64,000 nt of DNA from Chloroflexota bacterium (GTDB taxonomy: Bacteria; Chloroflexota; Anaerolineae; Promineifilales; Promineifilaceae): assembly GCA_022616275.1 (NCBI GenBank), contig JAKEFB010000142.1:1-64000 (forward strand), given 5' to 3'. The translations under genes were made by a program, and so were the position numbers. Below the pieces are notes generated by a model. It was given only the letters and a program-made list of their open reading frames with translations. It searched no databases and was not told where the DNA came from. Of the stretch, positions 1 to 64,000 are shown piece after piece. Numbering within the stretch: position 1 is the stretch's first letter; every line of letters starts with the position of its first letter.

Positions 1-957
1 CCGGCCGGCCCTATTGAAGTGGCCGCGGCGGAAAGTGTAGAACCGGCCGGAGAGCCGGCCGCCGGCACCCCTGAGCCAACGTTAGCCCCCGCGCCAACCG
101 GGACAGCGAAGCCTCCCGGCCCGGCCGCGCCCGGCGAGCTGGTCGAATACGCCGGCTATTCCTTCGCCGTTATTACCCTGGAAGACCCCACCCGCCCTTC
201 TGAATCGTACCGCTACACGGAAGGTATGCGGCTGGTGGGCGTCGAGATTATCGTCGGCAACGTCTCCGGCGAGGTTGTCACGATCAACCCGTTGAACGCC
301 ACGCTGGTGGATGCCGAGGGGGTCGCCTATCCAACGGAGCTGGCGGCGCGGGAGGGCCAACTGATCTTGATTGACTTAGGGCCTGGCGAGCGGGTGCGTG
401 GGTGGGTGGCCTTCAAAATCCCCGATGGCTCGGTCCCGGAGAGTATCCAGTACCAAATCACCGCTGTTCCTGGGATCGTTTTGCAGTCGAGGTTGGAAGC
501 AGTGAACGGCCAGTTTGCGGCCGATGCCATCCCACCCCTGACAGCCTCCGGCGACGGCAGGCCGGGCGTGACAGCCAGCCTGGGGGAAGTGGTGGAAGTG
601 GAAGGCTACTCGCTGGTGGCCGAGGCGGTGGAGGACCCGGCCAGAGCTGTTGAGCTGTACTGGCCTCGCTATGGCCAGCGTTTGGTGGCCGTGCAGATCG
701 CCGTCGGCAACGTCTCCGGTCCCGCGATTATCGTCACTCCCCTCAACGCCCGGCTGGTAGACGGCGACGGCTTTATCTACGTCATCGCCCTGGGCGCCGG
801 CCGCAACGAGCAGTTAGAGCAGGTCGAGCTTAGCCCCGGCCAGAGTGTGAGCGGCTGGGTGGCGTTTGAGATACCAGAAGACGCCACCCTCGCCAGCCTC
901 AAGTACATCGTGTCGAGCCGACCGCTGGTTGTCTTGCGCTCCGGGCTGGCCGATTAA
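1..957 (+). CDS. Two-repeat DUF4352-like extracellular protein, 5' partial
   Basis: The reading frame is open to the left window edge, so the N-terminus is missing; a GTG at 19 is only the first possible start inside the window. A Pro/Ala/Thr-rich linker (about the first 40 residues) is followed by two similar domains of about 110 residues, each with a GYS motif near its start, the shared string VGNVSG, then PLNA.LVD, and a closing GWVAF.IP motif. This is the pattern of DUF4352/telokin-like beta-sandwich domains found on secreted or membrane-anchored proteins. The missing part probably carries a signal peptide or lipobox. A small membrane protein gene follows after 28 bases. The domain assignment is by motif pattern; the ligand is unknown. 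Confidence 0.7.
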   Translation, partial: PAGPIEVAAAESVEPAGEPAAGTPEPTLAPAPTGTAKPPGPAAPGELVEYAGYSFAVITLEDPTRPSESYRYTEGMRLVGVEIIVGNVSGEVVTINPLNATLVDAEGVAYPTELAAREGQLILIDLGPGERVRGWVAFKIPDGSVPESIQYQITAVPGIVLQSRLEAVNGQFAADAIPPLTASGDGRPGVTASLGEVVEVEGYSLVAEAVEDPARAVELYWPRYGQRLVAVQIAVGNVSGPAIIVTPLNARLVDGDGFIYVIALGAGRNEQLEQVELSPGQSVSGWVAFEIPEDATLASLKYIVSSRPLVVLRSGLAD

Positions 958-985
958 GGTTTCCCCGGTTAGTAGGGAGGTTTTC

Positions 986-1144
986 ATGAAGGAAAAGCTT
1001 ACATTTTCCGACGGCCTTTATTTCGGTTGCGGCTTTTGGACGGCCGGTTTTATCTTTACAGTGGTTATCTCTATTCTGGGTATTCTGGCCAGCCTGTTCC
1101 TTGGCGGCTTTTTGACAGCTTTGGGGGCTGCTTTAGGGGGATGA
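986..1144 (+). CDS. Small single-pass membrane protein (52 aa)
   Basis: The ATG is preceded by a good ribosome binding site, AGGGAGG at 974-980, with five bases between. The product has a short charged N-terminus (MKEKLTF) and then an almost unbroken hydrophobic stretch from about residue 18 to 50, so it is a membrane peptide. It lies 28 bases after the DUF4352-like gene and is probably cotranscribed with it. A longer in-frame start upstream would overlap the previous gene and has no such binding site. Its function is not recognisable; it could be a small partner of the upstream protein. Confidence 0.6.
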   Translation: MKEKLTFSDGLYFGCGFWTAGFIFTVVISILGILASLFLGGFLTALGAALGG

Positions 1145-1151
1145 AGAAGAT

Positions 1152-1250
1152 AGGAACACAGAGACCGGCAATCAAAGATTGCTTGGAGGAGACACAGAGA
1201 CCGGCAATTAAGGATTGCGGCAATCAAGGATTGCTTAGAGAGAACACAAA
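1152..1250 (+). repeat. Intergenic mosaic repeat with three hairpin cores
   Basis: Three imperfect copies of a 15-base inverted repeat (GCAATC, three-base loop, GATTGC) lie at 1168-1182, 1204-1218 and 1220-1234. They are separated by purine-rich stutters of ACACAGAGA type, the same word seen on the other strand at 14127-14185. Spacing is irregular, so this is not CRISPR. It fills the gap between two convergent genes. Confidence 0.75.
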
Positions 1251-1267
1251 GCTGATCGCTGAAAGCT

Positions 1268-2965
1268 TTATGACGTCTGTGGCGTGTGGTCTTCGAGCGT
1301 CACGGTGAAGGGGCCGACGTTGATCGTAGTGGCGTCTTTCCAGGGGATGGGGACGTGGGCCGGCAGGCGCTGCTCGTTGAGGAACGTGCCGTTGGTGCTG
1401 CGCAGGTCCACGATTTCCGGGCCGGCCTCGCCCAGTTGGATCCGGCAGTGGTGCTTGGAGACGTGGGGGTGGTCCAGGACCATGTCGCAATCGGCCGCCC
1501 GGCCGATGACCAGCGCTCTGTCGGGCGCCAGCGGCAGGCGGGTGGGGATGGCCTCGACGCAGGACAGGAAATGGTAAAAGTGGATTTTGGTCGTTGGGGC
1601 GCGCGGCGGGGCTCCCTCGGCCGGGGGCGAGGGCAGGGCGTTGACCTCTTTGTCCGTCCTCAGGGCCAGGGTGAACGGCCCCAGGCGTACTTCCACCCCC
1701 GGCGGCCATTCGTGGAAAATGTTAGGCTTCAGCTTTTCGTCGTTGAGGATCGTGCCGTTGGTGCTACCCAGGTCGCGAATCAGCACCCGCCCTTCTTCGA
1801 TGACAATCTCGCAATGCTTCTTGGAGATGTACCGATCCGGCCGGTCCAGGACAATGCTGGACGACGCCAGCCGGCCGACCTGGACCGGGGCTGAACTCAG
1901 CGGGTACATCTTGTCCTCCCACTCCTCCTGGTAAGCCACCTGGATGTAAAAGGGAGCAATCGGCGCTTCGCCGGAGGTGGCCGCCGGCGTGGAGGGCTCT
2001 TCTTCCTCCGCCACTGTCTTCTCCAGATGCACCCTGGGCAGCTTGCCTTCCTGGGTGATCCGTCTTTGCAGCCTGGAAGTGACCGGCCCGCCATCGGCCG
2101 ATTTACTAAGGATGGTAATCAGCTCTTGCAGCGCGTCTACCACCTCGGCCGCCGAGCCAATGCGCCGGCTAACGTCGGGGATCAGCATCCGCCGGATGAG
2201 GATGTCGAGCGGGAGGGGAATGGCCGAGTTGAGCGCCCGGGGGGCAATCAACTTGCCGCTGGCATGGAACTTGGCTGCGTCAAAGAGGCCGCGGATGGGG
2301 TACGGCCGCTGGCCGGTGACCGCTTCATAGAGCATTACCCCCAGGGCGTAGATGTCGGTCCGGCCGTCTACGTCCTCGCCCCGGCACTGCTCCGGCGACA
2401 TGTAGGCCGGCGTGCCCACGCTGATGCCCTCCTGGGTCTCCAGGATGCTGTTTTGGACCAACTTGACCAGGCCAAAGTCGGTCACTACTGCCCGGTACGG
2501 CCGGTTGGGCCGGATGCTGTGAGTGAGCAGGATGTTGTCCGGCTTCAGGTCGCGGTGGAGGACGCCCTGGGCGTGGGAGTAGATCAGCACGTCGGCAATC
2601 TGCCAGAAAATCTGGGCTGCGTCCCACAAAGGCAGGCCGTCGCGGTGCTCAATGATGAGCTGGCGCAGGCTCGGCCCGTCAATGTAGTCCATCATCAGGT
2701 AGAAGCTGTCCCCAAAACGGCCGAAGTTGATGACGTCCACGATATTGGGGTGCTCCAGGCGGGCGGCCGTGCGCGCCTCCTGCAAAAAGCGCTCGTAAAA
2801 GCCCGGTTGGTTGGCCAGCTCCGGCCGCATCACTTTGACCGCCGCGTAGCGCTGCAGATCCGGGTGGTAGGCACGGTAAACCAACCCCATGCCGCCCCGG
2901 CCGATGACGTCCTGGATCTCAAAATTGTTGATGACCTGGCCAATCAACTGTTCCGCTAGGCTCAT
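1268..2965 (-). CDS. Ser/Thr protein kinase with two C-terminal FHA domains
   Basis: This 565-residue protein is a Hanks-type kinase. Its catalytic domain covers about residues 15-280, with the Gly loop GRGGMG, the VKVM lysine, HRDLKPDN catalytic loop, DFGLVK and TPAYMSPEQ. Two FHA domains follow, at roughly 365-450 and 480-560, each with the GR..S, SK.H and STNGT signatures, so it should both phosphorylate partners and bind phosphothreonine, perhaps its own. No transmembrane segment is seen, so it is probably cytosolic. The start was set at the ATG just before SLAEQLIG because the 28 residues possible upstream do not resemble kinase N-termini. The gene is convergent with the small membrane gene and stands alone. 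Confidence 0.93.
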   Translation of the reverse strand: MSLAEQLIGQVINNFEIQDVIGRGGMGLVYRAYHPDLQRYAAVKVMRPELANQPGFYERFLQEARTAARLEHPNIVDVINFGRFGDSFYLMMDYIDGPSLRQLIIEHRDGLPLWDAAQIFWQIADVLIYSHAQGVLHRDLKPDNILLTHSIRPNRPYRAVVTDFGLVKLVQNSILETQEGISVGTPAYMSPEQCRGEDVDGRTDIYALGVMLYEAVTGQRPYPIRGLFDAAKFHASGKLIAPRALNSAIPLPLDILIRRMLIPDVSRRIGSAAEVVDALQELITILSKSADGGPVTSRLQRRITQEGKLPRVHLEKTVAEEEEPSTPAATSGEAPIAPFYIQVAYQEEWEDKMYPLSSAPVQVGRLASSSIVLDRPDRYISKKHCEIVIEEGRVLIRDLGSTNGTILNDEKLKPNIFHEWPPGVEVRLGPFTLALRTDKEVNALPSPPAEGAPPRAPTTKIHFYHFLSCVEAIPTRLPLAPDRALVIGRAADCDMVLDHPHVSKHHCRIQLGEAGPEIVDLRSTNGTFLNEQRLPAHVPIPWKDATTINVGPFTVTLEDHTPQTS

Positions 2966-3061
2966 AGGACACCAGTATACACCGGCCGGTGTCCCTAAGA
3001 AAGTAAAATGGGTTTCACCTAAACCAACGAAATGGCGCTGTGCAGGCAAGGGGGCGTGGAT

Positions 3062-3129
3062 GGATTTTGGATTTTAGATTTTAGACTTCGTCCTGACGGA
3101 CATCAGTCCGAAGGATTTTAGATTTGGGG
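3062..3129. repeat. Mosaic repeat, 34-base core flanked by ATTTTAG/ATTTTGG stutters
   Basis: ATTTTGG and ATTTTAG units surround a core at 3084-3117 that can fold into a cloverleaf-like set of nested hairpins. The core matches the reverse complement of 11124-11157 at 30 of 34 positions. The repeat supplies the last codons and the stop of the aconitase X gene (stop at 3118-3120 on the minus strand). Confidence 0.85.
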
Positions 3130-4923
3130 TACTGTAGCTCGTTCCAAAACGCGAATGGTAACTACGCCACCCTGTCGTCTCAATTCAACCAGATCGCCGT
3201 TAGCGACGCCCTGGGTTACGTCGGCGTCAAAGGCGTAGGCGTAGGGGATGCCTTCCAATGAGCAGGCGGGGGCGCTTTGCTGGTCTATCTCGGTGTTGAC
3301 GATGGCCAGCGGGGCTACGCCCCGGTAATACAGCTCCAGCAAGACGTAGGGAGCGACGGTAGAGCCGCTGCCCCTGGGAAAAATGGCGATCTTGCCGGCC
3401 ATGCTCTGGCCGTCGGCCGGGTGGCCTGGCTCTTCGACCACGCCCGTTTCCCGATTGACAAAACCCAGCAGCGTAATCGGCGTGCCGGTGACAAACGCCT
3501 CGCCGGTGACGGTGAACTTTTCCTGGGAGGGCAGGCCGCGGCCGGTGGCGGAGAAGAGTGTAGGGGTGTAGGGGTGTGGAGGTGTGGGGGGTTGCAAGTT
3601 TGCAAGTTTGCGAGTTTGCGAGTTTGCGAGTTTGCGAGTGAGCGGGTGAGTGGGTGACCTGCCACTTGCCACTTGCCATTCGCCGGTGGCGACGGCCAGG
3701 CAGCCGGCCAGGGGCATGACCGAGGCGGGGATGTTGTTCAGGCCGGACTTGAGGTAATGCTCGGCTTTCATCGAGTTGGTTAGAATGTGGTGGACCCAGC
3801 GTTGATCGTAGGGGACGACTTCCGGGCAGGTGTTCTCCAGCAGCAACGCCCCACTCTCCCGGATAATAGCCGCCAGGCCGGTGTGCTCGGCAATGGCCTT
3901 GTTGGCTGAAGCGGTAAAGATCCACAGCGGCGGCCGGCCGGCCGGGTCGCCGGGTACGGCCGTCACCTGTTTGCCGCGCAGCAGCCCGGCCACTGCCCGC
4001 AGCTCGCCGACCGACGCCTGGGGGCAGCCGATGACGACGAGCGAGACCGGGGCGCGCGGCCGGAGTTCGTCATAGCGGCGGCGCAATTCCGCTTCCGTAA
4101 AATGGAGCGTGGCCTGGAAGGGAGCCGGTTCCGGCGCTTCGCCCAGCCCATCAATGTACAGCAGCGGCGAGCCGTAGTTGGCCGCCGCGGCCGTCAACGC
4201 CTTGCGTTGTTCGTGGTTCAAGTTAACCGGCAGGCCACGGATGAACGGAATGGGACCATAGAGCAGCCGCCAGCCTGGTTGCCGCTGCTTGCCGATCCAG
4301 TCGCCCAGAATGGAAAAGTCGGCCGGGTCGGAGAGGGCGCAGGAGACGATCACCTCCAGGTTGGGCCGGCGGGCGGCCGGTTCCAGCAGGCCATACTTTG
4401 GCGTATAGCCGGTGAGGGCGCAGGCCAGAGCTGACAGCCCAGATTCGCGGTTGGTGGCCAGGCCACAGTAGGAGTTGCCGAAGCAAATGGCGTTGGACTC
4501 GGCCCAGGCGGCCACTCCCTGGGTCACGACCCCCTCCCACTCGTAAGGCACGCACGATTGAGTCGGCCGGACGCCCAGCCGGGTGTACAGCGCCACGATT
4601 TCCTCGCTCTCTTCCCGGAAGCCGGGCACGGTAATGCGCATGGCTTCAAACTGGGCCAGGTCGCAGCCGGCCGCGTTCAGCGTCGTGGGCACGGCCACCC
4701 GGGCCTGGGGGTCGCCGGCCAGCCGGGCCAGGAACTGGCGTAGCCCCAGCCCGCCGGTCAGCGGCGACACCCCTGACAGGTGGGCGCTCTGGATAGGGAT
4801 CAACTCGCTGGCCCCGGCGGCCGCGGCCATGTCTACCACCAGCCGCATCGCCATTTGCCGGGCTACCCCCTGCTCCCCCGCTAGCAACGCCCGTTGTTCC
4901 TCGTTCAACTGAATTGCGTTCAT
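3118..4923 (-). CDS. Aconitase X, large and small subunits fused (DUF521-DUF126)
   Basis: Residues 1 to about 410 match the aconitase X catalytic (DUF521) subunit, and residues about 460-601 match the swivelling small subunit (DUF126), with a GSGST motif after IFPRG. Aconitase X enzymes dehydrate either cis-3-hydroxyproline or, in archaea, mevalonate 5-phosphate. Large-then-small order resembles two type-II genes joined head to tail. The joining linker (about 412-458) is low-complexity, rich in Lys-Leu-Ala-Asn and Pro-Thr, and is encoded by intergenic-type repeats at 3558-3679. The stop codon is also in a repeat. A UbiD-family gene 8 kb upstream on the same strand makes the archaeal mevalonate role worth testing; substrate is not decided by sequence. 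Confidence 0.87.
   Translation of the reverse strand: MNAIQLNEEQRALLAGEQGVARQMAMRLVVDMAAAAGASELIPIQSAHLSGVSPLTGGLGLRQFLARLAGDPQARVAVPTTLNAAGCDLAQFEAMRITVPGFREESEEIVALYTRLGVRPTQSCVPYEWEGVVTQGVAAWAESNAICFGNSYCGLATNRESGLSALACALTGYTPKYGLLEPAARRPNLEVIVSCALSDPADFSILGDWIGKQRQPGWRLLYGPIPFIRGLPVNLNHEQRKALTAAAANYGSPLLYIDGLGEAPEPAPFQATLHFTEAELRRRYDELRPRAPVSLVVIGCPQASVGELRAVAGLLRGKQVTAVPGDPAGRPPLWIFTASANKAIAEHTGLAAIIRESGALLLENTCPEVVPYDQRWVHHILTNSMKAEHYLKSGLNNIPASVMPLAGCLAVATGEWQVASGRSPTHPLTRKLANSQTRKLANLQPPTPPHPYTPTLFSATGRGLPSQEKFTVTGEAFVTGTPITLLGFVNRETGVVEEPGHPADGQSMAGKIAIFPRGSGSTVAPYVLLELYYRGVAPLAIVNTEIDQQSAPACSLEGIPYAYAFDADVTQGVANGDLVELRRQGGVVTIRVLERATVPQI
3558..3679. repeat. Stuttered repeat inside the aconitase X gene
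   Basis: Three repeat words run in series: GTGTAGGG units, then about six GCAAGTTTG/GCGAGTTTG units, then GAGTGAG and ACTTGCC units. Identical words fill the gap at 56563-56690. Here they are translated in frame as the linker between the two aconitase X domains. Confidence 0.85.
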
Positions 4924-5028
4924 TAAAAACTAACCTTTGCCCGCACTTCGGCCCTGCCAAAGTCTGCGCCTTTGAGTCAAATTGTAATAATCAAAATTCG
5001 CGTTAATTTGCGTTAATTCGGTGCTCTT

Positions 5029-6315
5029 TTACTGCAACCAGTTCATCAACAACACGTACATCACGCTGGAAACCAGGCAGGCCACGACCATCACCGGCAG
5101 GCCATGCCGCGCCCACATCACCGCCGTAATCGGCCGGCGCGTCCGCTCCGACAGGGACACGACGACGACGTTGGCCGTTGAGCCGATAATTGTGCCGTTG
5201 CCGCCGAAGCCGGCCCCAAAGACCAGCGCCCACCATAGTGGCCCGGCGTCAATGCCGGCCGCCCCCAGCCCTTCAATAACAGGAATAAGCGCGATAGTGA
5301 TAGGAATGTTATCCACCACGGCCGAAAGAATGGCCACCACCCAGATGAGGCCGACGCCCAGGAGGGTGGGATTGGCGCTGCCGGCGCGGGCTACCATCTC
5401 CGCCACTCCCTCCAGCGCCCCGGCCGCCTCCAGGCCGCCGACCATGACAAAAAGGGCCATGAAGAAGATCAGCACGTTCCATTCCAGCCGCTCGAAAACC
5501 TGGTGCATATCCGGCCGGATCCACAGCAGGGCTACCGCCGCCGCCGTCAGGGCAATCAACGCCGGGCTGACGTGCAGCAGGTGATGGATGAAGAACAGGG
5601 CTACCGCACCCCCCAGGACCACTAAGCCCTTGTTGGCCGTGACCGGATCGTCCAGCGCCAGTTTCGGGTTCAGACCCTGAATAGCCTTGGCGTTGGTCGG
5701 GATGCGGCGCAGTTCGACCCGGAACAGGTAGAGGAGCAGGCCAAGCACCACCAGCCAGACCACCACCACCACCGGCAAGGAATTGCGCAGGAAGTCGCCA
5801 AAGGAGAGATTGGCGGCCGAGCCGATCAGCACATTAGGCGGATCGCCAACCAACGTACCCACCCCCCCGGTGTTCGATAGTAGGGCCTCGGCCATGAGAA
5901 AAGGGATCGGGTTAATGCCCAGGATTTCGCTGATGAGGATCGTCACCGGGGCGATGAGGACGACAGTGGTGACGTTGTCCAGGAACATAGATAGCACGGT
6001 CGTCACTGTGCCCAGGAAGACAAAGAGCAGCACCGGCCGGCCGCCGGACAATTGCCCGGCCAGGGTGGCCAGGTATTGGAAAAAGCCGGTCGGCTGCAGC
6101 AGGGAGACGAGGACCATCATGCCCAATAGAAGGCCCAGGGTATGGAAGTCAATGGCCGCAATGGCCCGGTCTTCGTTGTAAAAGCCCAGCGCCAGCCCGG
6201 CAATGACCATCGCCGCGGCGCCGGCGACGGCGGTAATCGTACGGTGGAGTTTTTCGGAAAAGATAATAGCCAGGGAAGCGAGGAAAATGAAACTGGAAAC
6301 GACGATAGCGGTCAT
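5029..6315 (-). CDS. NhaD/ArsB-type ion transporter (SLC13 superfamily)
   Basis: The 428-residue product has about eleven hydrophobic helices. Internal signatures are typical of the ion-transporter superfamily that includes NhaD Na+/H+ antiporters, ArsB and P-protein: a re-entrant segment with FLDNVTTVVLIAP near residue 112, then NTGGVGTLVGDPPN near 150, and GNGTIIGS in the C-terminal half. The transported ion is not evident; antiport of Na+ or export of an oxyanion are both possible. It overlaps the upstream CBS gene by four bases (ATGA), so the two are translationally coupled and the CBS protein may gate or regulate it. Neighbouring antiporters favour a cation role. Confidence 0.85.
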   Translation of the reverse strand: MTAIVVSSFIFLASLAIIFSEKLHRTITAVAGAAAMVIAGLALGFYNEDRAIAAIDFHTLGLLLGMMVLVSLLQPTGFFQYLATLAGQLSGGRPVLLFVFLGTVTTVLSMFLDNVTTVVLIAPVTILISEILGINPIPFLMAEALLSNTGGVGTLVGDPPNVLIGSAANLSFGDFLRNSLPVVVVVWLVVLGLLLYLFRVELRRIPTNAKAIQGLNPKLALDDPVTANKGLVVLGGAVALFFIHHLLHVSPALIALTAAAVALLWIRPDMHQVFERLEWNVLIFFMALFVMVGGLEAAGALEGVAEMVARAGSANPTLLGVGLIWVVAILSAVVDNIPITIALIPVIEGLGAAGIDAGPLWWALVFGAGFGGNGTIIGSTANVVVVSLSERTRRPITAVMWARHGLPVMVVACLVSSVMYVLLMNWLQ

Positions 6316-6788
6316 GTGGGTTTGTCTCCGGCCGTATTGGTGCGCCAGCTTGCCAGCAGCGCTGAACCGATGTCCACCCGTGACACCAACCCGACGAGCT
6401 GGTCCTGGTCGTTGACAATCGGCATGTCCAACAATTGGTGCTTGTGCATAATGGCAAAGGCTCGCACCAGCCCGCTAGAGCTTTTCACGGTAATGGGCGG
6501 CTCCATGACGGCCGTCACCGGCTGAGCCATCAGTTCCGGCGACGGCTGCTGCTCTTCCAATACCCCGAAATCACCCACAAAGTCAAAATCGTCAATTAAC
6601 TGCACAAAAACGGGCATCACCAGGTCAATCAGGTCCCGCAAATTTAATACACCGACCAGCCGGCCGGCCGGATCCACCACTGGCAACATACCAATCTTCT
6701 GGCTGGCAAACCGGGCCGCGGCCTGGCCCACCGTGGCCGACGACGAAATAGAAATCACATTCCGTTTCATAACCTGGCTAACGTTCAT
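6312..6788 (-). CDS. CBS-domain pair protein
   Basis: This 158-residue protein consists of two CBS motifs, at about residues 1-60 (VMKRNVISIS, then MLPVVDPAGRLVGVLNLRD) and about 95-150 (PITVKSSSGL, then LLDMPIVNDQDQLVGLVSRVD), separated by a short acidic linker. CBS pairs bind adenine nucleotides and act as regulatory modules. AAGGA lies seven bases before the ATG. Its last bases overlap the start of the NhaD/ArsB-type transporter gene, which suggests it senses energy state for that transporter. The regulatory role is an inference from context. Confidence 0.88.
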   Translation of the reverse strand: MNVSQVMKRNVISISSSATVGQAAARFASQKIGMLPVVDPAGRLVGVLNLRDLIDLVMPVFVQLIDDFDFVGDFGVLEEQQPSPELMAQPVTAVMEPPITVKSSSGLVRAFAIMHKHQLLDMPIVNDQDQLVGLVSRVDIGSALLASWRTNTAGDKPT

Positions 6789-6867
6789 CTTTTTATCCTT
6801 CTACTAGCGGCTCAGGCTGGTCTCCGGCCGCCAGGGCATTTACTAAATTACCCAATTACCCAATAAC

Positions 6868-7827
6868 CTATACCGGCCCGCTCATTCTGGGCACACCCTC
6901 TTCCAACCGGCCGCTGCTTTCCCACCAGGCCCGAATCCGGCCGCCGACGGGCCGGCCGACCATCTTTTCCACCTCGGCCACCACGTCCCACAGGGCGACA
7001 AAGTCCACGCCGGTCCCCAGCCCCAGCTTGAAAGCCAGGAAAACCAGGTCCTCGGTGGCCAGGTTGCCGGCCGCGCCGGGGGCAAAGGGGCAGCCGCCCA
7101 ACCCAGCCACGCTGGAATCGTGAATACGCACCCCAGCCTGGATAGCGGCCGTGGTGTTGGCCAGCCCCATCGCCTGGGTGTCGTGCAGGTGGACGGCCAG
7201 CCTGGCCATGTCCAGCCGCCGGCCCAGCGCCTCCATCAGCCGGCCAACCTCTAACGGGCTGGCGTGGCCGATGGTATCGGAAATGGCCATTTCTTCCACG
7301 CCTGTCTCCCACAGTTTTTCGGCGTAGGCTATCACTTTCTCTGGCCGGATCGGGCCTTCAAAGGGGCAGACCCAGGCCGTGCTGATGTAAGCTCGCGTCC
7401 AGACGCCGTCTCGCCTGGCCCATTCGGCCAGCTTGCCGGCCATCTCCAGCGCCTGTTGGGTAGACATGCCGGTGTTGGCCTGGCTGAAGGATTCGCTGAC
7501 GGCCGCGCCAATGGCTATCGCCCGGCAACCGGCGGCCAAGGCCCGCTCGTAGCCCCGCTCGTTAAAGACCAGCCCGGTAAATTGCCGGGCGCCAGGTTCA
7601 TCAACCGCCGGGCCGTACTTGGCCAGCGCGTCACGCATTACCTCGCCGGCGTCGGCCATCTGGGGCACGGCCTTGGGGTTTACGAAGCTGGTCACTTCAA
7701 TGGATCGTAGACCGGCTTTCACCAGGCCGCCAACCAATCGTTTCTTGTCTTCAGTCGAGATAAGCGCCGCCTCGTTTTGCAGCCCATCGCGCGGCCCAAC
7801 TTCGTAAACCTTAAGGTACTCCGGCAT
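6868..7827 (-). CDS. mvaB: Hydroxymethylglutaryl-CoA lyase
   Basis: The enzyme cleaves 3-hydroxy-3-methylglutaryl-CoA to acetyl-CoA and acetoacetate in leucine degradation. The N-terminal EVGPRDGLQNE motif, the HLHDTQAMGLAN metal-binding histidines and the active-site loop GLGGCPFAPGAAGN with its cysteine are all present. Length (319 residues) fits the family. The chosen start begins MPEYLKVYEVGPRDG as in homologues; an upstream in-frame ATG lies inside a repeat and would add 23 unlikely residues. The stop abuts another repeat (TAATTGGG type). It sits between the CBS/transporter pair and the stress/antiporter block without an obvious pathway partner nearby, although a thiolase is encoded at 32.7 kb. 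Confidence 0.93.
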   Translation of the reverse strand: MPEYLKVYEVGPRDGLQNEAALISTEDKKRLVGGLVKAGLRSIEVTSFVNPKAVPQMADAGEVMRDALAKYGPAVDEPGARQFTGLVFNERGYERALAAGCRAIAIGAAVSESFSQANTGMSTQQALEMAGKLAEWARRDGVWTRAYISTAWVCPFEGPIRPEKVIAYAEKLWETGVEEMAISDTIGHASPLEVGRLMEALGRRLDMARLAVHLHDTQAMGLANTTAAIQAGVRIHDSSVAGLGGCPFAPGAAGNLATEDLVFLAFKLGLGTGVDFVALWDVVAEVEKMVGRPVGGRIRAWWESSGRLEEGVPRMSGPV

Positions 7828-7880
7828 CACCAATCCAAAATTGTAGCTGTTCAGGCCGGTCTCCTGACCGCGCCTGGCGT

Positions 7881-7922
7881 GTAATCCAAAATCCAAAATC
7901 CAAAATTCAAAATCTAAAATCC
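7881..7922. repeat. AATCCAA-type stutter repeat
   Basis: Five to six tandem copies of a seven-base AATCCAA/AATTCAA unit lie between the HMG-CoA lyase and universal stress protein genes. The stop codon of the stress protein gene (7914-7916) is part of the repeat. The same word flanks cores at 3062-3129 and 61855-61922. Confidence 0.85.
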
Positions 7923-8381
7923 CATTTCCGCCGGGCGGACTACCTCGACCGGGATCCCGGCCTTTTCTCCAATGGCCCGGGCCAGTTGTTCGACGGCGTC
8001 GTCGCCGGAGAACGTCGAGGTGGCGCTACGCGATGCGCCGAGAAACAGGACCCCGGCCCCGCTGTCGCGCAGGAATTTGATAATTTCCTCGCCCACGGCT
8101 CCCTCGCGAACCACAACCTGGACGGGCACGTTTTCATCTTCCGCCCGCTTCTTGGCCATGCTCAACAGCGTCTTTCCCAGCCAGCTTAACTCGTGGCGAA
8201 CGGCCGGCTTCAGCCCGCCGTCGAAGTGGTCAAGCACGTTAAAGTCCACGACGTAAATGAAAATCAGCCGCCCGCCCGTTTCCTGGGCGCGCCGGATAGC
8301 TTTCTCCTGGGCTGCCCGGCTACCCTCGCCGCCCCGCGTGGCACAGACAATAACCTCCCGGCTCTCGTGCTTATCACTCAT
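7914..8381 (-). CDS. Universal stress protein (UspA-like)
   Basis: The 155-residue product begins with EVIVCATRGGEGS, the beta-alpha start of a UspA fold, and has the central VREGAVGEEIIKFL strand-helix and a GASRSATSTF segment where the usual ATP-binding GxxGxxxxxxxxxG loop would be. That loop is not canonical, so nucleotide binding is uncertain. The gene overlaps the end of the upstream antiporter gene by eight bases, indicating coupling. Such proteins often accompany or fuse to cation/proton antiporters, so it probably serves that block. Its final codon and stop come from a stutter repeat. Confidence 0.85.
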   Translation of the reverse strand: MSDKHESREVIVCATRGGEGSRAAQEKAIRRAQETGGRLIFIYVVDFNVLDHFDGGLKPAVRHELSWLGKTLLSMAKKRAEDENVPVQVVVREGAVGEEIIKFLRDSGAGVLFLGASRSATSTFSGDDAVEQLARAIGEKAGIPVEVVRPAEMGF

Positions 8382-10044
8382 AATGGCTGCTGCCCATACC
8401 CCAGGTGGAACGAATCAATTCCAGGGCTATCGCCCGCTGATCTGTTTCCTCTATCAAGGCATCATAGACTTCTTCAGAGATAAGGCCGCGCCGGGCAGCG
8501 TCGTTGATGGCGCTCCGCTCAGCCCGCAGGACGTCCTCGCGCCCTTGCAGGACAAATTCCTGTTCCAACTCGGGGTGTTCGCGCAGCAGTTGGCGCAGCG
8601 CGCGGTCGCGCTGGCGGATTTCCTCTGTGTAAACCTCGGCCATCGCCTGCCAGACGTCGGCCGGCAGAATCCCCTCTTTGTGCAGCCGATCCAGCTCTCC
8701 CTTCCCGGCCCGCGCGGCGTATAGCAGCGCCTGCTGCCGCTGCTGCTGGAGTTTTTGCTCCGGCCGGCCGGCCAACCCCAGCCGGTTTAACAGCGGCGAG
8801 ATGATCGTCCCCTGGACGATCAAGGTGAAGAGCACCACGCCGAACGTCATTCGCCGCACTTCCTGGGCCACCGTTGGCTCGAAGACCACGTCGCTGATCG
8901 TCAGGGCCAGGGCCAGGCTAATGGCCCCCCGCAGGCCGCCCCAGAACATGACGTGGCGAAAAGGCACAGGGATGCGCCCTTTGCGATCCAACAGGCTGTG
9001 CAACCCAGTCAGGGCGTAGACGACGACGGCCCGGCTGAAGGCCACGGCAACCACCGCCGTCAGGATGAGCGGCAGGCTGGGCCGGCCGGCCAGCAGGTCT
9101 GTCTCCAGGCCGATGAGCAAAAAGACGAGGGAGTTGACGACGAAAGCCAGAAACTCCCAGAAGTTGTCCAGGGTAATCTTCGTCGTCGGCGAGGTGTTCT
9201 GGCTGCCGATATTGCCGACGAAAAGGCCGGCGGCCACCACGGCCAGGATGCCGCTGACGTGCAGTTGCTCGGCCAGGACAAAGGCGCCGTAAGCCAGGGC
9301 CACGGTCGTGGCCGTCTCGATCAGATGGTCGTCCACGTTTTTCAACACCCCGTAAGAGACGACCAGCCCCAGGAGTATACCTACAGCCAGGCCGCCGAGG
9401 GACACCCATAAAAACTCAGCCAGCGCTGCCCCCAAGGTAATGGTCGTATCCCCGGTCGCGTTCATGGCCACGGCCGCGCCAATCGTGATGTTGAACAGGA
9501 CAATAGCCACGCCATCGTTGAACAGGCTCTCCCCCTCGATCAGGACCGACAGGCGCTTGCCGACGCCCAGGTTGCGGAAGAAGGCCAGGACGGCCACCGG
9601 ATCGGTGGCCGAGATGAGCGCGCCAAAGGCCACGGCCGCCAGCCAGGGCATCTGGAAGCCGGGCAGCAGGGCGCGGCTCATGGCCATGACCAGGCCGGCG
9701 ACGATAAAGGTGCTGGCCAGCGTCCCCGCCACAGCCAGCAGCAAAACTGGCAGCAGGTTGCGCCGCAACTGCTCCCATTTTAAGTTTAACGTCGCCTCAA
9801 AAATGAGCGGCGGCACCAACAGGGCCAGAATAATCTCGCTGCTTAACTCAATTTCAAACGGGTTGGGCACAAAGGAAAGAGCCAGCCCCATCAACACCAG
9901 GGCGACCGTGTACGGCAGCCGGATGCGGCGGGTCAGAATAGCCACCCCGGCTGCCACCGACAGCAGAATGACAAAAGCCAGCTCGACCTGGATCAGCGGG
10001 CTTTCCTCAACTTCTTGCAGCCAGAATAACGTTGCAAAATCCAT
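8374..10044 (-). CDS. Na+/H+ antiporter, CPA1 (NhaP) type
   Basis: This 556-residue membrane protein has about twelve helices over residues 15-425 and a charged cytosolic tail of about 130 residues. The CPA1 hallmarks are visible: PPLIFEATLN in helix 3, ATDPVAVLA with the ion-binding Asp near residue 145, and EGESLFNDGVAIVLF near 170. GGLRGAISLAL closes the transport core. It exchanges protons for Na+ or K+. The gene begins 15 bases after the second antiporter gene ends and overlaps the stress-protein gene downstream, so the three form one operon for pH and salt homeostasis. Confidence 0.93.
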   Translation of the reverse strand: MDFATLFWLQEVEESPLIQVELAFVILLSVAAGVAILTRRIRLPYTVALVLMGLALSFVPNPFEIELSSEIILALLVPPLIFEATLNLKWEQLRRNLLPVLLLAVAGTLASTFIVAGLVMAMSRALLPGFQMPWLAAVAFGALISATDPVAVLAFFRNLGVGKRLSVLIEGESLFNDGVAIVLFNITIGAAVAMNATGDTTITLGAALAEFLWVSLGGLAVGILLGLVVSYGVLKNVDDHLIETATTVALAYGAFVLAEQLHVSGILAVVAAGLFVGNIGSQNTSPTTKITLDNFWEFLAFVVNSLVFLLIGLETDLLAGRPSLPLILTAVVAVAFSRAVVVYALTGLHSLLDRKGRIPVPFRHVMFWGGLRGAISLALALTISDVVFEPTVAQEVRRMTFGVVLFTLIVQGTIISPLLNRLGLAGRPEQKLQQQRQQALLYAARAGKGELDRLHKEGILPADVWQAMAEVYTEEIRQRDRALRQLLREHPELEQEFVLQGREDVLRAERSAINDAARRGLISEEVYDALIEETDQRAIALELIRSTWGMGSSHYE

Positions 10045-10058
10045 CAGCCACCTCCCGC

Positions 10059-11075
10059 CTATCCTATCAAACCTCGCCGTTCTTTCCAGCTATAAATCTT
10101 GTTGACCACCAGGTTGCAAACGTTGACGGCGACAATCGCCGGCAACAGGATGGGCAACACCTCAAACCCCAGGCTCTGGAAGGCGATGCCCATCAACAGC
10201 GTCGTCAGCCCGTTTTGTTGGGCGTAGGCAATGCGGAACACGTCGCCGGTCGTGCCGTTGAAAGCAATCAGCGCCGAAAGTGGCTGGATGATAAAAAACT
10301 CGACCAGGGCCAGCAGGATGCCCAACCGTAGGTCTACGCCGTAGCTGTAAATGGCCATGCCGACAATGAAAACAATGATGTAGTAGAGAACGTTAATCAA
10401 CCGCTCCAGGCCCCGAGCCGGCAGGGGGCGAAGCAGCAGACCGGTGATGGCCGCCAGCAAGTAACTCTGGGTGAAGAAGGCAAAGACCAGCACGGCCGCC
10501 AGGAGAACCAGGGCCACGGTCCGGTTTTCCAGGAGCTTTGTCTTTAAATAGACCAGCCAGATGAGCGCGGCCGGCCCCAGGTTGAGGGCCAGTCCCAGGG
10601 CATACTCGGGTAAATCAAGACCGACCCTTTCCCCGCTAAGCAAGGGGACCAGGATCAGGAAGCCGAACAGCACCGTCACCGGGTCGTCGAAGGCGGCCCA
10701 GACGCGGAGGATACCCTTGGCCTCGTCGGACATCTTTTCCTTGTCTTGCAGCAACGTCTGCACCGACAAGGGGTCAATCTGGTCAATGGCCACGGCCAGT
10801 AAAAAGCTAATGGCCATCGGGTAAATGAGGTACATCACCAGGCCGGTAGCCATGATTTGCAGGGGCACGCCCAGGGTAACGATGAGAATGGCCATGCGCC
10901 GCCGCCGCCGAATCGCCCCTAGGTCAATGCCGACCACGCTGCCGTACAGGCCGACCACCAGGGCAAAGGAGGCGAAACGAGGAAACCAGCTCTGGCTGAT
11001 GGGATTGACGCCCGCCAGGCGGCCGGCCAACACGCCGAACAACGTCAGCGCCAGGAAAAGGAGAAGTTGCTTCAT
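10059..11075 (-). CDS. Cation:proton antiporter-like membrane protein
   Basis: The 338-residue product is almost wholly hydrophobic, with roughly ten helices. Motifs DQIDPLSVQTLL near residue 110 and FDDPVTVLFGF near 150 recall the Asp-containing discontinuous helices of CPA exchangers, but the protein is shorter than NhaP or NhaK and lacks the full signature. It is the first gene of the apparent operon with the NhaP-type antiporter and the stress protein. It may be a separate exchanger or a reduced partner of the downstream antiporter. Assignment to the CPA superfamily is likely; ion specificity is unknown. Confidence 0.75.
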   Translation of the reverse strand: MKQLLLFLALTLFGVLAGRLAGVNPISQSWFPRFASFALVVGLYGSVVGIDLGAIRRRRRMAILIVTLGVPLQIMATGLVMYLIYPMAISFLLAVAIDQIDPLSVQTLLQDKEKMSDEAKGILRVWAAFDDPVTVLFGFLILVPLLSGERVGLDLPEYALGLALNLGPAALIWLVYLKTKLLENRTVALVLLAAVLVFAFFTQSYLLAAITGLLLRPLPARGLERLINVLYYIIVFIVGMAIYSYGVDLRLGILLALVEFFIIQPLSALIAFNGTTGDVFRIAYAQQNGLTTLLMGIAFQSLGFEVLPILLPAIVAVNVCNLVVNKIYSWKERRGLIG

Positions 11076-11110
11076 CGTTACAGGCTACCTCGCGGAGGCC
11101 CTGGGGGGTA

Positions 11111-11170
11111 ATCTCTCATCTCCAATCCTTCGGACTTGAGTCCTTCAGGACGAAGTCTCTAATCTCCACT
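11111..11170. repeat. Mosaic repeat with second copy of 34-base core
   Basis: ATCTCC/AATCTC units flank a core at 11124-11157. The core matches the 3084-3117 core in inverse orientation at 30 of 34 positions but has a different flanking word. Outer stem CTTCG/CGAAG and inner hairpins on GGACT and TCCT can form. It fills the gap between two minus-strand genes. Confidence 0.85.
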
Positions 11171-12728
11171 ACCCCGGCCGGTTTCGCCTTTCCCACCACA
11201 CAATGAACACAAAAATGACGCCCAGGATGGAAAAGACGGCCGCGTACAGTTCCAGGTTAAGGAGTCGCAGCACAGGAAGTTGCCTGACAGCCGAGATCTG
11301 GCACAACAGCCCCAGCAACTCGGCCGCGGCCAGCGTGCCAAAGATATACTGGACTAATTTCAGGCGCTCCTCGGCCTGTTGGGTTTCCTCGTTCAGTTGC
11401 AGCAGGCGCGAATTGACGTCTACGACGCTCTGGTTAATCCGCAGGTTCAGCAGCTTTTCATAGGTGTCTTCTACCACTTCTGCCAGCGCCCGCAAGTTGT
11501 CAATCCTATTACGCAAATTGTCCCGCCACGGTTTCGCCCCTAGCGCCAGGTTGAGCTTGTCCAGCAGGACAATGTGCCACTCCTCGTCAATGAATTTGTC
11601 CGAGTTGTCAATCTCTTCCAGGAGATTGACCAGTTCAAAGCGCAGGTCGGTCACCTGGACGACAAAGTCATTCATCTCTTGCAGCAGGTGATTGTCGCCG
11701 GCCGACGGCGTTCCCTCGAACGGCCGGCGAAGCGCCACCTGGTAGGTGTGGACTCTGGCCGTCAATTCCTCTATTTCCCGGTCCAGCAGGTCGTCCAGGA
11801 TGCGCAAAAAGTGGTAATTGGAGACGGCCACTCGAAAGGAATGCAGGATGGAAGCCTCGTCGGCCAGGCGGAAGCCGGAGACTTCGTGCGGCACACCGGT
11901 GTCGAACGTCTTGATCTTGACGTACAAAGCCCCCTCGTAGGCAACAACGACCAGCGTATCCCTGGCCACGCTCCACACCCGTTCATCTTGCAAAACGTGC
12001 TCGGCGTGACTCAGACTGGCGTGCTCCACCTCCCAACAGGCCGGCTTAAAGACCATCTCGGCCAGGTCGCGGCGTTCCTGCTCTACAAATTCGCGCTGGG
12101 TAGCACAATCAGTTTCTACATCAATAGCCGTCAAGGGCATCTGGATTTCGTGGCGCAGGGCGCGAAAGCGGCGCGGCGTAAGCCCGGCCGCCAGGAAGTA
12201 ATGGTGGTGAATGGCGCGGGCCAGTTCGTCCAACGTCACCAACGCCGGCCGGGAGGCCGCCTCGTACGACCACAGGTGCTCAATTGGTCCGGTGTCTATC
12301 ACCTGGTAGGCCGGGTTCAAATGCAGCCCACTCAGGCGATAGGCCAGGTTGCTGGGCAGCGGCTCCTCGACGGTTAGCTTCAACGTCACCAGTCCAATGT
12401 TTTGCAACGCGATGCGGAACTCCCAGTCCAGGACAATATCCTGGGTCAGGTTCAGCTCCTGGTAAAAGCCAATCGCTGCCAACGCCTCCTGTGAGATACG
12501 GGTGCGCGTCGCCGCCGCGGGGTCTTTGATTGAGTAAGGAGTATGCTGCCGCCGGTAATGCTCGGTGTAGAAAGCCGGCACTTCTGCCTCTTCGACGACG
12601 AAGTGCTGGCGAAAGCGATCAATGAACGGCTGGCTGGCCCCAATCGTCTGCCCATCCTGGGCCACAATCAGGTGCTCCGTAACCGGCACGTTATAGAGAA
12701 AGTAGCAGCGCATTTGTTTGATGATCAT
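11169..12728 (-). CDS. Unknown protein with coiled coil and two C-terminal membrane helices
   Basis: I do not recognise the family. The 519-residue product is soluble-looking for about 400 residues, acidic, with a helical, coiled-coil-prone stretch around 365-460 (LNEETQQAEERL), and ends with two hydrophobic helices separated by about ten residues and a basic tail (WWERRNRPG). That end resembles a CorA-like hairpin in layout only; no GMN motif is seen. The ATG at 12728 was preferred because GAAGG lies just upstream. It could be a cytosolic domain anchored at the membrane, perhaps a sensor or a divergent transporter. Confidence 0.6.
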   Translation of the reverse strand: MIIKQMRCYFLYNVPVTEHLIVAQDGQTIGASQPFIDRFRQHFVVEEAEVPAFYTEHYRRQHTPYSIKDPAAATRTRISQEALAAIGFYQELNLTQDIVLDWEFRIALQNIGLVTLKLTVEEPLPSNLAYRLSGLHLNPAYQVIDTGPIEHLWSYEAASRPALVTLDELARAIHHHYFLAAGLTPRRFRALRHEIQMPLTAIDVETDCATQREFVEQERRDLAEMVFKPACWEVEHASLSHAEHVLQDERVWSVARDTLVVVAYEGALYVKIKTFDTGVPHEVSGFRLADEASILHSFRVAVSNYHFLRILDDLLDREIEELTARVHTYQVALRRPFEGTPSAGDNHLLQEMNDFVVQVTDLRFELVNLLEEIDNSDKFIDEEWHIVLLDKLNLALGAKPWRDNLRNRIDNLRALAEVVEDTYEKLLNLRINQSVVDVNSRLLQLNEETQQAEERLKLVQYIFGTLAAAELLGLLCQISAVRQLPVLRLLNLELYAAVFSILGVIFVFIVWWERRNRPG

Positions 12729-12802
12729 TGAACCTTCATGGAAGTGTTGAGATTGGTTATTGGCCGGCACGATGGACCAATAAGCAATCACCAATCGCTT
12801 AT

Positions 12803-14122
12803 TTACCGGCCGGGCAGGTAGTCGTCCAGGTTGATCGGTCCATATTGCCCTTTTTCGTACTTACTGCGGTCCGCGCCCCAGGGGATGGTGCAGTCGAGGC
12901 CCATCTTGGCCGTGCGGCTCTTCTGGCCGGGCGTGTGGATGCCGGAAGGGTCCAACGAGCTGCCTGGCTGGTTCTCCAGGATGACCAGGTCCTGGTCGGC
13001 CTGGAAGCGGGTGGCCATCGCCCACTCTACGGCCGCCGGGTCATAAATGTCTATGTCCGTATCCACCACCCAGACGTGTTTCAGCGAGCTGTGCCCCCGG
13101 AAGGCCGCTTCAATCGCCAGCCGGCCGTCGTCCGGCCCTTGCTTGTCAATCTGGACCACGGCGTGCAGCCAGGACGCTCCACCGGGTGTAATCGCCACCC
13201 CGGTACAGCGGGTAACCTTGTTGACCTCGGCCCAGATAGTTGGCTCCCGGGGCATACCCATCAACAGCTTGTGCTCCAGGCCGCCCGGCAGGAGGGCGTG
13301 GTAAATGGGATCGCGCCGGTGGGTGACCAGGTCAATTTCCACCACCGGCTGTTCGCGTACAAAATCCATCGTTTCCGTCAGGTCCATAAACGGCCCTTCG
13401 CGGACCCGCCGGCGAGTGATGCGCCCCTCCAGGACAATTTCGGCGTCGGCCGGCACTTCCAGGTCGCTGGTCAGGCACTTGACCAGGGGGGTGGGGGCCA
13501 GGGCGTGGGCCACCGACAGCTCGTCCACGCCCGGCGGCGGAGACATGGAAGCCGCCAGGTGGGTGGCCAGGGAAACGCCAATGCAAATGGCTACCGGGAA
13601 GTCGCCCTCCGTTTTGCTCAACGCCGTGTCTGTGCCCCGCCGCTCGACAATGCGGGCGGCAAAGTGGCGGTCGTCCAGCAGCAGCAGCCGGTGGTAGCAC
13701 ATATTGCGCCCCAGCTCCGGGTCTTTAATGATGACGACGTTGCTGGCAATGTAGCGGCCGGCGTCCTGGGGCAGGTGCAGCAGAATAGGCAGTTCGCGCA
13801 GGTCAAACGTTTCCCGGACCACTTCCTGGCACGGCCCGCTGGCCACCAGCGGCGGCGGGACGGGATTGGCCAGGGCCTGGGCCAGGTGGTGGACCAGGCC
13901 CGCCACCGGCACGCCCAGGCTGATGCTGAAATATTTGCGGTCCGAACACGGCCCGGCGCACACCCGCCAGCCGGGGTGGTCCTCCACGTTGGTGAAGAGC
14001 ACCGGCCGCCCCTCCAGGGCGTGAGCCACGTTGGCCAGCTCATAGGTCGTGCTGACCGGCCGGTCAATGGTCATCAAATCGCCGCTCTCGGCGGCTTGCT
14101 GAATAAAAGAACGGAAAGACAT
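12803..14122 (-). CDS. UbiD-family prenylated-FMN decarboxylase
   Basis: UbiD enzymes carry out reversible decarboxylation of unsaturated or aromatic acids using prenylated FMN made by UbiX. The 439-residue product has the family order: an N-terminal domain with SISLGVP, a flavin-binding split barrel with FPVAICIG and the EGPFMDLTE segment, then a helical tail with RFQADQDLVILEN. Its length also fits archaeal anhydromevalonate phosphate decarboxylase. The start is 4 bases after the stop of the upstream nuclease-like gene. Together with aconitase X on the same strand it could form the archaeal mevalonate branch; alternatives are degradation of aromatic or 4-hydroxybenzoate-type acids. No ubiX is in the window. 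Confidence 0.9.
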   Translation of the reverse strand: MSFRSFIQQAAESGDLMTIDRPVSTTYELANVAHALEGRPVLFTNVEDHPGWRVCAGPCSDRKYFSISLGVPVAGLVHHLAQALANPVPPPLVASGPCQEVVRETFDLRELPILLHLPQDAGRYIASNVVIIKDPELGRNMCYHRLLLLDDRHFAARIVERRGTDTALSKTEGDFPVAICIGVSLATHLAASMSPPPGVDELSVAHALAPTPLVKCLTSDLEVPADAEIVLEGRITRRRVREGPFMDLTETMDFVREQPVVEIDLVTHRRDPIYHALLPGGLEHKLLMGMPREPTIWAEVNKVTRCTGVAITPGGASWLHAVVQIDKQGPDDGRLAIEAAFRGHSSLKHVWVVDTDIDIYDPAAVEWAMATRFQADQDLVILENQPGSSLDPSGIHTPGQKSRTAKMGLDCTIPWGADRSKYEKGQYGPINLDDYLPGR

Positions 14123-14126
14123 AGAA

Positions 14127-14185
14127 TTACTTTGTGCCCTCTCTGTGGCTCTCTGTGTCTTCTCCGTGTTCTCTGTGTTCCCTCC
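14127..14185. repeat. ACACAGAGA-type repeat forming a gene 3' end
   Basis: On the minus strand, four to five units of ACACAGAGA/ACACGGAGA run into the stop of the nuclease-like gene. The word is shared with 1152-1250. Here the repeat is translated as a charged tail. Confidence 0.8.
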
Positions 14186-14699
14186 TCCACTGGCCGTCCT
14201 CTTTGACAAAGTGCAAAACTCCTTCGACCTCTTCCAGAACGGCCTGGATGGGGACCAGGCGGCCGATGGTGACGTAGACTTCGTCCTGACCCACCGGGGT
14301 GCTGGTGCGGCGCTCCTCAAACCGTTCCATCTGGTGGCAAAACCACGGCCGCACCCGGGCCACCGGCAGGCAATACAGCCGGCCGATTTCCACAAAATAA
14401 TAGAAAAGCCACTTGGCCTTGGTATACATGAAGCAACCGGGCGTGCCCCTGGACTCGTTGCTAATCGTCTCAAAGAAGAAGTTGCCCGTCTGGTGGTAGC
14501 GGTCGCCCTTGACCTCGATGGGGATCACCCGCATCCGGCCGGCCCGGTCCACCACCGTCCACAGCAGGTCTACGTCGTGTTCCTGGTAAACGGGCATCTC
14601 TTCCACGTTGTGGACCACCACCGTTTGCGGCCAGGCCCTTTCCAGAAAATCAGTCACCTCGGCCGCCGCCATTTTGGCCACGTTCGTGGTATAACTCAT
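14127..14699 (-). CDS. PD-(D/E)XK nuclease-like protein with repeat-derived tail
   Basis: The 190-residue product has a helical N-terminus (AAAEVTDFLE), then DVDLLW followed by IPIEVKGD, which fits the Asp and Glu-x-Lys core of PD-(D/E)XK folds. These enzymes cleave or bind DNA, but many homologues are inactive. The last 17 or so residues (REHREHGEDTESHREG) are highly charged and are encoded by the ACACAGAGA-type repeat, so the gene has read into an intergenic element. It is upstream of and probably cotranscribed with the UbiD gene. The start could instead be nine codons earlier, at 14726. Function is uncertain. Confidence 0.6.
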   Translation of the reverse strand: MSYTTNVAKMAAAEVTDFLERAWPQTVVVHNVEEMPVYQEHDVDLLWTVVDRAGRMRVIPIEVKGDRYHQTGNFFFETISNESRGTPGCFMYTKAKWLFYYFVEIGRLYCLPVARVRPWFCHQMERFEERRTSTPVGQDEVYVTIGRLVPIQAVLEEVEGVLHFVKEDGQWRREHREHGEDTESHREGTK

Positions 14700-14751
14700 C
14701 GAATGCTGCTTTAATTGTCGCGGCATACACCAGAGTATAGCGACAAAATCC

Positions 14752-14781
14752 TGTCGGGGCACGATGCATCGTGCCCCGACA
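14752..14781. repeat. Perfect 30-base palindrome between divergent genes
   Basis: The left half TGTCGGGGCACGATG is exactly mirrored on the other strand. It lies between a minus-strand gene starting at 14699 and the plus-strand fusion gene at 14792. It resembles dispersed REP-type palindromes more than a protein operator, but either is possible. No T-run follows. Confidence 0.9.
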
Positions 14782-14791
14782 ACGAACAACG

Positions 14792-15949
14792 ATGACTAAC
14801 CCATTCAACGACCCGGCCATGGCCAATTATTGGGTGGCCATGATCCGGGATGGCGTCAACCCGTTCCGCGAGTTTGTCTCTGACCCGGCGCTGCTCGGCC
14901 GGCTGGCCGCCTGGCCGGCCGGTGGGCGGGTGTTGGATTGCGGTTGCGGCGAAGGCTACCTGAGTCGCTGGCTGGCCGGCCGGGGCCACACGGTGATTGG
15001 CCTGGACCTTTCTTTGCCATTACTCCAGGCCGCCCGCCAGGCGGCCGGGCCGGGAGAACAATACCTGGGCGGCGATGCTTTCCGGCTTCCTTTCGCCGCC
15101 CGGTGCTTTGACGGCCTGATTTCCAGCTTCCTGTTGATCGAGCTGGCCGACCCGGCTGCGGCCATGGCCGAGATGGGCCGCGTCTTAAAGCCCGGCGGCC
15201 GGTTGCTGTTCCAGCTCGTCCACCCCTTCTGTTTCACCGCCAACAGCGGCCAGACGGGCGGCCGGGCTGTGACCGATTACTTTACCAGCCAGTTGTTTCA
15301 GGAAAAGTTTGTGGTTGCTGGCCGGGAATCACCCCTGGCCTCCATCCGTTATCATCACCCGTTATCTACCTATACCAGCGCCCTCACCAGGAACGGTTGC
15401 CACATCGTTGCCCTGGAAGAGCCCCGGCCGGTAGCCGCCACCCCGGCCGGCCACCCCATCCACGAAATCTTGCGGGAGCCGTGGTTTTTACTCGTGGAAG
15501 CGGAGAAGGGGTCTGGCGTGGATGTGACGACATCCACGCCAAACCGGCGAAACCCCTTGCCCGTAGCCGTGGTCCTGCAACCGGTGGATGGCGGGCTGCT
15601 GGCCGTCCGCCGGGCCATTGAGCCGGGGCGGGGGAAGCTGGCCCTGCCGGGCGGTTACGTTGAATTGGGCGAGTCCTGGCAGGCGGCCGGGGCACGGGAG
15701 GTGTGGGAGGAAACGGGTGTGGCCATTGACCCGGCCGGCCTCCGGCCATTTGACGTACACAGCGCCCCCGACGGCACGCTGCTGGTCTTTGGCCTGGCCC
15801 GGCCGCTGGCCGCGGCCGATCTACCCCCCTTTACGCCCACCCCCGAAGCCGACGAGCGCGTCGTCATTACCGGACCGCAAGAACTGGCCTTCTCATTGCA
15901 TACGCAGGTAGTTCAGGACTACTTTGTCCAAAAAGACCGCTCCCCCTGA
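14792..15949 (+). CDS. SAM methyltransferase fused to a Nudix hydrolase
   Basis: Residues about 45-150 form a class I methyltransferase: VLDCGCGEGYLS (SAM loop), GLDLS, and an LKPGGRLLF strand after the acidic motif. A linker leads to a Nudix domain at about 254-380 with a complete Nudix box, GGYVELGE through REVWEETGV (about 286-309), so hydrolysis of a nucleoside-diphosphate derivative is expected. The two domains are in one frame with no internal stop. The ATG at 14792 was chosen because the GTG further upstream lies inside the palindrome. The fusion suggests that methylation and clean-up of a related nucleotide metabolite occur together, but the substrate is unknown. Confidence 0.88.
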   Translation: MTNPFNDPAMANYWVAMIRDGVNPFREFVSDPALLGRLAAWPAGGRVLDCGCGEGYLSRWLAGRGHTVIGLDLSLPLLQAARQAAGPGEQYLGGDAFRLPFAARCFDGLISSFLLIELADPAAAMAEMGRVLKPGGRLLFQLVHPFCFTANSGQTGGRAVTDYFTSQLFQEKFVVAGRESPLASIRYHHPLSTYTSALTRNGCHIVALEEPRPVAATPAGHPIHEILREPWFLLVEAEKGSGVDVTTSTPNRRNPLPVAVVLQPVDGGLLAVRRAIEPGRGKLALPGGYVELGESWQAAGAREVWEETGVAIDPAGLRPFDVHSAPDGTLLVFGLARPLAAADLPPFTPTPEADERVVITGPQELAFSLHTQVVQDYFVQKDRSP

Positions 15950-15969
15950 TCTCGGGAATCAGGGGGAGC
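15939..15969. terminator. Convergent hairpin between the fusion gene and ftsZ
   Basis: GCTCCCCCTGAT (15939-15950) pairs over all 12 bases with 15958-15969, with a seven-base loop. On the minus strand a T-rich tail (TCTTTTTGG) follows after a few bases, so it should end ftsZ transcription; it may also serve the plus-strand gene whose stop lies in the stem. Confidence 0.8.
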
Positions 15970-16039
15970 TTGCAGAGAGGATGCGAGTTGTGAGCAATCT
16001 TGGCGCGGGAACGCCGATCACCCACGCGAGGACAACAAA

Positions 16040-17200
16040 TTAACGGCGGCGCAAAAAGGCCGGAATGTCCAGGTTGTTCGGTGTAAACCGGGGCTGGACA
16101 GGTTGGGGGGGTTGCGAGTTTGGCCTTTGTGCGCCGCCGGCCGAGGACTGAGGAGCGCTGCTGCTGCTCTGAGTAGCCGCGTGAGAAGCTGTATAGGCTG
16201 GCGGGTTCTGCCCGTATTGCTGCTGCAGCACCTGCCGCCGGGTTGGATGACGGCTTTCAAAACCGGTGGCAATCACGGTAATGCGCATTTCGTCGCCCAT
16301 ATTTTCGTCAACCACCGCGCCAAAGATCAGGTTGGCGTCCGGGTGAGCTGTTTCTCGGATAATGGAAGCGGCCTGGTTGACCTCAAACAGGCTCATATTC
16401 GGGCCGCCGGTGACGTTAAAGAGGATGCCCCGCGCCCCGTCAATGGTCACGTCCAGCAGCCGGGAGCTGACGGCCTGCTCGGCCGCCAGGCGCGCCCGGT
16501 CGTCGCCCTCGCCCCGGCCGACGGCCATCAGGGCTGCCCCGCCTTCGGACATAATCGCCTTTACGTCGGCAAAATCCAGGTTAATCAGCCCCGGCACGGT
16601 AATTAATTCGCTGATGCCCTGGATACCCTGGCGCAAAATGTCGTCGGCCAGAGCAAAAGATTCGGTTAAGGTCATGCGTTTATCGGTCAGCTCCAGCAGG
16701 CGGTCGTTGGGGATGACGATGAGCGTGTCCACATGTTCCTTCAGCCGCTCAATGCCCTGCTCGGCCGCCTGGGCCCGCCGGCTGCCCTCAAAGAGGAAGG
16801 GGCGAGTCACTACGCCAATCGTCAGGGCGCCGTGCTCTTTGGCCACCCGGGCGACGATGGGCGCGCCGCCGGTACCGGTCCCACCGCCCATACCGGCGGT
16901 GATAAAGACCATGTCCGAGCCTTTGAGCACCTCGTACAGGTCTTCGGCCGATTCCTCGGCCGCTTTCGTCCCTTGTTCCGGGTTGCCGCCCGACCCCAGG
17001 CCGCGCGTCAGCTTCTCGCCAATACGCACCCGCATTGGGGCATTGGACAGCATGAGGGCCTGGGCGTCGGTGTTCACGGCAATAAAATCCACCCCGGTCA
17101 CTCCCTCGGCGATCATGCGGTTGACGGCGTTGCTGCCGCCGCCCCCGACACCAATCACCCGGATTCGGGCGAAATTCTCTACCTCTGGCGCTCGCTGCAT
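16040..17200 (-). CDS. ftsZ: Cell division protein FtsZ
   Basis: FtsZ is the tubulin-like GTPase that builds the division ring. The 386-residue protein shows the GTP loop [13 protein letters not shown], the tubulin signature [10 protein letters not shown] and the synergy loop [16 protein letters not shown] variable Gln/Ser/Pro-rich linker leads to the conserved C-terminal peptide DIPAFLRRR that binds FtsA or ZipA-type partners. GAGGG lies seven bases before the chosen ATG. No ftsA, ftsQ or mur genes flank it, so it is outside a classic dcw cluster; a small HTH gene lies 61 bases upstream on the same strand. Confidence 0.98.
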
Positions 17201-17261
17201 CTCTCTACCCTCTTTTCTCTGATGGGCCATATTGTTACTCTCGTCGTTCCTACTGCTTCCC

Positions 17262-17474
17262 TTACAGTAAGGTGGCCTTGTTGCCCGGCCGGGGATCGTA
17301 GTGGCCGGCGAACTGCTCTAACACGTCTTTTTCCACCAGCCACTTGTTGCCAAACTTAATGGCTGGCAACTTTCCCTGGCGAATGAGCCGCCGGACGGAC
17401 TCGGGATGGATATTCAGACGTTCGGCTACCTCGTTCACACCGGCATAATTTTCTATCAAATCCTCTTTAGCCAT
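17262..17474 (-). CDS. Small MerR/excisionase-type HTH protein
   Basis: The 70-residue product is one winged-helix domain: [34 protein letters not shown], the pattern of BldC and excisionase-like DNA-binding proteins. It probably binds DNA as a dimer or in arrays. The start is placed at [10 protein letters not shown] strong promoter with overlapping inverted repeats lies immediately upstream, suggesting autoregulation, and ftsZ follows 61 bases downstream, so this protein is a candidate regulator of ftsZ. An alternative is an unrelated excisionase remnant, but no integrase is nearby. Confidence 0.88.
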
Positions 17475-17487
17475 AGCATGCGGGATA

Positions 17488-17539
17488 TTACAACAATTGA
17501 CGATGTTGTAACAATACAACAAAACTCACCTTGTGTCAA
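17488..17539 (-). promoter_or_regulatory. Sigma70-type promoter with overlapping TGTTGTA inverted repeats
   Basis: On the minus strand TTGACA (17534-17539) and TATTGT (17511-17516) are 17 bases apart. Half-sites form two overlapping dyads: TTACAACA (17488-17495) with TGTTGTAA (17504-17511), and TGTTGTA (17504-17510) with TACAACA (17515-17521). They cover the -10 and start region, the position of a repressor site, and drive the HTH gene and perhaps ftsZ. Confidence 0.75.
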
Positions 17540-17577
17540 GTAGTTTCACAAATTTGGGGCAAAAGAGGGGTTATTGC

Positions 17578-17605
17578 GTGACAGCCATACGACGTAAGGT
17601 AGAAT
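17578..17605 (+). promoter_or_regulatory. Likely promoter of the methyltransferase gene
   Basis: GTGACA (17578-17583) and TAGAAT (17600-17605) are separated by 16 bases, each one base off consensus. The methyltransferase start codon follows 21 bases later. Confidence 0.5.
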
Positions 17606-17626
17606 TGCTCCTCCGGGAGAGATGTT

Positions 17627-18697
17627 GTGTTAGAGTTCTACTCGGCCTTAGAGCAGAAGACGCCCAAGTGGCTCAAATGGCTTGTTCCTCAGCGCCTGAG
17701 AATCTGGCTGGGGTATCAAATCAAAGGGAAAAGAAAGCCGAGCTTTGACCTGGGATTTCTCGATTACGCGTTGACTTTGCCGGCCGGAGAAACCGAGGCG
17801 TCGCTTTTTGACTACCTGGCCAGCTTTGCCATTGAGGGGGAACACCCGGCCGAAGAGTTCCAAAACTATTTGCGGCTCGACTTTAAGCGGTTTTTATATA
17901 CTTTGCAGATGATCCCGGACGGCGAGGGCCGGCTGCTAGAGATTGGGGCCGAACCGTACTTCACCTCGATGCTGTTGCGCAAATTCACCCGCTACGAGCT
18001 TGCTTTCACTAACTTCTTTGGCGCCGACCACCCCCGCCAGGCCCACCGAACGCTAACTAACCCCTACCAGGAGCGCTTGCGCTTTGACTATCACAATGTC
18101 AACGTCGAAAAAGAGCCTTTACCGTTTCCAGACGGTTATTTCGACGTCGTGTTGCTCTGTGAAGTGCTGGAACATTTCACCCATGACCCCCTCCAGGCGT
18201 TGGCCAATATCCAACGCGTGCTCAAACCGGGCGGCTGCCTTATCCTGACCACGCCCAACGTCACCCGGCTGGACAACGTTATCCACATCTTAATAGGGGT
18301 CAATATTTATGATCCCTACTCAGGCTATGGCCCTTACGGCCGCCACAACCGCGAATATAGCCGGCACGAAGTATATTTACTCCTGACGCACCTGGGCTTT
18401 CAAACGGAATTATCTTTTACCTCCAATGTTCGGGCTGTTGACCCCCAACAGTACCTCGAAGTTATGCGGTATGGCCTGGAGCCTTCAGATAACCACCAAC
18501 AACCAGGACACAACCGCCCCTCACCAACAGCCGAAACAGCGGAAACGAGGTTTAAAAAGCTGTTCGATTTGATCCAACACAGGCCGGGCGACCTGGGGCA
18601 TTATATATTCACCCGGGCGCGCAAGAATGGAGACCCGGCCGTGAGAAAACCGAGGTGGCTTTACCGCAGTTACAGCCCTGACGAACTGTGCGATTGA
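17627..18697 (+). CDS. Class I SAM-dependent methyltransferase
   Basis: The 356-residue protein has an N-terminal helical region, then a methyltransferase core from about residue 100: LLEIGAEPYFTS (SAM loop), PLPFPDGYFDVVLLCEVLEH and LKPGGCLILTTPN. The core type is common in enzymes that methylate glycans or lipids. The GTG start follows GGGAGA by a short spacer; a nearby ATG at 17622 gives only a three-codon frame. The last 50 residues are basic and rich in Arg. It is divergent from the ftsZ/HTH genes, alone on its strand, and the substrate is unknown. Confidence 0.85.
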   Translation: MLEFYSALEQKTPKWLKWLVPQRLRIWLGYQIKGKRKPSFDLGFLDYALTLPAGETEASLFDYLASFAIEGEHPAEEFQNYLRLDFKRFLYTLQMIPDGEGRLLEIGAEPYFTSMLLRKFTRYELAFTNFFGADHPRQAHRTLTNPYQERLRFDYHNVNVEKEPLPFPDGYFDVVLLCEVLEHFTHDPLQALANIQRVLKPGGCLILTTPNVTRLDNVIHILIGVNIYDPYSGYGPYGRHNREYSRHEVYLLLTHLGFQTELSFTSNVRAVDPQQYLEVMRYGLEPSDNHQQPGHNRPSPTAETAETRFKKLFDLIQHRPGDLGHYIFTRARKNGDPAVRKPRWLYRSYSPDELCD

Positions 18698-18753
18698 AAA
18701 CAAGAAGTAGCCGTCCAACCTCCCTGGCTGCACTAAAGAATGGCTAAATCAGT

Positions 18754-20031
18754 TTAACCTGCTTCTGACAGTACTCCTTGCAACAGACTAGCCCGGCCGA
18801 GCAACCCCACCAGGCGGCCATTCTCATCTACAACCGGCAAACGCTTTATTTTATGTTCCAACATGAGCCGCAGCGCCTCAGCCAGCGAAGTCTGGGTCGT
18901 GACGGTAATCACCGGCGAGGTCATCAAGTCGGCCGCCGTTTCCCTGGTGTCCGGCAACTGGATGGTTGTCGCCGGCCGGCCAGTTACCAGGCCGCGCAGG
19001 CGGCCCAGCAGCCCTGGATGCCAGGCCGGCTGGCTGCGCCGGATCAGGTCGCCATCGGTGATAATGCCGGCCACCCGCTGCTCGTCGTCCACCACGACTA
19101 CCCGCCGCTGCTGGTAAGCTTCCAGGGCCTGGACAATCTCTTCTAATTGGGCCTTCATGCCAACCACGGGTACGTCCTGGTGCATCAGCTCGGCCACCGT
19201 TGTGCCGCTCTGGGGCGTAACCGGCCCCGCTTCCAGGGGAAACTGGTGGTACTCCAGCGTGCGCAGCACGTCCACCCGGCTGATCCAGCCCACCAGCCGC
19301 CCATCTCCATCTACTACTGGCAGCCGCTTGAGGCCGTGTTCCATCATTTTGGCCACTGCCCGGCGCACCTCGTCGGTCGCCAGGACAGTCACGGCCGGCC
19401 GACTCATCACACCGGCCGCCGTTCCGGCCTGTTGCTGCAAGGAGGCCAACTGCTGTTTCAACTGCGCCTCCGAAAGTTCCGCTTGCAGGTCCAGCCGGGT
19501 GGCCAGCCCGGCCCGGCGCAGCAGATCGCCATCGGTGATAATCCCTTGCAGCCGGCCGGCCTCGTCCACCACCGGCAGGCTGCGATACCCCCGCTTGAGC
19601 AGCAGCGCTACCACCTCGGCTATCGGCGTTTCCGGCCCGACGGTGACCACTTCCCGGCGCATGATGTCGCTCACCGGTTGGGCCAGTGGGTCCGGCCGCC
19701 GGCCGGGGGCATACTGGACCACCTCGACCTCCTCGACGGTGATGAGCCCATCGTCTACCATCCGGCGCACCTGGGGCATTAACCGCTCGACCGTTTCGGG
19801 TAAATCAACCCACTCAAACCGGATAGGTAAGTCAACCGAGAGGTCCACCAGCGTGGCTGTATGAATGCGGCTGTGAGCGCCAAAGCCGGCCAGGCCACGC
19901 GTGACCGTTGCTCCCGAAGCCCCCTCGCGCTTGAGCATTTCTAGTAGCGCCTTGTATAAGGCTTTGCCCTGGTAATGATCGCTTTCGCCAATGTAGATAA
20001 TGACCCGTAAGGCCTTTCCCTGCAGTTGCAC
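18754..20031 (-). CDS. DUF190 (PII-like) domain fused to four CBS domains
   Basis: Residues 1 to about 105 are a DUF190 domain (VIIYIGESDHYQGKALYKAL, RGLAGFG), a PII-like fold commonly found beside fluoride channels. Four CBS motifs follow at roughly 118-175, 205-265, 285-340 and 365-425, each ending in a GRLVG- or RVAGI-type strand with Asp-Gly-Asp or equivalent. The GTG start has AGGAG at seven bases. It lies 97 bases after crcB on the same strand, behind a fluoride riboswitch, so it most probably helps sense or control fluoride export in response to adenine nucleotides. The usual DUF190 protein is a stand-alone protein of about 110 residues, so this architecture is unusual. Confidence 0.9.
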   Translation of the reverse strand: MQLQGKALRVIIYIGESDHYQGKALYKALLEMLKREGASGATVTRGLAGFGAHSRIHTATLVDLSVDLPIRFEWVDLPETVERLMPQVRRMVDDGLITVEEVEVVQYAPGRRPDPLAQPVSDIMRREVVTVGPETPIAEVVALLLKRGYRSLPVVDEAGRLQGIITDGDLLRRAGLATRLDLQAELSEAQLKQQLASLQQQAGTAAGVMSRPAVTVLATDEVRRAVAKMMEHGLKRLPVVDGDGRLVGWISRVDVLRTLEYHQFPLEAGPVTPQSGTTVAELMHQDVPVVGMKAQLEEIVQALEAYQQRRVVVVDDEQRVAGIITDGDLIRRSQPAWHPGLLGRLRGLVTGRPATTIQLPDTRETAADLMTSPVITVTTQTSLAEALRLMLEHKIKRLPVVDENGRLVGLLGRASLLQGVLSEAG

Positions 20032-20127
20032 CGTCCACTCCTATGAAAAAAGCCACGAATTGCACGAATTAGACGAATTAATTTTCATCCATTGTGGTGC
20101 GCTTCGCGCATGAAAACCCCTCTTTGT

Positions 20128-20505
20128 TTAACGGACCAGCCGGGCCAGGTAGGCGCCCAGGAAGGCGGAGGCCAGCCCGACCAGATTATTGCTGAAAACG
20201 TTCAACAGGCCACTCCACAGAGTACCATTGCGCAGCAAATTCAAACTTTCAACTGTATAGGATGAAAACGTCGTGTAGGAACCAAGGAAGCCGACGGCCA
20301 ACAACAGGCGGGTTTCGGGCGAAATGCTCAGGCGCTCGCTGGCCAGGGTCAAGATAAAACCCAATAGAAAGCTACCAGAGATATTGACGATCAGTGTACC
20401 ATAAGGAAAATCGGCCCCCAACCGATTGGCGGCCCAAATCCCGACCAAATACCGGGCGTTGGCGCCTAAAGCAGCGCCCATCGTAATCAGCAGATAACGA
20501 CTCAA
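20128..20505 (-). CDS. crcB: Fluoride channel CrcB/Fluc
   Basis: The 125-residue membrane protein has four helices and the Fluc motifs GAALGANARY, NISGSFLLG and GFLGSYTTFSSYTVE, whose Asn and Phe residues line the fluoride path. Fluc proteins act as antiparallel dimers that let fluoride leave the cell. A fluoride riboswitch and terminator lie in its leader (20591-20690), so expression should rise with fluoride. The DUF190-CBS gene follows in the same operon. Confidence 0.97.
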   Translation of the reverse strand: MSRYLLITMGAALGANARYLVGIWAANRLGADFPYGTLIVNISGSFLLGFILTLASERLSISPETRLLLAVGFLGSYTTFSSYTVESLNLLRNGTLWSGLLNVFSNNLVGLASAFLGAYLARLVR

Positions 20506-20590
20506 GCCATTTCCTCCTTCTTGCTGCGATGATTAGCCTGTTCACTGGCAATCTCTTGAGCGTTTGTTGTGTCACCATCGTTGAAGGCCA

Positions 20591-20649
20591 TAAAAATGGC
20601 CTCTACTCAGCCATCTGCGCTGGCGCACACATGGGTGGGTAGAGGCCAT
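20591..20649 (-). terminator. Riboswitch-controlled intrinsic terminator
   Basis: ATGGCCTCTAC (20639-20649 on the minus strand) pairs with GTAGAGGCCAT (20596-20606), and a TTTTT run follows. The 5' arm is the same segment that forms the fluoride pseudoknot, so the two structures exclude each other. Confidence 0.9.
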
Positions 20650-20690
20650 CGATCCATTTCGCAGGATGTCTGGCGAGCCTCATCGCCTGC
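20641..20690 (-). promoter_or_regulatory. Fluoride riboswitch (crcB motif)
   Basis: On the minus strand GGCGATGAGGCTCGCC (20672-20687) forms the first helix, and its loop GAGGC can pair with GCCTC in the later GATGGCCTCTAC segment (about 20641-20651). These match the conserved parts of the crcB motif. Fluoride binding should free transcription through the downstream terminator into crcB. Confidence 0.9.
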
Positions 20691-20742
20691 CGGGCCGGCA
20701 GCAAGTGAAACCAACCCGGTCGCATTGGCTTGATAGTTAGCT

Positions 20743-20772
20743 ATTTTAGCCGGTAACAGCGATATTGAGCAA
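20743..20772 (-). promoter_or_regulatory. Promoter of the fluoride operon
   Basis: TTGCTC (20767-20772) and TAAAAT (20743-20748) on the minus strand are 18 bases apart. Transcription would begin about 45 bases before the aptamer. The -35 box lies three bases after the upstream phosphoesterase gene ends. Confidence 0.6.
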
Positions 20773-20774
20773 CT

Positions 20775-21371
20775 CTAAGCACACAACGGCACTTTAACCA
20801 CGGCCGTTTCGTAACATCTGGGCATATTCATCGGGCATGGCGCTGGTTTCAATGGCCTGTGCGTGTGCCCACAAACCAAAATATCCACTTCGGCCATGTC
20901 CAACAGCCGTTCCAGGCTGCTGTCTGGCCGGTCGCCGTACAAATACTCATTGATACGCCATGGGCTGCCATGCACCAACAACAGGCGCAAATGGCCAAGC
21001 TGAAGCGGGATTTGAGCGGAAAGCTGTAGCTGGTAGGCCTTGTTTTCGGCCGTCGTGTGCTCGTTGGTCCAGGCAATAGAGCGTTTGCCCAGCGCCTCGG
21101 CCTCCAGGCTGGTGTAGGCGCAGCCGCAGTCGTCACTGCTATGGCCCACCCCCTGGTCATAGTTGCCCATGATGGTTGGAATATTCCGCTCTCGGATAGT
21201 CACAATGACCTCGTTAGGGAAGGTGCCGGAGCCAACCAGATCGCCCAGGCAGTAACGCTGGTCCAGGTTGCGAGCGTCCATGTCTGCCAGGACAGCCTCC
21301 AGAGCAGGCAAGTTGGCGTGAATGTCGTCAAAAACAGCCACCTGGTTCAAATCAAATGCCTCCCTTATCAC
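20775..21371 (-). CDS. Calcineurin-like metallophosphoesterase, short C-terminus
   Basis: The 198-residue protein has the family metal ligands in order: DDIHANLPAL, GDLVGSG, GNYD, LVHGSP and CGHTHRP. It resembles YfcE/MJ0936-type phosphodiesterases, but soon after the last motif the usual 40-60 residue C-terminal sheet is missing and the remaining 25 residues look unrelated, so truncation or a frameshift is possible. The GTG start overlaps the stop of the ArsR-ArsC gene by four bases (GTGA), meaning it is translated with it. A role in arsenate handling, for example hydrolysing an organophosphate or arsenylated compound, is suggested only by this coupling. Confidence 0.82.
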   Translation of the reverse strand: MIREAFDLNQVAVFDDIHANLPALEAVLADMDARNLDQRYCLGDLVGSGTFPNEVIVTIRERNIPTIMGNYDQGVGHSSDDCGCAYTSLEAEALGKRSIAWTNEHTTAENKAYQLQLSAQIPLQLGHLRLLLVHGSPWRINEYLYGDRPDSSLERLLDMAEVDILVCGHTHRPLKPAPCPMNMPRCYETAVVKVPLCA

Positions 21372-22141
21372 CCGGCCCGCCGCCGGTCAATGACAATCAA
21401 CAAATGGTGAATACGATTCGTCAAGAGCCGGGCCGTCTCTTCAAAGGCGCGGAAGCGCGCTTTGTTCCCTTCGATGGTGACCGGATCGGGAAAGGTCCAG
21501 TGAATACGCTCAGGGTCGTCTGGAAATACCGGGCAGACTTCACGCACCCGGTCGCAGACGGTGATGATGTAGTCGAACGTCTGGCCTACGAAGGTGTCCA
21601 GGTGCTTGGACGTTTGCCGGCTGATGTCAATATTCAGCCGGGCCATCGCCCGGATGGCGTCGGGGTGGACGGCGGCTGGCTCACTCCCCGCGCTGAAGAC
21701 CTCGACCCGGTCTCCGCCAAGATGGCGCAAGAGTCCCTCGGCCATTTGTGAGCGGGCGCTGTTGTGGGTGCAAAGAAAGAGAACCCGCATGGGGCGCAGA
21801 GAAACCTGCTCCATTTTCGGCCGGGGATCACGTTCCGGGCTACCAATAACCGGGTGCAGCGCTTTTCCGCTGGCCAGGTACAGCGCACGCACCCGGTCCA
21901 GGTCCAGGCTGTAATAGATGTCCCGGCCGTTGGCGCTGCTGCGCCGTTCCCGGACAAGCTGCTGCTGGCGCAGGCGGCCCAGGTGGTAGGAAACCAGGTT
22001 TTGTGGCTGCCCTACGAGCTGGACCAGCTCATTGACGCGGTAGTCGCTGGCAGCCAGCGTTTTTAGAAGCTGCCAGCGCAGGTCGTGGGCCAGCAATTTG
22101 AGGAAGTCTGGCGGTTTATCCGCCACCAGTAGCTTTTGCAT
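21368..22141 (-). CDS. ArsR-type repressor fused to arsenate reductase (ArsC, LMW-PTP type)
   Basis: Residues 1 to about 100 form an ArsR-family winged helix (LVGQPQNLVSYHLGRLRQQQLV). Residues about 118-257 form a low-molecular-weight phosphatase-type arsenate reductase with the P-loop FLCTHNSARSQMAEG and the DYIITVCD cysteine segment. Fusing sensor-repressor and enzyme gives one protein that both controls and performs arsenate reduction. The start at 22141 has AGGAGG at five bases; an ArsR-like operator lies just upstream. No arsenite efflux gene is adjacent, although an ArsB/NhaD-type transporter is encoded at 5-6 kb. Confidence 0.93.
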   Translation of the reverse strand: MQKLLVADKPPDFLKLLAHDLRWQLLKTLAASDYRVNELVQLVGQPQNLVSYHLGRLRQQQLVRERRSSANGRDIYYSLDLDRVRALYLASGKALHPVIGSPERDPRPKMEQVSLRPMRVLFLCTHNSARSQMAEGLLRHLGGDRVEVFSAGSEPAAVHPDAIRAMARLNIDISRQTSKHLDTFVGQTFDYIITVCDRVREVCPVFPDDPERIHWTFPDPVTIEGNKARFRAFEETARLLTNRIHHLLIVIDRRRAG

Positions 22142-22158
22142 CAGGTCCTCCTGATAAT

Positions 22159-22205
22159 ATATCAAACTAATTTGATATGTTAGCAGAAGGGACGCTTGCG
22201 GGCAA
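22159..22205 (-). promoter_or_regulatory. ArsR box and promoter
   Basis: ATATCAAA-CTAA-TTTGATAT is a perfect 8-4-8 dyad at 22159-22178, the classic shape of ArsR operators. On the minus strand TTGCCC (22200-22205) and TAACAT (22177-22182) are 17 bases apart, so the dyad covers the transcription start. Self-repression of the fusion gene is expected. Confidence 0.8.
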
Positions 22206-22247
22206 CTATTATTGTGTCAAATCTGATTCAGTTTCAGATGCCCGCCG

Positions 22248-22273
22248 TTCGCATCCTCAGATGCGAACTCCTC
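22248..22273. repeat. TTCGCATC palindromic element, copy 1
   Basis: TTCGCATC-CTCA-GATGCGAA is an 8-4-8 inverted repeat followed by CTCCTC. A second copy with its loop inverted lies at 44681-44706, also followed by CTCCTC. It lies in the gap between the SPFH and ArsR-ArsC genes. Confidence 0.8.
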
Positions 22274-22291
22274 TACCTTCATCCTGGCTGT

Positions 22292-23290
22292 TTACGATTG
22301 TTTTTCCTGGTCATTAAACATCTCCCGCAGCGCGCCGACGGCCCCCAGCGCCCCGGCCGCTTCGTAGGGGATGAAGGTCTTAGACGCCTGTCCGTCGGCC
22401 ATCTTCTCCAGCGACTGGAGATACTTCAGGCCAATGGCATATTGGATCGCCGCGTCTTTGCCGACCACCTTGGCAATAGAGTCCAGGGCGGCCGCTTCGG
22501 CCTCGGCCGACAGGCGGCGGGCTTCGGCCTGGCCACCGGCCAGCGCCCGCACCGCTTCGGCTTCGCCCTGGGCGGCCAGAACGGCCGCTTCCTTGCGCGA
22601 CCGGGCCTCCCGGATGCGGGCTTCGGCTTCGCCCTCGGAAGTGAGGATGGCCGAGGTCTTGTTGGCTTCGGCGTCCAGCAATTGGGCCCGCTTGCGCCGT
22701 TCGGCCGTCATTTGCAATTCCATCGTCTGGCGAATGTCGGCCGGGGGGATAATGTCCTGTAGCTCGACGCGGGTCACGTCCACTCCCCAGGTGTTGGTGG
22801 CGACGTCCAGGGTAGCCAGCAGCCGGGCGTTAATCTGGTCTCGCGAGCTGAGCGTCTGGTCCAGCGTCATTTCGCCGACCACGTTGCGCAGCGTCGTCTG
22901 GGTCAGCTTCTCAATCGCGTCGGCAAAGTTGGCCACCTGGTAAATGGCCTTGACCGGGTCTATCACCCGATAATAGAGGATGGCGTTAATTTCCATGACT
23001 ACGTTGTCGCTGGTAATGACCGATTGCCGGGGGAAGTCCAGCACCTGCTCCCGCAGGTCAATGTAGGCCGAAGTTCGCGTCGTCACCCGGACCTGGCCAT
23101 CGGGGTGCTCCTCAATAAAACGGTAGGTGAAGGTGCGCGGCCGGTCCAGGAACGGGATGAGCATATTGACGCCGCTCTCGGCCAGGCGGTGGAACTTGCC
23201 CAACCGCTCAATCACCATCACCTGGCTTTGCGACACAACCTTAAGCACAGGAATCAAAGACGCTATACAACCAGGGTTTTCAACAGCCAT
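22292..23290 (-). CDS. SPFH/band 7 protein (stomatin/paraslipin type)
   Basis: The 332-residue protein has a band 7 domain at about 18-190 (VIERLGKFHRLAESGVNMLIPF, DNVVMEINAILYYRV, GVDVTRVELQDIIPP) followed by an alanine/glutamate-rich coiled coil (GEAEARIREARSR) and a short conserved tail. Such proteins oligomerise on membranes and affect lipid domains or proteases. The usual N-terminal membrane helix is nearly absent here; only about 12 hydrophobic residues precede the domain. AAAGGAGG lies at seven bases from the ATG. No NfeD partner is adjacent. Confidence 0.92.
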   Translation of the reverse strand: MAVENPGCIASLIPVLKVVSQSQVMVIERLGKFHRLAESGVNMLIPFLDRPRTFTYRFIEEHPDGQVRVTTRTSAYIDLREQVLDFPRQSVITSDNVVMEINAILYYRVIDPVKAIYQVANFADAIEKLTQTTLRNVVGEMTLDQTLSSRDQINARLLATLDVATNTWGVDVTRVELQDIIPPADIRQTMELQMTAERRKRAQLLDAEANKTSAILTSEGEAEARIREARSRKEAAVLAAQGEAEAVRALAGGQAEARRLSAEAEAAALDSIAKVVGKDAAIQYAIGLKYLQSLEKMADGQASKTFIPYEAAGALGAVGALREMFNDQEKQS

Positions 23291-23326
23291 TGACCAATCC
23301 TCCTTTATACTTGCTGCTGGCTGGCT

Positions 23327-24541
23327 TCACGCCAGCAGCAGCCCACAAATAGACACCAACGACGTATCCTGGGGGTCGGCCGGGCACTGCTCGTAGGCTA
23401 CCCGGATGCCCCGGCCTGGCCCCAGGTAGCGCAACATCAGGTAAATGGACGAGAAACCGCAAATCCGGTGGCAGTCCTGGACCGAGGCAATTTCCTCGTA
23501 AAATTGGGCCGCGTCGCCTGCGCTAATGGCCGCCATCAGCCGTTCGTCGCTTTCCGCCAGGCTGACCCGCCGCTCGCCGTCCATCAAGAAGTCGTCGCCA
23601 AAATTGGGGCCAACGTGGGCCAGGTCCACCGAGGCGACGGCCAGCACCCTCTTGCCGGCCGTCTCTGCCCGCAGCGTCTCGACGAAAGCGTTCAGTTTGG
23701 GGTCGTCGGCCGGGTGGTGGCCGTTGCTGACAAAGTGTTGGAAGGAGCCGCACAGAATGGGAACCACCGGGCAGGGCTGCTGGCCGCGGACGTAATGCAG
23801 CCAGACGGCCGATAGTTCCACCGAGTGTTCCTTGCGGTGGTGCAGCTCCTCGGCGAAGGCCTCGTCTGGGCCAAGAGCCTCGGCCAGCCGTTCAACCAGT
23901 TTCACGTCGGCCGGCAACACGCCGAAGGGTGTGGCGTACGGCTGGCGCGTCAGGGTGATCCGGCCGAAACCGCCATTGTGGTCAGTGCCGAAGACGAGGA
24001 TCAGCTCGGCTTCCTTCACGGCCGCTTCAGCCCGCCGCCAGACCTGGGCGTAGACGGGGCCGCCGCGTAGGTAATCAATGTGGGGTGAGATGACGGCCCG
24101 GCCCTGCCAGGGCTGCCAGCCGTTTAAATTGTCCTGCCGGCCGAAATCAGCCAGGTGGCCGGCCAGTTCGCCCGGGTCGGCCGGGTAGCTGAGACCGGCC
24201 AGGGCTGGCGGGCGGTGCGGTTGGTGGCGGTAAGTCGCCAGGTGGGCCTGCCTGGCCTGGGCCGCCCGCTCGTTGTCCAGGAGGCAGGCCTCGTCCAGGG
24301 CGGCCAGTGTGTCCTGGACAATGCTGAAGTCAATGGGCACGCCGGCGTGGCGGGAAAAAGCGACCTGGATTTCCTGGGGGGTATGCGTGCCGTCGCAAAA
24401 GATGAGCATTTGTGCCAGGGCCGGTGGTAAGATAAGCTGGTAATCGGTTAGCTCCAGTGGGTCGCGCAGCAGCCACATTGGCTGGCCCTGGAACTCAACC
24501 GGTTGAAAGTCAAGTGGACGCAGGCACGGTTTATCGAACAA
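23327..24541 (-). CDS. AmmeMemoRadiSam system protein B (MEMO1 family)
   Basis: The C-terminal 270 residues match MEMO proteins: ISPHIDYLRGGPVYA, FGTDHNGG, EHSVELSAVWL and ASVDLAHVGPNFGDD, whose His/Asp/Cys positions correspond to the extradiol-dioxygenase-like metal site. An N-terminal domain of about 110 residues (RPLDFQPVEFQG, FCDGTHTPQEI) is typical of Chloroflexota forms. The function of the AMMECR1-MEMO-radical SAM system is not established, and those partner genes are not in view. A TTG start at 24541 with GTAGGAG upstream is favoured because the longer frame would run antisense into the M1 peptidase gene; the region before it is a CGAGTTTG repeat. The start is not certain. Confidence 0.85.
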   Translation of the reverse strand: MFDKPCLRPLDFQPVEFQGQPMWLLRDPLELTDYQLILPPALAQMLIFCDGTHTPQEIQVAFSRHAGVPIDFSIVQDTLAALDEACLLDNERAAQARQAHLATYRHQPHRPPALAGLSYPADPGELAGHLADFGRQDNLNGWQPWQGRAVISPHIDYLRGGPVYAQVWRRAEAAVKEAELILVFGTDHNGGFGRITLTRQPYATPFGVLPADVKLVERLAEALGPDEAFAEELHHRKEHSVELSAVWLHYVRGQQPCPVVPILCGSFQHFVSNGHHPADDPKLNAFVETLRAETAGKRVLAVASVDLAHVGPNFGDDFLMDGERRVSLAESDERLMAAISAGDAAQFYEEIASVQDCHRICGFSSIYLMLRYLGPGRGIRVAYEQCPADPQDTSLVSICGLLLA

Positions 24542-24611
24542 AATAGGAACTCCTACTCGCAAACTCGCAGACTCTACGTAGCGGAATAAGTATGCTTGTA
24601 AGAAGGTAAGA

Positions 24612-26162
24612 ATGCAAGAAGAACACAGCCCGCAACCCCAGCCTCGGAACTGGCTTGTCCTGGCCGGTGGCCTGGGAGTCGCCATCTTATTATGCCTGCT
24701 GGGGGGAACGCTGGCCATTCTGGCCGCCTCGCCGCCGGCGCTGCCAACGCGGGTCTCGCCGGCCGTTGTCGAAGTTCCACCCATAAACACGCCGGTGCTG
24801 TCGGCCGGCCAGCCGACGGTTCCTCCGTTAGTGGCCGAGACGCCAGCCGCGCCGCAAAGCGGCGGCCGTTCGGCCGGCGACCCGTATATTATCGAACTGG
24901 GCAACACCGGCTACGACGTTCAGCATTACACGCTGCGCCTGGCCCTGGACCCGGCCCAGCCAACCGTCGAGGGCACGACCATTATTGAAGCGGTGGCTAC
25001 CTTTCACGGCCTGGCCCAGCTCTCCCTCGACTTTATTGGCTTCGAGGTAGCAAGCGTGACCGTGAACGGGGCGGCGGCCGACTTTGCTCGCCAGGGTAAA
25101 AAGCTGATTGTCAACCTGCCGGCCTGGCTGCCGGCCGGCGCTCCTTTTACCCTGGCGGTGGCCTACCAGGGCCAGCCGGCCGTCGAGCAATCGCCTTACC
25201 TGGGCTTCGTGGACCACCTGGGCCTGCATTACCCCGATGGCAATAGCCTGTTTACCATTGCTGAGCCGGATGGGGCGCGCTATTGGTTTCCGGCCAACGA
25301 CCACCCGCTCGACAAGGCCACCTTTCGCTTTGAGCTGGTTGTCCCGGCCGGGCTGACGGCCGTGGCCAACGGCCAGTTGCTGGAAACCCGGCCGGGGCTG
25401 ATGCCCGACGGCCGGACCGGGGAGCTGTTCATCTGGGAACACAACCACCCCATGGCCACTTACCTGGCCGTCGTGGTTGTCGGCCGCTACCAACGGCTGG
25501 ACAGCCAGTCTCCTGGCGGCGTCCCTTTGCGCCATTACGTCTTTCCCGGGCTACAAACCGAATTTGAGGAAGCCAACGCCATTACCGGCGAGGCCATTGA
25601 CTGGATGGGCGACCTGTTCGGCCCCTATCCCTTCGAGGCTTTTGGCCTGGTTACCGTCCAGTTGCCGGGGGCTTCGATGGAAACCCAGACGATGGTGCTC
25701 CTGTCCGACGGTATGATCGGCCGGCGGACCATCGCCCACGAGCTGGCCCACATGTGGTTTGGCGACTGGGTCAGCCTGGAGTCGTGGGCCAGCATGTGGC
25801 GCAACGAAGGCTTTGCCACCTACACCCAGATACTATGGGAAACGCGCGGCGACCCCGAGGCGCTGGAGCTGCAAATGGAGGGCGTGCGCTCGGCCGTCGA
25901 GGGAAATGACGAAAATTATCCTATCGGCAACCCGCCGCCAGGACAGCTTTTTGAGTTTAACATTTATTACAAAGGGGCGTTGTTCGTCCACGCCCTACGC
26001 CAGGAAATGGGGGACGAGGCCTTTTTCCGGGGTCTACGCCTCTACTTGGAGCGTTACGGCGGCGGCACGGCCAGCGACGCCGAATTCCAGGCGACGATGG
26101 AAGAGGCAGCCGGCATCCCCCTCGACACCCTTTTTACGGAGTGGCTGGCTCAATCGCAGTGA
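24612..26162 (+). CDS. M1-family zinc aminopeptidase, membrane-anchored
   Basis: After a charged N-terminus, residues 14-40 form a membrane anchor, followed by a Pro/Val-rich linker. Residues about 95-300 form the saddle-like N-terminal domain, and the catalytic site HELAHMWFGDW with a downstream Glu in NEGFATY gives the zinc ligands (HEXXH-18-E). The substrate loop reads GASMETQ where GAMEN is usual, so specificity may differ. The large C-terminal ERAP-like domain is absent (516 residues). It should cut N-terminal residues from peptides outside the membrane. It is divergent from the MEMO gene and its end overlaps the pentapeptide gene tail by 13 bases. Confidence 0.92.
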   Translation: MQEEHSPQPQPRNWLVLAGGLGVAILLCLLGGTLAILAASPPALPTRVSPAVVEVPPINTPVLSAGQPTVPPLVAETPAAPQSGGRSAGDPYIIELGNTGYDVQHYTLRLALDPAQPTVEGTTIIEAVATFHGLAQLSLDFIGFEVASVTVNGAAADFARQGKKLIVNLPAWLPAGAPFTLAVAYQGQPAVEQSPYLGFVDHLGLHYPDGNSLFTIAEPDGARYWFPANDHPLDKATFRFELVVPAGLTAVANGQLLETRPGLMPDGRTGELFIWEHNHPMATYLAVVVVGRYQRLDSQSPGGVPLRHYVFPGLQTEFEEANAITGEAIDWMGDLFGPYPFEAFGLVTVQLPGASMETQTMVLLSDGMIGRRTIAHELAHMWFGDWVSLESWASMWRNEGFATYTQILWETRGDPEALELQMEGVRSAVEGNDENYPIGNPPPGQLFEFNIYYKGALFVHALRQEMGDEAFFRGLRLYLERYGGGTASDAEFQATMEEAAGIPLDTLFTEWLAQSQ

Positions 26163-27139
26163 GAGATCTCGTCTGGATTGGTTCGGATAGCTCCTCGCAA
26201 GTCAGCTCCAGCCAGGTTGGCTCCAATTAAAGTTGCACAGGTGAGGTTGGCCCCTCGTAAACTGGTAGAGATGTAGCCACCATGTCCGCTTAGATCGGCG
26301 CCATTCAGGTTGGCGAAACTTAAATCTGCGCCACTCAAGTCAACGGCTATAAGAGAAGCATTACTCAGATTTACTTTTCTTAACTGGGCAAATGCCAGGT
26401 CCGCGAAACTCAGATCCACATAACTCAGATCACGGCCTATTGCTCCGTTATTGACTATTTCCCAGACTAAACGCCATTTATCATCAAGTTGTGTTGTCTC
26501 ATCGAGATTGGCTTCCCTCAAGTCCGCGTAACTTAAGTCCGCCCTACTCAGATCGGCTCCTGACAGGTTGGTATTGCGAAGGCTGGAATCTTCAAGGCAG
26601 GCTAATCTAAGATTAGCCCTGGAGAGATCGGCCCCGGCCAGGTTGAAACCGGATAGATAGGCGTGGCTCAAGTCCCGAGCGCGGAGATCCTCGTTAGCCA
26701 GGTTAGCCTCAGCCAGTAGACTAACAACCTCGGCCCACTTTCGATCAAGTTTGGCGTTGCTAAAGTCTGTGCCTATCATGTTGGTGCAGTGAAATGTGGC
26801 GCCGGTTAGATCAGCTCCTGTCAGGTCCGCACCGGATATGGTGGCATTCATGAAATTGGTGCCACGTAAGTCGGCATTCTGCAAGTTGGTACCATTCAGG
26901 TAAGCATAATCGAAATCAACGTTGCGAAGTATTTTGCCCGACAGATCCAGGCCACTTAACATGCCGTAACTAAAACTCTCGCCTGATAAGTCATTGGATT
27001 CAAGTTCTGACGGATCTACTTCGATATAATAGCCTTCGTCACATGCCAGGGCAGGCAGCAGCAATAAAGTCAACAAAGCCATAGACCACAGCGTTGCACG
27101 TGGGTATCTGAACTTAGCCAGTATTGAGGAATATTGCAT
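26150..27139 (-). CDS. Pentapeptide-repeat protein with signal peptide
   Basis: A basic start and a hydrophobic stretch ending LLLLPALAC give a signal peptide, possibly lipoprotein-like although the lipobox is imperfect. From about residue 55 to 320 the sequence is A(D/N)LxxA-type pentapeptides (LSGADLSRADLSYADL), which form a right-handed quadrilateral beta-helix. Two breaks, KWAEVVSLL and DDKWRLVWEIVNNG, interrupt the array with helical inserts of the same layout, suggesting an internal duplication. The coding sequence is clearly richer in A and T than its neighbours, so recent transfer is possible. The role of the extracellular helix is not known. Confidence 0.85.
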   Translation of the reverse strand: MQYSSILAKFRYPRATLWSMALLTLLLLPALACDEGYYIEVDPSELESNDLSGESFSYGMLSGLDLSGKILRNVDFDYAYLNGTNLQNADLRGTNFMNATISGADLTGADLTGATFHCTNMIGTDFSNAKLDRKWAEVVSLLAEANLANEDLRARDLSHAYLSGFNLAGADLSRANLRLACLEDSSLRNTNLSGADLSRADLSYADLREANLDETTQLDDKWRLVWEIVNNGAIGRDLSYVDLSFADLAFAQLRKVNLSNASLIAVDLSGADLSFANLNGADLSGHGGYISTSLRGANLTCATLIGANLAGADLRGAIRTNPDEISHCD

Positions 27140-27254
27140 TGCCGCCCAGGGTTACTGGAGGAGTAAACCTAATCCGCTTTAGCGGTCCTTTTCAAACTAA
27201 ACACCGCCAATAGCGAATTTGTGACAGCTTGGCCAGGTTTCGGAGGGTGATCGC

Positions 27255-27950
27255 TTACGGGCAGATGAGAGCCAGGCTCAAGCCGGCCGTTTCAAAGAGC
27301 GGCCGCAGCGGGCCACAGTAGAGGGTTTGTGGGGCGTAGAGGTCCAGCAGGTAGAGGGAGGCGGCGCAGGCAAAAACAGCCAGCAACAGCAGACAGCCAC
27401 AGCCGACGACGATTCGGGCCGGGCTGCGGCCCGCCGGTTGGGGCGGGGGCGGCACCGACCCTTGCGGCCCACTGTAAGGCGAGGCCGGCCGGAACGGGGC
27501 GGCCTGAACGGGCTGGGGTTGGTAACGAGGGGCGGCCGGTTGGGGGGCGGCCGGTTGGCGGCCGAAACCCGGCCCATACTGAGCCATCGTGGGCGTTTCC
27601 ACCTGGCCGACCGGTGGCTCCAGGAACGTCTGCTCGATCTCGCTGGCCGGCCCGTAAAAGGTCATTCCGATAGATTCGCCGATGTCAACGGTGTCGCCGT
27701 TGCGCAGCGGCGTAGGCCCGTGAATGCGCTGGCCGTTGACCAGTGTGCCGTTGGTGCTCCCGAGGTCTTCAATAATGTACTGGCCGGCCTGGAAGCTGAT
27801 GCGGGCGTGGCGCCGCGACACTTCGGGATCATTTAAGACGACGTCGTTGACCGACTCCCGGCCAAGGGTGACGGTCCCTTGGGGCAGTGGAAACTCCGGC
27901 TTGGTGCTGGGGCCGTAGCGAACAACCAGGCGGGCCTGGGCGGAATTCAT
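27255..27950 (-). CDS. FHA-domain protein with C-terminal membrane helix
   Basis: The 231-residue product has an FHA domain at about 8-105 with GRESVNDVVL, SRRHARI and STNGTLVNG, which binds phosphothreonine peptides. A Pro/Gln-rich linker follows (PAAPQPAAP and similar), then one membrane helix near residue 190 (GCGCLLLLAVFACAASLYLL) and a short outside tail with two Cys. It likely docks kinase targets at the membrane; the two kinases in this window are possible partners. The start ATG at 27950 was chosen at MNSAQARLVVRYG, since the longer frame upstream is antisense to the next gene. Confidence 0.88.
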   Translation of the reverse strand: MNSAQARLVVRYGPSTKPEFPLPQGTVTLGRESVNDVVLNDPEVSRRHARISFQAGQYIIEDLGSTNGTLVNGQRIHGPTPLRNGDTVDIGESIGMTFYGPASEIEQTFLEPPVGQVETPTMAQYGPGFGRQPAAPQPAAPRYQPQPVQAAPFRPASPYSGPQGSVPPPPQPAGRSPARIVVGCGCLLLLAVFACAASLYLLDLYAPQTLYCGPLRPLFETAGLSLALICP

Positions 27951-28061
27951 GGCTGGCAGTATAGAAATAAGGTTAAGATTTGTCAATGAGGCGCTATGGT
28001 CGGTATCATTGCGTTGCTGTCGCAAATGACGGCAGAGGCGTGTCCAGGGCAAAGCCTGGAC

Positions 28062-28117
28062 CAGCGACGGACGACGGACGATAAATCGTCGTCTATCGTC
28101 TGCCGTCTGTCGTCCCA
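28062..28117. repeat. GGACGAC-type inverted stutter repeat
   Basis: Units of GGACGAC on the left and CGTCTGT/CGTCTAT on the right form an imperfect inverted array around TAAAT. It lies just before the HhH protein gene, in the gap between divergent genes. Confidence 0.75.
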
Positions 28118-28139
28118 TAGGATGTGCCAGGGTGGTGAA

Positions 28140-29207
28140 ATGGACGCGCAACCGGAAAAAATTGACTTGAACCAGGCCGGCGCCGAGACGCTGGCCGAAC
28201 TGCCGGGCATTGGCCCAAACCTGGCCCGGCGTATTGTCGAGTACCGCCAGGCGGTCGGCCCGTTTGAAGAGGTGATTGAGCTGGCGGCCGTGCCTGGCGT
28301 CTCGGAGCGGATGGTGCGGGCCATTGCCGATCAGTTGAGTGTCGGGGCAGCTCCGGCCGACGGGTCGCCGGCCGGCGAAGCGCCGGAGGAGGAGACCGCC
28401 AGCCTGGTCCGGCTGGTCATTACCGAGGAAGAGATCGGCCCGGCCGAACCAGAGATCCCGGCCAAGGCTGCGCCGGAGCCAGAAACCACTCTGGACGCCG
28501 CCCCGGCCGATCCAGCGCCTGCGCCGGTCACCGTGCCTGTGACCAGGAGCGAGATCATTACCCGGCCGGCGGCGGTGACCCAGCCTATGCCGCGGGCGCG
28601 CCCGGCCAGGAGTGGCTCCACCTTTTGGGCGGTGGCTTTTGGCGCGGTCCTGGGTATGATCCTCACCCTGGCCGTCCTGGCCTGGCTGAACGGCGGCACG
28701 CTGCGCTTTGCCAGCGCTACCACCGCCGGCAATTTGCAGCAGGAATTGCAACAGGAAGCGGCCGCGGCCCGCAGCGAACGAGAATCGCTGGCCGGCGAGC
28801 TGGCCGCGCTGCGCCAGCAGGCCGGCACCCTCTCCCAGCAGGCCGACGACCTGGCCCAACAACAGGCCGCGCTACGCCAGGCCCTCAACGAAACCCAGAC
28901 CGACGTCTCCGGCCTGGAAGAGACGGCCGAGGCCCTGGACGAACGTATTACCAGCCTGGCCGCCGCGGCCGACACCTTTAATACCTTCCTCAATAGCCTG
29001 CGAGATCTGCTCTTTGAATTACAAGGACCGCCCCCGGCCACAACGCCGGCCGCAACGCCGGCCGGCAGCCGGCCGCCGGGAACGCCAACCCCCACGCCCC
29101 AGGCCACCGGCCAGCCGGAAGCGGCCACCGCCACCCTCCAGCCCACCCGCACCCCGCGGCCGACGGCTACGCCGTTAGGTGTGCCAGCAGCGACGGTTGA
29201 GCCATAG
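28140..29207 (+). CDS. ComEA-like helix-hairpin-helix protein with membrane helix and coiled coil
   Basis: Residues 1 to about 70 hold paired helix-hairpin-helix motifs (LNQAGAETLAELPGIGPNLA, AVPGVSERMVRAIAD) as in ComEA DNA-uptake proteins. They precede, rather than follow, a membrane helix at about 160-182 (FGAVLGMILTLAVLAWL), so the HhH part should be inside the cell. After it comes a Gln/Ala-rich coiled coil (about 195-300) and a Thr/Pro-rich tail. DNA or protein binding by the HhH domain is plausible. The next gene encodes a protein of similar membrane-coil-Thr/Pro layout. The ATG follows GGGTGGTG by two bases, so the binding site is weak. Confidence 0.75.
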   Translation: MDAQPEKIDLNQAGAETLAELPGIGPNLARRIVEYRQAVGPFEEVIELAAVPGVSERMVRAIADQLSVGAAPADGSPAGEAPEEETASLVRLVITEEEIGPAEPEIPAKAAPEPETTLDAAPADPAPAPVTVPVTRSEIITRPAAVTQPMPRARPARSGSTFWAVAFGAVLGMILTLAVLAWLNGGTLRFASATTAGNLQQELQQEAAAARSERESLAGELAALRQQAGTLSQQADDLAQQQAALRQALNETQTDVSGLEETAEALDERITSLAAAADTFNTFLNSLRDLLFELQGPPPATTPAATPAGSRPPGTPTPTPQATGQPEAATATLQPTRTPRPTATPLGVPAATVEP

Positions 29208-29210
29208 GAT

Positions 29211-29288
29211 TGTAAATTAGGTAATCAGGTAATTGGGTAACAGGTTACTGAGGCCAATTACTCCATTACTTAATTACCAATTACCCCT
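29211..29288. repeat. GTAATTGG-type inverted stutter repeat
   Basis: Left arm repeats of GGTAATTGG type face right arm repeats of CCAATTACC type around a GAGGCC centre, giving an imperfect inverted array between two same-strand genes. Related words occur at 6841-6867 and 33944-34006. Confidence 0.85.
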
Positions 29289-29306
29289 TAAGTAAGGAAG
29301 TGCCCA

Positions 29307-30260
29307 ATGAACGATGAACACCAACCCGGCTTTCTATCCCGACTGGGGCGAGCGATCCTCTGGTTTCTTAAGCTGATCATTGTCATCCTGCTGGCTTTTG
29401 GCCTGGGCCTGGCTGGTTATTTTGGCTGGCAATGGCTTTCCTCGTCCGCCAACGCCTTCAGCAGCAACAGCGGCTTGCTCCGCAGCGACGTCAATACCCT
29501 GATGGAGCGCGAGACCAGCCAGCGGCAGCAGTTGTCTGACCTCCAGGCGACCGTGGACAACCAGGAAGGCCGGCTGGCCGCGCTGGAAAATAGCGGGATG
29601 GAGGAAGCGCTGGCCCAACAGGAGGCGGTGCTGCAATCGCTGGAAAGCCAGTTAGCCACCGTGGTGGCCGGCAGCCAAACCATCACCGGCAATGTGGCCA
29701 GCCTCAGCGCCGGCCTGATTGCCTTACAGAGCGATTTAAACGAGAACGCCGGCCGGGTTGACGAGTTGGGAGGCCAAGTGGATAGTTTAAACTCCCAGGT
29801 TGGTGTATTAGATAGTGGCCTGGTGGAGCTGGGCGCCGCCTCGGCCGAGCCGGCCGAAGCCGTCGAGCGTCTGGAGCAGGCGTTGTCTCTCTTCCGCATC
29901 TGGGAACTGATTGCCCGGGCCAGGCTGCGCCTGGCGGAAAGCAATTATGGACTGGCCACGAGCGACGTCCAGCAAGCCCTGGCCGGTGTGGATGCCCTGG
30001 TGGCCGCCGACCCGGCCGGGGCGTCCGAAACGCTGCAACTGGTCCAGGTCCGCCTGGCGCTGGCCCTGGGCAGCCTGCCCGGCGACCCGGTCGCCGCCGC
30101 CCGGGACCTGGAAGCGGCCTGGGAAGCGCTGGACCGGCTGCTGGCCACCCTGGTGCTGCCCGCCTCTTTGCCGGCCGCCCCGGAAATAACCGCCACAACA
30201 CCGGCCGGCACGCCCGCGGCCACGGAAACGCCCGCAGCTACGCCTACACCTGGAGATTAG
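29307..30260 (+). CDS. Unknown membrane-anchored coiled-coil protein
   Basis: The 317-residue product has one membrane helix at about 14-42, then a long coiled coil (LRSDVNTLMERETSQRQQLS to about 180) and an alanine-rich helical domain (ARARLRLAESNYGLATSDVQ, about 195-285), and ends in a Thr/Pro/Ala tail. No family is recognised; the layout resembles HemX-like or polar scaffold proteins. AAGGAAG lies six bases before the ATG. It is downstream of the HhH protein gene. Its stop codon (30258-30260) is the first TAG of a GAGATTA repeat. Confidence 0.6.
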   Translation: MNDEHQPGFLSRLGRAILWFLKLIIVILLAFGLGLAGYFGWQWLSSSANAFSSNSGLLRSDVNTLMERETSQRQQLSDLQATVDNQEGRLAALENSGMEEALAQQEAVLQSLESQLATVVAGSQTITGNVASLSAGLIALQSDLNENAGRVDELGGQVDSLNSQVGVLDSGLVELGAASAEPAEAVERLEQALSLFRIWELIARARLRLAESNYGLATSDVQQALAGVDALVAADPAGASETLQLVQVRLALALGSLPGDPVAAARDLEAAWEALDRLLATLVLPASLPAAPEITATTPAGTPAATETPAATPTPGD

Positions 30261-30321
30261 AGATTAGAGATTGCTGGCAAGCCCTGGTTGCCAATCTCTA
30301 ATCTCCAATCTCCAATCTCTG
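30253..30321. repeat. GAGATTA inverted stutter repeat
   Basis: Three GAGATTA units, a centre with CTGGCAAG..., and four inverted units (CCAATCTC/TAATCTC) make an imperfect inverted array. It provides the stop of the coiled-coil gene and ends two bases before the HAD gene's stop, so it separates two convergent genes. Confidence 0.85.
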
Positions 30322-30322
30322 T

Positions 30323-30964
30323 TTAGCCCGACAGAACGCCCATCTCTACCAGGTAGCGGCGCAGGCCGGCCGGCGTGGTGAAGGTGAAGGTGTGCAGCCC
30401 CAACCGGGCGGCGGCAGCGGTGAAGCTGGCCAGGTCATCGGTGAAGATGGCCTCTTCTGGCCGGACGCCCAACCGCTCCAGCGCCAGGCGGAAAATGCGC
30501 GGATTTGGCTTCACCACCCCGGCCGAGGTCGAGGTAACCACCACGTCAAACAGATCCTGCGGCAGACCGTACTCCTCCGCTAACATGGCCCTCATCTCCT
30601 CCTCCGTCCAGGTGGCGTTACTTAACAGGGCCAGCTTGTAGGCCCCTTTTAGTTCGTGCAGCAACGCTACCATTTCCGGGTTAGGCTGCCTCGCCTCGGC
30701 AAAAATCTCCTCGGCAAAAGCGATGATCTCTTGCGGGTCGGTCAGGCCACGTGGCGCCAGTACCTGGCGCCAGAATTCGTCTGTTTCCAGGTTACCGGTC
30801 ATCCATTGGCCGGCTGCCTCGCCCTCAAAAAGATAGGGCCACAGATCGTCGGGGGAAAGGCCCAGCCGTTGGGCCAGCCGGGCGCGCCGCAAGTTGTCGC
30901 TTTCGGGGTCGGGCGGCGCGTTGATCACTTGCCCAAAGTCAAAAATAATTGCTTTGATATCCAT
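30323..30964 (-). CDS. HAD-superfamily hydrolase
   Basis: The 213-residue enzyme has motif I IFDFGQVIN (nucleophile Asp, with Gly in place of the second Asp), motif II LLSNAT, motif III lysine in VVKPNPRIF and motif IV IFTDDL, with a helical cap at about 15-80. This pattern is common in YihX-like phosphatases. The Gly for Asp change occurs in many active HAD-IA members. The substrate is unknown. A membrane protein gene and an inositol phosphatase gene lie upstream on the same strand, with 90 bases between. Confidence 0.9.
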   Translation of the reverse strand: MDIKAIIFDFGQVINAPPDPESDNLRRARLAQRLGLSPDDLWPYLFEGEAAGQWMTGNLETDEFWRQVLAPRGLTDPQEIIAFAEEIFAEARQPNPEMVALLHELKGAYKLALLSNATWTEEEMRAMLAEEYGLPQDLFDVVVTSTSAGVVKPNPRIFRLALERLGVRPEEAIFTDDLASFTAAAARLGLHTFTFTTPAGLRRYLVEMGVLSG

Positions 30965-31053
30965 TTGTTTTGGAAGGGGGGTGGAAACTGCTCACCCTCT
31001 CGGGTGGCGGCCGGTCTTGAACCAGGGCCGGTTTCCGGCCGGCCACCTAATCA

Positions 31054-31776
31054 TTACGCATTGGCGGGGGGGTGAACCCTGGCCCGGAGCAGATTGTGCC
31101 AGACGGCGCCCCGCGTCTCTTCGTCCTCAAAGGAAAGGTAAATAATCCGCTGTAGTTTAGACTCGTGGCCATTTTCGCTGGGAGCCAGAGAACTGTCCTG
31201 GTCGTCAGCGGATTTCGGCCCCCAGGTGGTGAGGAAAGTAATAGCCAGCGCCTTTTGCGGCTGAGGGCCAAAGACCAGGTAGCCAGGCTCGACGCGCTGC
31301 AAGGCGCCCATCTGGACAAACTGGTACAGAAAACGCCCCGGCCGTTCCTGGACCATGATCACATGATCGCCGATCGGCACCCGCCAGTACTCGGCCGGCC
31401 GCTGCAGAATATAAGCTTCCCGGTGGCTGACGCTGAACAGGCCGGTGGCTTTCACTACCACGCGCGTATTGTCGGCCAGGGCTTGCGGCTCGGCCGGGGC
31501 CGGGCGGGCTTCCTCAGGTATAAAGCTGATATAACCCTGGCGTTTGGCCCACCAGTAAAGCAGGCGAAAAAGAACGGACAAGAGTACGCCGGCCGCCAGC
31601 CAGAAAACAGGCCAGCCCTGCAGCCAGGCGGCCAGCCCCAATATCAGAGGTAGAAACTTCAACCAGCCGGCCAGGGTAAAGCCCAACAGCCGGTGGTAGG
31701 TGGTGGCGTAGAGAAAAGCGTTCAGGTATCCCTGAGCGTGCAGGCCGATTTTTTTGAGGAAAGGTAGTTGGTCCAC
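31054..31776 (-). CDS. Unknown protein with two membrane helices
   Basis: The 240-residue product has a helical pair at about 30-75 (FTLAGWLKFLPLILGLAAWL) and then a soluble domain with beta-like segments (VVVKATGLFSVSHREAYILQ) and a charged C-terminus. The GTG start at 31776 has AAGG eight bases upstream. It begins 13 bases after the inositol phosphatase gene and is probably in one operon with it. I do not recognise a family. The soluble part could be a cytoplasmic ligand or PH-like domain. Confidence 0.55.
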   Translation of the reverse strand: MDQLPFLKKIGLHAQGYLNAFLYATTYHRLLGFTLAGWLKFLPLILGLAAWLQGWPVFWLAAGVLLSVLFRLLYWWAKRQGYISFIPEEARPAPAEPQALADNTRVVVKATGLFSVSHREAYILQRPAEYWRVPIGDHVIMVQERPGRFLYQFVQMGALQRVEPGYLVFGPQPQKALAITFLTTWGPKSADDQDSSLAPSENGHESKLQRIIYLSFEDEETRGAVWHNLLRARVHPPANA

Positions 31777-31789
31777 GTTTCTACCTTGT

Positions 31790-32596
31790 TCAACCCACGG
31801 CCGCCAGCGTTGCCAATAGGGCGTCGTGAATGTGGCCGTTACTGGCTACCAGGGCGATGTTGGTCGCCAGCCGGAGCGGCCGGCCGTCTATAGCTGTCAC
31901 CCGGCCGCCCGCTTCCTGGACCAGCAAAGCGCCGGCCGCCACGTCCCAGGGATTAAGTTTGTACTCCCAATAGCCATCTAACCGGCCGGCGGCCACGTAA
32001 GCCAGATCCAGCGCCGCCGACCCGACCCGCCGGACTCCCTGAGCCTTTTTCAGGAAGCTGGCCAGTTGGGCCACGTTATCCTGGGCGCTGGTGTGGCGGT
32101 CGTAGGGAAAGCCGGTGGCTAACAAACTATCCACCAGGTGCTCGGCCCGGCTCACCTGCAGCCGGACCGTCGTTTCCGGCGTGGCCAGGATAGTTCCCAC
32201 GCCGGCGATGGCGCTGAAGCATTCCTGGCGCGTTGGATCGTAAATCACGCCGACGAGTGGTAGATCACCTTCGTAAAGAGCCAGCGACACAGCAAAAACA
32301 GGAAAGCCGTGGGCGAAGTTATTGGTCCCATCCAATGGGTCAATGTACCAGGTGTATGGCTCGACTGCCACCCCCTTTAGCTGGCCGCTTTCCTCCGCCA
32401 CCAGATGGTGGCCGGGGAAGGCGGCCTGGAGCTGTTCAATAATCAGGGCTTCGGCCGCCCGATCATGTTCGGTGAGCAGGTCAATGGCCGTGCTTTTGCG
32501 GGCAATGACCTTTTGTTCATATAGCCCCCGGCGCAAAATTTCCCCGGCCGCCCGGGCTATGTGGATGGCCATGTTGCAGGCATTGTCTAAATCCAT
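31790..32596 (-). CDS. Inositol monophosphatase family protein
   Basis: The 268-residue enzyme shows the Mg2+-binding motifs EES near residue 69, IDPLDGTNNFAHG near 86 and NPWDVAAGALLVQEAGG near 215. It should remove phosphate from inositol phosphate or a related sugar phosphate such as NADP or fructose bisphosphate. Length matches SuhB/IMPase. It is divergent from the thiolase gene across a gap with an 11-6-11 inverted repeat. An unknown membrane protein follows in the same operon. Confidence 0.93.
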   Translation of the reverse strand: MDLDNACNMAIHIARAAGEILRRGLYEQKVIARKSTAIDLLTEHDRAAEALIIEQLQAAFPGHHLVAEESGQLKGVAVEPYTWYIDPLDGTNNFAHGFPVFAVSLALYEGDLPLVGVIYDPTRQECFSAIAGVGTILATPETTVRLQVSRAEHLVDSLLATGFPYDRHTSAQDNVAQLASFLKKAQGVRRVGSAALDLAYVAAGRLDGYWEYKLNPWDVAAGALLVQEAGGRVTAIDGRPLRLATNIALVASNGHIHDALLATLAAVG

Positions 32597-32615
32597 GCTT
32601 TTATTCTACCCCTGT

Positions 32616-32643
32616 CTACACGGAAAAGTAAATTTCCGTGTAG
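32616..32643. promoter_or_regulatory. 11-6-11 inverted repeat in a divergent promoter region
   Basis: CTACACGGAAA (32616-32626) and TTTCCGTGTAG (32633-32643) are exact complements with six bases between. It lies five bases before the -35 box of the thiolase promoter and 20 bases before the inositol phosphatase start. It lacks a T-run, so an operator shared by both genes is likelier than a terminator. Confidence 0.7.
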
Positions 32644-32648
32644 TCCGC

Positions 32649-32677
32649 TTGACGAACCACCTTAGCCCGACCATAAT
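32649..32677 (+). promoter_or_regulatory. Promoter of the thiolase gene
   Basis: TTGACG (32649-32654) and CATAAT (32672-32677) are 17 bases apart, each one base from consensus. The gene starts 33 bases after the -10 box. Confidence 0.65.
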
Positions 32678-32710
32678 TAACGTGGGTAACCACGATAAAG
32701 GAGCAGTTTC

Positions 32711-33949
32711 ATGAGTAACCAGGATACAAAACGAGAAGTTGTCATTCTCGGCGCGGCCAGAACGCCGGTTGGCAAGTTGATGGGCGCGCTGAGCCATCTG
32801 AGCGCCCCAGACCTGGGCGCGCTGGCCGTCAAAACGGCCGTCGAACGGGCGGGGATCGATCCTTCGACCGTGTACGAAGTGATTATGGGCCACGTCGTCT
32901 CGGCTGGGACAGGCCAGGCCCCGGCCCGGCAGGCCGCCCTGCGCGCCGGCCTGACCGATAATGTAGGCGCGGCCAGCGTCAACAAGGTCTGCGGCTCGGG
33001 ACTCAAGGCCGTCATGCTGGCCGCCAATGCCATTGCCGCCGGGGAAGCGGAGGTCTACGTGGCCGGGGGCATGGAGAGCATGTCTCAGGCCCCCTACCTG
33101 CTGCCCGACGCCCGGCAAGGGCTGCGCTACGGCCACGGCCGGGTGCTGGATGCCATCTTGAAAGACGGGCTGTGGTGCGCCTTCCAGGACTGGGCAATGG
33201 GCAACGCCGCCGAGTTTATCGCCCGGCAGTTCGAGGTCAGCCGGGAAGAAATGGACGAGTTTGCTCTGTGCAGCCACGAAAAAGCGGCCGCCGCCACGGC
33301 CGCCGGCCGGTTCCAGGAGGAAGTCGTGCCGGTGGAGGTCAAGAGCCGCCAGGGCGTTAGCCTGGTCACCCAGGACGAGCCGATCCGGGCCACCTTTGAC
33401 AACGGCGGCTATACGCTGGCCACCAGCCTGGAACAATTGGCCAAGCTACCGCCCGCTTTTGAAGAAGGCGGCCAGGTCACGGCCGGCAACGCGCCCGGAC
33501 TCAACGACGGGGCAGCCGCCCTGGTCGTTACCAGCCGGGCCGAGGCAGAGCGCCAGGGGCTGAAGCCCATGGCCCGAATCGCCGGCTACACCCACGCGGC
33601 CGTCCATCCGCAGTGGATCTTCGCCGCCCCCGCCCGGGCCATCCCCCGCCTGCTGGACCGGCTAGGCTGGACGATGGCCGACGTGGACCTGATCGAGCTG
33701 AACGAGGCTTTTGCCGCCCAGGTGTTGGCCGACGGGGCGGAAATGATCCAGAAAGGGTACGATTGGGACTGGGACAAGGTTAACGTCAATGGGGGCGCGG
33801 TTGCCCTGGGCCACCCTATTGGGGCCAGCGGCGCGCGCCTCCTGGTAACACTCATTTATGCCCTGCGCCAGCGCAACCGGAAACGTGGTATCGCCTCCCT
33901 CTGCCTTGGCGGCGGCGAAGCGGTGGCGCTGGCCATAGAACTGGAGTAA
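32711..33949 (+). CDS. atoB: Acetyl-CoA acetyltransferase (thiolase)
   Basis: Thiolase joins two acetyl-CoA to acetoacetyl-CoA or reverses it. The 412-residue enzyme has the nucleophile region NKVCGSGLKAV (Cys near residue 95), NEAFAAQ, NVNGGAVALGHPIGASGAR with the catalytic His, and CLGGGEAVA with the second Cys. AAAGGAG lies seven bases before the ATG, and a good promoter is upstream. It could feed fatty acid oxidation, or HMG-CoA formation for isoprenoids together with the mevalonate-type genes at 3-14 kb. Its stop codon lies in a GAGTAATT repeat. Confidence 0.95.
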   Translation: MSNQDTKREVVILGAARTPVGKLMGALSHLSAPDLGALAVKTAVERAGIDPSTVYEVIMGHVVSAGTGQAPARQAALRAGLTDNVGAASVNKVCGSGLKAVMLAANAIAAGEAEVYVAGGMESMSQAPYLLPDARQGLRYGHGRVLDAILKDGLWCAFQDWAMGNAAEFIARQFEVSREEMDEFALCSHEKAAAATAAGRFQEEVVPVEVKSRQGVSLVTQDEPIRATFDNGGYTLATSLEQLAKLPPAFEEGGQVTAGNAPGLNDGAAALVVTSRAEAERQGLKPMARIAGYTHAAVHPQWIFAAPARAIPRLLDRLGWTMADVDLIELNEAFAAQVLADGAEMIQKGYDWDWDKVNVNGGAVALGHPIGASGARLLVTLIYALRQRNRKRGIASLCLGGGEAVALAIELE

Positions 33950-34006
33950 TTGAGTAATTAGGTAATTGGGGTAAAGTTAATTACTTAATTACCGATTACT
34001 CCTCCT
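33944..34006. repeat. GAGTAATT/GGTAATT inverted stutter repeat
   Basis: GAGTAATT and GGTAATT units face inverted TTACTTAATTACC units. The thiolase stop (33947-33949) falls in the first unit, and the repeat ends just before the ribosome binding site of the next gene. Confidence 0.85.
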
Positions 34007-34015
34007 GGAGTCTTC

Positions 34016-35716
34016 ATGAATGCTGACGAGTGCGTGTTAGTTCTCGGTGGGGCCGGGCTGGTGGGCTCGCAGATCGTCCGCGAGGTGGCCCGCGAATTAG
34101 AGCCGAAACGAATCGTCGTGGCCAGCCTGTTCCGGGGCGAAGTGCGTGAGTTTCTGCATGACGCGCGCCGCGGGTTTCCCCAGGTTGAGTTCATTGGCGT
34201 CTGGGGCGACGTTTTTGTGCGCGAAGAGTTTGCCATGGAACGGCGCCGCCGCCTGCTGCAGAGCCAGCCCCGGCGGGAAATGTTGTACGAAGACCTGTTC
34301 GGCAATATTGAAGGCGCTTACCAGCGCTCGGCCCTGGTGCAGTTAATCCTCCGCTACCAGCCGGACGTCGTCGTGGACAGCATCAACACGGCCACAGCCA
34401 TCAGCTACCAGGACGTGGAGAGCGTCAGCAAGCAGACCCACGACCTGCTGTTACAGTTGCGCCAGATTGTAGACCACCAGGACCTGGAGGCCCTGGACGA
34501 ACTGGGCAAGGCGCTGGAACGGAACGTCAGCACGCTGCTCATTTCCCAGTCCACAGCCCAGTTGATCCGCCACGTGCAACTCCTACACCGGGCTATGTGT
34601 GAGGTCGGCACCCGCCTTTACCTGAAAGTCGGCACCACCGGCACAGGAGGTATGGGGCTGAACATTCCCTACACCCACAGCGAAGATAAGCCCAGCGCCC
34701 AACTGATGCGCAAAAACGCCATTGCCTTTGCCCACACCGGCCTGATGTTCCTGATGGCCCGGACACCGGGTGGCCCACTGGTGAAGGAAATCAAGCCGGC
34801 GGCCATGATCGGTTACCGCAAGGTAGGCTACCAGACCGTCAAGCTGCGCGGCCAGCCTCAACTCCGCTACGAAAGCCAGGCGCAACCCCTGGACGGCCGG
34901 CTGGTGCTGCGCGGCGATGAGAATCTCTACACTCGCCTGGGCAAGTTGCAGATGGCCGGGGTGGACACCGGCGAAAACGGCTTTTTTGCCCGGGGTGAGT
35001 TTGAGACGATTACCCACATCAATCAGATGGAGTTCGTCACGCCGGAAGAAATTGCCCACCAGGCCGTCCTGGAGATCAAGGGCAGCAACACCGGGTATGA
35101 CGTTATTGCCGGCATAGATAGTAGCGTTATGACGCCCAGCTACCGGGCCGGCGTTTTGCGCCAGACGGCGCTGGACAAGCTGGCCCGTATTGAAGAAGAG
35201 ACCGAGTCCCACAGCGTGGCCCTGGGCCAACTGGGACCGCCCGAATTGTCCAAGCTGCTCTATGAGGCTCATCTGCTCAAGCTAAACTATGGTACGCTGG
35301 AGGCGACCCTGGCGATGCCACCGAGCGAAATTGCCGAAACGCTGTACAGCTTCTTGTTGGAACGAAGCGTGTTGCGCACCACGATTACCTCCATCGGCGT
35401 TCCCATCCTGACGCCTGATGGCCGGCACTTATTGCGCGGCCCGCGAATCAACATACCGGAGAGTATCTATCACGAGATCGAGCTTGAAGAAAAGAGTGTG
35501 GACGCGTGGGCCCGCAAAGGTTGGGTAGACCTGCGCCCGGTCAACCTGGCTGAATGGCAAGAGCGGTTCAGGCGAATGCGCCGTACCAAACACCTACTAC
35601 ACACTCGCGGCACCTCTTCAATCACGACCAAGACGTACCTGCCTGACACCATCGAAATTGGAGCGGTTGTCGCCTGGATCTTTATCAACGAAGAACAGGG
35701 ATATCGCATCAAATAG
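34016..35716 (+). CDS. Large NAD-binding Rossmann protein of unknown function
   Basis: The 566-residue product starts with a Rossmann motif, LVLGGAGLVGSQIVREV, as in NAD-dependent epimerases and dehydratases, with catalytic-like segments up to about residue 260 (KVGTTGTGGMGLNIPYTHSE). After about 300 the sequence does not match the short-chain family I know; it contains RGEFETITHINQMEF near 325 and a basic segment near 515 (RFRRMRRTKHLLHTRG). Most likely it is an epimerase/dehydratase-superfamily enzyme with a large extra C-terminal domain. GGAG lies upstream of the ATG. It follows the thiolase gene but no pathway is evident. Confidence 0.6.
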   Translation: MNADECVLVLGGAGLVGSQIVREVARELEPKRIVVASLFRGEVREFLHDARRGFPQVEFIGVWGDVFVREEFAMERRRRLLQSQPRREMLYEDLFGNIEGAYQRSALVQLILRYQPDVVVDSINTATAISYQDVESVSKQTHDLLLQLRQIVDHQDLEALDELGKALERNVSTLLISQSTAQLIRHVQLLHRAMCEVGTRLYLKVGTTGTGGMGLNIPYTHSEDKPSAQLMRKNAIAFAHTGLMFLMARTPGGPLVKEIKPAAMIGYRKVGYQTVKLRGQPQLRYESQAQPLDGRLVLRGDENLYTRLGKLQMAGVDTGENGFFARGEFETITHINQMEFVTPEEIAHQAVLEIKGSNTGYDVIAGIDSSVMTPSYRAGVLRQTALDKLARIEEETESHSVALGQLGPPELSKLLYEAHLLKLNYGTLEATLAMPPSEIAETLYSFLLERSVLRTTITSIGVPILTPDGRHLLRGPRINIPESIYHEIELEEKSVDAWARKGWVDLRPVNLAEWQERFRRMRRTKHLLHTRGTSSITTKTYLPDTIEIGAVVAWIFINEEQGYRIK

Positions 35717-35729
35717 CCAGGGTGGCAGC

Positions 35730-35758
35730 TTGACAACTTTAGATTGGCGGCTAATAAT
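35730..35758 (+). promoter_or_regulatory. Possible sigma70-type promoter
   Basis: TTGACA (35730-35735) and AATAAT (35753-35758) are 17 bases apart. It lies after the Rossmann gene and about 130 bases before the next start, so it probably drives the unknown gene at 35893 and pyruvate kinase. Confidence 0.5.
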
Positions 35759-35892
35759 TAGGAAACTTTCTCAGCGGGAATTCTTATCCTCTTCAGTGCT
35801 TATCTAAAGTTTATCGTCCCCACATTCAGCCGCCTGGTGTAGGCTTATTGGCAATTGGATAACGACACCAGAACAGCAAAGGATCTGTAAAT

Positions 35893-36972
35893 ATGATACC
35901 GTCTACAACCCAGTTTTCTGGTTTGACAATGCCTGTATTTACTGCTTTCGGGTGGGCGGGCGAAGAGGCGGCCATTAAGTTTGCCCTTTCGCAATTGGAA
36001 CTGTTCATTGACGCCCTCCACTTCAGTCTCACCAGAGAGGCCCAGGGCCTGCTCCCTTACCACGGATTGGACCGGGGAAGCCAGAGTGTCTACCTGGCTA
36101 CTACTGAGCAACCGGAGAAGGGCCTCTATATCGCCTTTTTCGCCCGGCCGATGAGCCTGGAAATCAGCCTGAACCTGAAGGACAAAGCAACCCTGAACCG
36201 GGCCTTTAAGGCCGTAGAGGGGGAACTCATCCACTTCCACCGCCTGCTGGCCGAGTTGGGACCGGAGTGGAACCTGCGCATCCAGCAGATGGAATACGAC
36301 GAGGAAACGGAAACGGCCACTCATTACCAGGACATTTACAAAGATCCCATCGCCAGCCTGGATATTGAAAAAGCCAGAGCTGTGTTTGAACGAGCGGCTT
36401 TTCTCAACACCGAGGAAAAATGGCTGGCCCCTCTCGTTGTCAGCTATCGCCTGGATTCGGAAAAGGCCGCTGCTATGGGGCGGATGATCATCAAGGTGAT
36501 GGGCGAGACCATCGTCAAGCTGCTGCCGCTGATCAGGCTGCTAACCGGCCAGGTGAAGAAAGGTAAAGCCAAGCCGGCCCCTAAGGCCAAGGCCCGCCGG
36601 CCGGCAGCGGTGGAGGATACGACTATCCGGCAGCCGTCCGACGCCGCCGAGCTAGGACAATTTACCTACGTCAGCGAACTTAAGCCGTTGCATATCCAGC
36701 GTGGTTTTATCAACCTGACGTCCAATCACTGGCCATTCTTCGCCATTAACGCCCGGACCGAAACCCGGCCGGTTACCGTGGTCTTCGAGGGCCAGACGGA
36801 CAAGAAGAGCGCCGTCTGGCGCCTGGTGCCCAACGACCTGGCCCGGCTTGTGCTCGGCGCGCAAGCCCAACAGTGGTTAGAGGAAAATTTCAGCTCGGAG
36901 GAGCGTATCCAGATTACCGCAATTAAGCTGGATGATGATAATATACAGATCATCTTATCGCCCGTAGATTAG
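35893..36972 (+). CDS. Unknown protein upstream of pyruvate kinase
   Basis: No family is recognised. The 359-residue product has an N-terminal alpha/beta-looking half, a basic Lys/Ala/Pro linker around 220-238 (KKGKAKPAPKAKARRP), and a C-terminal beta-like domain of about 110 residues (LHIQRGFINLTSNHWPFFAI to the end). AAAGGA lies about ten bases before the ATG. The gene ends nine bases before pyruvate kinase, so the two are cotranscribed. The linker could bind nucleic acid or membrane lipids. Confidence 0.55.
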   Translation: MIPSTTQFSGLTMPVFTAFGWAGEEAAIKFALSQLELFIDALHFSLTREAQGLLPYHGLDRGSQSVYLATTEQPEKGLYIAFFARPMSLEISLNLKDKATLNRAFKAVEGELIHFHRLLAELGPEWNLRIQQMEYDEETETATHYQDIYKDPIASLDIEKARAVFERAAFLNTEEKWLAPLVVSYRLDSEKAAAMGRMIIKVMGETIVKLLPLIRLLTGQVKKGKAKPAPKAKARRPAAVEDTTIRQPSDAAELGQFTYVSELKPLHIQRGFINLTSNHWPFFAINARTETRPVTVVFEGQTDKKSAVWRLVPNDLARLVLGAQAQQWLEENFSSEERIQITAIKLDDDNIQIILSPVD

Positions 36973-36981
36973 CCGCCTGTT

Positions 36982-38397
36982 ATGGCACGCACCAAAATCG
37001 TGGCCACTATTGGCCCGGCCTCGAACAATATTGAAACCATCCGCCGGATGCTCCGGGCGGGGATGAATGTGGCGCGGGTCAATTTTTCCCACGGCGACCA
37101 CGAGACCCATGCCCAAACGGTGCGCACGTTGCGCGAAGCGGCGGCGGCCGAAAACCGGGTACTGGCTATTTTGGGTGATTTGCAAGGCCCTAAGCTGCGC
37201 CTGGGCTACATTAAGGCCGGGGGGATCCAACTGGCAACCGGCGACGAAGTGGTTCTGACTCCCCATCGTGGCCAGCCGGCCATGCTCCACCTGCCCCACC
37301 CTGACCTGATCAAAGCGGTTGAGCCGGGCGCCCGGCTGGTTGTTGGCGACGGCGAAGTCGAGATGGTCGTCACGGAAAAGCAGGCCGACACCCTGCGTTG
37401 CAAAGTGACGGTGGCCGGCTTGCTGGAAGCGCGCAAAGGGATTAGCGCCCCAGGAACGAGCCTGCCTATTCCCAGCGTTACGGCCAAGGACAGGGCAGAC
37501 ATGCGCTTCATCTGTGAGCTGGACCTGGATTTTGTCGCCCTCTCCTTCGTCCGTTCGGCGGCCGACATTCGCGAATTGCGCCAGTTGATGACGACCTGGG
37601 ACCGCCAACCGCCCATTATCGCCAAGATTGAAAAAACAGAGGCCATTGACCACCTGGAAGAAATTCTGGAAGCGGCTGATGGCGTCATGGTTGCCCGGGG
37701 CGACCTGGGTATTGAATTACCACCGCAGGAAGTGCCCCTGGTGCAAAAGAGGATTATCAAGGCCTGCAACGCCGTGGGTAAGCCCGTCATCACCGCCACC
37801 CAGATGCTGCAATCTATGGTAGATCATCCCCGGCCGACGCGGGCCGAGGCCAGCGACGTAGCCAACGCCATCCTGGACGGGACCGACGCCGTGATGCTGT
37901 CTCAGGAAACGGCTTCGGGCAAGTACCCAGTGGAGTCAGTGTTGATGATGAAACAGATCGGCGAAATAACCGAGCGCGAGTTCCCTTATGACTTGTGGCG
38001 TGTCAAGCGACAGCAAAGTATGCGTGGCGGTGCCAACGTTACCGAGGCGATCAGTGCGGCCAGTTGCGCCGTAGCCGAGGAAGTCAAGGCGCAGGCCATC
38101 GTCAGCACTACGATGACCGGCTACACGGCGCGCCAGATTGCCCGCCACCGGCCGTTCATTCAGGTGATGGCTGTTTCGCCGGTGCCGGAAATCCAGCGCC
38201 AACTGGCCCTGGTCTGGGGCGTGGAATGTCTGCTCGTTCCCAAGTTTTTCAAGGATACAGACGATATGCTGAAGCAGACAATCGAGGCTATTAAGCCTCT
38301 GGGTCTCAAGTCAGGCGACCGGATCGTCATTACGGCCGGGATTCCTTTCGGCCGGAGTGGCCATACGAACCTTATTCAAGTGCATGAAATGAGTTAA
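36982..38397 (+). CDS. pyk: Pyruvate kinase
   Basis: Pyruvate kinase turns phosphoenolpyruvate and ADP into pyruvate and ATP. The 471-residue product has [26 protein letters not shown], the catalytic IAKIEK lysine, ARGDLG and ITATQML, and the C-terminal effector domain from about 345. The motif MLSGETA reads MLSQETA here, a conservative change outside the catalytic Lys and metal ligands. Nine bases separate it from the upstream unknown gene. Its stop is followed directly by a GTTATTG repeat. Confidence 0.97.
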
Positions 38398-38462
38398 GTT
38401 ATTGGTTATTGGTTATTAGTTATTGGTTATTGGACAGTAATAACCAATAATCAATAACCCAC
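38397..38462. repeat. GTTATTG inverted stutter repeat
   Basis: Four to five GTTATTG/GTTATTA units face inverted AATAACC units. It fills the gap between pyruvate kinase and the AAA+ gene. Confidence 0.88.
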
Positions 38463-38490
38463 TTACCGGTAGTTGCGAAGGAGAGAAAAT

Positions 38491-39810
38491 ATGCCCCCCC
38501 GACAGGCGCTTGTAGAGTTGATGGACGAAGGCTGGCAACCGCCGCCGGTTGACGACATTGAAAGTACTGGTCTGAACCAGGGTTTCCTGTCCGACACGGC
38601 TTTGAAGATCATGTACTTCAGAGGCGTGATTACCGGTTATGAAATCGCCGAGCAGATGAGGCTGCCCTTCCAAACGGTAATGCAACCGATCATGGAGTTT
38701 CTGAAGCGGGAACAGTTTTGTGAAGTGAAAGGTTCAGGCGGCCTGGGAGTCGGCGCTTACCAGTATGTGATCACCTCCAAAGGCGCCGCCCGAGCCCGCG
38801 AGCAACTGGAACGAACGACGTACATCGGGCCAGCCCCGGTACCGTGGGATGATTACGTGGCCGCCATAAAAGCCCAGGGTTCACGCCGCCTGCGTGTCAA
38901 CCAGCAGATGATGCGCCAGGCCCTGGCCCACCTGGTACTCGACGAGCGTGTCTTCCACAAGATTGGCCCGGCCGTTAACTCCGGCCGTTCCATTTTCCTC
39001 TACGGTCCGCCGGGCAACGGCAAAACGACCATCGCCGAAAGCGTTGGCCGGATGGTCCTGGGCAACGATATGTATATCCCCTACGCCGTGGAGGTGGACG
39101 GCCTGATCATCAAGGTCTACGACGAAATCAACCACGAGGTGGTAGAAGAGAGCAAACCGTCGAAAATGACCACCGGCTCGCTGGGATCGAACCGCATAGA
39201 CGCCCGCTGGATTCGTATCAGGCGGCCGGTCATCATGGTCGGCGGCGAGTTGATGTTGGACGGGCTGGACCTGATCTACGACACCAACAATAAGTTCTAC
39301 GAAGCACCGTACCAGATGAAGGCCAACGGCGGTATGTTCTTGATTGACGACTTTGGCCGGCAGCAGGTCCGCCCGCGCGACCTGCTGAACCGTTGGATTG
39401 TGCCGATGGAAAAGAACGTTGATTTCCTGGCTCTGCACACCGGCCGCAAGATCGAAGTGCCCTTTAACGTGTTGCTCGTCTTTTCGACCAACTTGCCGCC
39501 GGGTGACCTGGTGGACGAGGCTTTTCTGCGCCGTATCCGCCACAAGATCGAGATTACCTCGCCCTCCTTCGAAAGTTATCGGGAAATCTTTAAGCGCATT
39601 TGTGAGTGGCGAAAAATTCCGTTCGACGACCAGGCCGTGCGTTACCTGCTGCAAGAGTATTACGTCAAAAAGAATCGCAAGCTGCGGGCCAACCACCCCC
39701 GCGATCTCGTTGACCAGATCATGGATATTGGCAGCTACATGGGCACTGAGCCGACGCTGACCAAGGAACTCCTGGATCGGGCGGCCGAGGCTTATTTTGT
39801 AGACCTGTAA
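38491..39810 (+). CDS. AAA+ ATPase with N-terminal winged-helix region
   Basis: The 439-residue protein has an N-terminal region of about 110 residues with a winged-helix look (GVITGYEIAEQMRLPFQTVM), then an AAA+ core with Walker A GPPGNGKT near residue 170, Walker B MFLIDDFG near 285 and an arginine-containing FSTNLPPGDLVDEAFLRRIR sensor segment. A DNA-linked or chaperone role is likely. AAGGAG lies seven bases before the ATG. It is followed by a glycerophosphodiester phosphodiesterase gene with one base between, but that may not mean a shared pathway. Confidence 0.85.
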   Translation: MPPRQALVELMDEGWQPPPVDDIESTGLNQGFLSDTALKIMYFRGVITGYEIAEQMRLPFQTVMQPIMEFLKREQFCEVKGSGGLGVGAYQYVITSKGAARAREQLERTTYIGPAPVPWDDYVAAIKAQGSRRLRVNQQMMRQALAHLVLDERVFHKIGPAVNSGRSIFLYGPPGNGKTTIAESVGRMVLGNDMYIPYAVEVDGLIIKVYDEINHEVVEESKPSKMTTGSLGSNRIDARWIRIRRPVIMVGGELMLDGLDLIYDTNNKFYEAPYQMKANGGMFLIDDFGRQQVRPRDLLNRWIVPMEKNVDFLALHTGRKIEVPFNVLLVFSTNLPPGDLVDEAFLRRIRHKIEITSPSFESYREIFKRICEWRKIPFDDQAVRYLLQEYYVKKNRKLRANHPRDLVDQIMDIGSYMGTEPTLTKELLDRAAEAYFVDL

Positions 39811-39811
39811 C

Positions 39812-40531
39812 GTGAATGATTGGTTTACCGGCCGCTCCCCCTTAATCATTGCCCATCGCGGAGCCAGCGCCAACGCACCGGAAAACAGCTTTTCGGCCTT
39901 TGCCCTGGCGGCCGAAGAGAGGGCAGATGGAATTGAGCTGGACGTGCGCCTCTCGGCCGATAACTGGCCGGTGGTCCTGCACGACGCCACGCTGGAACGG
40001 ACCACCGACGGGCGCGGCCCTGTCTCCCGGCAAACAGTGGCCCAGTTGCAGGAGCTAAACGCTGGCGACGACCGGCCGGTCCCCACACTGGACGAACTTT
40101 TTGAAATGTTTGGCCCCTCCCTGCTTTACAACGTAGAGCTGAAGGATTGGGGCCTTTTGGACCAGGGGCTGGCCGCGGCCGTGGCCGACCGGATCGAAGG
40201 CCACCACCTGCAGGACCGGGTGTTGGTCTCTTCTTTTAACCCACTGGTTGTACGGCGGGCGCGCCGCGTCCTCTCCCCCCGGACGCCGGTGGCTCTCATC
40301 CGCGACCACGGCCTGTTGAAATACGGCTACCTGCTGGCCGATGGGCCGGCCGACCACCCTCGCCATATGCTGGTAGACGAAGCGTACATGGCCTGGGCCG
40401 GCCGGAAGGGCTACCGCGTCCACGCCTGGACGGTGGACGACCCGGCCGAGGCGCAACGGCTGGTTGCCCTGGGCGTCCACGCCATCATTACCAATAAACC
40501 CCAGCTTATCCGCGAGAGCTTGAACTTGTAG
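39812..40531 (+). CDS. ugpQ: Glycerophosphodiester phosphodiesterase
   Basis: The enzyme hydrolyses glycerophosphodiesters to glycerol 3-phosphate and an alcohol in phospholipid turnover. The 239-residue TIM barrel shows AHRGASANAPENS with both catalytic His/Glu, DGIELDVRLSAD and VVLHDATLERTTDG, VELKDW and HAWTVDD. The GTG start follows the preceding stop by one base. It has no signal peptide, so it is cytosolic. A lipid kinase gene follows after four bases. Confidence 0.93.
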   Translation: MNDWFTGRSPLIIAHRGASANAPENSFSAFALAAEERADGIELDVRLSADNWPVVLHDATLERTTDGRGPVSRQTVAQLQELNAGDDRPVPTLDELFEMFGPSLLYNVELKDWGLLDQGLAAAVADRIEGHHLQDRVLVSSFNPLVVRRARRVLSPRTPVALIRDHGLLKYGYLLADGPADHPRHMLVDEAYMAWAGRKGYRVHAWTVDDPAEAQRLVALGVHAIITNKPQLIRESLNL

Positions 40532-40535
40532 TCTT

Positions 40536-41438
40536 ATGAAAATCATTGTCATTTTGAACCCTTACGCCAATCGCTGGAAAGCCCAGGGCAAAGCCCCGGC
40601 CATTGAAGCGGCCTGCGCCGCGGCCGGCCTGGAGTACACGCTGATCCCCATCCCGGCCCCGGGCCAGGGGCGGCAGTTGGCGATCGAGGCGGCTACGGAC
40701 GGCTACGACGCCATTGTGGCCGCCGGCGGTGACGGCACGGTGAACGAGGTCGTCAACGGCCTCATTGTTGCGGCCGGCGACGGCCCCACGCGGCCGCTCG
40801 GCGTTCTCCCCATCGGCACGGGTAATGACTTGAGCGACATGGCCGGGCTGCCCCGCGACCTGGCGGCGGCCGCCCAGGTTATTGCCGCCGGCCAGACGCG
40901 CCAGATTGACGCCGGCCGGGTGACGGCCGATGGGCGCGTCCACTTTTTCGACAACAACTGCGCTGTGGCCATGGAGCCAATGGTCACACTGGAAAATATC
41001 CGCATGACCCGCCTCTCCGGCAACATTCGCTATATCGTCGCTCTGGCCAGGGCCCTGCTCCGTTTGAAGGCCTGGCAGATGCGTATTGCCTGGGACGATG
41101 GTGGCTACGAGGGGCCGGCTTACCTGCTTTCCGTGTGCAATAGCGCTCGCACCGGCGGCCTTTTCCCGATGGCCCCCAGCGCCCGGCTGGACGACGGCCT
41201 GTTTGATTTCGTTTTTGCCCCGGAAGTCCCCAAACAGACGGTGCTGGCTATCCTGGCCCGGCTGTTCCGGGGGACTCACGTCCACCACCCACGGATCACC
41301 TACGGCCGGTCGGCCCACCTGGAAATTGAAAGCCATCCCGGCACCCCTATCCACGCCGACGGCGAATTGATTGCCGAAGCCGCCAACCACATCACCTACG
41401 ACATTCTCCCCGGAAAAATTACCCTGCTCTCTCCTTGA
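40536..41438 (+). CDS. Diacylglycerol/sphingosine kinase family lipid kinase
   Basis: The 300-residue product has NPYANRW, the nucleotide-binding AAGGDGTVNEVVNGL loop and LPIGTGNDLS, as in YegS/DgkB lipid kinases. It should phosphorylate diacylglycerol or a related lipid at the membrane. Placement next to the phosphodiesterase gene suggests lipid recycling. Length is typical. Confidence 0.93.
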   Translation: MKIIVILNPYANRWKAQGKAPAIEAACAAAGLEYTLIPIPAPGQGRQLAIEAATDGYDAIVAAGGDGTVNEVVNGLIVAAGDGPTRPLGVLPIGTGNDLSDMAGLPRDLAAAAQVIAAGQTRQIDAGRVTADGRVHFFDNNCAVAMEPMVTLENIRMTRLSGNIRYIVALARALLRLKAWQMRIAWDDGGYEGPAYLLSVCNSARTGGLFPMAPSARLDDGLFDFVFAPEVPKQTVLAILARLFRGTHVHHPRITYGRSAHLEIESHPGTPIHADGELIAEAANHITYDILPGKITLLSP

Positions 41439-41546
41439 TTATTGTTTGGTATCTGGAGAATTTGCCCCGGGCAAAACCAACGGCCTTACCTGACTAAGCT
41501 CTCTAGCTTGGCATTCTTTGAACCGTACCCTAACCACCCAAATCCC

Positions 41547-42635
41547 TTACTGATAGACAATGACAGCCGGCTGCGGCTCCAGACTCATAACTTCGGCCGG
41601 GGTCAGCAGCGGGCTGTCCCAGTTGTAAAACAGCTTCAGGCCACCGTATTCAAAGGCAGGCTCGCCGACGTATTGGCTGTAATCGCGCGTCTTGGCCTGG
41701 GGGCCGCCGAAGCCGTCGGCGTCGAAGACCAGTTCCACATAGGGATAATCCTCAATGAACTCTTTCCCCCGGACCATGCTGGTCTCAAATTGATGGATGA
41801 TGAAGACCTTGTTCAGGCCAGTTTCCTGGGCAATGACGTTTAGCTCAGCCTGGATAGGGTTGATCTGGCTGGCGTAAATCTGGCCCAGGTTCCGGCCGGG
41901 GACTTGGTCGCCCTCCATGGTGAACTCGGAATCGAGGGCCAGGTGGACGTGCGGCTTATAGAGAAACTCCTTGATGCGCTTAAACTCGTAAGGGATGCTG
42001 GCGTGCCCCGGCTGGATGTCCAGGACGACGGCCACGCCCGCTTCTTCGGCCGCTGTTACCCAATCGCTCAGCGTTTCCATACTCATCCAATGGTTGTAAG
42101 TGCCGTAATCGCCCGGGTAAGCGTCGGCCACAGTGCTGACAATATGAAAGGTCGGCAGGACGTACCGGTCTGGGGAGAGGGTTTGGTATTGGGCAACGAC
42201 GCCCCGCAGCTCCTGAAGCATCACCGGCCGGGGGTTGGCCCCCAGAATACCCAGGTCCGGCCCCAGCGGGCTGCCGTAATAGGTCACCAGGCGAAAGCGG
42301 GCCAGGTAAGGTTGAGGCTGGCCAGGCGTCAGGGCCAGGGCCAGCGCAGTGGGCAAGGGGGTTAGCGAAGGGGTGGGCGACACGGCCGGCGTCTCCGTTG
42401 GGATGGCGGTTGGCGGAACCGGGGTAGGGCTGCTGGTGGGCGAAGGATTGGGTGAAGGAGACGGCCAGGGCGTAGCCGTAGTAGGAATCGGCCGGGGCGT
42501 ATTGGTGACGGGCAGCAGGCCGACGTGCGCCGTGGGAATCAAGGTCGGCACGGCCGGCGGCCCCTGCCAGGCCAGCCAGCCGCCGGCAACCAGCATCGCT
42601 CCTACCCCCAGGCAGCCAACGACAAACAGAAACAA
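41547..42635 (-). CDS. Unknown membrane-anchored protein with Pro/Thr/Ser linker
   Basis: A hydrophobic N-terminus (MFLFVVGCLGVGAMLVAGGWL) acts as signal or anchor, then about 60 residues of Pro/Thr/Ser linker precede a folded domain of about 250 residues (YYGSPLGPDLGILGANPRPV, VVLDIQPGHASI, LALDSEFTMEGDQ, VFIIHQFETSM). The spacing of acidic motifs on beta strands hints at a TIM-barrel glycosidase, but I cannot assign a family. The start is a TTG since the frame is closed just upstream; it follows the MBL hydrolase gene by 35 bases. Confidence 0.65.
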   Translation of the reverse strand: MFLFVVGCLGVGAMLVAGGWLAWQGPPAVPTLIPTAHVGLLPVTNTPRPIPTTATPWPSPSPNPSPTSSPTPVPPTAIPTETPAVSPTPSLTPLPTALALALTPGQPQPYLARFRLVTYYGSPLGPDLGILGANPRPVMLQELRGVVAQYQTLSPDRYVLPTFHIVSTVADAYPGDYGTYNHWMSMETLSDWVTAAEEAGVAVVLDIQPGHASIPYEFKRIKEFLYKPHVHLALDSEFTMEGDQVPGRNLGQIYASQINPIQAELNVIAQETGLNKVFIIHQFETSMVRGKEFIEDYPYVELVFDADGFGGPQAKTRDYSQYVGEPAFEYGGLKLFYNWDSPLLTPAEVMSLEPQPAVIVYQ

Positions 42636-42670
42636 CAGCGCCGTGTTTTTGATGGAATTAGCCTACTGAC

Positions 42671-43519
42671 TTATGCCGGCTCGCTTTGATGGTTGTTGTT
42701 TAAATCTTCGTATAGGCGGCGCAAATTGGCCTGGTGCAGGTCGGCGACGAAACCATTAAGGGGAATGCGCGACTTGCCGCAGCTTTCAATAGACACCTTT
42801 TCCAGGGCGTTGAACGGCTTGCCCCGTTCAATGACGTTTTCCACCGCCCGCTTAATTTTGTTCAGGTAAGCCAGGTCGCTGCGGATCAGGCTCTCCACCT
42901 CGCCGCGCAAAATCACTTCCCCATGACCCTGGACCACGCAGTCCAGGTTCATATCCAGCATTTCCTGCAAGGAGCGCACCAGGTAGTCGTAACTGCCATC
43001 AAAAAGCGTAGGTACGGGCATCACCGTATCGGAAGCAAAGAGGATGCGGTCGTTGACCACTAGGGCGCAAATCAGATCGAGGCTGTGGCCAGGGCAATGT
43101 TGCAGGCGGACCATTTTACCACCCAGGTGAACGTTTAAAAAGCCATCCTCAAAAATCAGGTCAGGCAGCACCACTTCCACCTTGTCAAATTCCGGCGACT
43201 GGCTCTTCATCTGCTCCAGCCCTGCCCGGCCGGTGCTATTGAGGAACTGGCGGCACAGGGTGTGGCTGACCACCTGGGCCTCCGGGAAAAGGTAGGTGCC
43301 CAGGGTGTGGTCGGCGTGGTAGTGGGTGTTGATGATGTAGCGGACCTTCAAGCCCAGCCGGCCTTCCAGGAAATCCTTAATAGCCTGGGTCTCATCCGGG
43401 TAGAAGAGAGTATCAATGAGGATAACCCCTTCCTTGGTCAGAATAGCCCCGGCCGTCACCTGGGCATAACGCCGGCTGGTGAAAACGTATATGTCGTCAG
43501 CAATACGCTCACGCACCAT
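42671..43519 (-). CDS. MBL-fold metallo-hydrolase
   Basis: The 282-residue product has the metal motif NTHYHADHTLG, HCPGHSLD and FASDTVMP, which supply the two-metal site of the metallo-beta-lactamase fold. It most resembles members that hydrolyse thioesters or lactones; substrate is unknown. A structured hairpin lies in its leader. It is upstream of the unknown anchored protein gene on the same strand. Confidence 0.9.
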   Translation of the reverse strand: MVRERIADDIYVFTSRRYAQVTAGAILTKEGVILIDTLFYPDETQAIKDFLEGRLGLKVRYIINTHYHADHTLGTYLFPEAQVVSHTLCRQFLNSTGRAGLEQMKSQSPEFDKVEVVLPDLIFEDGFLNVHLGGKMVRLQHCPGHSLDLICALVVNDRILFASDTVMPVPTLFDGSYDYLVRSLQEMLDMNLDCVVQGHGEVILRGEVESLIRSDLAYLNKIKRAVENVIERGKPFNALEKVSIESCGKSRIPLNGFVADLHQANLRRLYEDLNNNHQSEPA

Positions 43520-43540
43520 CTATACACCCCTCAACAAACA

Positions 43541-43576
43541 AAAGCCCCTGATAGAGGCATCAGAGGCTGGTTTTTT
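43541..43576. terminator. Hairpin with T-runs on both sides, in the leader of the MBL gene
   Basis: GCCCCTGAT (43544-43552) pairs with ATCAGAGGC (43559-43567) at eight of nine positions. On the minus strand it is followed by TTTTG, on the plus strand by TTTTTT. As it sits before the MBL gene it may be an attenuator or insulate the gene from outside transcription. Confidence 0.55.
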
Positions 43577-43859
43577 ACAAAAACATGCTGCGAATAATAA
43601 GGGCATATGAAAAATTTAGCCCCGCCATGCCGTGTGAACATCTTTTGTTGGGACCTGCACAGGCAGGTGGGAATATTTTCGGGAGGTTGCTGCCTCGCGT
43701 GGCTACTGCATCCCCTCTCCGCATGTCAATTCCCTATATTTAATGCGTTGGCTCAACTAGAGAAGTCCAACACGCACACAGCAGGGTTAAATCTATGCTA
43801 ACACAATCATAAACGACGTGCAAACTGAGACGGCCGGCCAATCCTTCCTCAGCCGGGTG
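43577..43859. other. Gene-poor leader region with hairpins
   Basis: About 280 bases without a convincing gene. A plus-strand frame at 43607-43801 has no good binding site or homology-like pattern. A short hairpin ACCTGC-ACAG-GCAGGT (43653-43668) is present. Composition is richer in A and T than the genes. A structured leader RNA of the MBL gene is possible but no known riboswitch signature was found. Confidence 0.4.
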
Positions 43860-44657
43860 TTATTCAGCCGCAGTGAAAAATTCATCCTGCAAGCGCCTGG
43901 TCTCCTGATCTTGCTTGATCAGCCGGATCGCAGCGGCTAATGCCTGCGCCCGCGCTGCCAGAAATCGCTCGCCTTTCTCCGCTGTTGCCGGAAAGCCATC
44001 CCCACGATAGTGAGTGGGATGGTCAGCGTACCACCAGATCCCGGTATACACGCCCATCTGGCTCAAGGCTTTCAGACGCTCCAGTGGCATCCCTTCCGTG
44101 CCGGCCGGCATTAACTGGTCCTGCGCCACCAGTTCCGGCCGGATAGCCAGGATCATGCTGGTCTCACGCTCGCCGGCGTGGCCGTCAACGGTCGTCTCCC
44201 ATTGGGCGGTGATGGCGGTGTTTTCCTCCGGCGGCAGTGGTGGCTCAGCCACGTAGACGACGTAATCGCGCCGGCCGGCCAGTTGGCTCTGGGCGAAGAA
44301 GCGCAGGAGGTGATAATTGCCGCCGTGGGCATTCACCAGGACGATCTTGGCCAGGCCGTTGCGGGCAATCTCGCGGCAGACATTGTCCAGCAGGCGCAGG
44401 ATCAATTCGGCCTCTACGGCAATCGTGCCTGGGCAGTGACGGGCTTCCAGGATCTGGGTGAAAATGAAATTGGGAAAGATGATGGCCGGCTCGAGGGTCG
44501 CGGCCCGCCGGCATAGATCGCGGCCGATCAGCATGTCGGTCCCCAGCGGCAAGTGATGGGCGTGCCGCTCGATACAGGAAAGCGGCAGCAAACAGACGCC
44601 TTGCGCCTCGGTCACGGCGCGTTGAAATTGGTCACCCGTAAGTTCTTCCCAAAACAT
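43860..44657 (-). CDS. Creatininase-family amidohydrolase
   Basis: The 265-residue product has LPLSCIERHAHHLPLGTDML, the first metal site of creatininase/MftE enzymes (usually GSIEQHG), then VNAHGGNYHLLRFF, and DGHAGERETSMILAI. These bind two metals and hydrolyse cyclic amides or cleave peptide-like bonds. The ATG at 44657 has AGGAG about ten bases upstream. The gene end of a decayed 2H phosphoesterase lies just upstream. Which amide is cut is unknown. Confidence 0.9.
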   Translation of the reverse strand: MFWEELTGDQFQRAVTEAQGVCLLPLSCIERHAHHLPLGTDMLIGRDLCRRAATLEPAIIFPNFIFTQILEARHCPGTIAVEAELILRLLDNVCREIARNGLAKIVLVNAHGGNYHLLRFFAQSQLAGRRDYVVYVAEPPLPPEENTAITAQWETTVDGHAGERETSMILAIRPELVAQDQLMPAGTEGMPLERLKALSQMGVYTGIWWYADHPTHYRGDGFPATAEKGERFLAARAQALAAAIRLIKQDQETRRLQDEFFTAAE

Positions 44658-44670
44658 ATCGTTGCCTCTC

Positions 44671-45248
44671 CTATCGGCCGTTCGCATCTGAGGATGCGGA
44701 CTCCTCCATACGATTACGCTGCAAATCATAACGAAATAGATGCTTCACTGGCCTGAACTCAACCACGCCGATCTCCACTATCTGGCCTCGCAACGGCAAT
44801 GGTAGATGCAGCGCAATTTCCAAGGCATCTGTTACCAGTCCCGGCGCTAACTCCATAGCCAGGGCGCAGTGAGGGATCCACTGTCCGGGCAGGTAGTAAT
44901 CAAAGGATGGGTACGTTCCTACATCGCGCAGCAGGTCGTTGACCTGGGCATGTAGCGCCAGCAAGGGTGCCGTCACTGTTGGCCCCAGAAAGATGGCTGC
45001 TTGCGGTGTAGGGAAAATGCCTATGTTTTGAAAGCTCAGCAGCAGCGGGCTGGTGGTTGCCGCCAGGGCTTGCAGCCGTTGTTCACACTCAGCCAGGTCG
45101 AGCGATTGGTAGATAGCTAGCGTCAAGTGCGGCCGGTTGGCCGACTGGTGTATTAGGGAGCAATACCAGTATCGGCCAGCTCCCGCCAGACGGCGCGAAT
45201 GGCAGCTTCCGTAGCCGTGTCAAAGAAGAGGTGAACGGCAAAGGCCAT
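44671..45248 (-). pseudogene. 2H phosphoesterase (2'-5' RNA ligase family), frameshifted
   Basis: The gene begins with ATG at 45248 (MAFAVHLFFDTATEAAIRAV), reaches GIAP and then a TAA at 45153-45155. The next part continues in another frame as HQSANRPHLTLAIYQSLD, carrying the first His-x-Thr motif, and runs to 44671 with WIPHCALAM as the second. Restoring one base near 45155 joins both parts into a protein of about 190 residues, the usual family length. The C-terminal section lies in a TTCGCATC repeat. Either the gene is decayed or the base was lost in sequencing; both second-motif positions deviate (HCA for HxT). Confidence 0.72.
44681..44706. repeat. TTCGCATC palindromic element, copy 2
   Basis: TTCGCATC-TGAG-GATGCGGA is an inverted repeat with one mismatch, followed by CTCCTC as in copy 1 at 22248-22273. 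It lies over the 3' end of the decayed 2H phosphoesterase gene, where it supplies the last residues. Confidence 0.8.
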
Positions 45249-45533
45249 ACCAGATTATCGTCAACAACGGCCGGGGGCCGGTTTCTTCCCAGTTCAGCCG
45301 CCGGTCGTCCACGAAGGCGTGGGGGTCATCCCAACTTTCTCGGCCTTTGTACGATACTTCCGGCCGGCGCTATCGGTGAACGACACAACGTAAGTGAGCG
45401 TATGGCTGTCACCTGTCCAGAATTTTTAGGAGACCTTGATCTTCTGTCCACCGTAACGCTGAATTTCGTGCTGGATGGCGTGTCTGTGTTCCCTGACGCG
45501 GACAAAGGGCAATATGATCCAGGCAATTGCCAC
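45220..45533 (-). pseudogene. Decayed small membrane-protein gene
   Basis: A GTG at 45533 follows the amidase stop by one base and opens VAIAWIILPFVRVREHRHAI, a membrane helix and basic turn. After about 35 residues a TAA interrupts; beyond it the same frame continues as KFWTGDSHTLTYVVSFTD, and then the reading must shift to give ESWDDPHAFVDDRRLNWEE. The sense is consistent over about 105 residues, so one stop and one frameshift seem to have broken a real gene. No family is recognised. It is sandwiched between the amidase gene and another decayed gene. Confidence 0.6.
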
Positions 45534-45534
45534 T

Positions 45535-46983
45535 TCAGTAACCCGGCGGGCGCTGGAACGGTCCGATCACTTCGGCTATCGCCTCGGCCGTGTTGAGCAA
45601 AGCCATTTCCTGCCAGCGTCGCCCCACCAGTTGCACGCCGATAGGCAGGCCATCGGCCGAACGGGCCAGGGGTAGGGTAACCACCGGATGGCCGGTGAGG
45701 TTGAAGATGCAGGTGTAGGCCAACTGGCCCATGTGGTAAGGGATTTTGCGGCCGTCCACCTCAATCAGCGCCCCGGTTTTGCGGTGGGTAATGGCCGGGG
45801 TAGAGGTAACGGGGCAAAGCCAGCCGTCGTACCTGGCCAGAAACTGTTCCAGGCTGGCGATGAGCGCGTCGCGCAGGGTGAGCGCAGCCACGTAGCGTTT
45901 GGTGTTCAAAGCCAGGCCGCGTGTCGCCCCCTGCATAGCCTGCCAGCCCTTGCCGGCCGTGCGGAATTGCAGCGACGTTAACATCCGGGGGACGGCCGGC
46001 ATGGCGGCCCCTATTTCCGTGCCAAATACCTCGCCCCAGGCACGCCAGGCCGCTTCAAAATCGAACTCGGGCGGGTTGCCTTTTTCAATAAAGCACCCTT
46101 GTTGCGACAACTGCCGCGCCAGTTGCTGCAAAGCCGACCTGGTGTCTGCTGTGACCGGCGCCTGGCCAAATTCATCGCTCCAGGCAAAGCGGCAATCCTT
46201 GAGCAGGCGGGGCGGCGGGGCTTCCAGGGAGACCGGCGGCACTTCCCAGTCACGGCCGTCCGGGCCGGCTATCAGCGTCAAGGCCAACCGCAAATCGGCC
46301 ACCGAACGGGCCAACGGCCCAATGACGCCCATATGGCGCACGCCACGAGGCGAGCCTGGCAGCTCGGGAATATGGCCAGCCAGCGGGACAAGGTGGTCGC
46401 TGGGCTTAAGGCTGAACATACCGCAGTAGTGGGCCGGAATGCGAACCGAACCGGCAATATCGCTGCCCAGCTCCAGGGGAGACATGCCTGAGGCAACGGC
46501 GGCCGCGCCACCTCCGGTGCTGCCTCCCGGCGTGCGGCCAACATCCCAGGGGTTGTTAGCCCGGCCAAAAATCGGGCTATCGCTCTGGCCGTCCATGGCC
46601 AGCATGGGCATATTGGTCTTGCCGACAATGACCGCCCCGGCATCCCGCAGCCGGGCGACGACGGTCGCATCTCGTGTGGGAACGTAGTTGGCCAGGGGCT
46701 TGAAACTGCTGGTGGTCCGCAAACCGGCCGTTTCCAGGGCGTCCTTGATCGTCACCGGCACCCCGTGCAAGGGACCCCAGATCTCCCCTCGAGCCAGGGC
46801 CGCGTCTGCTTCCTGGGCTCGTTGGCGCGCCCCCGTCTCGTCCAGCGTGACAATGGCATTCAAGGCCGGGTTGTGCCTGGCAATGTGAGCCAGGTGTACC
46901 TCCAACACATCCGCTGCTGAGACCGCGCCTTCACGGATAGCCGTCGCCAGTTGCAATGCCGAAGAAAAAAGAATATCACTCAT
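45535..46983 (-). CDS. Amidase-signature family amidohydrolase
   Basis: The 482-residue enzyme has the catalytic Lys in PVTIKDALE (about residue 80), the Gly/Ser-rich GGSTGGGAAAVASG with the cis-Ser, and the nucleophile in SDIAGSVRIPAHYCG. The Ser-cisSer-Lys triad hydrolyses amides such as those of GatA or aryl-amidases; no GatB or GatC genes accompany it, so it is a stand-alone amidase. The broken membrane gene follows directly. Length is typical. Confidence 0.95.
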   Translation of the reverse strand: MSDILFSSALQLATAIREGAVSAADVLEVHLAHIARHNPALNAIVTLDETGARQRAQEADAALARGEIWGPLHGVPVTIKDALETAGLRTTSSFKPLANYVPTRDATVVARLRDAGAVIVGKTNMPMLAMDGQSDSPIFGRANNPWDVGRTPGGSTGGGAAAVASGMSPLELGSDIAGSVRIPAHYCGMFSLKPSDHLVPLAGHIPELPGSPRGVRHMGVIGPLARSVADLRLALTLIAGPDGRDWEVPPVSLEAPPPRLLKDCRFAWSDEFGQAPVTADTRSALQQLARQLSQQGCFIEKGNPPEFDFEAAWRAWGEVFGTEIGAAMPAVPRMLTSLQFRTAGKGWQAMQGATRGLALNTKRYVAALTLRDALIASLEQFLARYDGWLCPVTSTPAITHRKTGALIEVDGRKIPYHMGQLAYTCIFNLTGHPVVTLPLARSADGLPIGVQLVGRRWQEMALLNTAEAIAEVIGPFQRPPGY

Positions 46984-47057
46984 GTTTAGAACCCCTCTTG
47001 AAGTTAGCGTCTTGAGTTAGAGTTAAAGTAGCTTGACGCCAACTCTAACCCCAAAGT

Positions 47058-48347
47058 TCACTTACTGCACCACGTCGAGTTGACCGCCTGGGTGGCGAGG
47101 AGGCCGGCCGCTACCTGGGCTCGCAGCGACGATGGCTCGACGACGGAAAGATTGACCCGGCCAGCCTGGAGGAAGGCGGCAAAGCGCGCAAAACAGCAGG
47201 CCAGGGCGGCAGCAAAGGCCGGGTCGCCGGCCGGAGCGTGCGTTTCCAGCCAGAAGCCGTTAACCAGCAGCGTGGCCGTGGCCCGGTCCAGCTTGGGGTC
47301 CAGGCGGGCCACCAGCCGGTCGCCGTAGAGGACAGGCAGCGTGTAATAGCCCCAACGCCGTTTGGCGGCCGGTTTGTACACTTCCCAGAGGTACTCGAAA
47401 TCAAACAGCCGGGTAGCCCGCCCCCGGGCGCTGGCAATCTCCAGCGGCGCGAGAAAAACCGCTTCTTCCCCGGTTGTCGTACCCAGCGGCCACCAGGCTT
47501 CGGGGATCTGGCCGGCTTCCAGCGTCGCCAGCAAGGGCAGGTCGCCGCTTAATACGTAGCGCTGCTCTTTCTCGCCCTCCACCTGAACGGGGGCCATGAC
47601 TCCTTGCTGAAGAAGTGTATCCAGCCGCTGGCGCGCTTCGGGGTGACTCATCCGGCGCTCAATGAAACCGGCCAGGCCGTTGGCCCAGCCGCGCTCGCTG
47701 ATCAGACCGATAAAGGCGGTGATCTTGCGGCCGAAAAACTGTTCCGCCTCCTCGAGGGTAGCGGCGTAGTTCAGCGCCGGTGGCGCGACATGGTCGCGAA
47801 AATCGTAGACCCGCTCAAACCCTTCCCGGTGGTGGATCATCAGCTCGCCGGTCAGCCACAGGTAGTAGAGGGCCAGGGAGGAATCCTTCCGGCCCCGATA
47901 GCTGTCCACGCGCTGATGGCCGGCAAAGTCGCGGTTGCCCAGCGGGCCACGCTGGCGCAGCTCAGCCCGGACCTCTTCCAGTAGCGCTGGGTGGCTGGCG
48001 GCAAACTCGGCCCAGCGTTTGTCGCTCTCCCGGTGGCGCATGGGGACGCGCCAGAAGGGCAGCTCAGACATGGGGTAGATGAACAGCCCGCCGCCGTAAT
48101 CAAAAAAGGCGCGGTCCTGGTAGAGAAGCTGGTCGAGATACTCCGGCCGGTAATCAATGACCCGGCCCCACAAGGCGATGTCGTGGCTGCGGGCGACGAT
48201 GTTCAACGGGTCCATTTGTAGCGCTTCCATGGTGCGCAACGCCCCGGCCGTGCCCTCCTTCCCCGCCCAGCGCCGGCCGGGCCACAACCCCTGTCGCCCC
48301 AGCACAAACCGCCGGGCGGTTGTTTTGGAGATAGTGATAGAATCCAC
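47058..48347 (-). CDS. YcaQ/AlkX-like winged-helix DNA glycosylase
   Basis: The 429-residue protein belongs to the winged-helix DUF1006 group: ITISKTTARRFVLGRQGL, MEALQMDPLNIVARSHDIAL and DPKLDRATATLLVNGFWLE. Family members unhook interstrand crosslinks and alkylated bases. The GTG at 48347 was chosen since it begins at VDSITISK; an earlier TTG would add 16 residues. Next to ada it forms a small alkylation-repair group, although a terminator separates them. Confidence 0.88.
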   Translation of the reverse strand: MDSITISKTTARRFVLGRQGLWPGRRWAGKEGTAGALRTMEALQMDPLNIVARSHDIALWGRVIDYRPEYLDQLLYQDRAFFDYGGGLFIYPMSELPFWRVPMRHRESDKRWAEFAASHPALLEEVRAELRQRGPLGNRDFAGHQRVDSYRGRKDSSLALYYLWLTGELMIHHREGFERVYDFRDHVAPPALNYAATLEEAEQFFGRKITAFIGLISERGWANGLAGFIERRMSHPEARQRLDTLLQQGVMAPVQVEGEKEQRYVLSGDLPLLATLEAGQIPEAWWPLGTTTGEEAVFLAPLEIASARGRATRLFDFEYLWEVYKPAAKRRWGYYTLPVLYGDRLVARLDPKLDRATATLLVNGFWLETHAPAGDPAFAAALACCFARFAAFLQAGRVNLSVVEPSSLRAQVAAGLLATQAVNSTWCSK

Positions 48348-48393
48348 AAGGCGAGTGTAGTGCAGGCAGATTGGATTGACAAGACAGCCAAAC

Positions 48394-48420
48394 AAAAAGG
48401 GCAGCCCGCGCTGCCCTTTT
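48394..48420. terminator. Terminator downstream of ada
   Basis: GGGCAGC (48399-48405) and GCTGCCC (48410-48416) form a stem with a four-base loop, with five A before and four T after. On the minus strand the T-run follows the stem, so it ends transcription from ada before the YcaQ-like gene. Confidence 0.85.
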
Positions 48421-48461
48421 CACTCGTAAAACCAATCGGTGAAATCTGTGCAATCTGTGGA

Positions 48462-49547
48462 TTACCCTACCGGAACGCCTTCCGCGGCCTCTCGCTCCAG
48501 CAGCGCCCGCTTCCGTTCAATCCCCCAACGGTAGCCACCAAGCTCGCCGTTGCCTCGCACCACCCGGTGGCAGGGAATGGCCACGGCGATGCCATTGGAG
48601 GCGCAGGCCTGGGCCACGGCCCGGCCGGCCTTGGGACTGCCAATTCGGGCGGCGACGTCGCCGTAACTCATGGTCGCGCCGGCCGGGATCTGCTGCAAAG
48701 CCAGCCAGACCCGCCGCTGAAAGGCCGTGCCCTGAACGTCGAGGGGCAGGTCCAGGCCCTGCTGGGGCGACTCCAGGAAAGCCAGCACCTGGGCCACCGT
48801 CGCTTCAAACGCGGGATCACTGTCCTGGAATTCGGCCTGGGGGAACCTGTCCCGCAGGCGTTCGGACAACATCTCCGGGCTTTCGCCAAACTCAATGGCG
48901 CAAATGCCCTGGGCGGTGGCCGCCACCAGGACCCAGCCCAGGTAAGATAGCTTCGTGGCCAACCAGATCGGTAACCCCTGGGCGCCATTCTGGTAAGCAG
49001 CCGGTCTCATTCCCAAGGCCGTCGTCGCCTGTTCGTAGAAGCGGCCGCTGGAGGCAAAGCCGGCGTTGTACATTGCTTCGGTGACGGTGGCGTCCTGCTG
49101 CAACGTGTCCCGGACCCGGCCGAGGCGCTTTTCCATGGCGTACTGCTTGGGGGTCACGCCGACCGTCTTTTTGAACAGCCGGTGGAAGTAATAAGGGCTC
49201 AGGCCGACGACCTCGGCCAGCTCATTCAACGACGGCGGCGTCTCGGCCTCCTCGATAAGCTGGCAGGCCCTGACAATGGCCTCGTTCTGCGGCGCCGGCC
49301 GGCCGGCTAGTTGCGGCTGGCAGCGTTTGCACGGCCGGAAGCCGGCCTGTTCCGCCTCCGGCCAGGCGTCGAAAAAGCGGACGTTTTCCCGGTTAGGAAG
49401 CCGGGAAGCGCAGCCCGGCCGGCAATAGACGCTGGTCGTCACCACTCCATAAACAAACGCCCCCTCTGCCTCCCGGTCACGCTGGACGACGGCCGCCCAC
49501 CGGGCCTGATCAGTTGAAAATTGATTCTCGTTCATCTGCTTTAGCAT
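48462..49547 (-). CDS. ada: Ada: methylated-DNA methyltransferase and activator
   Basis: Ada removes methyl groups from phosphotriesters and O6-methylguanine and activates its regulon. The N-terminal metal-binding domain has YCRPGCASRLPNRENVRFF with the Cys ligands. An AraC-type HTH covers about 85-185 (GLSPYYFHRLFKKTVGVTP), and the transferase domain has the catalytic PCHRV. The 361-residue length is typical. The start may be the ATG at 49547 or the one four codons later. No alkA or alkB lies alongside. Confidence 0.97.
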   Translation of the reverse strand: MLKQMNENQFSTDQARWAAVVQRDREAEGAFVYGVVTTSVYCRPGCASRLPNRENVRFFDAWPEAEQAGFRPCKRCQPQLAGRPAPQNEAIVRACQLIEEAETPPSLNELAEVVGLSPYYFHRLFKKTVGVTPKQYAMEKRLGRVRDTLQQDATVTEAMYNAGFASSGRFYEQATTALGMRPAAYQNGAQGLPIWLATKLSYLGWVLVAATAQGICAIEFGESPEMLSERLRDRFPQAEFQDSDPAFEATVAQVLAFLESPQQGLDLPLDVQGTAFQRRVWLALQQIPAGATMSYGDVAARIGSPKAGRAVAQACASNGIAVAIPCHRVVRGNGELGGYRWGIERKRALLEREAAEGVPVG

Positions 49548-49892
49548 CCTTTTGGTTGAACACTCTCTGTACTTTCAACTGCATTGTACGGCCTCTGAAC
49601 AGTTAAAACTATCCGTTTCTTGCGCTCTAATTCCCGACCCCGCCACGAGATTTCCAGCTTTCCAGCGTTTCCTTGGTCTAAGAAATAAGTCGCAGTAGTC
49701 ATATGATTTTCCTGTAGCTACGCTCTTATTTTCGTAGCCTCCCTAACCGAGTTTGTGACCAGCCTGTCACGGCTGAATACCTTTCACCGTCTATTATACC
49801 TGACTCTCTCGCCGGCCGGTCGTTGTCCGCCCTTAAACAGAGAGGGTTTTCTGTTCAACCCAGTAGCAAGAAATTCTTTGACGTGCTTCTTT
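49548..49892. other. Gap between ada and the ATPase gene
   Basis: About 345 bases without a supported gene; a short frame at 49755-49946 is not convincing. On the minus strand TATAAT occurs at 49793-49798 without a matching -35. I see no RNA gene here. Confidence 0.5.
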
Positions 49893-49934
49893 TTGACATT
49901 AGACCACATTGAGATTATCATAATCTGCATGTGG
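49893..49934 (+). promoter_or_regulatory. Promoter with overlapping palindrome before the ATPase gene
   Basis: TTGACA (49893-49898) and TATCAT (49916-49921) are 17 bases apart. A near-perfect hairpin dyad covers the spacer, -10 and start region: CCACAT (49904-49909) with ATGTGG (49929-49934) and AGATTAT (49912-49918) with ATAATCT (49920-49926). A T-rich stretch follows. It looks like an operator, or less likely an attenuator. Confidence 0.65.
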
Positions 49935-49957
49935 TTTATTTGTTAATAAACAAGACC

Positions 49958-51382
49958 ATGTTTGTTGACCGCACACGAGAGCTACTCTTCCTTCGCCAGA
50001 CCCTGTCTCGCCAGGACCGGGGCCAGATGCTCCTTCTCTACGGCCGGCGCCGGGTTGGCAAAACGGAGTTGCTGCGCCAGTGGGCCGTTACGTCGGGGCT
50101 ATCCTACACTTACTGGATGGCGGAGAAGGAGCCGGCCGCTTTGCAACGCCGCAAGTTGTTCTCCCGCCTGCTGGACGTTCCGGTCCACCAGGCCGTAGAT
50201 TTTTCCAGTTGGTCAGAATTGTGGGATTGGATCGCGCCGCGCCTGGTTAGCCGCCGGCAAATCATTATCCTGGACGAGTTGCCATACGCGGCCGCGGCCG
50301 ACAGCGCCATGTTATCCGCTCTACAATATGCCTGGGACCACTACTTCCAGAACAGCCCGGTTATCCTCGTCCTGTGTGGTTCCCAGGTCAACCTCATGAG
50401 CACCATCATGACCCACCAATCGCCCCTGTTCGGCCGGCTGACGGGGCAGTGGTACTTGCAACCGTTGCCTTTTGCCGCTTTACGCCACTTCTTCCCGGAC
50501 TGGTCGGCCGAGGAGCGGGTCGCCGCCTATGCCATCGTGGGTGGTGTGCCGGCCTACCTGCAATGGCTGGACAGAAATCGTAGCCTGAGCGAAAACATTC
50601 GCCAGGTTATCACGGCGCAGGGTAGTATGTTTCTGGCCGAACCCAATTTGCTCCTATACGACGAGGTTCGCGAGCCGGCCGTCTACCTGGCTATCTTGCA
50701 GGCCATTGGGGCCGGGTATCATACGCCGAAAGAGATCGGTGAAACCAGCCTGATCGGCCAGACTCACCTCTCGGCTTACTTGCGCACCCTTCAGGAACTG
50801 CGCCTGGTGAAGCGCCACTTGCCGGCCACTTTGACAACTGCCCAACGGCGTCGCTCTCGCCAGGGCCGCTATCGCCTGGCCGACGCCTACCTGCGCTTCT
50901 ACTTCCGTTTTCTGGCGCCCCACCTGGACCAGTTGCTCTTTACCCCGGAGGCGGTTCTGGAGCACATTCAAAAAGAACTCAGGGCCTTCGTCGGGCAAAC
51001 GGCGTTTGAAGAGCTGGCCCAGGAGTGGGTAGCGGCGCGCGGCCGGGCTGGAACGGTGCCCTTTGCCCCCCAGGCTGTTGGCAGCCATTGGAGCAAACGG
51101 GTGCAAGTTGACGTGGCGGCCATCAACTGGGACAGCCATGACGTATTGTTAGGCGAGTGCAAATGGGGAACGGAGCACGTGGACAAAGGAACTGTGCGGA
51201 CAGTGATCGAACAAAAAACAGCCCGCCTGTTACAGGACCTGACCCCCTTAGGGGAGGAATGGCGGGTCCATTACGCCTTTTTTGCCCGGGCCGGCTATAC
51301 GCCGGCCGCTTTAGCCAGCCTGCGAGAAGTGGACGGCCTCGGCGTTGACCTGGCGCAATTGGACCAGGAGCTTGAAGAGTAA
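49958..51382 (+). CDS. AAA ATPase with C-terminal DUF234/PD-(D/E)XK-like domain
   Basis: The 474-residue protein starts FVDRTREL and has Walker A YGRRRVGKTELLRQW, Walker B IIILDELPYAA and a sensor SQVNLM, then a winged-helix part (about 250-310) and a C-terminal domain with VDVAAINWDSHDVLLGECKWG, the Asp and Glu-x-Lys pattern of a nuclease-like fold. Such archaeal-type ATPases (DUF234) are common in mobile and defence settings but their role is unproven. It lies alone between ada and the polysaccharide genes under a palindromic promoter, with no good ribosome binding site, and may be laterally acquired. Confidence 0.87.
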   Translation: MFVDRTRELLFLRQTLSRQDRGQMLLLYGRRRVGKTELLRQWAVTSGLSYTYWMAEKEPAALQRRKLFSRLLDVPVHQAVDFSSWSELWDWIAPRLVSRRQIIILDELPYAAAADSAMLSALQYAWDHYFQNSPVILVLCGSQVNLMSTIMTHQSPLFGRLTGQWYLQPLPFAALRHFFPDWSAEERVAAYAIVGGVPAYLQWLDRNRSLSENIRQVITAQGSMFLAEPNLLLYDEVREPAVYLAILQAIGAGYHTPKEIGETSLIGQTHLSAYLRTLQELRLVKRHLPATLTTAQRRRSRQGRYRLADAYLRFYFRFLAPHLDQLLFTPEAVLEHIQKELRAFVGQTAFEELAQEWVAARGRAGTVPFAPQAVGSHWSKRVQVDVAAINWDSHDVLLGECKWGTEHVDKGTVRTVIEQKTARLLQDLTPLGEEWRVHYAFFARAGYTPAALASLREVDGLGVDLAQLDQELEE

Positions 51383-51417
51383 ATTTCCAAACTTCTGGGG
51401 TTGACGACTTCGCAGCT

Positions 51418-52554
51418 TTAACCTCCGGGAGGTTCTTTTTGACCGGCTACCTGCTGGTAAACGGCCAGCGTCTCCTGGGCCGCCCTGTCCCAGGAAAACT
51501 CTCCAGCCCGCTCCAGGCCACGGCAGCGTAAATCCGCCCGCAGGGCGTCGTCGGCGACCACCCGACGCAACCCCTCGGCGATGCTGTCTACACTCCTGGG
51601 GTCTACCAGGTAGGCCGCCCCGTCGCAAATCTCGGCCAGGGAAGAGTTATCGCTGCTGAGCACCGGCGCGCCGCAGGCCATTGCCTCCAGAGGCGGCAGG
51701 CCAAAGCCTTCGTACAACGACGGAAAAACGAAAAGTGTGGTCAGGGAATAGAGGCCGGGCAGGTCTTCCGTGGGAATGTAACCCAGGAATTGGATGGCGT
51801 CGCGCAACCCTAGCGCCTCGATTTCCCGGCCGAATCCCTCCATGTGCCAGCCCCACGGCCCGGCCATCACCAGCCGGTGGGGGAAGCCCTGTTGCCGGAA
51901 ACGCTGGAAGGCCTGCAGCAGGCGGCTGAGGTTCTTGCGCGGCTCCAACGTGCCCACGTATAGCAAAAACGCTTCCGGTAGCCCGTACTTGCGCCGCAGC
52001 CGTTCCAGTTCCGCCTGGTCGTTGACCGGAGCAAAATGGGCAGGGGCGGCCTCGTAAATGACGTGGACTTTTTCGGCCGGCAGGTCCAGGACTCGAATCA
52101 AATCCTGGCGGGCGCTATGGGAAACGGTGATAACGGCCGCCGCCCGCCGGGCCACCATTGGCAAGAGCAGCCGCATGGTCAACAGCCTGGCCCGGGGATG
52201 GTAATGGCTGTAGAGGAACAGCGACGCGTCGTGAACGGAGAGGACAAACGGCCGGTCCAGGTAAAGCGGGGCCAGGGAGTTGGTAAAGTGGCACAGATCC
52301 GGCCGGCTCTGGGCAATGACCCGGGGGAGAACGGTTTGCATCCACGCCCACCGGCTCTGCGGAAAATATCCTGCTACCGGAACGGCCCCGGCCAGGTCAG
52401 ATTCCAGGGCGCCAAGAGGCCGGTTGCTATAAAGCAAGAATTTACCTTCAGGGTACACCTTGAGCATGGCCGCCAGCAGCCGGCCGGTATAGTAACCAAC
52501 GCCGGAACGTTCACCCAGCAGCGGCGTCCCGTCTAAGCCAATGGTCAAACCCAT
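51418..52554 (-). CDS. Glycosyltransferase family 4 (GT-B)
   Basis: The 378-residue product has an N-terminal domain with GVGYYTGRLL and FVLSVHDASLF, an activation helix around VITVSHSARQDL, and the donor-site motif YEGFGLPPLEAMACG near residue 285. It adds a sugar to a lipid-linked or cell-surface glycan. The ATG lies two bases after the stop of the polymerase gene, so translation is coupled. With the polymerase and the flippase it forms an exopolysaccharide set. Confidence 0.93.
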   Translation of the reverse strand: MGLTIGLDGTPLLGERSGVGYYTGRLLAAMLKVYPEGKFLLYSNRPLGALESDLAGAVPVAGYFPQSRWAWMQTVLPRVIAQSRPDLCHFTNSLAPLYLDRPFVLSVHDASLFLYSHYHPRARLLTMRLLLPMVARRAAAVITVSHSARQDLIRVLDLPAEKVHVIYEAAPAHFAPVNDQAELERLRRKYGLPEAFLLYVGTLEPRKNLSRLLQAFQRFRQQGFPHRLVMAGPWGWHMEGFGREIEALGLRDAIQFLGYIPTEDLPGLYSLTTLFVFPSLYEGFGLPPLEAMACGAPVLSSDNSSLAEICDGAAYLVDPRSVDSIAEGLRRVVADDALRADLRCRGLERAGEFSWDRAAQETLAVYQQVAGQKEPPGG

Positions 52555-52556
52555 GT

Positions 52557-54389
52557 TCAATCTTCACGCGGCAGAGTGACCACCGGAGCGGTGGCCGCTG
52601 CCTGAATTGCCATGCCGGCCGGTTGCTGCCCCGGCCGCCGGCCACGCCATCCGCGCCTGGCAACCCACAGGCCGGATAACAACCAGAAAAGCAGGCCAGT
52701 ACCATTAAACAGCAGGAAGTAGTCTAACAGACCATGAATGAAATAAGCCAACAGGCCGGCCGCCAGGGCCAGCGACCAGACCGAGGCTGGCTGCCAGCGT
52801 ACACCGGCACGCCCATTATCACGTCCAATGCGGCGCTCGCCACCGCGCACGCTCTTGACAATGTCCAGGCCGACCAGAGCCAGCCAGGCAAAGAAGGGCA
52901 GGCTGCCCAGCAAGCCCAGCGAAACCAGCGTCTCCACATACCAGTTGTTGGTGTGGATGGACGTATTCCAGACCTCGTAACCCAACCATTTGCCGTAGCT
53001 CATACGGAAATTGTCCAGGCCAATGCCCAGCAGCGGCCTCTGGAGAAATTGCCGGGCGGCGGCCAGCCACAGCGCTCCCCGGCCGGGAATGGGGGCGACG
53101 AGTGCCCGGTTGTCGGTAAAAGTGTCCACGGCCGGTGTGGTCTGGCCCTCGTTCGGCTGCACCACCACGTCGGTGGCCACGTACAGGCCGTTCTTAACGC
53201 TGAACCAGACGACCTCTTCCTGGACCATGTCCCACTCCAGTTCATACGTGCCCGGAATAGACGGGGGGACCACCGGCACGGTCATGACAATGCTTTCCCC
53301 CGGGTACACGTCCCGGTCCAGGGTCCAATGCAGATCATCGCTGGAGCGTTTATTATCGGCCGGGCGGTACCAGTGGGCGCCCAGGCGAATCGGATTCTCA
53401 CCCTCTTCCGACCAGAGTAATGACCCCTGGTTCTCCACTCTGATGGTGACCATCTGTATTTCTGAGGCGGTCATCGTCAGGCGCTCCGGCACCTCGAAGC
53501 GAACCTGGTACCACTCATCGTCTCCTTCGGTGACCAACCGGAGGCGCAATACCGGGCTGAGCCAGGTATTCACGACGAAAAGGAATAATATCACCCCGGC
53601 CAGTCCCAGCCACGGCCTAGCCTGGCGGCGTTCGCTGGCCGGCCGCCAAAGCAGCAAACCGGCAATGATCAGGCTGGCCAGAAAAATGGTTACAAAACCG
53701 GAGCGGCTGTAGGTGAGGAAGACGGCCTGTAAGTATAGCAACCCGGCTCCCATGGTCATGCCGGCCAGCAACCGGTAGCCTCGTTGCCAGGCCGTCCAGG
53801 CTGCCGCCGTAAATAAGGGGGCAGTGGCTTCCATAAACATGGCCGTTTGGTTGGCATGGTTAAACGTGCCGGACAGGCGGATAAAAGGACCGGCGGCCGT
53901 CGGCGTTCCCCGAAACAGGTCCAGCCAGGCAATAGTCGTGCCCAGCCAGACTTCGGCCAGGCCGCTCATGACGGACAGCAACCCGCCCGCCAGCAGGGCC
54001 ACCAGGACCACTGCCATCTCGCTCCGGTGGCGCACTAGTTGCGGAACGGCGAGAGCCAGGGCCAGGCCGCTCAGGCTGCGCACAGCCGCCTTCAAGGCAT
54101 TAAGTTGCAGGTCGCCAGCCTGGCCGGCCGATAGGAACGCGACCACAGTTACCAGCGCCAGCAGCCCCAGCCAGGTCGCCGGCCAGACCAGCCAGCCGGA
54201 CTGCCGCCAGCGCTGCTCCTTCAGGACAAGGGCCATCGCCAGGGCTGCGGCCACCCCCAATACTACTTCCAGGTTAGTTAACCGGAAAGGCCCCAGGACA
54301 AGCCAGGGTGTCTCCAACTCAAAAGGAAGAGAAAATGCCAGGAGGGCAAGGCTAAAAAGGCCAAAACGACGTAACGACAATGCCTTCAT
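52557..54389 (-). CDS. O-antigen ligase/polymerase-like membrane protein with inserted outer domain
   Basis: The 610-residue protein has about twelve membrane helices and the WaaL/Wzy-like loop region with NFRMSYGKWLGYEVWNTSIH and GRGALWLAAARQFLQRPLLG near residue 440. Between helices lies an inserted extracytoplasmic domain of about 130 residues (about 305-435) with IRVENQGSLLW and GTYELEWDMVQE, which looks like an immunoglobulin-type beta sandwich similar to NBR1-like central domains. Ligases of this class usually lack it, so the insertion may bind the glycan or the wall. The neighbouring genes for a flippase and glycosyltransferase support a polysaccharide role. Confidence 0.83.
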   Translation of the reverse strand: MKALSLRRFGLFSLALLAFSLPFELETPWLVLGPFRLTNLEVVLGVAAALAMALVLKEQRWRQSGWLVWPATWLGLLALVTVVAFLSAGQAGDLQLNALKAAVRSLSGLALALAVPQLVRHRSEMAVVLVALLAGGLLSVMSGLAEVWLGTTIAWLDLFRGTPTAAGPFIRLSGTFNHANQTAMFMEATAPLFTAAAWTAWQRGYRLLAGMTMGAGLLYLQAVFLTYSRSGFVTIFLASLIIAGLLLWRPASERRQARPWLGLAGVILFLFVVNTWLSPVLRLRLVTEGDDEWYQVRFEVPERLTMTASEIQMVTIRVENQGSLLWSEEGENPIRLGAHWYRPADNKRSSDDLHWTLDRDVYPGESIVMTVPVVPPSIPGTYELEWDMVQEEVVWFSVKNGLYVATDVVVQPNEGQTTPAVDTFTDNRALVAPIPGRGALWLAAARQFLQRPLLGIGLDNFRMSYGKWLGYEVWNTSIHTNNWYVETLVSLGLLGSLPFFAWLALVGLDIVKSVRGGERRIGRDNGRAGVRWQPASVWSLALAAGLLAYFIHGLLDYFLLFNGTGLLFWLLSGLWVARRGWRGRRPGQQPAGMAIQAAATAPVVTLPRED

Positions 54390-54520
54390 ACATAAACAAT
54401 ACGGCTTTGGGCCGCGCCTCATCTAACAGCCAGATCATTACCAGGTCCGATATTCCACCGCCGGCTGTGACTCCCAGCGTCTGTGGACGGCCTCTGCTGT
54501 GGAGGCTGACAAAGGGTTAA

Positions 54521-55801
54521 TTATCCCCCATTCGCCGGTACTTTGCCAGGTTTCGTTAGCGCTAGCGTCAACAGGCAGCATAGGAACAAGATTCCCTCGG
54601 CCGCCACAACGGAAAGGGCCGGCCCGGCCGCTCCCTGGGTCGGGATAAGCCACCAGCTTAACGCCAGGTGAAAGAAGAGCATGAGTCCCACGTAAAGGCT
54701 AGAGAAAAGCTGTTGGCCCCGGGCAATCAGGAAATGGGTCAGCCCATAATTAATAGTGGCCGGGAGGGCCGAAAGGCCCAGGAAACGCAATACGGCCACG
54801 CTGCCGGCGAACGCCTCGCCGTAGAGCGTCATAATCAACAGCGGCGCGGCCAGCCAAAAGAAAAGGGCCAGCCCTACCCCGGCCAGAGCGAGCAGCACGG
54901 TTGTATTGAGTCCCAGCCGGCGCGCCTGGCGCGGGTCGCTATGCACCAGCCCGCTAAAGACAGGGAAAACGGCCGCCAACAGTGCCGCCGGGACAATTTG
55001 CATCGGTTCCACCAGGCGGTGAGCAGCGCTATACTCGGCCACGGCGACCTCGTCCAGCCGGTAGGCCAGCAGAAAAATGGCCAGCCGCGTATAAGCAATG
55101 GACAGAAAAATGGCCACCCCCAGGGGAACGGCCTGGCGCAACACTGTTTCCCAGGGCCAGAGGGGTGCTCCGGCCGCCGGCCGTTGCCCCTTAAAAGCCC
55201 CCAGCCAGCCAGCTTGCTGCAGCCGCCAGTAGGCCCAACCCGTTGTCAGGGTGACGGCTGCCAGCGTAGCAAACCCCAGGCCGGCCAACCCACCATCCAG
55301 CCAGAGGACCACGCCGCCCAGGCCGGCCGTCAACAGCCGGGCCACCGCCAGCAGCCGGGCCTCTTCTTGCAGTGCCTGTTGGCCGCGAAAGACGTAAGCA
55401 GCAAATTCCAGGAAAGTCTGCCCCAGCATAGCCACTCCCAGGGCCAGCAAGCCGGCCTGGACCAGCGGCGCCCGGCCGGCCAGCAGCCACCACAGCAGCC
55501 CCAGGACGGGTAGGGAAAGAACCACTTTCAGCCGCAGCGCCTGCTGTACTAACGGCCGGGCCTGGCGCCCGAAAACGGCTACTTCACGGGCAATCAACAC
55601 CTGCAGGCCCATGTCGGCCAGTTGGGCCAGGACAAAGCCCAGGGCCAGGCCGTAGTTGTACAGCCCAAAATCGGCCTCGCCCAGGCGTCGCGCCGCCCAC
55701 AAGGTCAGAACAAAGGAAGCGACCCGGCCGACCAACTCCGAGCTTAGCTTGAGCAGGGCGTTGCCGCTGATCCGCCGGTCTAAAGGTAAAAGCCCAGACA
55801 T
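54521..55801 (-). CDS. Polysaccharide flippase (Wzx/MATE-like)
   Basis: The 426-residue product has about twelve to fourteen hydrophobic helices. It begins GNALLKLSSELVGRVASFVLTLWAARRLG, the pattern of Wzx-type exporters, and contains AEYSAAHRLVEPMQ and YGLTHFLIARGQQ. It would move lipid-linked sugar units across the membrane for the polymerase encoded downstream. It lies about 130 bases before that gene on the same strand and is divergent from the ABC exporter genes. Confidence 0.9.
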   Translation of the reverse strand: MSGLLPLDRRISGNALLKLSSELVGRVASFVLTLWAARRLGEADFGLYNYGLALGFVLAQLADMGLQVLIAREVAVFGRQARPLVQQALRLKVVLSLPVLGLLWWLLAGRAPLVQAGLLALGVAMLGQTFLEFAAYVFRGQQALQEEARLLAVARLLTAGLGGVVLWLDGGLAGLGFATLAAVTLTTGWAYWRLQQAGWLGAFKGQRPAAGAPLWPWETVLRQAVPLGVAIFLSIAYTRLAIFLLAYRLDEVAVAEYSAAHRLVEPMQIVPAALLAAVFPVFSGLVHSDPRQARRLGLNTTVLLALAGVGLALFFWLAAPLLIMTLYGEAFAGSVAVLRFLGLSALPATINYGLTHFLIARGQQLFSSLYVGLMLFFHLALSWWLIPTQGAAGPALSVVAAEGILFLCCLLTLALTKPGKVPANGG

Positions 55802-55819
55802 GGGTCGCTAATTATATGG

Positions 55820-55852
55820 AGAGTACAAAACTCTCCAAGAGTTTTGTGCTCT
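55820..55852. repeat. Nested inverted repeat between divergent genes
   Basis: AGAGTACAAAACTCT (55820-55834) and AGAGTTTTGTGCTCT (55838-55852) are complementary at 14 of 15 positions, with a three-base centre. Alternative hairpins within it are also possible. It lies between the flippase and ABC exporter starts and may be an operator or a repeat core. Confidence 0.8.
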
Positions 55853-55881
55853 AGCTACCAACGTGATACATTTCACAAACT

Positions 55882-56562
55882 ATGGAAATGGTCCGGTTGG
55901 AAGGGTTAAGCAAGACGTTTGCCGAAGGCGGCCGGGCGCGCGTGGTCCTGGACTGCGTGAACGCCGGCTTTACCGCCGGTGAGTTTGCCGTTTTGTTGGG
56001 CAAGAGTGGCAGCGGCAAGAGCACGTTGTTGAACCTGATCAGCGGTATCGAGCAGCCCACTTCCGGCGACGTTTTCGTCAACGGTCTGGCCATCACCCGG
56101 CTGCGAGAACGAGAGCGGACCCTCTTCCGGCGTGACCACATCGGTTTCGTCTTTCAATTTTTCAACCTTATCCCCACCCTGACAGTGCTGGAAAACGTCA
56201 CCCTGCCCCAGGAGCTGGCCGGCCACAGCGGCCGGGCGGTCAACGAAACGGCCCTGCATTTGCTGGAACGGGTTGGGCTGGCCGAGCGGCGTGACGCCTT
56301 CCCGGACAGGCTCTCCGGCGGGGAGCAACAACGGGTCGCCATCGCCCGTGCCCTGACCCACGACCCGCTGCTGGTGCTGGCCGACGAACCGACGGGCAAC
56401 CTCGACGAAGAAACCGGCCGGCGCGTCCTGACTCTCTTGCTGGAACTGACCCGCGCGGCCGGCAAGACGCTCATTATGGCCACTCACAACCCCGAAGTCG
56501 TCCCCCTGGCCGATCGGGTGTTGGCCATTCATGAGGGACAGTTACGGGAGGAGCGGAGGTGA
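55882..56562 (+). CDS. ABC transporter ATP-binding protein (MacB/LolD type)
   Basis: The 226-residue ATPase has Walker [12 protein letters not shown], signature [14 protein letters not shown] and Walker [16 protein letters not shown]. It belongs to the group that powers FtsX-like permeases for lipoprotein or lipid extraction. The permease gene follows after a repeat-filled gap, and a CrtC/AttH lipocalin gene follows that. Confidence 0.95.
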
Positions 56563-56690
56563 AAGTGTCAAGTGCCAGGTGTCAAGTGCCAGGTGTCACG
56601 TGTCAAGTTTGCAAGTAGGCAAGTAATGAAGTAACCCGCAAACTCGCAGACTCGCAAACTCGCAAACTTGCAAACTTGCAGACATGCATA
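56563..56690. repeat. Stuttered repeats of GTGTCAAGTGCCAG and CAAACTCG types
   Basis: Copies of GTGTCAAGTGCCAG are followed by copies of CAAACTCG/CAAACTTG. The second word is the same as that in the aconitase X linker (3558-3679) and near 24556-24580. It separates the ABC ATPase and permease genes, and the permease start codon lies at its end. Confidence 0.85.
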
Positions 56691-59296
56691 CTCAGTCCGC
56701 AGTCCCCGAGGTTGCCTTCAGCAACCGGCGTCCTCAGTCCTCCTTCACTCCCCTCTGGCGCACCGCCTGGCGGCGGATTGTCCGCCGGCCGTTCCAGTAC
56801 GTCTTGCTCGTCCTGGGGGTGGCCTTGGGGGTGGCCATGATGGTCTCTATTGACCTGGCCAACGGCTCGGCCAGCCGGGCTTTTGCCCTCTCTACCGACG
56901 CCGTCGCCGGCCGGACCACCCACCGCATTGTCGGCGGGCCGGGCGGCCTGGACGAGGCTGTCTACCACCGCCTGCGCACCGAGGTGGGCTATACGCCGGC
57001 CGCGCCGGTAGTCGAGGGCTACCTGCTGGCCCGGGAGCTGGGCAACCAGCCCCTGCGGCTGGTGGGCGTAGACCCCTTTGCCGAGCCGCCTTTCCGTACC
57101 TACTTTGGCGGCCAGGAAGCTGGCCCGGCCGATGGATTGGGCCTCTTCCTGGCCCGGCCCAACACCGTCTTCCTATCGGCCGATCTGGCCGGCCGCTACG
57201 GCCTGGGGCTGGGTGACACGATTACCCTCAGCCGGGCCGGGCAGCGAACGACGGTCCAGGTGGTGGGGCTGCTGCAGCCGGCCGACGAGGCCAGCCGCCG
57301 GGCGCTGGACAGCCTGGTTTTCGGCGACGTAGCCACGGCCCAGGAAATCCTAGGAATGGCCGGCCGGCTCAGTCATGTGGACCTGATTGCCGCCGACGAA
57401 GCCGCCCTGGCCCCGCTGGCCGGGATATTGCCGCCGGGTGCCCGCCTGGAGCCGGCCGCGGCCCGCAGCAACGCCCTACAGCAAATGACCGCCGCCTTCA
57501 CCCTGAACCTGACTGCCCTCAGCCTGCTGGCCCTGGTAGTAGGCATGTTTCTCATTTACAACACCGTCACCTTCAGCGTCGTCCAGCGCCGCCAGCTCTT
57601 TGGCATCCTGCGCTGCCTGGGCGTCACCGGCGGCCAGTTGTTTGGCCTGATCCTGGGCGAAGCGGCCGCCCTGGGCCTGGTCGGGGCGCTGCTGGGCCTG
57701 GCGTTGGGGGTTGTCCTCGGCCGGGGCATGGTCCGGCTGGTCACCCAGACTATTAACGATTTCTACTTCGTCGTCAATGTCCAGAGCGTGACCGTGCCGC
57801 CCGGCACGCTGGTCAAGGGGCTGGTCATTGGCCTGGCCGCCGCCCTGCTGGCCTCGGCCGTGCCTGCCTGGGAAGCGATGAGCACCGCTCCCCAGAGCAG
57901 CCTGCGCCGGTCTACGCTGGAAAGTAAGGCGCAGCGGGCCATGCCCTGGTTTGCGCTGATCTTTGCTGTGCTGGCCGCGGCCGGGCTCTTTTTCCTCTGG
58001 CTGCCGGGTGTTAGCCTGGTTTTCGCCTTCGTCGGCCTCCTGGCCGTGCTTATCGCCTGCGCCTTTCTGACCCCTGGCCTGACAGTAGGGCTCATGGGCC
58101 TGCTCACCCCGCCGGCCGGCCGGCTGTTCGGCCCCTTGGGGCGAATGGCCCTCCGCGACATTGTCCGCTCCCTCAGCCGCACGTCGGTGGCCATTGCCGC
58201 CCTGATGGTTGCCGTGGCCGTCATCGTCGGCGTTTCGATCATGATTGGCTCTTTCCGCCAGACGGTGGCCCAGTGGCTCAACAACACCCTCCAGGCCGAC
58301 GTTTACCTCTCGCCACCGGCGCTGACAGCCAGCCGGATTGAGGGCAACCTGGCCCCGGACGTGGTCGCGGCCGCCGCCAACTGGCCCGGCGTGGCCCAGG
58401 CTGTTGCCGCCCGCCACGTCAACGTGCTCGCCCCTGACCTGGGCCGGCCGGTCGAGGTGGTGGCCGTCAGCGGCGACGTGTCCAACGGCAACAGGAACTA
58501 CGCCTGGGTAGACGGCCGGCGCGACGAGTTGTGGCAACGGTTTAGCAATGGTGAAGGTATATTTGTCTCTGAGCCTCTGGTTATCCGCGACGGGCTGGGG
58601 TTGCCACCGCCTCCCCTGAGGCTGATGACCGAGGCCGGGCCACGCTCGTTTCCGGTGTTGGCCGTGTTCTACGACTATTCTTCCGACCAGGGCAGCATCC
58701 TGATTGACGACACGCTTTTTGCAAAATGGTGGGGCGAAGCGCCGGTGACGACAATGGGCCTGTTTCTGGCCCCCGGGCAAGACGTAGACCAGGTGGCGGC
58801 CGGCCTGCAGGCCCATTTCGGTGGCCGGGAAGACGTGGTTATTCGCTCCAACCAGGCGGTGCGCGGCAACGCCCTGGACATCTTCGACCGCACCTTTGCC
58901 ATTACGGCGGCGCTGCAATTGCTGGCCATCGTGGTCGCCTTTATTGGCGTCCTCAGCGCCTTGATGAGCCTGCAACTGGAACGGACGCGGGAGCTGGGCG
59001 TGCTGCGGGCCACGGGCCTCACCCGGCAGCAGTTGTGGCAGTTGACGCTGCTGGAAACGGGGCTGATGGGCGGCACGGCCGGGTTGCTGGCCATGCCCGT
59101 CGGCTGGGTTCTGGCCTGGATTCTCATTTACATCATCAACCGCCGCTCGTTTGGCTGGACGCTGCAAATGGACCTGGATCCCGTTTACTTCTTGCAGGCC
59201 CTGGCTGTGGCCCTGGCGGCGGCGCTGCTGGCCGGCGTTTACCCCGCTCTGCGGCTGGGCAACATGGTCGTTGCCGCCGCCATCCGGGATGAGTAG
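56684..59296 (+). CDS. ABC transporter permease, fused FtsX-like halves
   Basis: The 870-residue protein has an N-terminal helix (FQYVLLVLGVALGVAMMVS), a MacB-type periplasmic domain, three FtsX helices at about 270-400, further helices around 425-475, a second periplasmic part, and three more helices at about 740-860. This duplicated layout merges two permease subunits. It works with the upstream ATPase to move a lipid or lipoprotein across the membrane. The start lies in a repeat and has no clear binding site. Confidence 0.9.
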   Translation: MHTQSAVPEVAFSNRRPQSSFTPLWRTAWRRIVRRPFQYVLLVLGVALGVAMMVSIDLANGSASRAFALSTDAVAGRTTHRIVGGPGGLDEAVYHRLRTEVGYTPAAPVVEGYLLARELGNQPLRLVGVDPFAEPPFRTYFGGQEAGPADGLGLFLARPNTVFLSADLAGRYGLGLGDTITLSRAGQRTTVQVVGLLQPADEASRRALDSLVFGDVATAQEILGMAGRLSHVDLIAADEAALAPLAGILPPGARLEPAAARSNALQQMTAAFTLNLTALSLLALVVGMFLIYNTVTFSVVQRRQLFGILRCLGVTGGQLFGLILGEAAALGLVGALLGLALGVVLGRGMVRLVTQTINDFYFVVNVQSVTVPPGTLVKGLVIGLAAALLASAVPAWEAMSTAPQSSLRRSTLESKAQRAMPWFALIFAVLAAAGLFFLWLPGVSLVFAFVGLLAVLIACAFLTPGLTVGLMGLLTPPAGRLFGPLGRMALRDIVRSLSRTSVAIAALMVAVAVIVGVSIMIGSFRQTVAQWLNNTLQADVYLSPPALTASRIEGNLAPDVVAAAANWPGVAQAVAARHVNVLAPDLGRPVEVVAVSGDVSNGNRNYAWVDGRRDELWQRFSNGEGIFVSEPLVIRDGLGLPPPPLRLMTEAGPRSFPVLAVFYDYSSDQGSILIDDTLFAKWWGEAPVTTMGLFLAPGQDVDQVAAGLQAHFGGREDVVIRSNQAVRGNALDIFDRTFAITAALQLLAIVVAFIGVLSALMSLQLERTRELGVLRATGLTRQQLWQLTLLETGLMGGTAGLLAMPVGWVLAWILIYIINRRSFGWTLQMDLDPVYFLQALAVALAAALLAGVYPALRLGNMVVAAAIRDE

Positions 59297-59353
59297 TGTG
59301 GTTATGTAAAGGTGTGGGTGTGTAGGTGTGTAGTAATGAAGGTACGGCGGTGA

Positions 59354-60574
59354 ATGATGATTAAACGAATGGTAGGCGCGCTGGTGTTGCTGGCCCTGGC
59401 GGCGGCAGCTTATTTCTGGTGGCAATCGGCCGGGGCGGTGACTGGTCAGGCCCAGGCGACGCTCCTGTCCCTGCCAACGCCGGAGAATGCGGCCGATCTT
59501 GCCCTGGCCGGCTTTGCCCGGGCAATGGAACCGGACACCATCGAGTTCCCTCGCGACCTGGGACCACACAATGACTACCAGACTGAGTGGTGGTATTACA
59601 CCGGCAACCTGGCCACGGCCGGCGGCCGGCCCTTCGGCTTTCAACTGACCTTTTTCCGTCTCGCCGTGGCGTCGCCAGGGGACGAAGCAGGTTGCGCCGG
59701 GCCAGATTCGGTAGCCATACCCTCCTGCGCTGCTACCTCAGCCTGGCGCACTAATCAGATTTACCTGGTCCACTTTACGATTAGCGACATTGCCGCCGAG
59801 AAATTCTATGCCAGCGAACGGTTTAGCCGGGGCGCGGCCGGGCTGGCCGGGGCCCAGGCCGTTCCTTACCGTGTCTGGTTGGAAGAGTGGTCGGCCAGTG
59901 AAGTCGAGCCAGGTGTTGTTCGCCTGGTTGCTGCTACCGAGGAAGTGAGATTGGATATTGCTCTGCGACAAATGCTGCCGCCCATCCTGCACGGCGACGG
60001 CGGTCTCAGCCCCAAAGGACCGGAGCCAGGCAACGCCTCTTATTACTACTCCATCGTCCAGCAGGCCGCCACCGGCACGGTGACTGTTGGCGACCAGCAA
60101 TTTGCCGTCACCGGCCGGGCCTGGAAGGACCACGAATACAGTACTTCGGCCCTCAGTCCGGGGGCGGTCGGCTGGGATTGGTTCTCACTGCAACTAGACA
60201 ATGGGGCGGCGCTGATGTTCTTCCAAATCCGCCGCGAGGATGGCGCGTTGGAGCCAATCTCCAGTGGCACTTTTATCCGGCCGGACGGGGCAACCGAACC
60301 CCTGAGCAGAGAAGATTGGCAATTAGAGGTGCTGGACACCTGGACCAGCCCCACCAGCGGCGCGGAATACCCGGCCGGCTGGCGCATTACCATTCCCAGA
60401 ATTGGGCTGATGCTAGAAGGGCAGCCCCTGATGTCAAACCAGGAACTGAATGTCTCCACCGTTTACTGGGAAGGGGCCTCGGCTTTTAGCGGCACGCTGG
60501 CCGGCCAGGCAGTCAGCGCCCAGGGCTACGTAGAATTGACCGGCTACGCCGAGCCGTTGACCGGCCGGCTCTAA
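59354..60574 (+). CDS. CrtC/AttH-like lipocalin-family protein
   Basis: An N-terminal hydrophobic anchor (VLLALAAAAYFWW) is followed by a domain with PHNDYQTEWWYYTGNL, FQLTFFRLA, WKDHEYSTSAL and WDWFSLQLDNGAALMFF, hallmarks of the carotenoid 1,2-hydratase/AttH fold with two linked lipocalin barrels. AttH-type proteins accompany ABC exporters of FtsX type, as here. It probably takes up or modifies a hydrophobic ligand outside the membrane. Its end overlaps the kinase gene end by four bases. Confidence 0.9.
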   Translation: MMIKRMVGALVLLALAAAAYFWWQSAGAVTGQAQATLLSLPTPENAADLALAGFARAMEPDTIEFPRDLGPHNDYQTEWWYYTGNLATAGGRPFGFQLTFFRLAVASPGDEAGCAGPDSVAIPSCAATSAWRTNQIYLVHFTISDIAAEKFYASERFSRGAAGLAGAQAVPYRVWLEEWSASEVEPGVVRLVAATEEVRLDIALRQMLPPILHGDGGLSPKGPEPGNASYYYSIVQQAATGTVTVGDQQFAVTGRAWKDHEYSTSALSPGAVGWDWFSLQLDNGAALMFFQIRREDGALEPISSGTFIRPDGATEPLSREDWQLEVLDTWTSPTSGAEYPAGWRITIPRIGLMLEGQPLMSNQELNVSTVYWEGASAFSGTLAGQAVSAQGYVELTGYAEPLTGRL

Positions 60575-63500
60575 CCCAGGTTGTTCATAGCCAGGGCGGC
60601 CGCCTGTTCGAGCGTCGTAGCCTGCCCTTCGGCCCAGGCAGTGGCAAACAGTGCAGCGTCGAGCTGGTTTTGAGCCATCGCCAGAAAGTGGCTGTAATTG
60701 CTCAGATCGTTGACTGCCAGGGGCGTCCCAATCGCCTGGCGAAAAGCGTCCACTGCCCCTAATAAGCGGGCCGCTCGCTGGGGCTGGCCGGTGAAAGCGG
60801 CCAGACCGGCCAATCCGATCAGGCAAGAACTCATCCCTTCCGAGTTGCCCATTTCCTGGAACAGGGCCAGGCTCTCCGCAAGAGAAGTTTTCATCTGTTC
60901 GTAATCGCCCAAAAAGCCGGCCATCGTCGCCAGGCGGGCCAGGGAGTAGGCAACGCCCCAGGTGTTGCCGACTGTGCCATAGAGGGCCAGGCTTTCCTGG
61001 TAAAAAGCGGCCGCCCGTTCGTATTGGCCCTGCAGGTGAGCCAGTTCGCCAAGGTTAATGGTTGGGAAGGCCAGTACCCATTTGTCGTCTACTTCGCGGG
61101 CTATTTCCAGGCTTCGCTCAAAGAAGGATTGGGCCACGGCCTGCTCCTGGCGTTCCAGGTAAATGGCCCCCAGGTTACTAAGGAGACCGGCCATACACCA
61201 CCGGTCTTCACTCTCTTCGGCCAGGGCCAGCGCTTCTTCGTACATACTCTGGGCAGCCTTCTCGTCGCCCTGAGATAACATCACCGCGCCCAGGCCCAGG
61301 AGGGCGTAGGCGATGGCGCGTTGATCGTTGGCCGGCCGGCTGATGGCCAGGCTTTGTTCAAGGGCGGCCCGGGCGGCAGCAAAGTCGCTCTGGAAATAGG
61401 CCAGGTAACCGGCCGCGTTCAATGCCTTACAGTGGACGGCGGCCGGCGCTGAAGAGAGTTCTTTTTCGAGAAAGGCTGCTAATTGTTGCCGTCCTTCGCT
61501 GAGCTGGCCACGTAACTCCCAGAAACCCCACAGGGCTCCGGCCAGACGCAGGCCGGACTCTACGCCATCTGGAGCAGCCCTAAACCACTGCAGGGCGTTC
61601 CTGAGATTACCGTACTCCTCGGCCAGCCGGTCCAGCCACTCTATTTGCCCGGTACTCCTCAAATGTGGTTCGGCGGCCTCGACCAGGGAGAGATAATAAG
61701 CCGCATGTCGCTGCCAGGCTTGCTGGCAGTCCGCGCCGGCCTCCAGCCGTTCCAGGGCATATTCGCGGATCGTCTCCAGCATCGAAAAACGCGCCCGGCC
61801 GTTTCCACCCGCCCCCTGCCGCAGCAAATTCTTGTCCACCAGCGAAGCCAACAGATTTTGGATTTTGGACCCTTCGACTTCACTCAGGGCAAGTTTTGGA
61901 TTTTGGATTGAATCTAAAATCGCTTCGGCCGCTTCTGGGGTGAAGCCGCCGACGAAAACGGCCGACCGGGCGAAAACCGCCTTTTCCGCCTCGTTTAGCA
62001 GGTCATAGCTCCAGTCAATGGCCCCGCGCAGCGTCTGCTGGCGGGCCGGCAGGTCGCGCGGGCCGCCGGTGAGCAGCGCCAGCCGGCTGCTCAGCCTTTC
62101 CAGGATGGCCTGGGGCGCTAGAGAGCGGACCCGCGCCGCCGCCAGCTCAATGGCCAGCGGCAGGCCGTCCAGCCGGGCGCAAATCTCGGCTACCGCCGCG
62201 GCGTTCTCGCTGGTCAGGTCAAAGGTGTAACTGGCCGCCCGGGCTCGGGCGACAAAGAGGGCTATGGCCGGATCCTGGGCCAGTGGTGGAACCGGGTACT
62301 CGCACTCGCCGTAGACGGAGAGCAACTCCCGGCTGGTGACCAGTAGCCGGAGGTGAGGAGCGGCGGCCAGCAGGCTGTTCACCTGAGGGCCGGCGTCCAA
62401 CACCTGTTCGAAATTATCTAGCACCAGCAACAGGCGCCGCTTGCGCAGGTATTCTTTGAGCGCATCCACCAGGGGCTGGCTGCCAGATTCCTTAACGTCC
62501 ACCGCCTGGGCAATCGTGGGGACGACCAGGTCGGGGTCTTGCAGCGGGGCCAGGGGAACGAGAAAGACGCCATCCGGGTAGCCGCGTAGTAGCTCGGCCG
62601 CAACCTGCAAGCTCAACCGTGTCTTTCCGGCGCCGCCAGGGCCGGTCAGCGTGACCAGGCGAACGTCAACCCGGCGTAACAAGTTGCACACAGCGGCCAC
62701 TTCTTCTTCCCGGCCGACGAACGAAGTCTGGGCGGCCGGCAGGTTGTTCGGCGGCGGAGCCACTGCGCCGGTGGCCTGCCCCAGCGCAGCCAGGAATTCG
62801 TCTACTGACTGGTGGCGCTCCTCCGGTTTTTTGGCCATGGCCTTGAGAATGAGTTGCTCCAGGCCAACGGGCACGCCGGCCTGAAACTCGCTGGGGGGTG
62901 GTGGGGGTTCGACGAGGTGTTTGTGGAGAACGGCCGTCAGCGTCTCGGCCTTAAAGGGCAGCCGCCGGGCGACCAACTCGTACAGGACGACGGCCAGGGA
63001 ATAAATGTCGGCCCGGCCGTCGGCCGGCTGGCCCATAATCTGTTCTGGGGCCATGTAGTCAGGTGTTCCCGTGGCGCTGTCCGGCGGGGAAAGCTGGTTG
63101 CCGGCCAGCATCCTGGCCAGGCCGAAATCGCCCAGGACGACCCGGCCATCGGAATCAAACATGATGTTGGCCGGCTTGACGTCCCGGTGGATCATACCCC
63201 GTTGGTGGGCGTAGCTGAGGGTGTGGCCCAGCCGGCGAACCAGCTCCAGCGCCCTGTCTAAAGACAACCACTGGCCGCGGCCGGCCAGCTCTGCCAGCCG
63301 TTCTTTGAGCGTTGGCCCGTCTATAAATTCCATGACCATATAGGCCATGTCGCCGTCCTGGTCAAAGTCGTGGATCTGGACGATGTTGGGGTGGCGCAAG
63401 GCAGCTACGTAGCGGGCCTCCTGTTGGAAGCGGCGCTGGAAGTCGGGCTCTTTGGCCAGGGATGAGCGGATGAATTTGATAGCTACGTAACGCTCCAGGC

Positions 63501-63609
63501 TCTCCTGGTAAGCTTTGTAGACCTCGGCCATGCCTCCCTGGCCCAGGCGCTCAACGATGCGATAGCGGCCGCCGATGATCAGGCCGGGAGTTATCTCTTC
63601 AAACGGCAT
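60571..63609 (-). CDS. Ser/Thr kinase fused to NB-ARC ATPase and TPR repeats
   Basis: The 1012-residue protein has a kinase domain at about 15-275 (LGQGGMAEVY, HRDVKPANI, DFGLAR, GTPDYMAPEQ), an AfsR/LuxR-like NB-ARC ATPase at about 295-560 (Walker A GPGGAGKTRL, LLLVLDNFEQ), and TPR-type helical repeats from about 660 to the end (AQSMYEEALALAEESED). Such proteins integrate signalling and act as STAND-type switches. Residues about 563-585 (SIQNPKLALSEVEGSKIQN) are encoded by an intergenic-type repeat and look like a recent in-frame insertion at the ATPase-helical boundary. It is convergent with the lipocalin gene. The ligand is unknown. Confidence 0.92.
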   Translation of the reverse strand: MPFEEITPGLIIGGRYRIVERLGQGGMAEVYKAYQESLERYVAIKFIRSSLAKEPDFQRRFQQEARYVAALRHPNIVQIHDFDQDGDMAYMVMEFIDGPTLKERLAELAGRGQWLSLDRALELVRRLGHTLSYAHQRGMIHRDVKPANIMFDSDGRVVLGDFGLARMLAGNQLSPPDSATGTPDYMAPEQIMGQPADGRADIYSLAVVLYELVARRLPFKAETLTAVLHKHLVEPPPPPSEFQAGVPVGLEQLILKAMAKKPEERHQSVDEFLAALGQATGAVAPPPNNLPAAQTSFVGREEEVAAVCNLLRRVDVRLVTLTGPGGAGKTRLSLQVAAELLRGYPDGVFLVPLAPLQDPDLVVPTIAQAVDVKESGSQPLVDALKEYLRKRRLLLVLDNFEQVLDAGPQVNSLLAAAPHLRLLVTSRELLSVYGECEYPVPPLAQDPAIALFVARARAASYTFDLTSENAAAVAEICARLDGLPLAIELAAARVRSLAPQAILERLSSRLALLTGGPRDLPARQQTLRGAIDWSYDLLNEAEKAVFARSAVFVGGFTPEAAEAILDSIQNPKLALSEVEGSKIQNLLASLVDKNLLRQGAGGNGRARFSMLETIREYALERLEAGADCQQAWQRHAAYYLSLVEAAEPHLRSTGQIEWLDRLAEEYGNLRNALQWFRAAPDGVESGLRLAGALWGFWELRGQLSEGRQQLAAFLEKELSSAPAAVHCKALNAAGYLAYFQSDFAAARAALEQSLAISRPANDQRAIAYALLGLGAVMLSQGDEKAAQSMYEEALALAEESEDRWCMAGLLSNLGAIYLERQEQAVAQSFFERSLEIAREVDDKWVLAFPTINLGELAHLQGQYERAAAFYQESLALYGTVGNTWGVAYSLARLATMAGFLGDYEQMKTSLAESLALFQEMGNSEGMSSCLIGLAGLAAFTGQPQRAARLLGAVDAFRQAIGTPLAVNDLSNYSHFLAMAQNQLDAALFATAWAEGQATTLEQAAALAMNNLG
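61855..61922. repeat. Mosaic repeat inside the large kinase gene
   Basis: ATTTTGG stutters flank a core with CCCTTCGACTTCACTCAGGG, a palindrome-like word. The same stutter flanks the core at 3062-3129. The element is in frame with the kinase gene and is translated as about 22 residues. Confidence 0.85.
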
Positions 63610-63679
63610 AGGCCATTTATACGCAAGATACGGAAATTGACCAAAGTTTGTTATACTCTTTGGGTTTGAAGCAAAGATT

Positions 63680-64000
63680 ATGCCTCGAATACGCGCTTAC
63701 GCTGTCACCTACCGCCCTGGTACGGCCGCCGATTCGTACGCTACCTTTCGCGTCTTTGAAGAAACGTTTGCCGACCTGAGCCAGCGCCTGGGCCACGGGC
63801 CGACGAGCTGGCCGGACCCCGAGGCGCTGGCCCGCATGTGGGCCGAGCGGGGCTCCCTGTACAACCACCTGGCGGAAACGGCCGAGGAGTATTGGCTGGC
63901 GGAACGAAATGGCCAGGTGGTGGGCTTCGCCCGCTCGATTTTGCGCGGCGACGTGCGCCAATTGACCGAATTTTTTGTCCGGCCGGGCGAGCAATCGGCC
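63680..64000 (+). CDS. GNAT-family acetyltransferase, 3' partial
   Basis: The frame runs off the right edge. The 107 residues seen (MPRIRAYAVTYRPGTAADSY) start with the beta1-alpha1 part of a GNAT fold, with EYWLAERNGQVVGFARS as the beta2-beta3 hairpin and the next strand LTEFFVRPG, where the acetyl-CoA loop would follow. It is divergent from the kinase gene. The substrate cannot be told. Confidence 0.8.
   Translation, partial: MPRIRAYAVTYRPGTAADSYATFRVFEETFADLSQRLGHGPTSWPDPEALARMWAERGSLYNHLAETAEEYWLAERNGQVVGFARSILRGDVRQLTEFFVRPGEQSA

Follow-up and report, generated by a model that had tools for sequence, protein, structure and literature searches.

The window, by which we mean the whole stretch of 64,000 nucleotides analysed here (Chloroflexota bacterium GCA_022616275.1, contig JAKEFB010000142.1, positions 1-64,000 of the forward strand), carries 55 called genes, among them those for aconitase X, a Usp-family protein, a thiolase, pyruvate kinase, an ABC ATPase and FtsX permease, and a kinase-NB-ARC-TPR protein, with tandem arrays of short words lying between and within them (Table 1). 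The words to which an earlier note had drawn attention (ATTTTAG, GAGATTA, GTAATTGG, GTTATTG, GCGAGTTTG, ACACAGAG, and GGACGAC) are all present at the positions given, several with mirrored copies. The same note placed arrays in most gaps between genes, which overstates their frequency, with 7, 12, and 15 of the 41 gaps holding an array at scores of ≥12, ≥10, and ≥8 respectively. Many arrays are intergenic as described, but those of GCGAGTTTG (3558-3657) and of GATTTTG (61854-61909) sit within genes.

Table 1. Repeat arrays and array words of the window, with positions and context.
Feature	Position	Strand	Remarks
ACACAGAGA / CGGCAATCAAGGATTG cluster	1156..1240	.	A-rich, C-containing words, second word class; ACACAGAG at 1156 and 1192
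GATTTTA array	3061..3125	.	ATTTTAG at 3061-3085; interrupted by 28-nt palindrome 3086-3113; aconitase X TAA stop from array
Mosaic array GTGTAGGG / TTGCGAGT / GTGAGCGG (G words), then TGCCACT (C words)	3558..3678	.	Within aconitase X gene, AcnX-swivel interdomain; GCGAGTTTG at 3592-3639
AATTCGCGTT array	4995..5018	.	Period 10
AATTACCC array	6846..6868	.	
AATCCAA array (GGATTTT on G strand)	7883..7921	.	Stop of Usp-family gene from array
ATCTCCA words, C-strand	11110..11167	.	By eye, under array cut-off; broken by 28-nt palindrome (11128-11155) identical to that at 3086-3113
TCTCTGTGT array	14139..14180	.	Second word class; within predicted ORF without Pfam match
CACGAATTA array	20054..20080	.	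Second word class
ACTCGCAA then GTAAGAAG	24555..24620	.	Divergent gap; C-to-G pair, exception to rule; under score cut-off of polarity count
GGACGAC array and mirror, G then C	28065..28114	.	Divergent gap; array 28065-28081, mirror 28089-28114
GTAATTGG / GTAATCAG words and mirror CAATTACT	29215..29284	.	GTAATTGG at 29215-29240
GAGATTA array and mirror	30251..30319	.	Array 30253-30272, mirror 30293-30319; TAG of 317-aa gene from array
GAGTAATT array and mirror TTAATTAC	33944..33992	.	Thiolase TAA from array; GTAATTGG word at 33944-33967
GTTATTG array and mirror	38398..38459	.	Array 38398-38433, mirror 38439-38457; immediately follows pyruvate kinase stop
CAATCTGTG array	48434..48459	.	Second word class
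GTGTCAAGTGCCAG (G words) then GCAAACTCGCA (C words)	56563..56688	.	Two different words fill ABC ATPase / FtsX permease gap; GCGAGTTTG as C strand 56633-56688
GTGTAGGT array	59312..59333	.	
GATTTTG words flanking CTTCGACTTCACTCAG core, then AATCTAAAATC (by eye)	61854..61925	.	GATTTTG array 61854-61909; kinase-NB-ARC-TPR gene, between NB-ARC (aa 301-495) and TPR (aa 723 on)

Abundance and class of the arrays

In the sampled part of the genome (858.5 kb out of 8.53 Mb, with genes called by our own hexamer caller, a non-standard program), 116 of the 531 gaps of ≥25 nt reach a tandem score of ≥12, compared with means of 0.0 for five dinucleotide shuffles and 3.5 for two draws of equal-length coding pieces, and periods of 7 (70 gaps) and 8 (29 gaps) prevail. 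Arrays are thus far more frequent than in shuffled sequence, and arrays of the same design occur in relatives at syntenic gaps, contrary to what the earlier note would have taken as its refutation. For comparison within the family, one to four stretches were sampled from each of 46 further genomes, most of them centred on the aconitase X gene, with array density based on 3.6 to 80 kb per genome. Array-rich and array-poor genomes interleave across 53 family genomes (G001 is poor, G002-G006 are rich), and the leading words differ from genus to genus among the sampled family loci.

The arrays are heptameric, STRR-type repeats, a type known from cyanobacteria and Xanthomonas, here with many words per genome. 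STRR repeats, a cyanobacterial class, have been known for decades. The arrays share with this class their 7 (8)-nt tandem units, enrichment in gaps, and variation in unit number, but not the single characteristic word per genome of the Xanthomonas type, as the 169 intergenic arrays comprise 68 distinct units when near variants are counted separately. REP, BIME, and MITE elements are defined by a consensus palindrome or terminal repeats, whereas here both words and ends vary by site. The units run head to tail without spacers, in agreement with the earlier view that CRISPR does not explain them; in line with the parallel statement on transposases, a Pfam scan of 19 of the genes in the window showed none that encodes a transposase.

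Order and independence of paired arrays

Where neighbouring arrays of opposite orientation lie ≤100 nt apart, the order is G-rich then C-rich in 88 pairs and the reverse in one, over five data sets in which cyanobacteria are represented by plasmids. Common ancestry links certain of the gaps compared, and the pairs are thus not fully independent events. A further 29 neighbouring pairs share one orientation (14 GG, 15 CC). The pair count leaves out 19 arrays of the five sets in which G equals C, and several other array counts excluded those in which G and C differ by less than 3. The order extends to arms that cannot pair, with 47 of the 88 G-to-C pairs being complementary and the remaining 41 lacking a complementary run of 8 nt, as against no such C-to-G pair. 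When 37 of these 41 were randomly re-paired, two lay above the 95th percentile of random complementarity, and the two arms are independent of each other.

Hairpins formed by arrays follow the same order, with G-first to C-first ratios of 51:1 in the source genome, 25:3 in genus g2, 15:2 in the 40 loci from other family members, and 15:5 in 51 named loci, whereas plain hairpins in the same DNA do not (63:63, 30:19, 35:41, and 36:32); some of the 11 C-first array hairpins carry the word TCACGCA. GC skew flips across array-bearing tandem gaps of the source genome (+0.188/-0.120) but not across array-free ones (+0.020/+0.014). The switch is absent from the gap halves of array-bearing divergent gaps in that genome, and is present in convergent gaps of g2 in which no array was called (+0.150/-0.169, n = 9).

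Within genes, arrays occupy the interdomain linker of aconitase X in 16 of 30 sequences, with words that differ between genera, and all 13 two-sided linker arrays, from eight genera, run G then C. Intragenic pairs number 10 G-to-C and 0 C-to-G, nine of the ten lying in aconitase X-type genes because the relatives' loci were mostly chosen around that gene. This strict, word-independent order of G-rich then C-rich is a new element beyond the known heptamer repeats. A search of the open-licence literature, which is not proof of absence, yielded no description of a G-then-C rule for several words, with one-word convergent pairs appearing in the available portion of Rehm 2015 (PMC4692102). Holding across unrelated words and inside linkers, the polarity constrains every mechanism and separates hypotheses that were previously inseparable.

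Origin of the arrays

The arrays are probably the product of rewriting at the level of DNA, and not a gene-end signal. A mutational process would keep rewriting tolerant stretches, namely gaps and protein linkers, with unit-by-unit slippage of 7-8-nt words and whole-word replacement between relatives as its demonstrated parts. Among 72 syntenic comparisons with flanks of ≥80% identity, which overlap one another, 37 retain a shared word, 14 carry arrays of different words, 12 have no array, and nine only a relic. The slippage suggested by the earlier note is directly observed as gain and loss of 7-nt units at syntenic gaps of relatives, with unit number varying in one arm alone in two syntenic cases (8 and 14), and both arms having changed together in another (12/D) whilst the flanks are still >90% identical. 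Whole words are replaced at such gaps.

In a break-centred version of this rewriting, which we regard as possible rather than probable, DNA would open within unconstrained sequence, a putative enzyme would add a G-rich word of 7-8 nt in stuttered form to each 3' end, with other arrays as the template or by self-priming, and joining of the extended ends would follow. The outcome on either strand would be G-rich first and C-rich second, in matching words or not, with the look expected of two fused telomere ends or two G-tailed ends; complementary arms would additionally call for a common template or for copying by fold-back. The 88 to 1 polarity agrees with the G-rich orientation towards an end that marks telomerase products, the centre of each pair being the presumed former end. 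If arrays grew at 3' ends, their inner units should be the younger ones, provided that slippage had not evened out the differences, and no such gradient was found in the arrays, with 331 mismatches in outer halves versus 328 in inner halves. Nor was an unambiguous full/empty insertion site observed, and the exceptions to the polarity, the skew results that depart from it, the signs of some selection near stops and in convergent gaps, and the lack of a candidate enzyme that tracks array density likewise weigh against this version. Just beyond the arrays, word likeness is slightly higher on the outer side (0.419 versus 0.384, significance not assessed).

Replication slippage with fold-back (snap-back) copying would make the break unnecessary, with a G-rich nascent 3' end stuttering, folding, and copying itself into a mirrored array. 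Observed whole-unit slippage, the complementarity of 47 of the 88 pairs, and the short loops common in the listed array hairpins are consistent with such copying, as is the link between polymerase slippage and heptamer excess drawn in the available text of PMC4692102. We nevertheless consider it unlikely, with the same polarity held by the 41 pairs without a complementary run, and with slippage alone bringing no new word, yet a different word standing in 14 of the 72 comparisons.

A second alternative is an RNA element of 3' ends and operon spacers, in which post-stop hairpins would be selected for transcript ending, mRNA protection, or translation coupling, and arrays would offer the easiest route to a stem. 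The stops of the four genes named in the earlier note do lie inside array words (AAATCTAA-AATCC, GATTTTAG-ATTTT, GATTAG-AGATTAG, and GGAGTAA-TTGAGTAA), but arrays do not often supply stops, with a stop inside a period-7/8 array in only 31 of 669 sampled genes, and a start codon in seven. The suspected enrichment near stops is real and modest, with 89 of 186 array ends within 20 nt compared with 70.0 ± 6.2 expected (p = 0.0025), whereas array ends near starts are somewhat fewer than expected (42 of 190 versus 55.4). In the source genome, 13 array hairpins lie in convergent gaps and four in divergent gaps (74 and 98 such gaps exist by a slightly different gene set), which, together with the stop enrichment, suggests that some selection is also at work. 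These hairpins fold well (medians of -25.0 and -26.3 kcal/mol), although plain hairpins are alike (-27.7 and -23.9 kcal/mol), and the joint change of both arms would also suit such an element. However, divergent (20/98), convergent (13/74), and tandem (83/359) gaps carry arrays at similar rates, polarity is unchanged inside genes and in non-pairing arms, and 19 of the 40 loci sampled from other family members hold no array. T-tracts follow 6/55 and 0/28 array hairpins (13/140 and 11/58 plain hairpins), so intrinsic terminators were rejected, and a pattern scan gave none at the arrays of 27000-42000. As divergent gaps and coding linkers carry arrays, T-tracts are rare, and 41 of the 88 pairs are not complementary, the 3'-end structural system offered by the earlier note fails to explain the class, and the RNA element appears improbable.

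Equally improbable in our view is a mobile or gene-converted family, with words copied between sites by ectopic gene conversion or an unknown carrier. Single words do recur at many sites, with GGAGATT making up 24 and GAGATTA 10 of the 169 intergenic arrays, and the GAGATTA array (30251..30319) matching at least about 40 other places in the genome by blastn (40 of 737 first-look candidates scored). The 28-nt palindrome likewise recurs at four places in 858.5 kb, inside two different words, and seven of the 12 plasmid records matching the GAGATTA array are cyanobacterial, the lowest E-value being that of a Halomonas plasmid; the exact mirrored GGAGATT pattern has no match in viral contigs. Against such a family, array words grade into each other by single-letter steps, no fixed ends are seen, and the top words differ among genera. 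Chi sites are G-rich, read towards a break, and stop AddAB/RecBCD on the 3'-ending strand, and Chi-like recognition signals of selected polarity would fit the observed order, but are very improbable given the many different words per genome and the failure to find AddB-size frames with PDDEXK_1 in the array-rich G002-G006.

None of the candidate enzymes considered (RVT_1, Ku, AddB/PDDEXK_1, SbcD, and PolX) tracks array density. A reverse transcriptase or telomerase as required maker was rejected, with RVT_1 unmatched in the array-bearing G003, G020, and G026 (97, 94, and 97% complete; reverse transcriptases outside the reach of RVT_1 could escape), and matched in G011-G013, whose sampled 20 kb carry no array. 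Ku end joining was also rejected, with Ku present in one of 53 genomes and absent from the source genome, and AddAB/Chi is weakened by the missing AddB-size frames. Tolerance of palindromes through loss of SbcD is unsupported, as 48 of the 53 genomes have an SbcD match and array-rich genomes are among them, although the rich G006 and G052 gave no match. PolX-type matches occur in 38 of 53 genomes, above the cut-off in 23, without distinction between rich and poor.

Returning to the break-centred version of DNA rewriting, a broader form of it, which we find rather doubtful, holds that Chloroflexota and cyanobacteria would heal opened DNA in a telomere-like manner without telomerase, both 3' ends being tailed with G-rich words from a genome-wide vocabulary and fused, and spacers and linkers overwritten; G-then-C order would then be a repair scar, and STRR repeats its fossils. 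Were the break-centred reading true, free-living bacteria would possess an end-healing pathway independent of Ku and of any known reverse transcriptase, and the origin of spacers and of some protein linkers would be explained.

Relation to known repeat systems

Heptamer repeats are mostly described word by word and without mechanism in the related literature, as far as the accessible parts of the sources cited here extend. The GGGAATC and GGGGA(T/C)T repeats of Xanthomonas and Nostoc (Rehm 2015, PMC4692102) are, in the portion available, 7-nt G-rich tandem repeats, mostly intergenic, near stops on the coding strand and near starts on the non-coding strand, with paired copies convergent (70 and 75 cases). 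The arrays share their G-rich 7-nt tandem units, mostly intergenic and stop-proximal location, and oriented pairs, but differ from their one word type per genome in having dozens of words, mosaics, pairs of unrelated words, linker copies, and whole-word replacement. The TAACTGA repeats of Beggiatoaceae, cyanobacteria, and Bacteroidetes (MacGregor 2015, PMC4679880), patchy across phyla and strain-specific in placement, are likewise short heptamer arrays with 7-nt-step indels and mixed heptamers (in Microcystis), whereas their main word differs and the polarity rule is not found in the accessible text.

Heptanucleotide repeats in the P6b stem of the Nostoc trnL intron (Kaasalainen 2015, PMC4476775) also form two word classes (TDNGATT and NNTGAGT), with class I repeatedly supplanting class II at one site, but lie in a structured intron, and polarity is not discussed in the available part of that source. 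In Geobacter metallireducens (PMC2700814, as far as available), four tandem heptanucleotides (GGACCGG) occur at 49 places within and between genes, and other octa- and heptanucleotide sites are mostly paired on opposite strands as here; unlike the arrays, each class has a fixed consensus, interpreted as regulatory elements or regulator binding sites. The (GATAGRA)n satellites of Chloroflexus aurantiacus (Subirana 2019, PMC6749651) are heptamer arrays from the same phylum, but comprise a single word, with no mirrored design in the portion accessible.

Borg tandem repeats (PMC9879509) belong to archaeal extrachromosomal elements, with units in ORFs being multiples of three and G-to-C pairing not found in the available text, yet resemble the arrays in evolving fast, in lying in gaps and disordered protein parts, and in enrichment for one base (A in Borgs). 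Mammalian interstitial telomeric sequences (PMC7215372, available portion) are of the TTAGGG telomere type, whereas an RVT_1 reverse transcriptase seems not to be required here, and like the arrays they are short G-rich repeats within chromosomes, placed there during break repair.

Abundance and vocabulary of the arrays

The window was analysed together with 794.5 kb more of its own genome (8.53 Mb in 309 contigs), giving a sample of 858.5 kb in which 734 genes were called by a custom hexamer model, with 88.6% coding sequence. The lineage, within Chloroflexota, lies near Promineifilum/Ardenticatenaceae, with the best near-full-length named relatives 75–78% identical over one 566-aa protein. 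Intergenic tandem arrays are real, exceeding both controls, with a tandem score of at least 12 in 116 of 531 gaps (gaps of at least 25 nt) compared with a mean of 0.0 for shuffled gaps (five shuffles) and 3.5 for coding pieces (two draws). The excess over shuffled gaps bears out the earlier note, but its placing of arrays in most gaps was an overstatement, with 12 of 41 window gaps holding one at a score of at least 10 (15 at ≥8, 7 at ≥12). Periods 7 (70) and 8 (29) form the bulk of the 116 array-bearing gaps.

The 169 intergenic arrays of the own-genome sample comprise 68 units, near variants being counted apart, with GGAGATT (24), GAGATTA (10), GGTTATT (10), and GGATTTT (7) the commonest. 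With up to two mismatches allowed, the GAGATTA pattern has 278 + 274 genome matches, overlaps counted, and the reversed pattern 139 + 141. The window array at 30251–30319 has blastn matches at about 40 other genome places, often on both strands, with 40 of 737 first-look candidates scored. A GTGGACAGTGAGCG array of a sister-genus genome (G005; stretch L198, around 5885–6289) is long enough that the record has an N run inside. A 28-nt palindrome, CTTCGGACT..GTCC..AGGACGAAG, is embedded in arrays of two different words. In all four places found it points the same way with respect to the G-rich strand, and it is possibly a REP-like passenger.

Positions of second-class words, the palindrome and in-gene arrays (L-numbers denote sampled stretches)
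Feature	Position	Setting
Second-class words	window 1156-1240, 14139-14180, 20054-20080, 48434-48459	
28-nt palindrome	window 3086-3113; window 11128-11155; L139 13677; L151 12147	
Largest window array	window 3558-3678	in aconitase X gene, between AcnX and swivel domains (Pfam)
Second in-gene window array	window 61854-61925	between NB-ARC and TPR parts of kinase gene

Order of G-rich and C-rich arrays

Neighbouring arrays no more than 100 nt apart follow a G-to-C order in 88 pairs and C-to-G in one, with 14 G-G and 15 C-C pairs, the 88 comprising 37 from the own genome, 20 from a related genus set (g2), 14 from other family members, 9 from named loci, and 8 from cyanobacterial plasmids. As a G-then-C order is identical on either strand, it belongs to the DNA itself rather than to the direction of a gene. 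A contrary C-to-G pair, below threshold, lies at window 24555–24620. Hairpins formed by arrays are G-first rather than C-first at 51:1 in the own genome, 25:3 in g2, 15:2 in other family members, and 15:5 in named loci, whereas plain hairpins of the same DNA (arms of at least 11 nt) are unordered (63:63, 30:19, 35:41, and 36:32). Hairpin pairing was rejected as the cause of this order, since 41 of the 88 G-to-C pairs lack any exact complementary stretch of at least 8 nt and pair near-randomly: when 37 of the 41 (four sets) were re-paired at random, complementarity was 0.28, 0.24, and 0.29 compared with 0.30, 0.25, and 0.28 for random partners in three sets and a little higher in the own genome (0.39 versus 0.26), with 2 of the 37 exceeding the random 95th percentile.

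GC skew switches across array-bearing tandem and convergent gaps (own genome, tandem +0.188/−0.120, convergent +0.425/−0.219) but hardly does so without arrays (own genome, +0.020/+0.014 and +0.049/−0.024). There are two misfits. Array-bearing divergent gaps of the own genome show no switch (+0.023/+0.011, n = 17), perhaps because their arrays are not central, and a switch is seen in convergent gaps of g2 in which no array was called (+0.150/−0.169, n = 9).

The order is also seen within genes. The aconitase X linker, between AcnX (4–407) and swivel (484–560) Pfam domains, holds an array (score at least 10) in 16 of 30 aligned sequences (own and 29 relatives), with G-then-C in 13 of the 13 linkers carrying both word kinds, across eight genera and with differing words; the remaining array-bearing linkers are GG or G alone. 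Paired arrays within genes at all scanned loci number 10 G-to-C, 0 C-to-G, 4 GG, and 1 CC, nine of the ten lying in aconitase X-type genes because most of the relatives' loci were chosen around that gene. The kinase gene with the second in-gene array (60571–63609) encodes a 1012-aa kinase–NB-ARC–TPR protein resembling NLR/STAND signalling proteins.

A second word class of period 9–10 and longer (ACACAGAG, CACGAATTA, CACAGATT, ACGCAAAG) obeys the G-first rule poorly, and some C-first array hairpins consist of its words.

Gene ends and turnover among relatives

All four stop codons said in the earlier note to be supplied by arrays do lie inside array words, as do the stops of 31 of 669 genes in the own-genome sample (period-7/8 arrays). 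The proposed proximity to gene ends holds to a modest degree, with 89 of 186 array ends within 20 nt of a stop compared with 70.0 ± 6.2 under random placement in the same gaps; those near starts are mildly fewer than expected (42 of 190, 55.4 expected). G-rich arrays lie close downstream of stops (58 of 72 in tandem gaps, 13 of 15 in convergent gaps). Array frequencies are about alike in divergent (20/98), convergent (13/74), and tandem (83/359) gaps. Array hairpins of the own genome number 13 in convergent gaps and 4 in divergent (one of them balanced). T-tracts are rare beside array hairpins (6/55 and 0/28).

Density is patchy across the family, with 19 of 40 sampled loci array-free. Five genomes of one sister genus (G002–G006) carry 2.4–4.0 arrays per 10 kb and G001, assigned to the same genus, 0.15, a natural contrast (L182–L201) for finding the responsible gene. 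Among 72 overlapping syntenic comparisons, 37 share a word, 14 have different words, 12 no array, and 9 a relic only. In case 12/D, with flanks 91% and 93% identical, TCACGCA/TGCGTGA, a C-first pair, stands against GGTAATC/GATTACC in another species; in cases 8 and 14 only one arm differs, by single units of 7 nt.

Possible source of the order and known parallels

The simplest source of a G-first order that holds on both strands, whatever the two words, is a process acting around a centre. Both 3' ends at a DNA opening would carry G-rich words and then be joined. The further step to a DNA break is one we infer and hold to be somewhat less likely than not, because a gradient, an enzyme, and empty sites are all missing. 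Mismatches show no gradient within arrays (331 versus 328). No RVT_1 reverse transcriptase was found in G003, G020, and G026, which bear arrays, and one was found in G011–G013, where the 20 kb sampled are array-free. Ku is present in 1 of 53 genomes, AddB-sized frames with PDDEXK_1 were not found in G001–G006, and SbcD and PolX fail to separate array-rich from array-poor genomes.

Outside the phylum, a loose plasmid search (E up to 10) with the GAGATTA array matched 12 records, including 6 of Nostoc and 1 of Kovacikia, with the lowest E-value (1e-3) for a Halomonas plasmid. Fischerella and Nostoc top the matches listed for the GTTATTG array, the 80 records listed being mostly plasmids of Klebsiella (30), Acinetobacter (24), and Escherichia (9). 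Four cyanobacterial plasmids (800 kb) have sparser arrays (0.35 to 1.6 per 10 kb), with 8 G-to-C, 1 C-to-G, 6 G-G, and 4 C-C pairs, and 6 of the 8 G-to-C pairs have no complementary run. Long TGAGTGC/TGAGGAC mosaics (L151 4862–4921, L135 6742–6861) resemble the class II words (NNTGAGT) found in the trnL intron of Nostoc.

For the break-centred reading, a working parallel exists in the interstitial telomere repeats of eukaryotes (PMC7215372). The arrays themselves belong to a known kind, the heptameric or STRR repeat, and their novelty lies in words that can replace one another in an order that stays fixed. G-tailing by terminal transferase is a second parallel.
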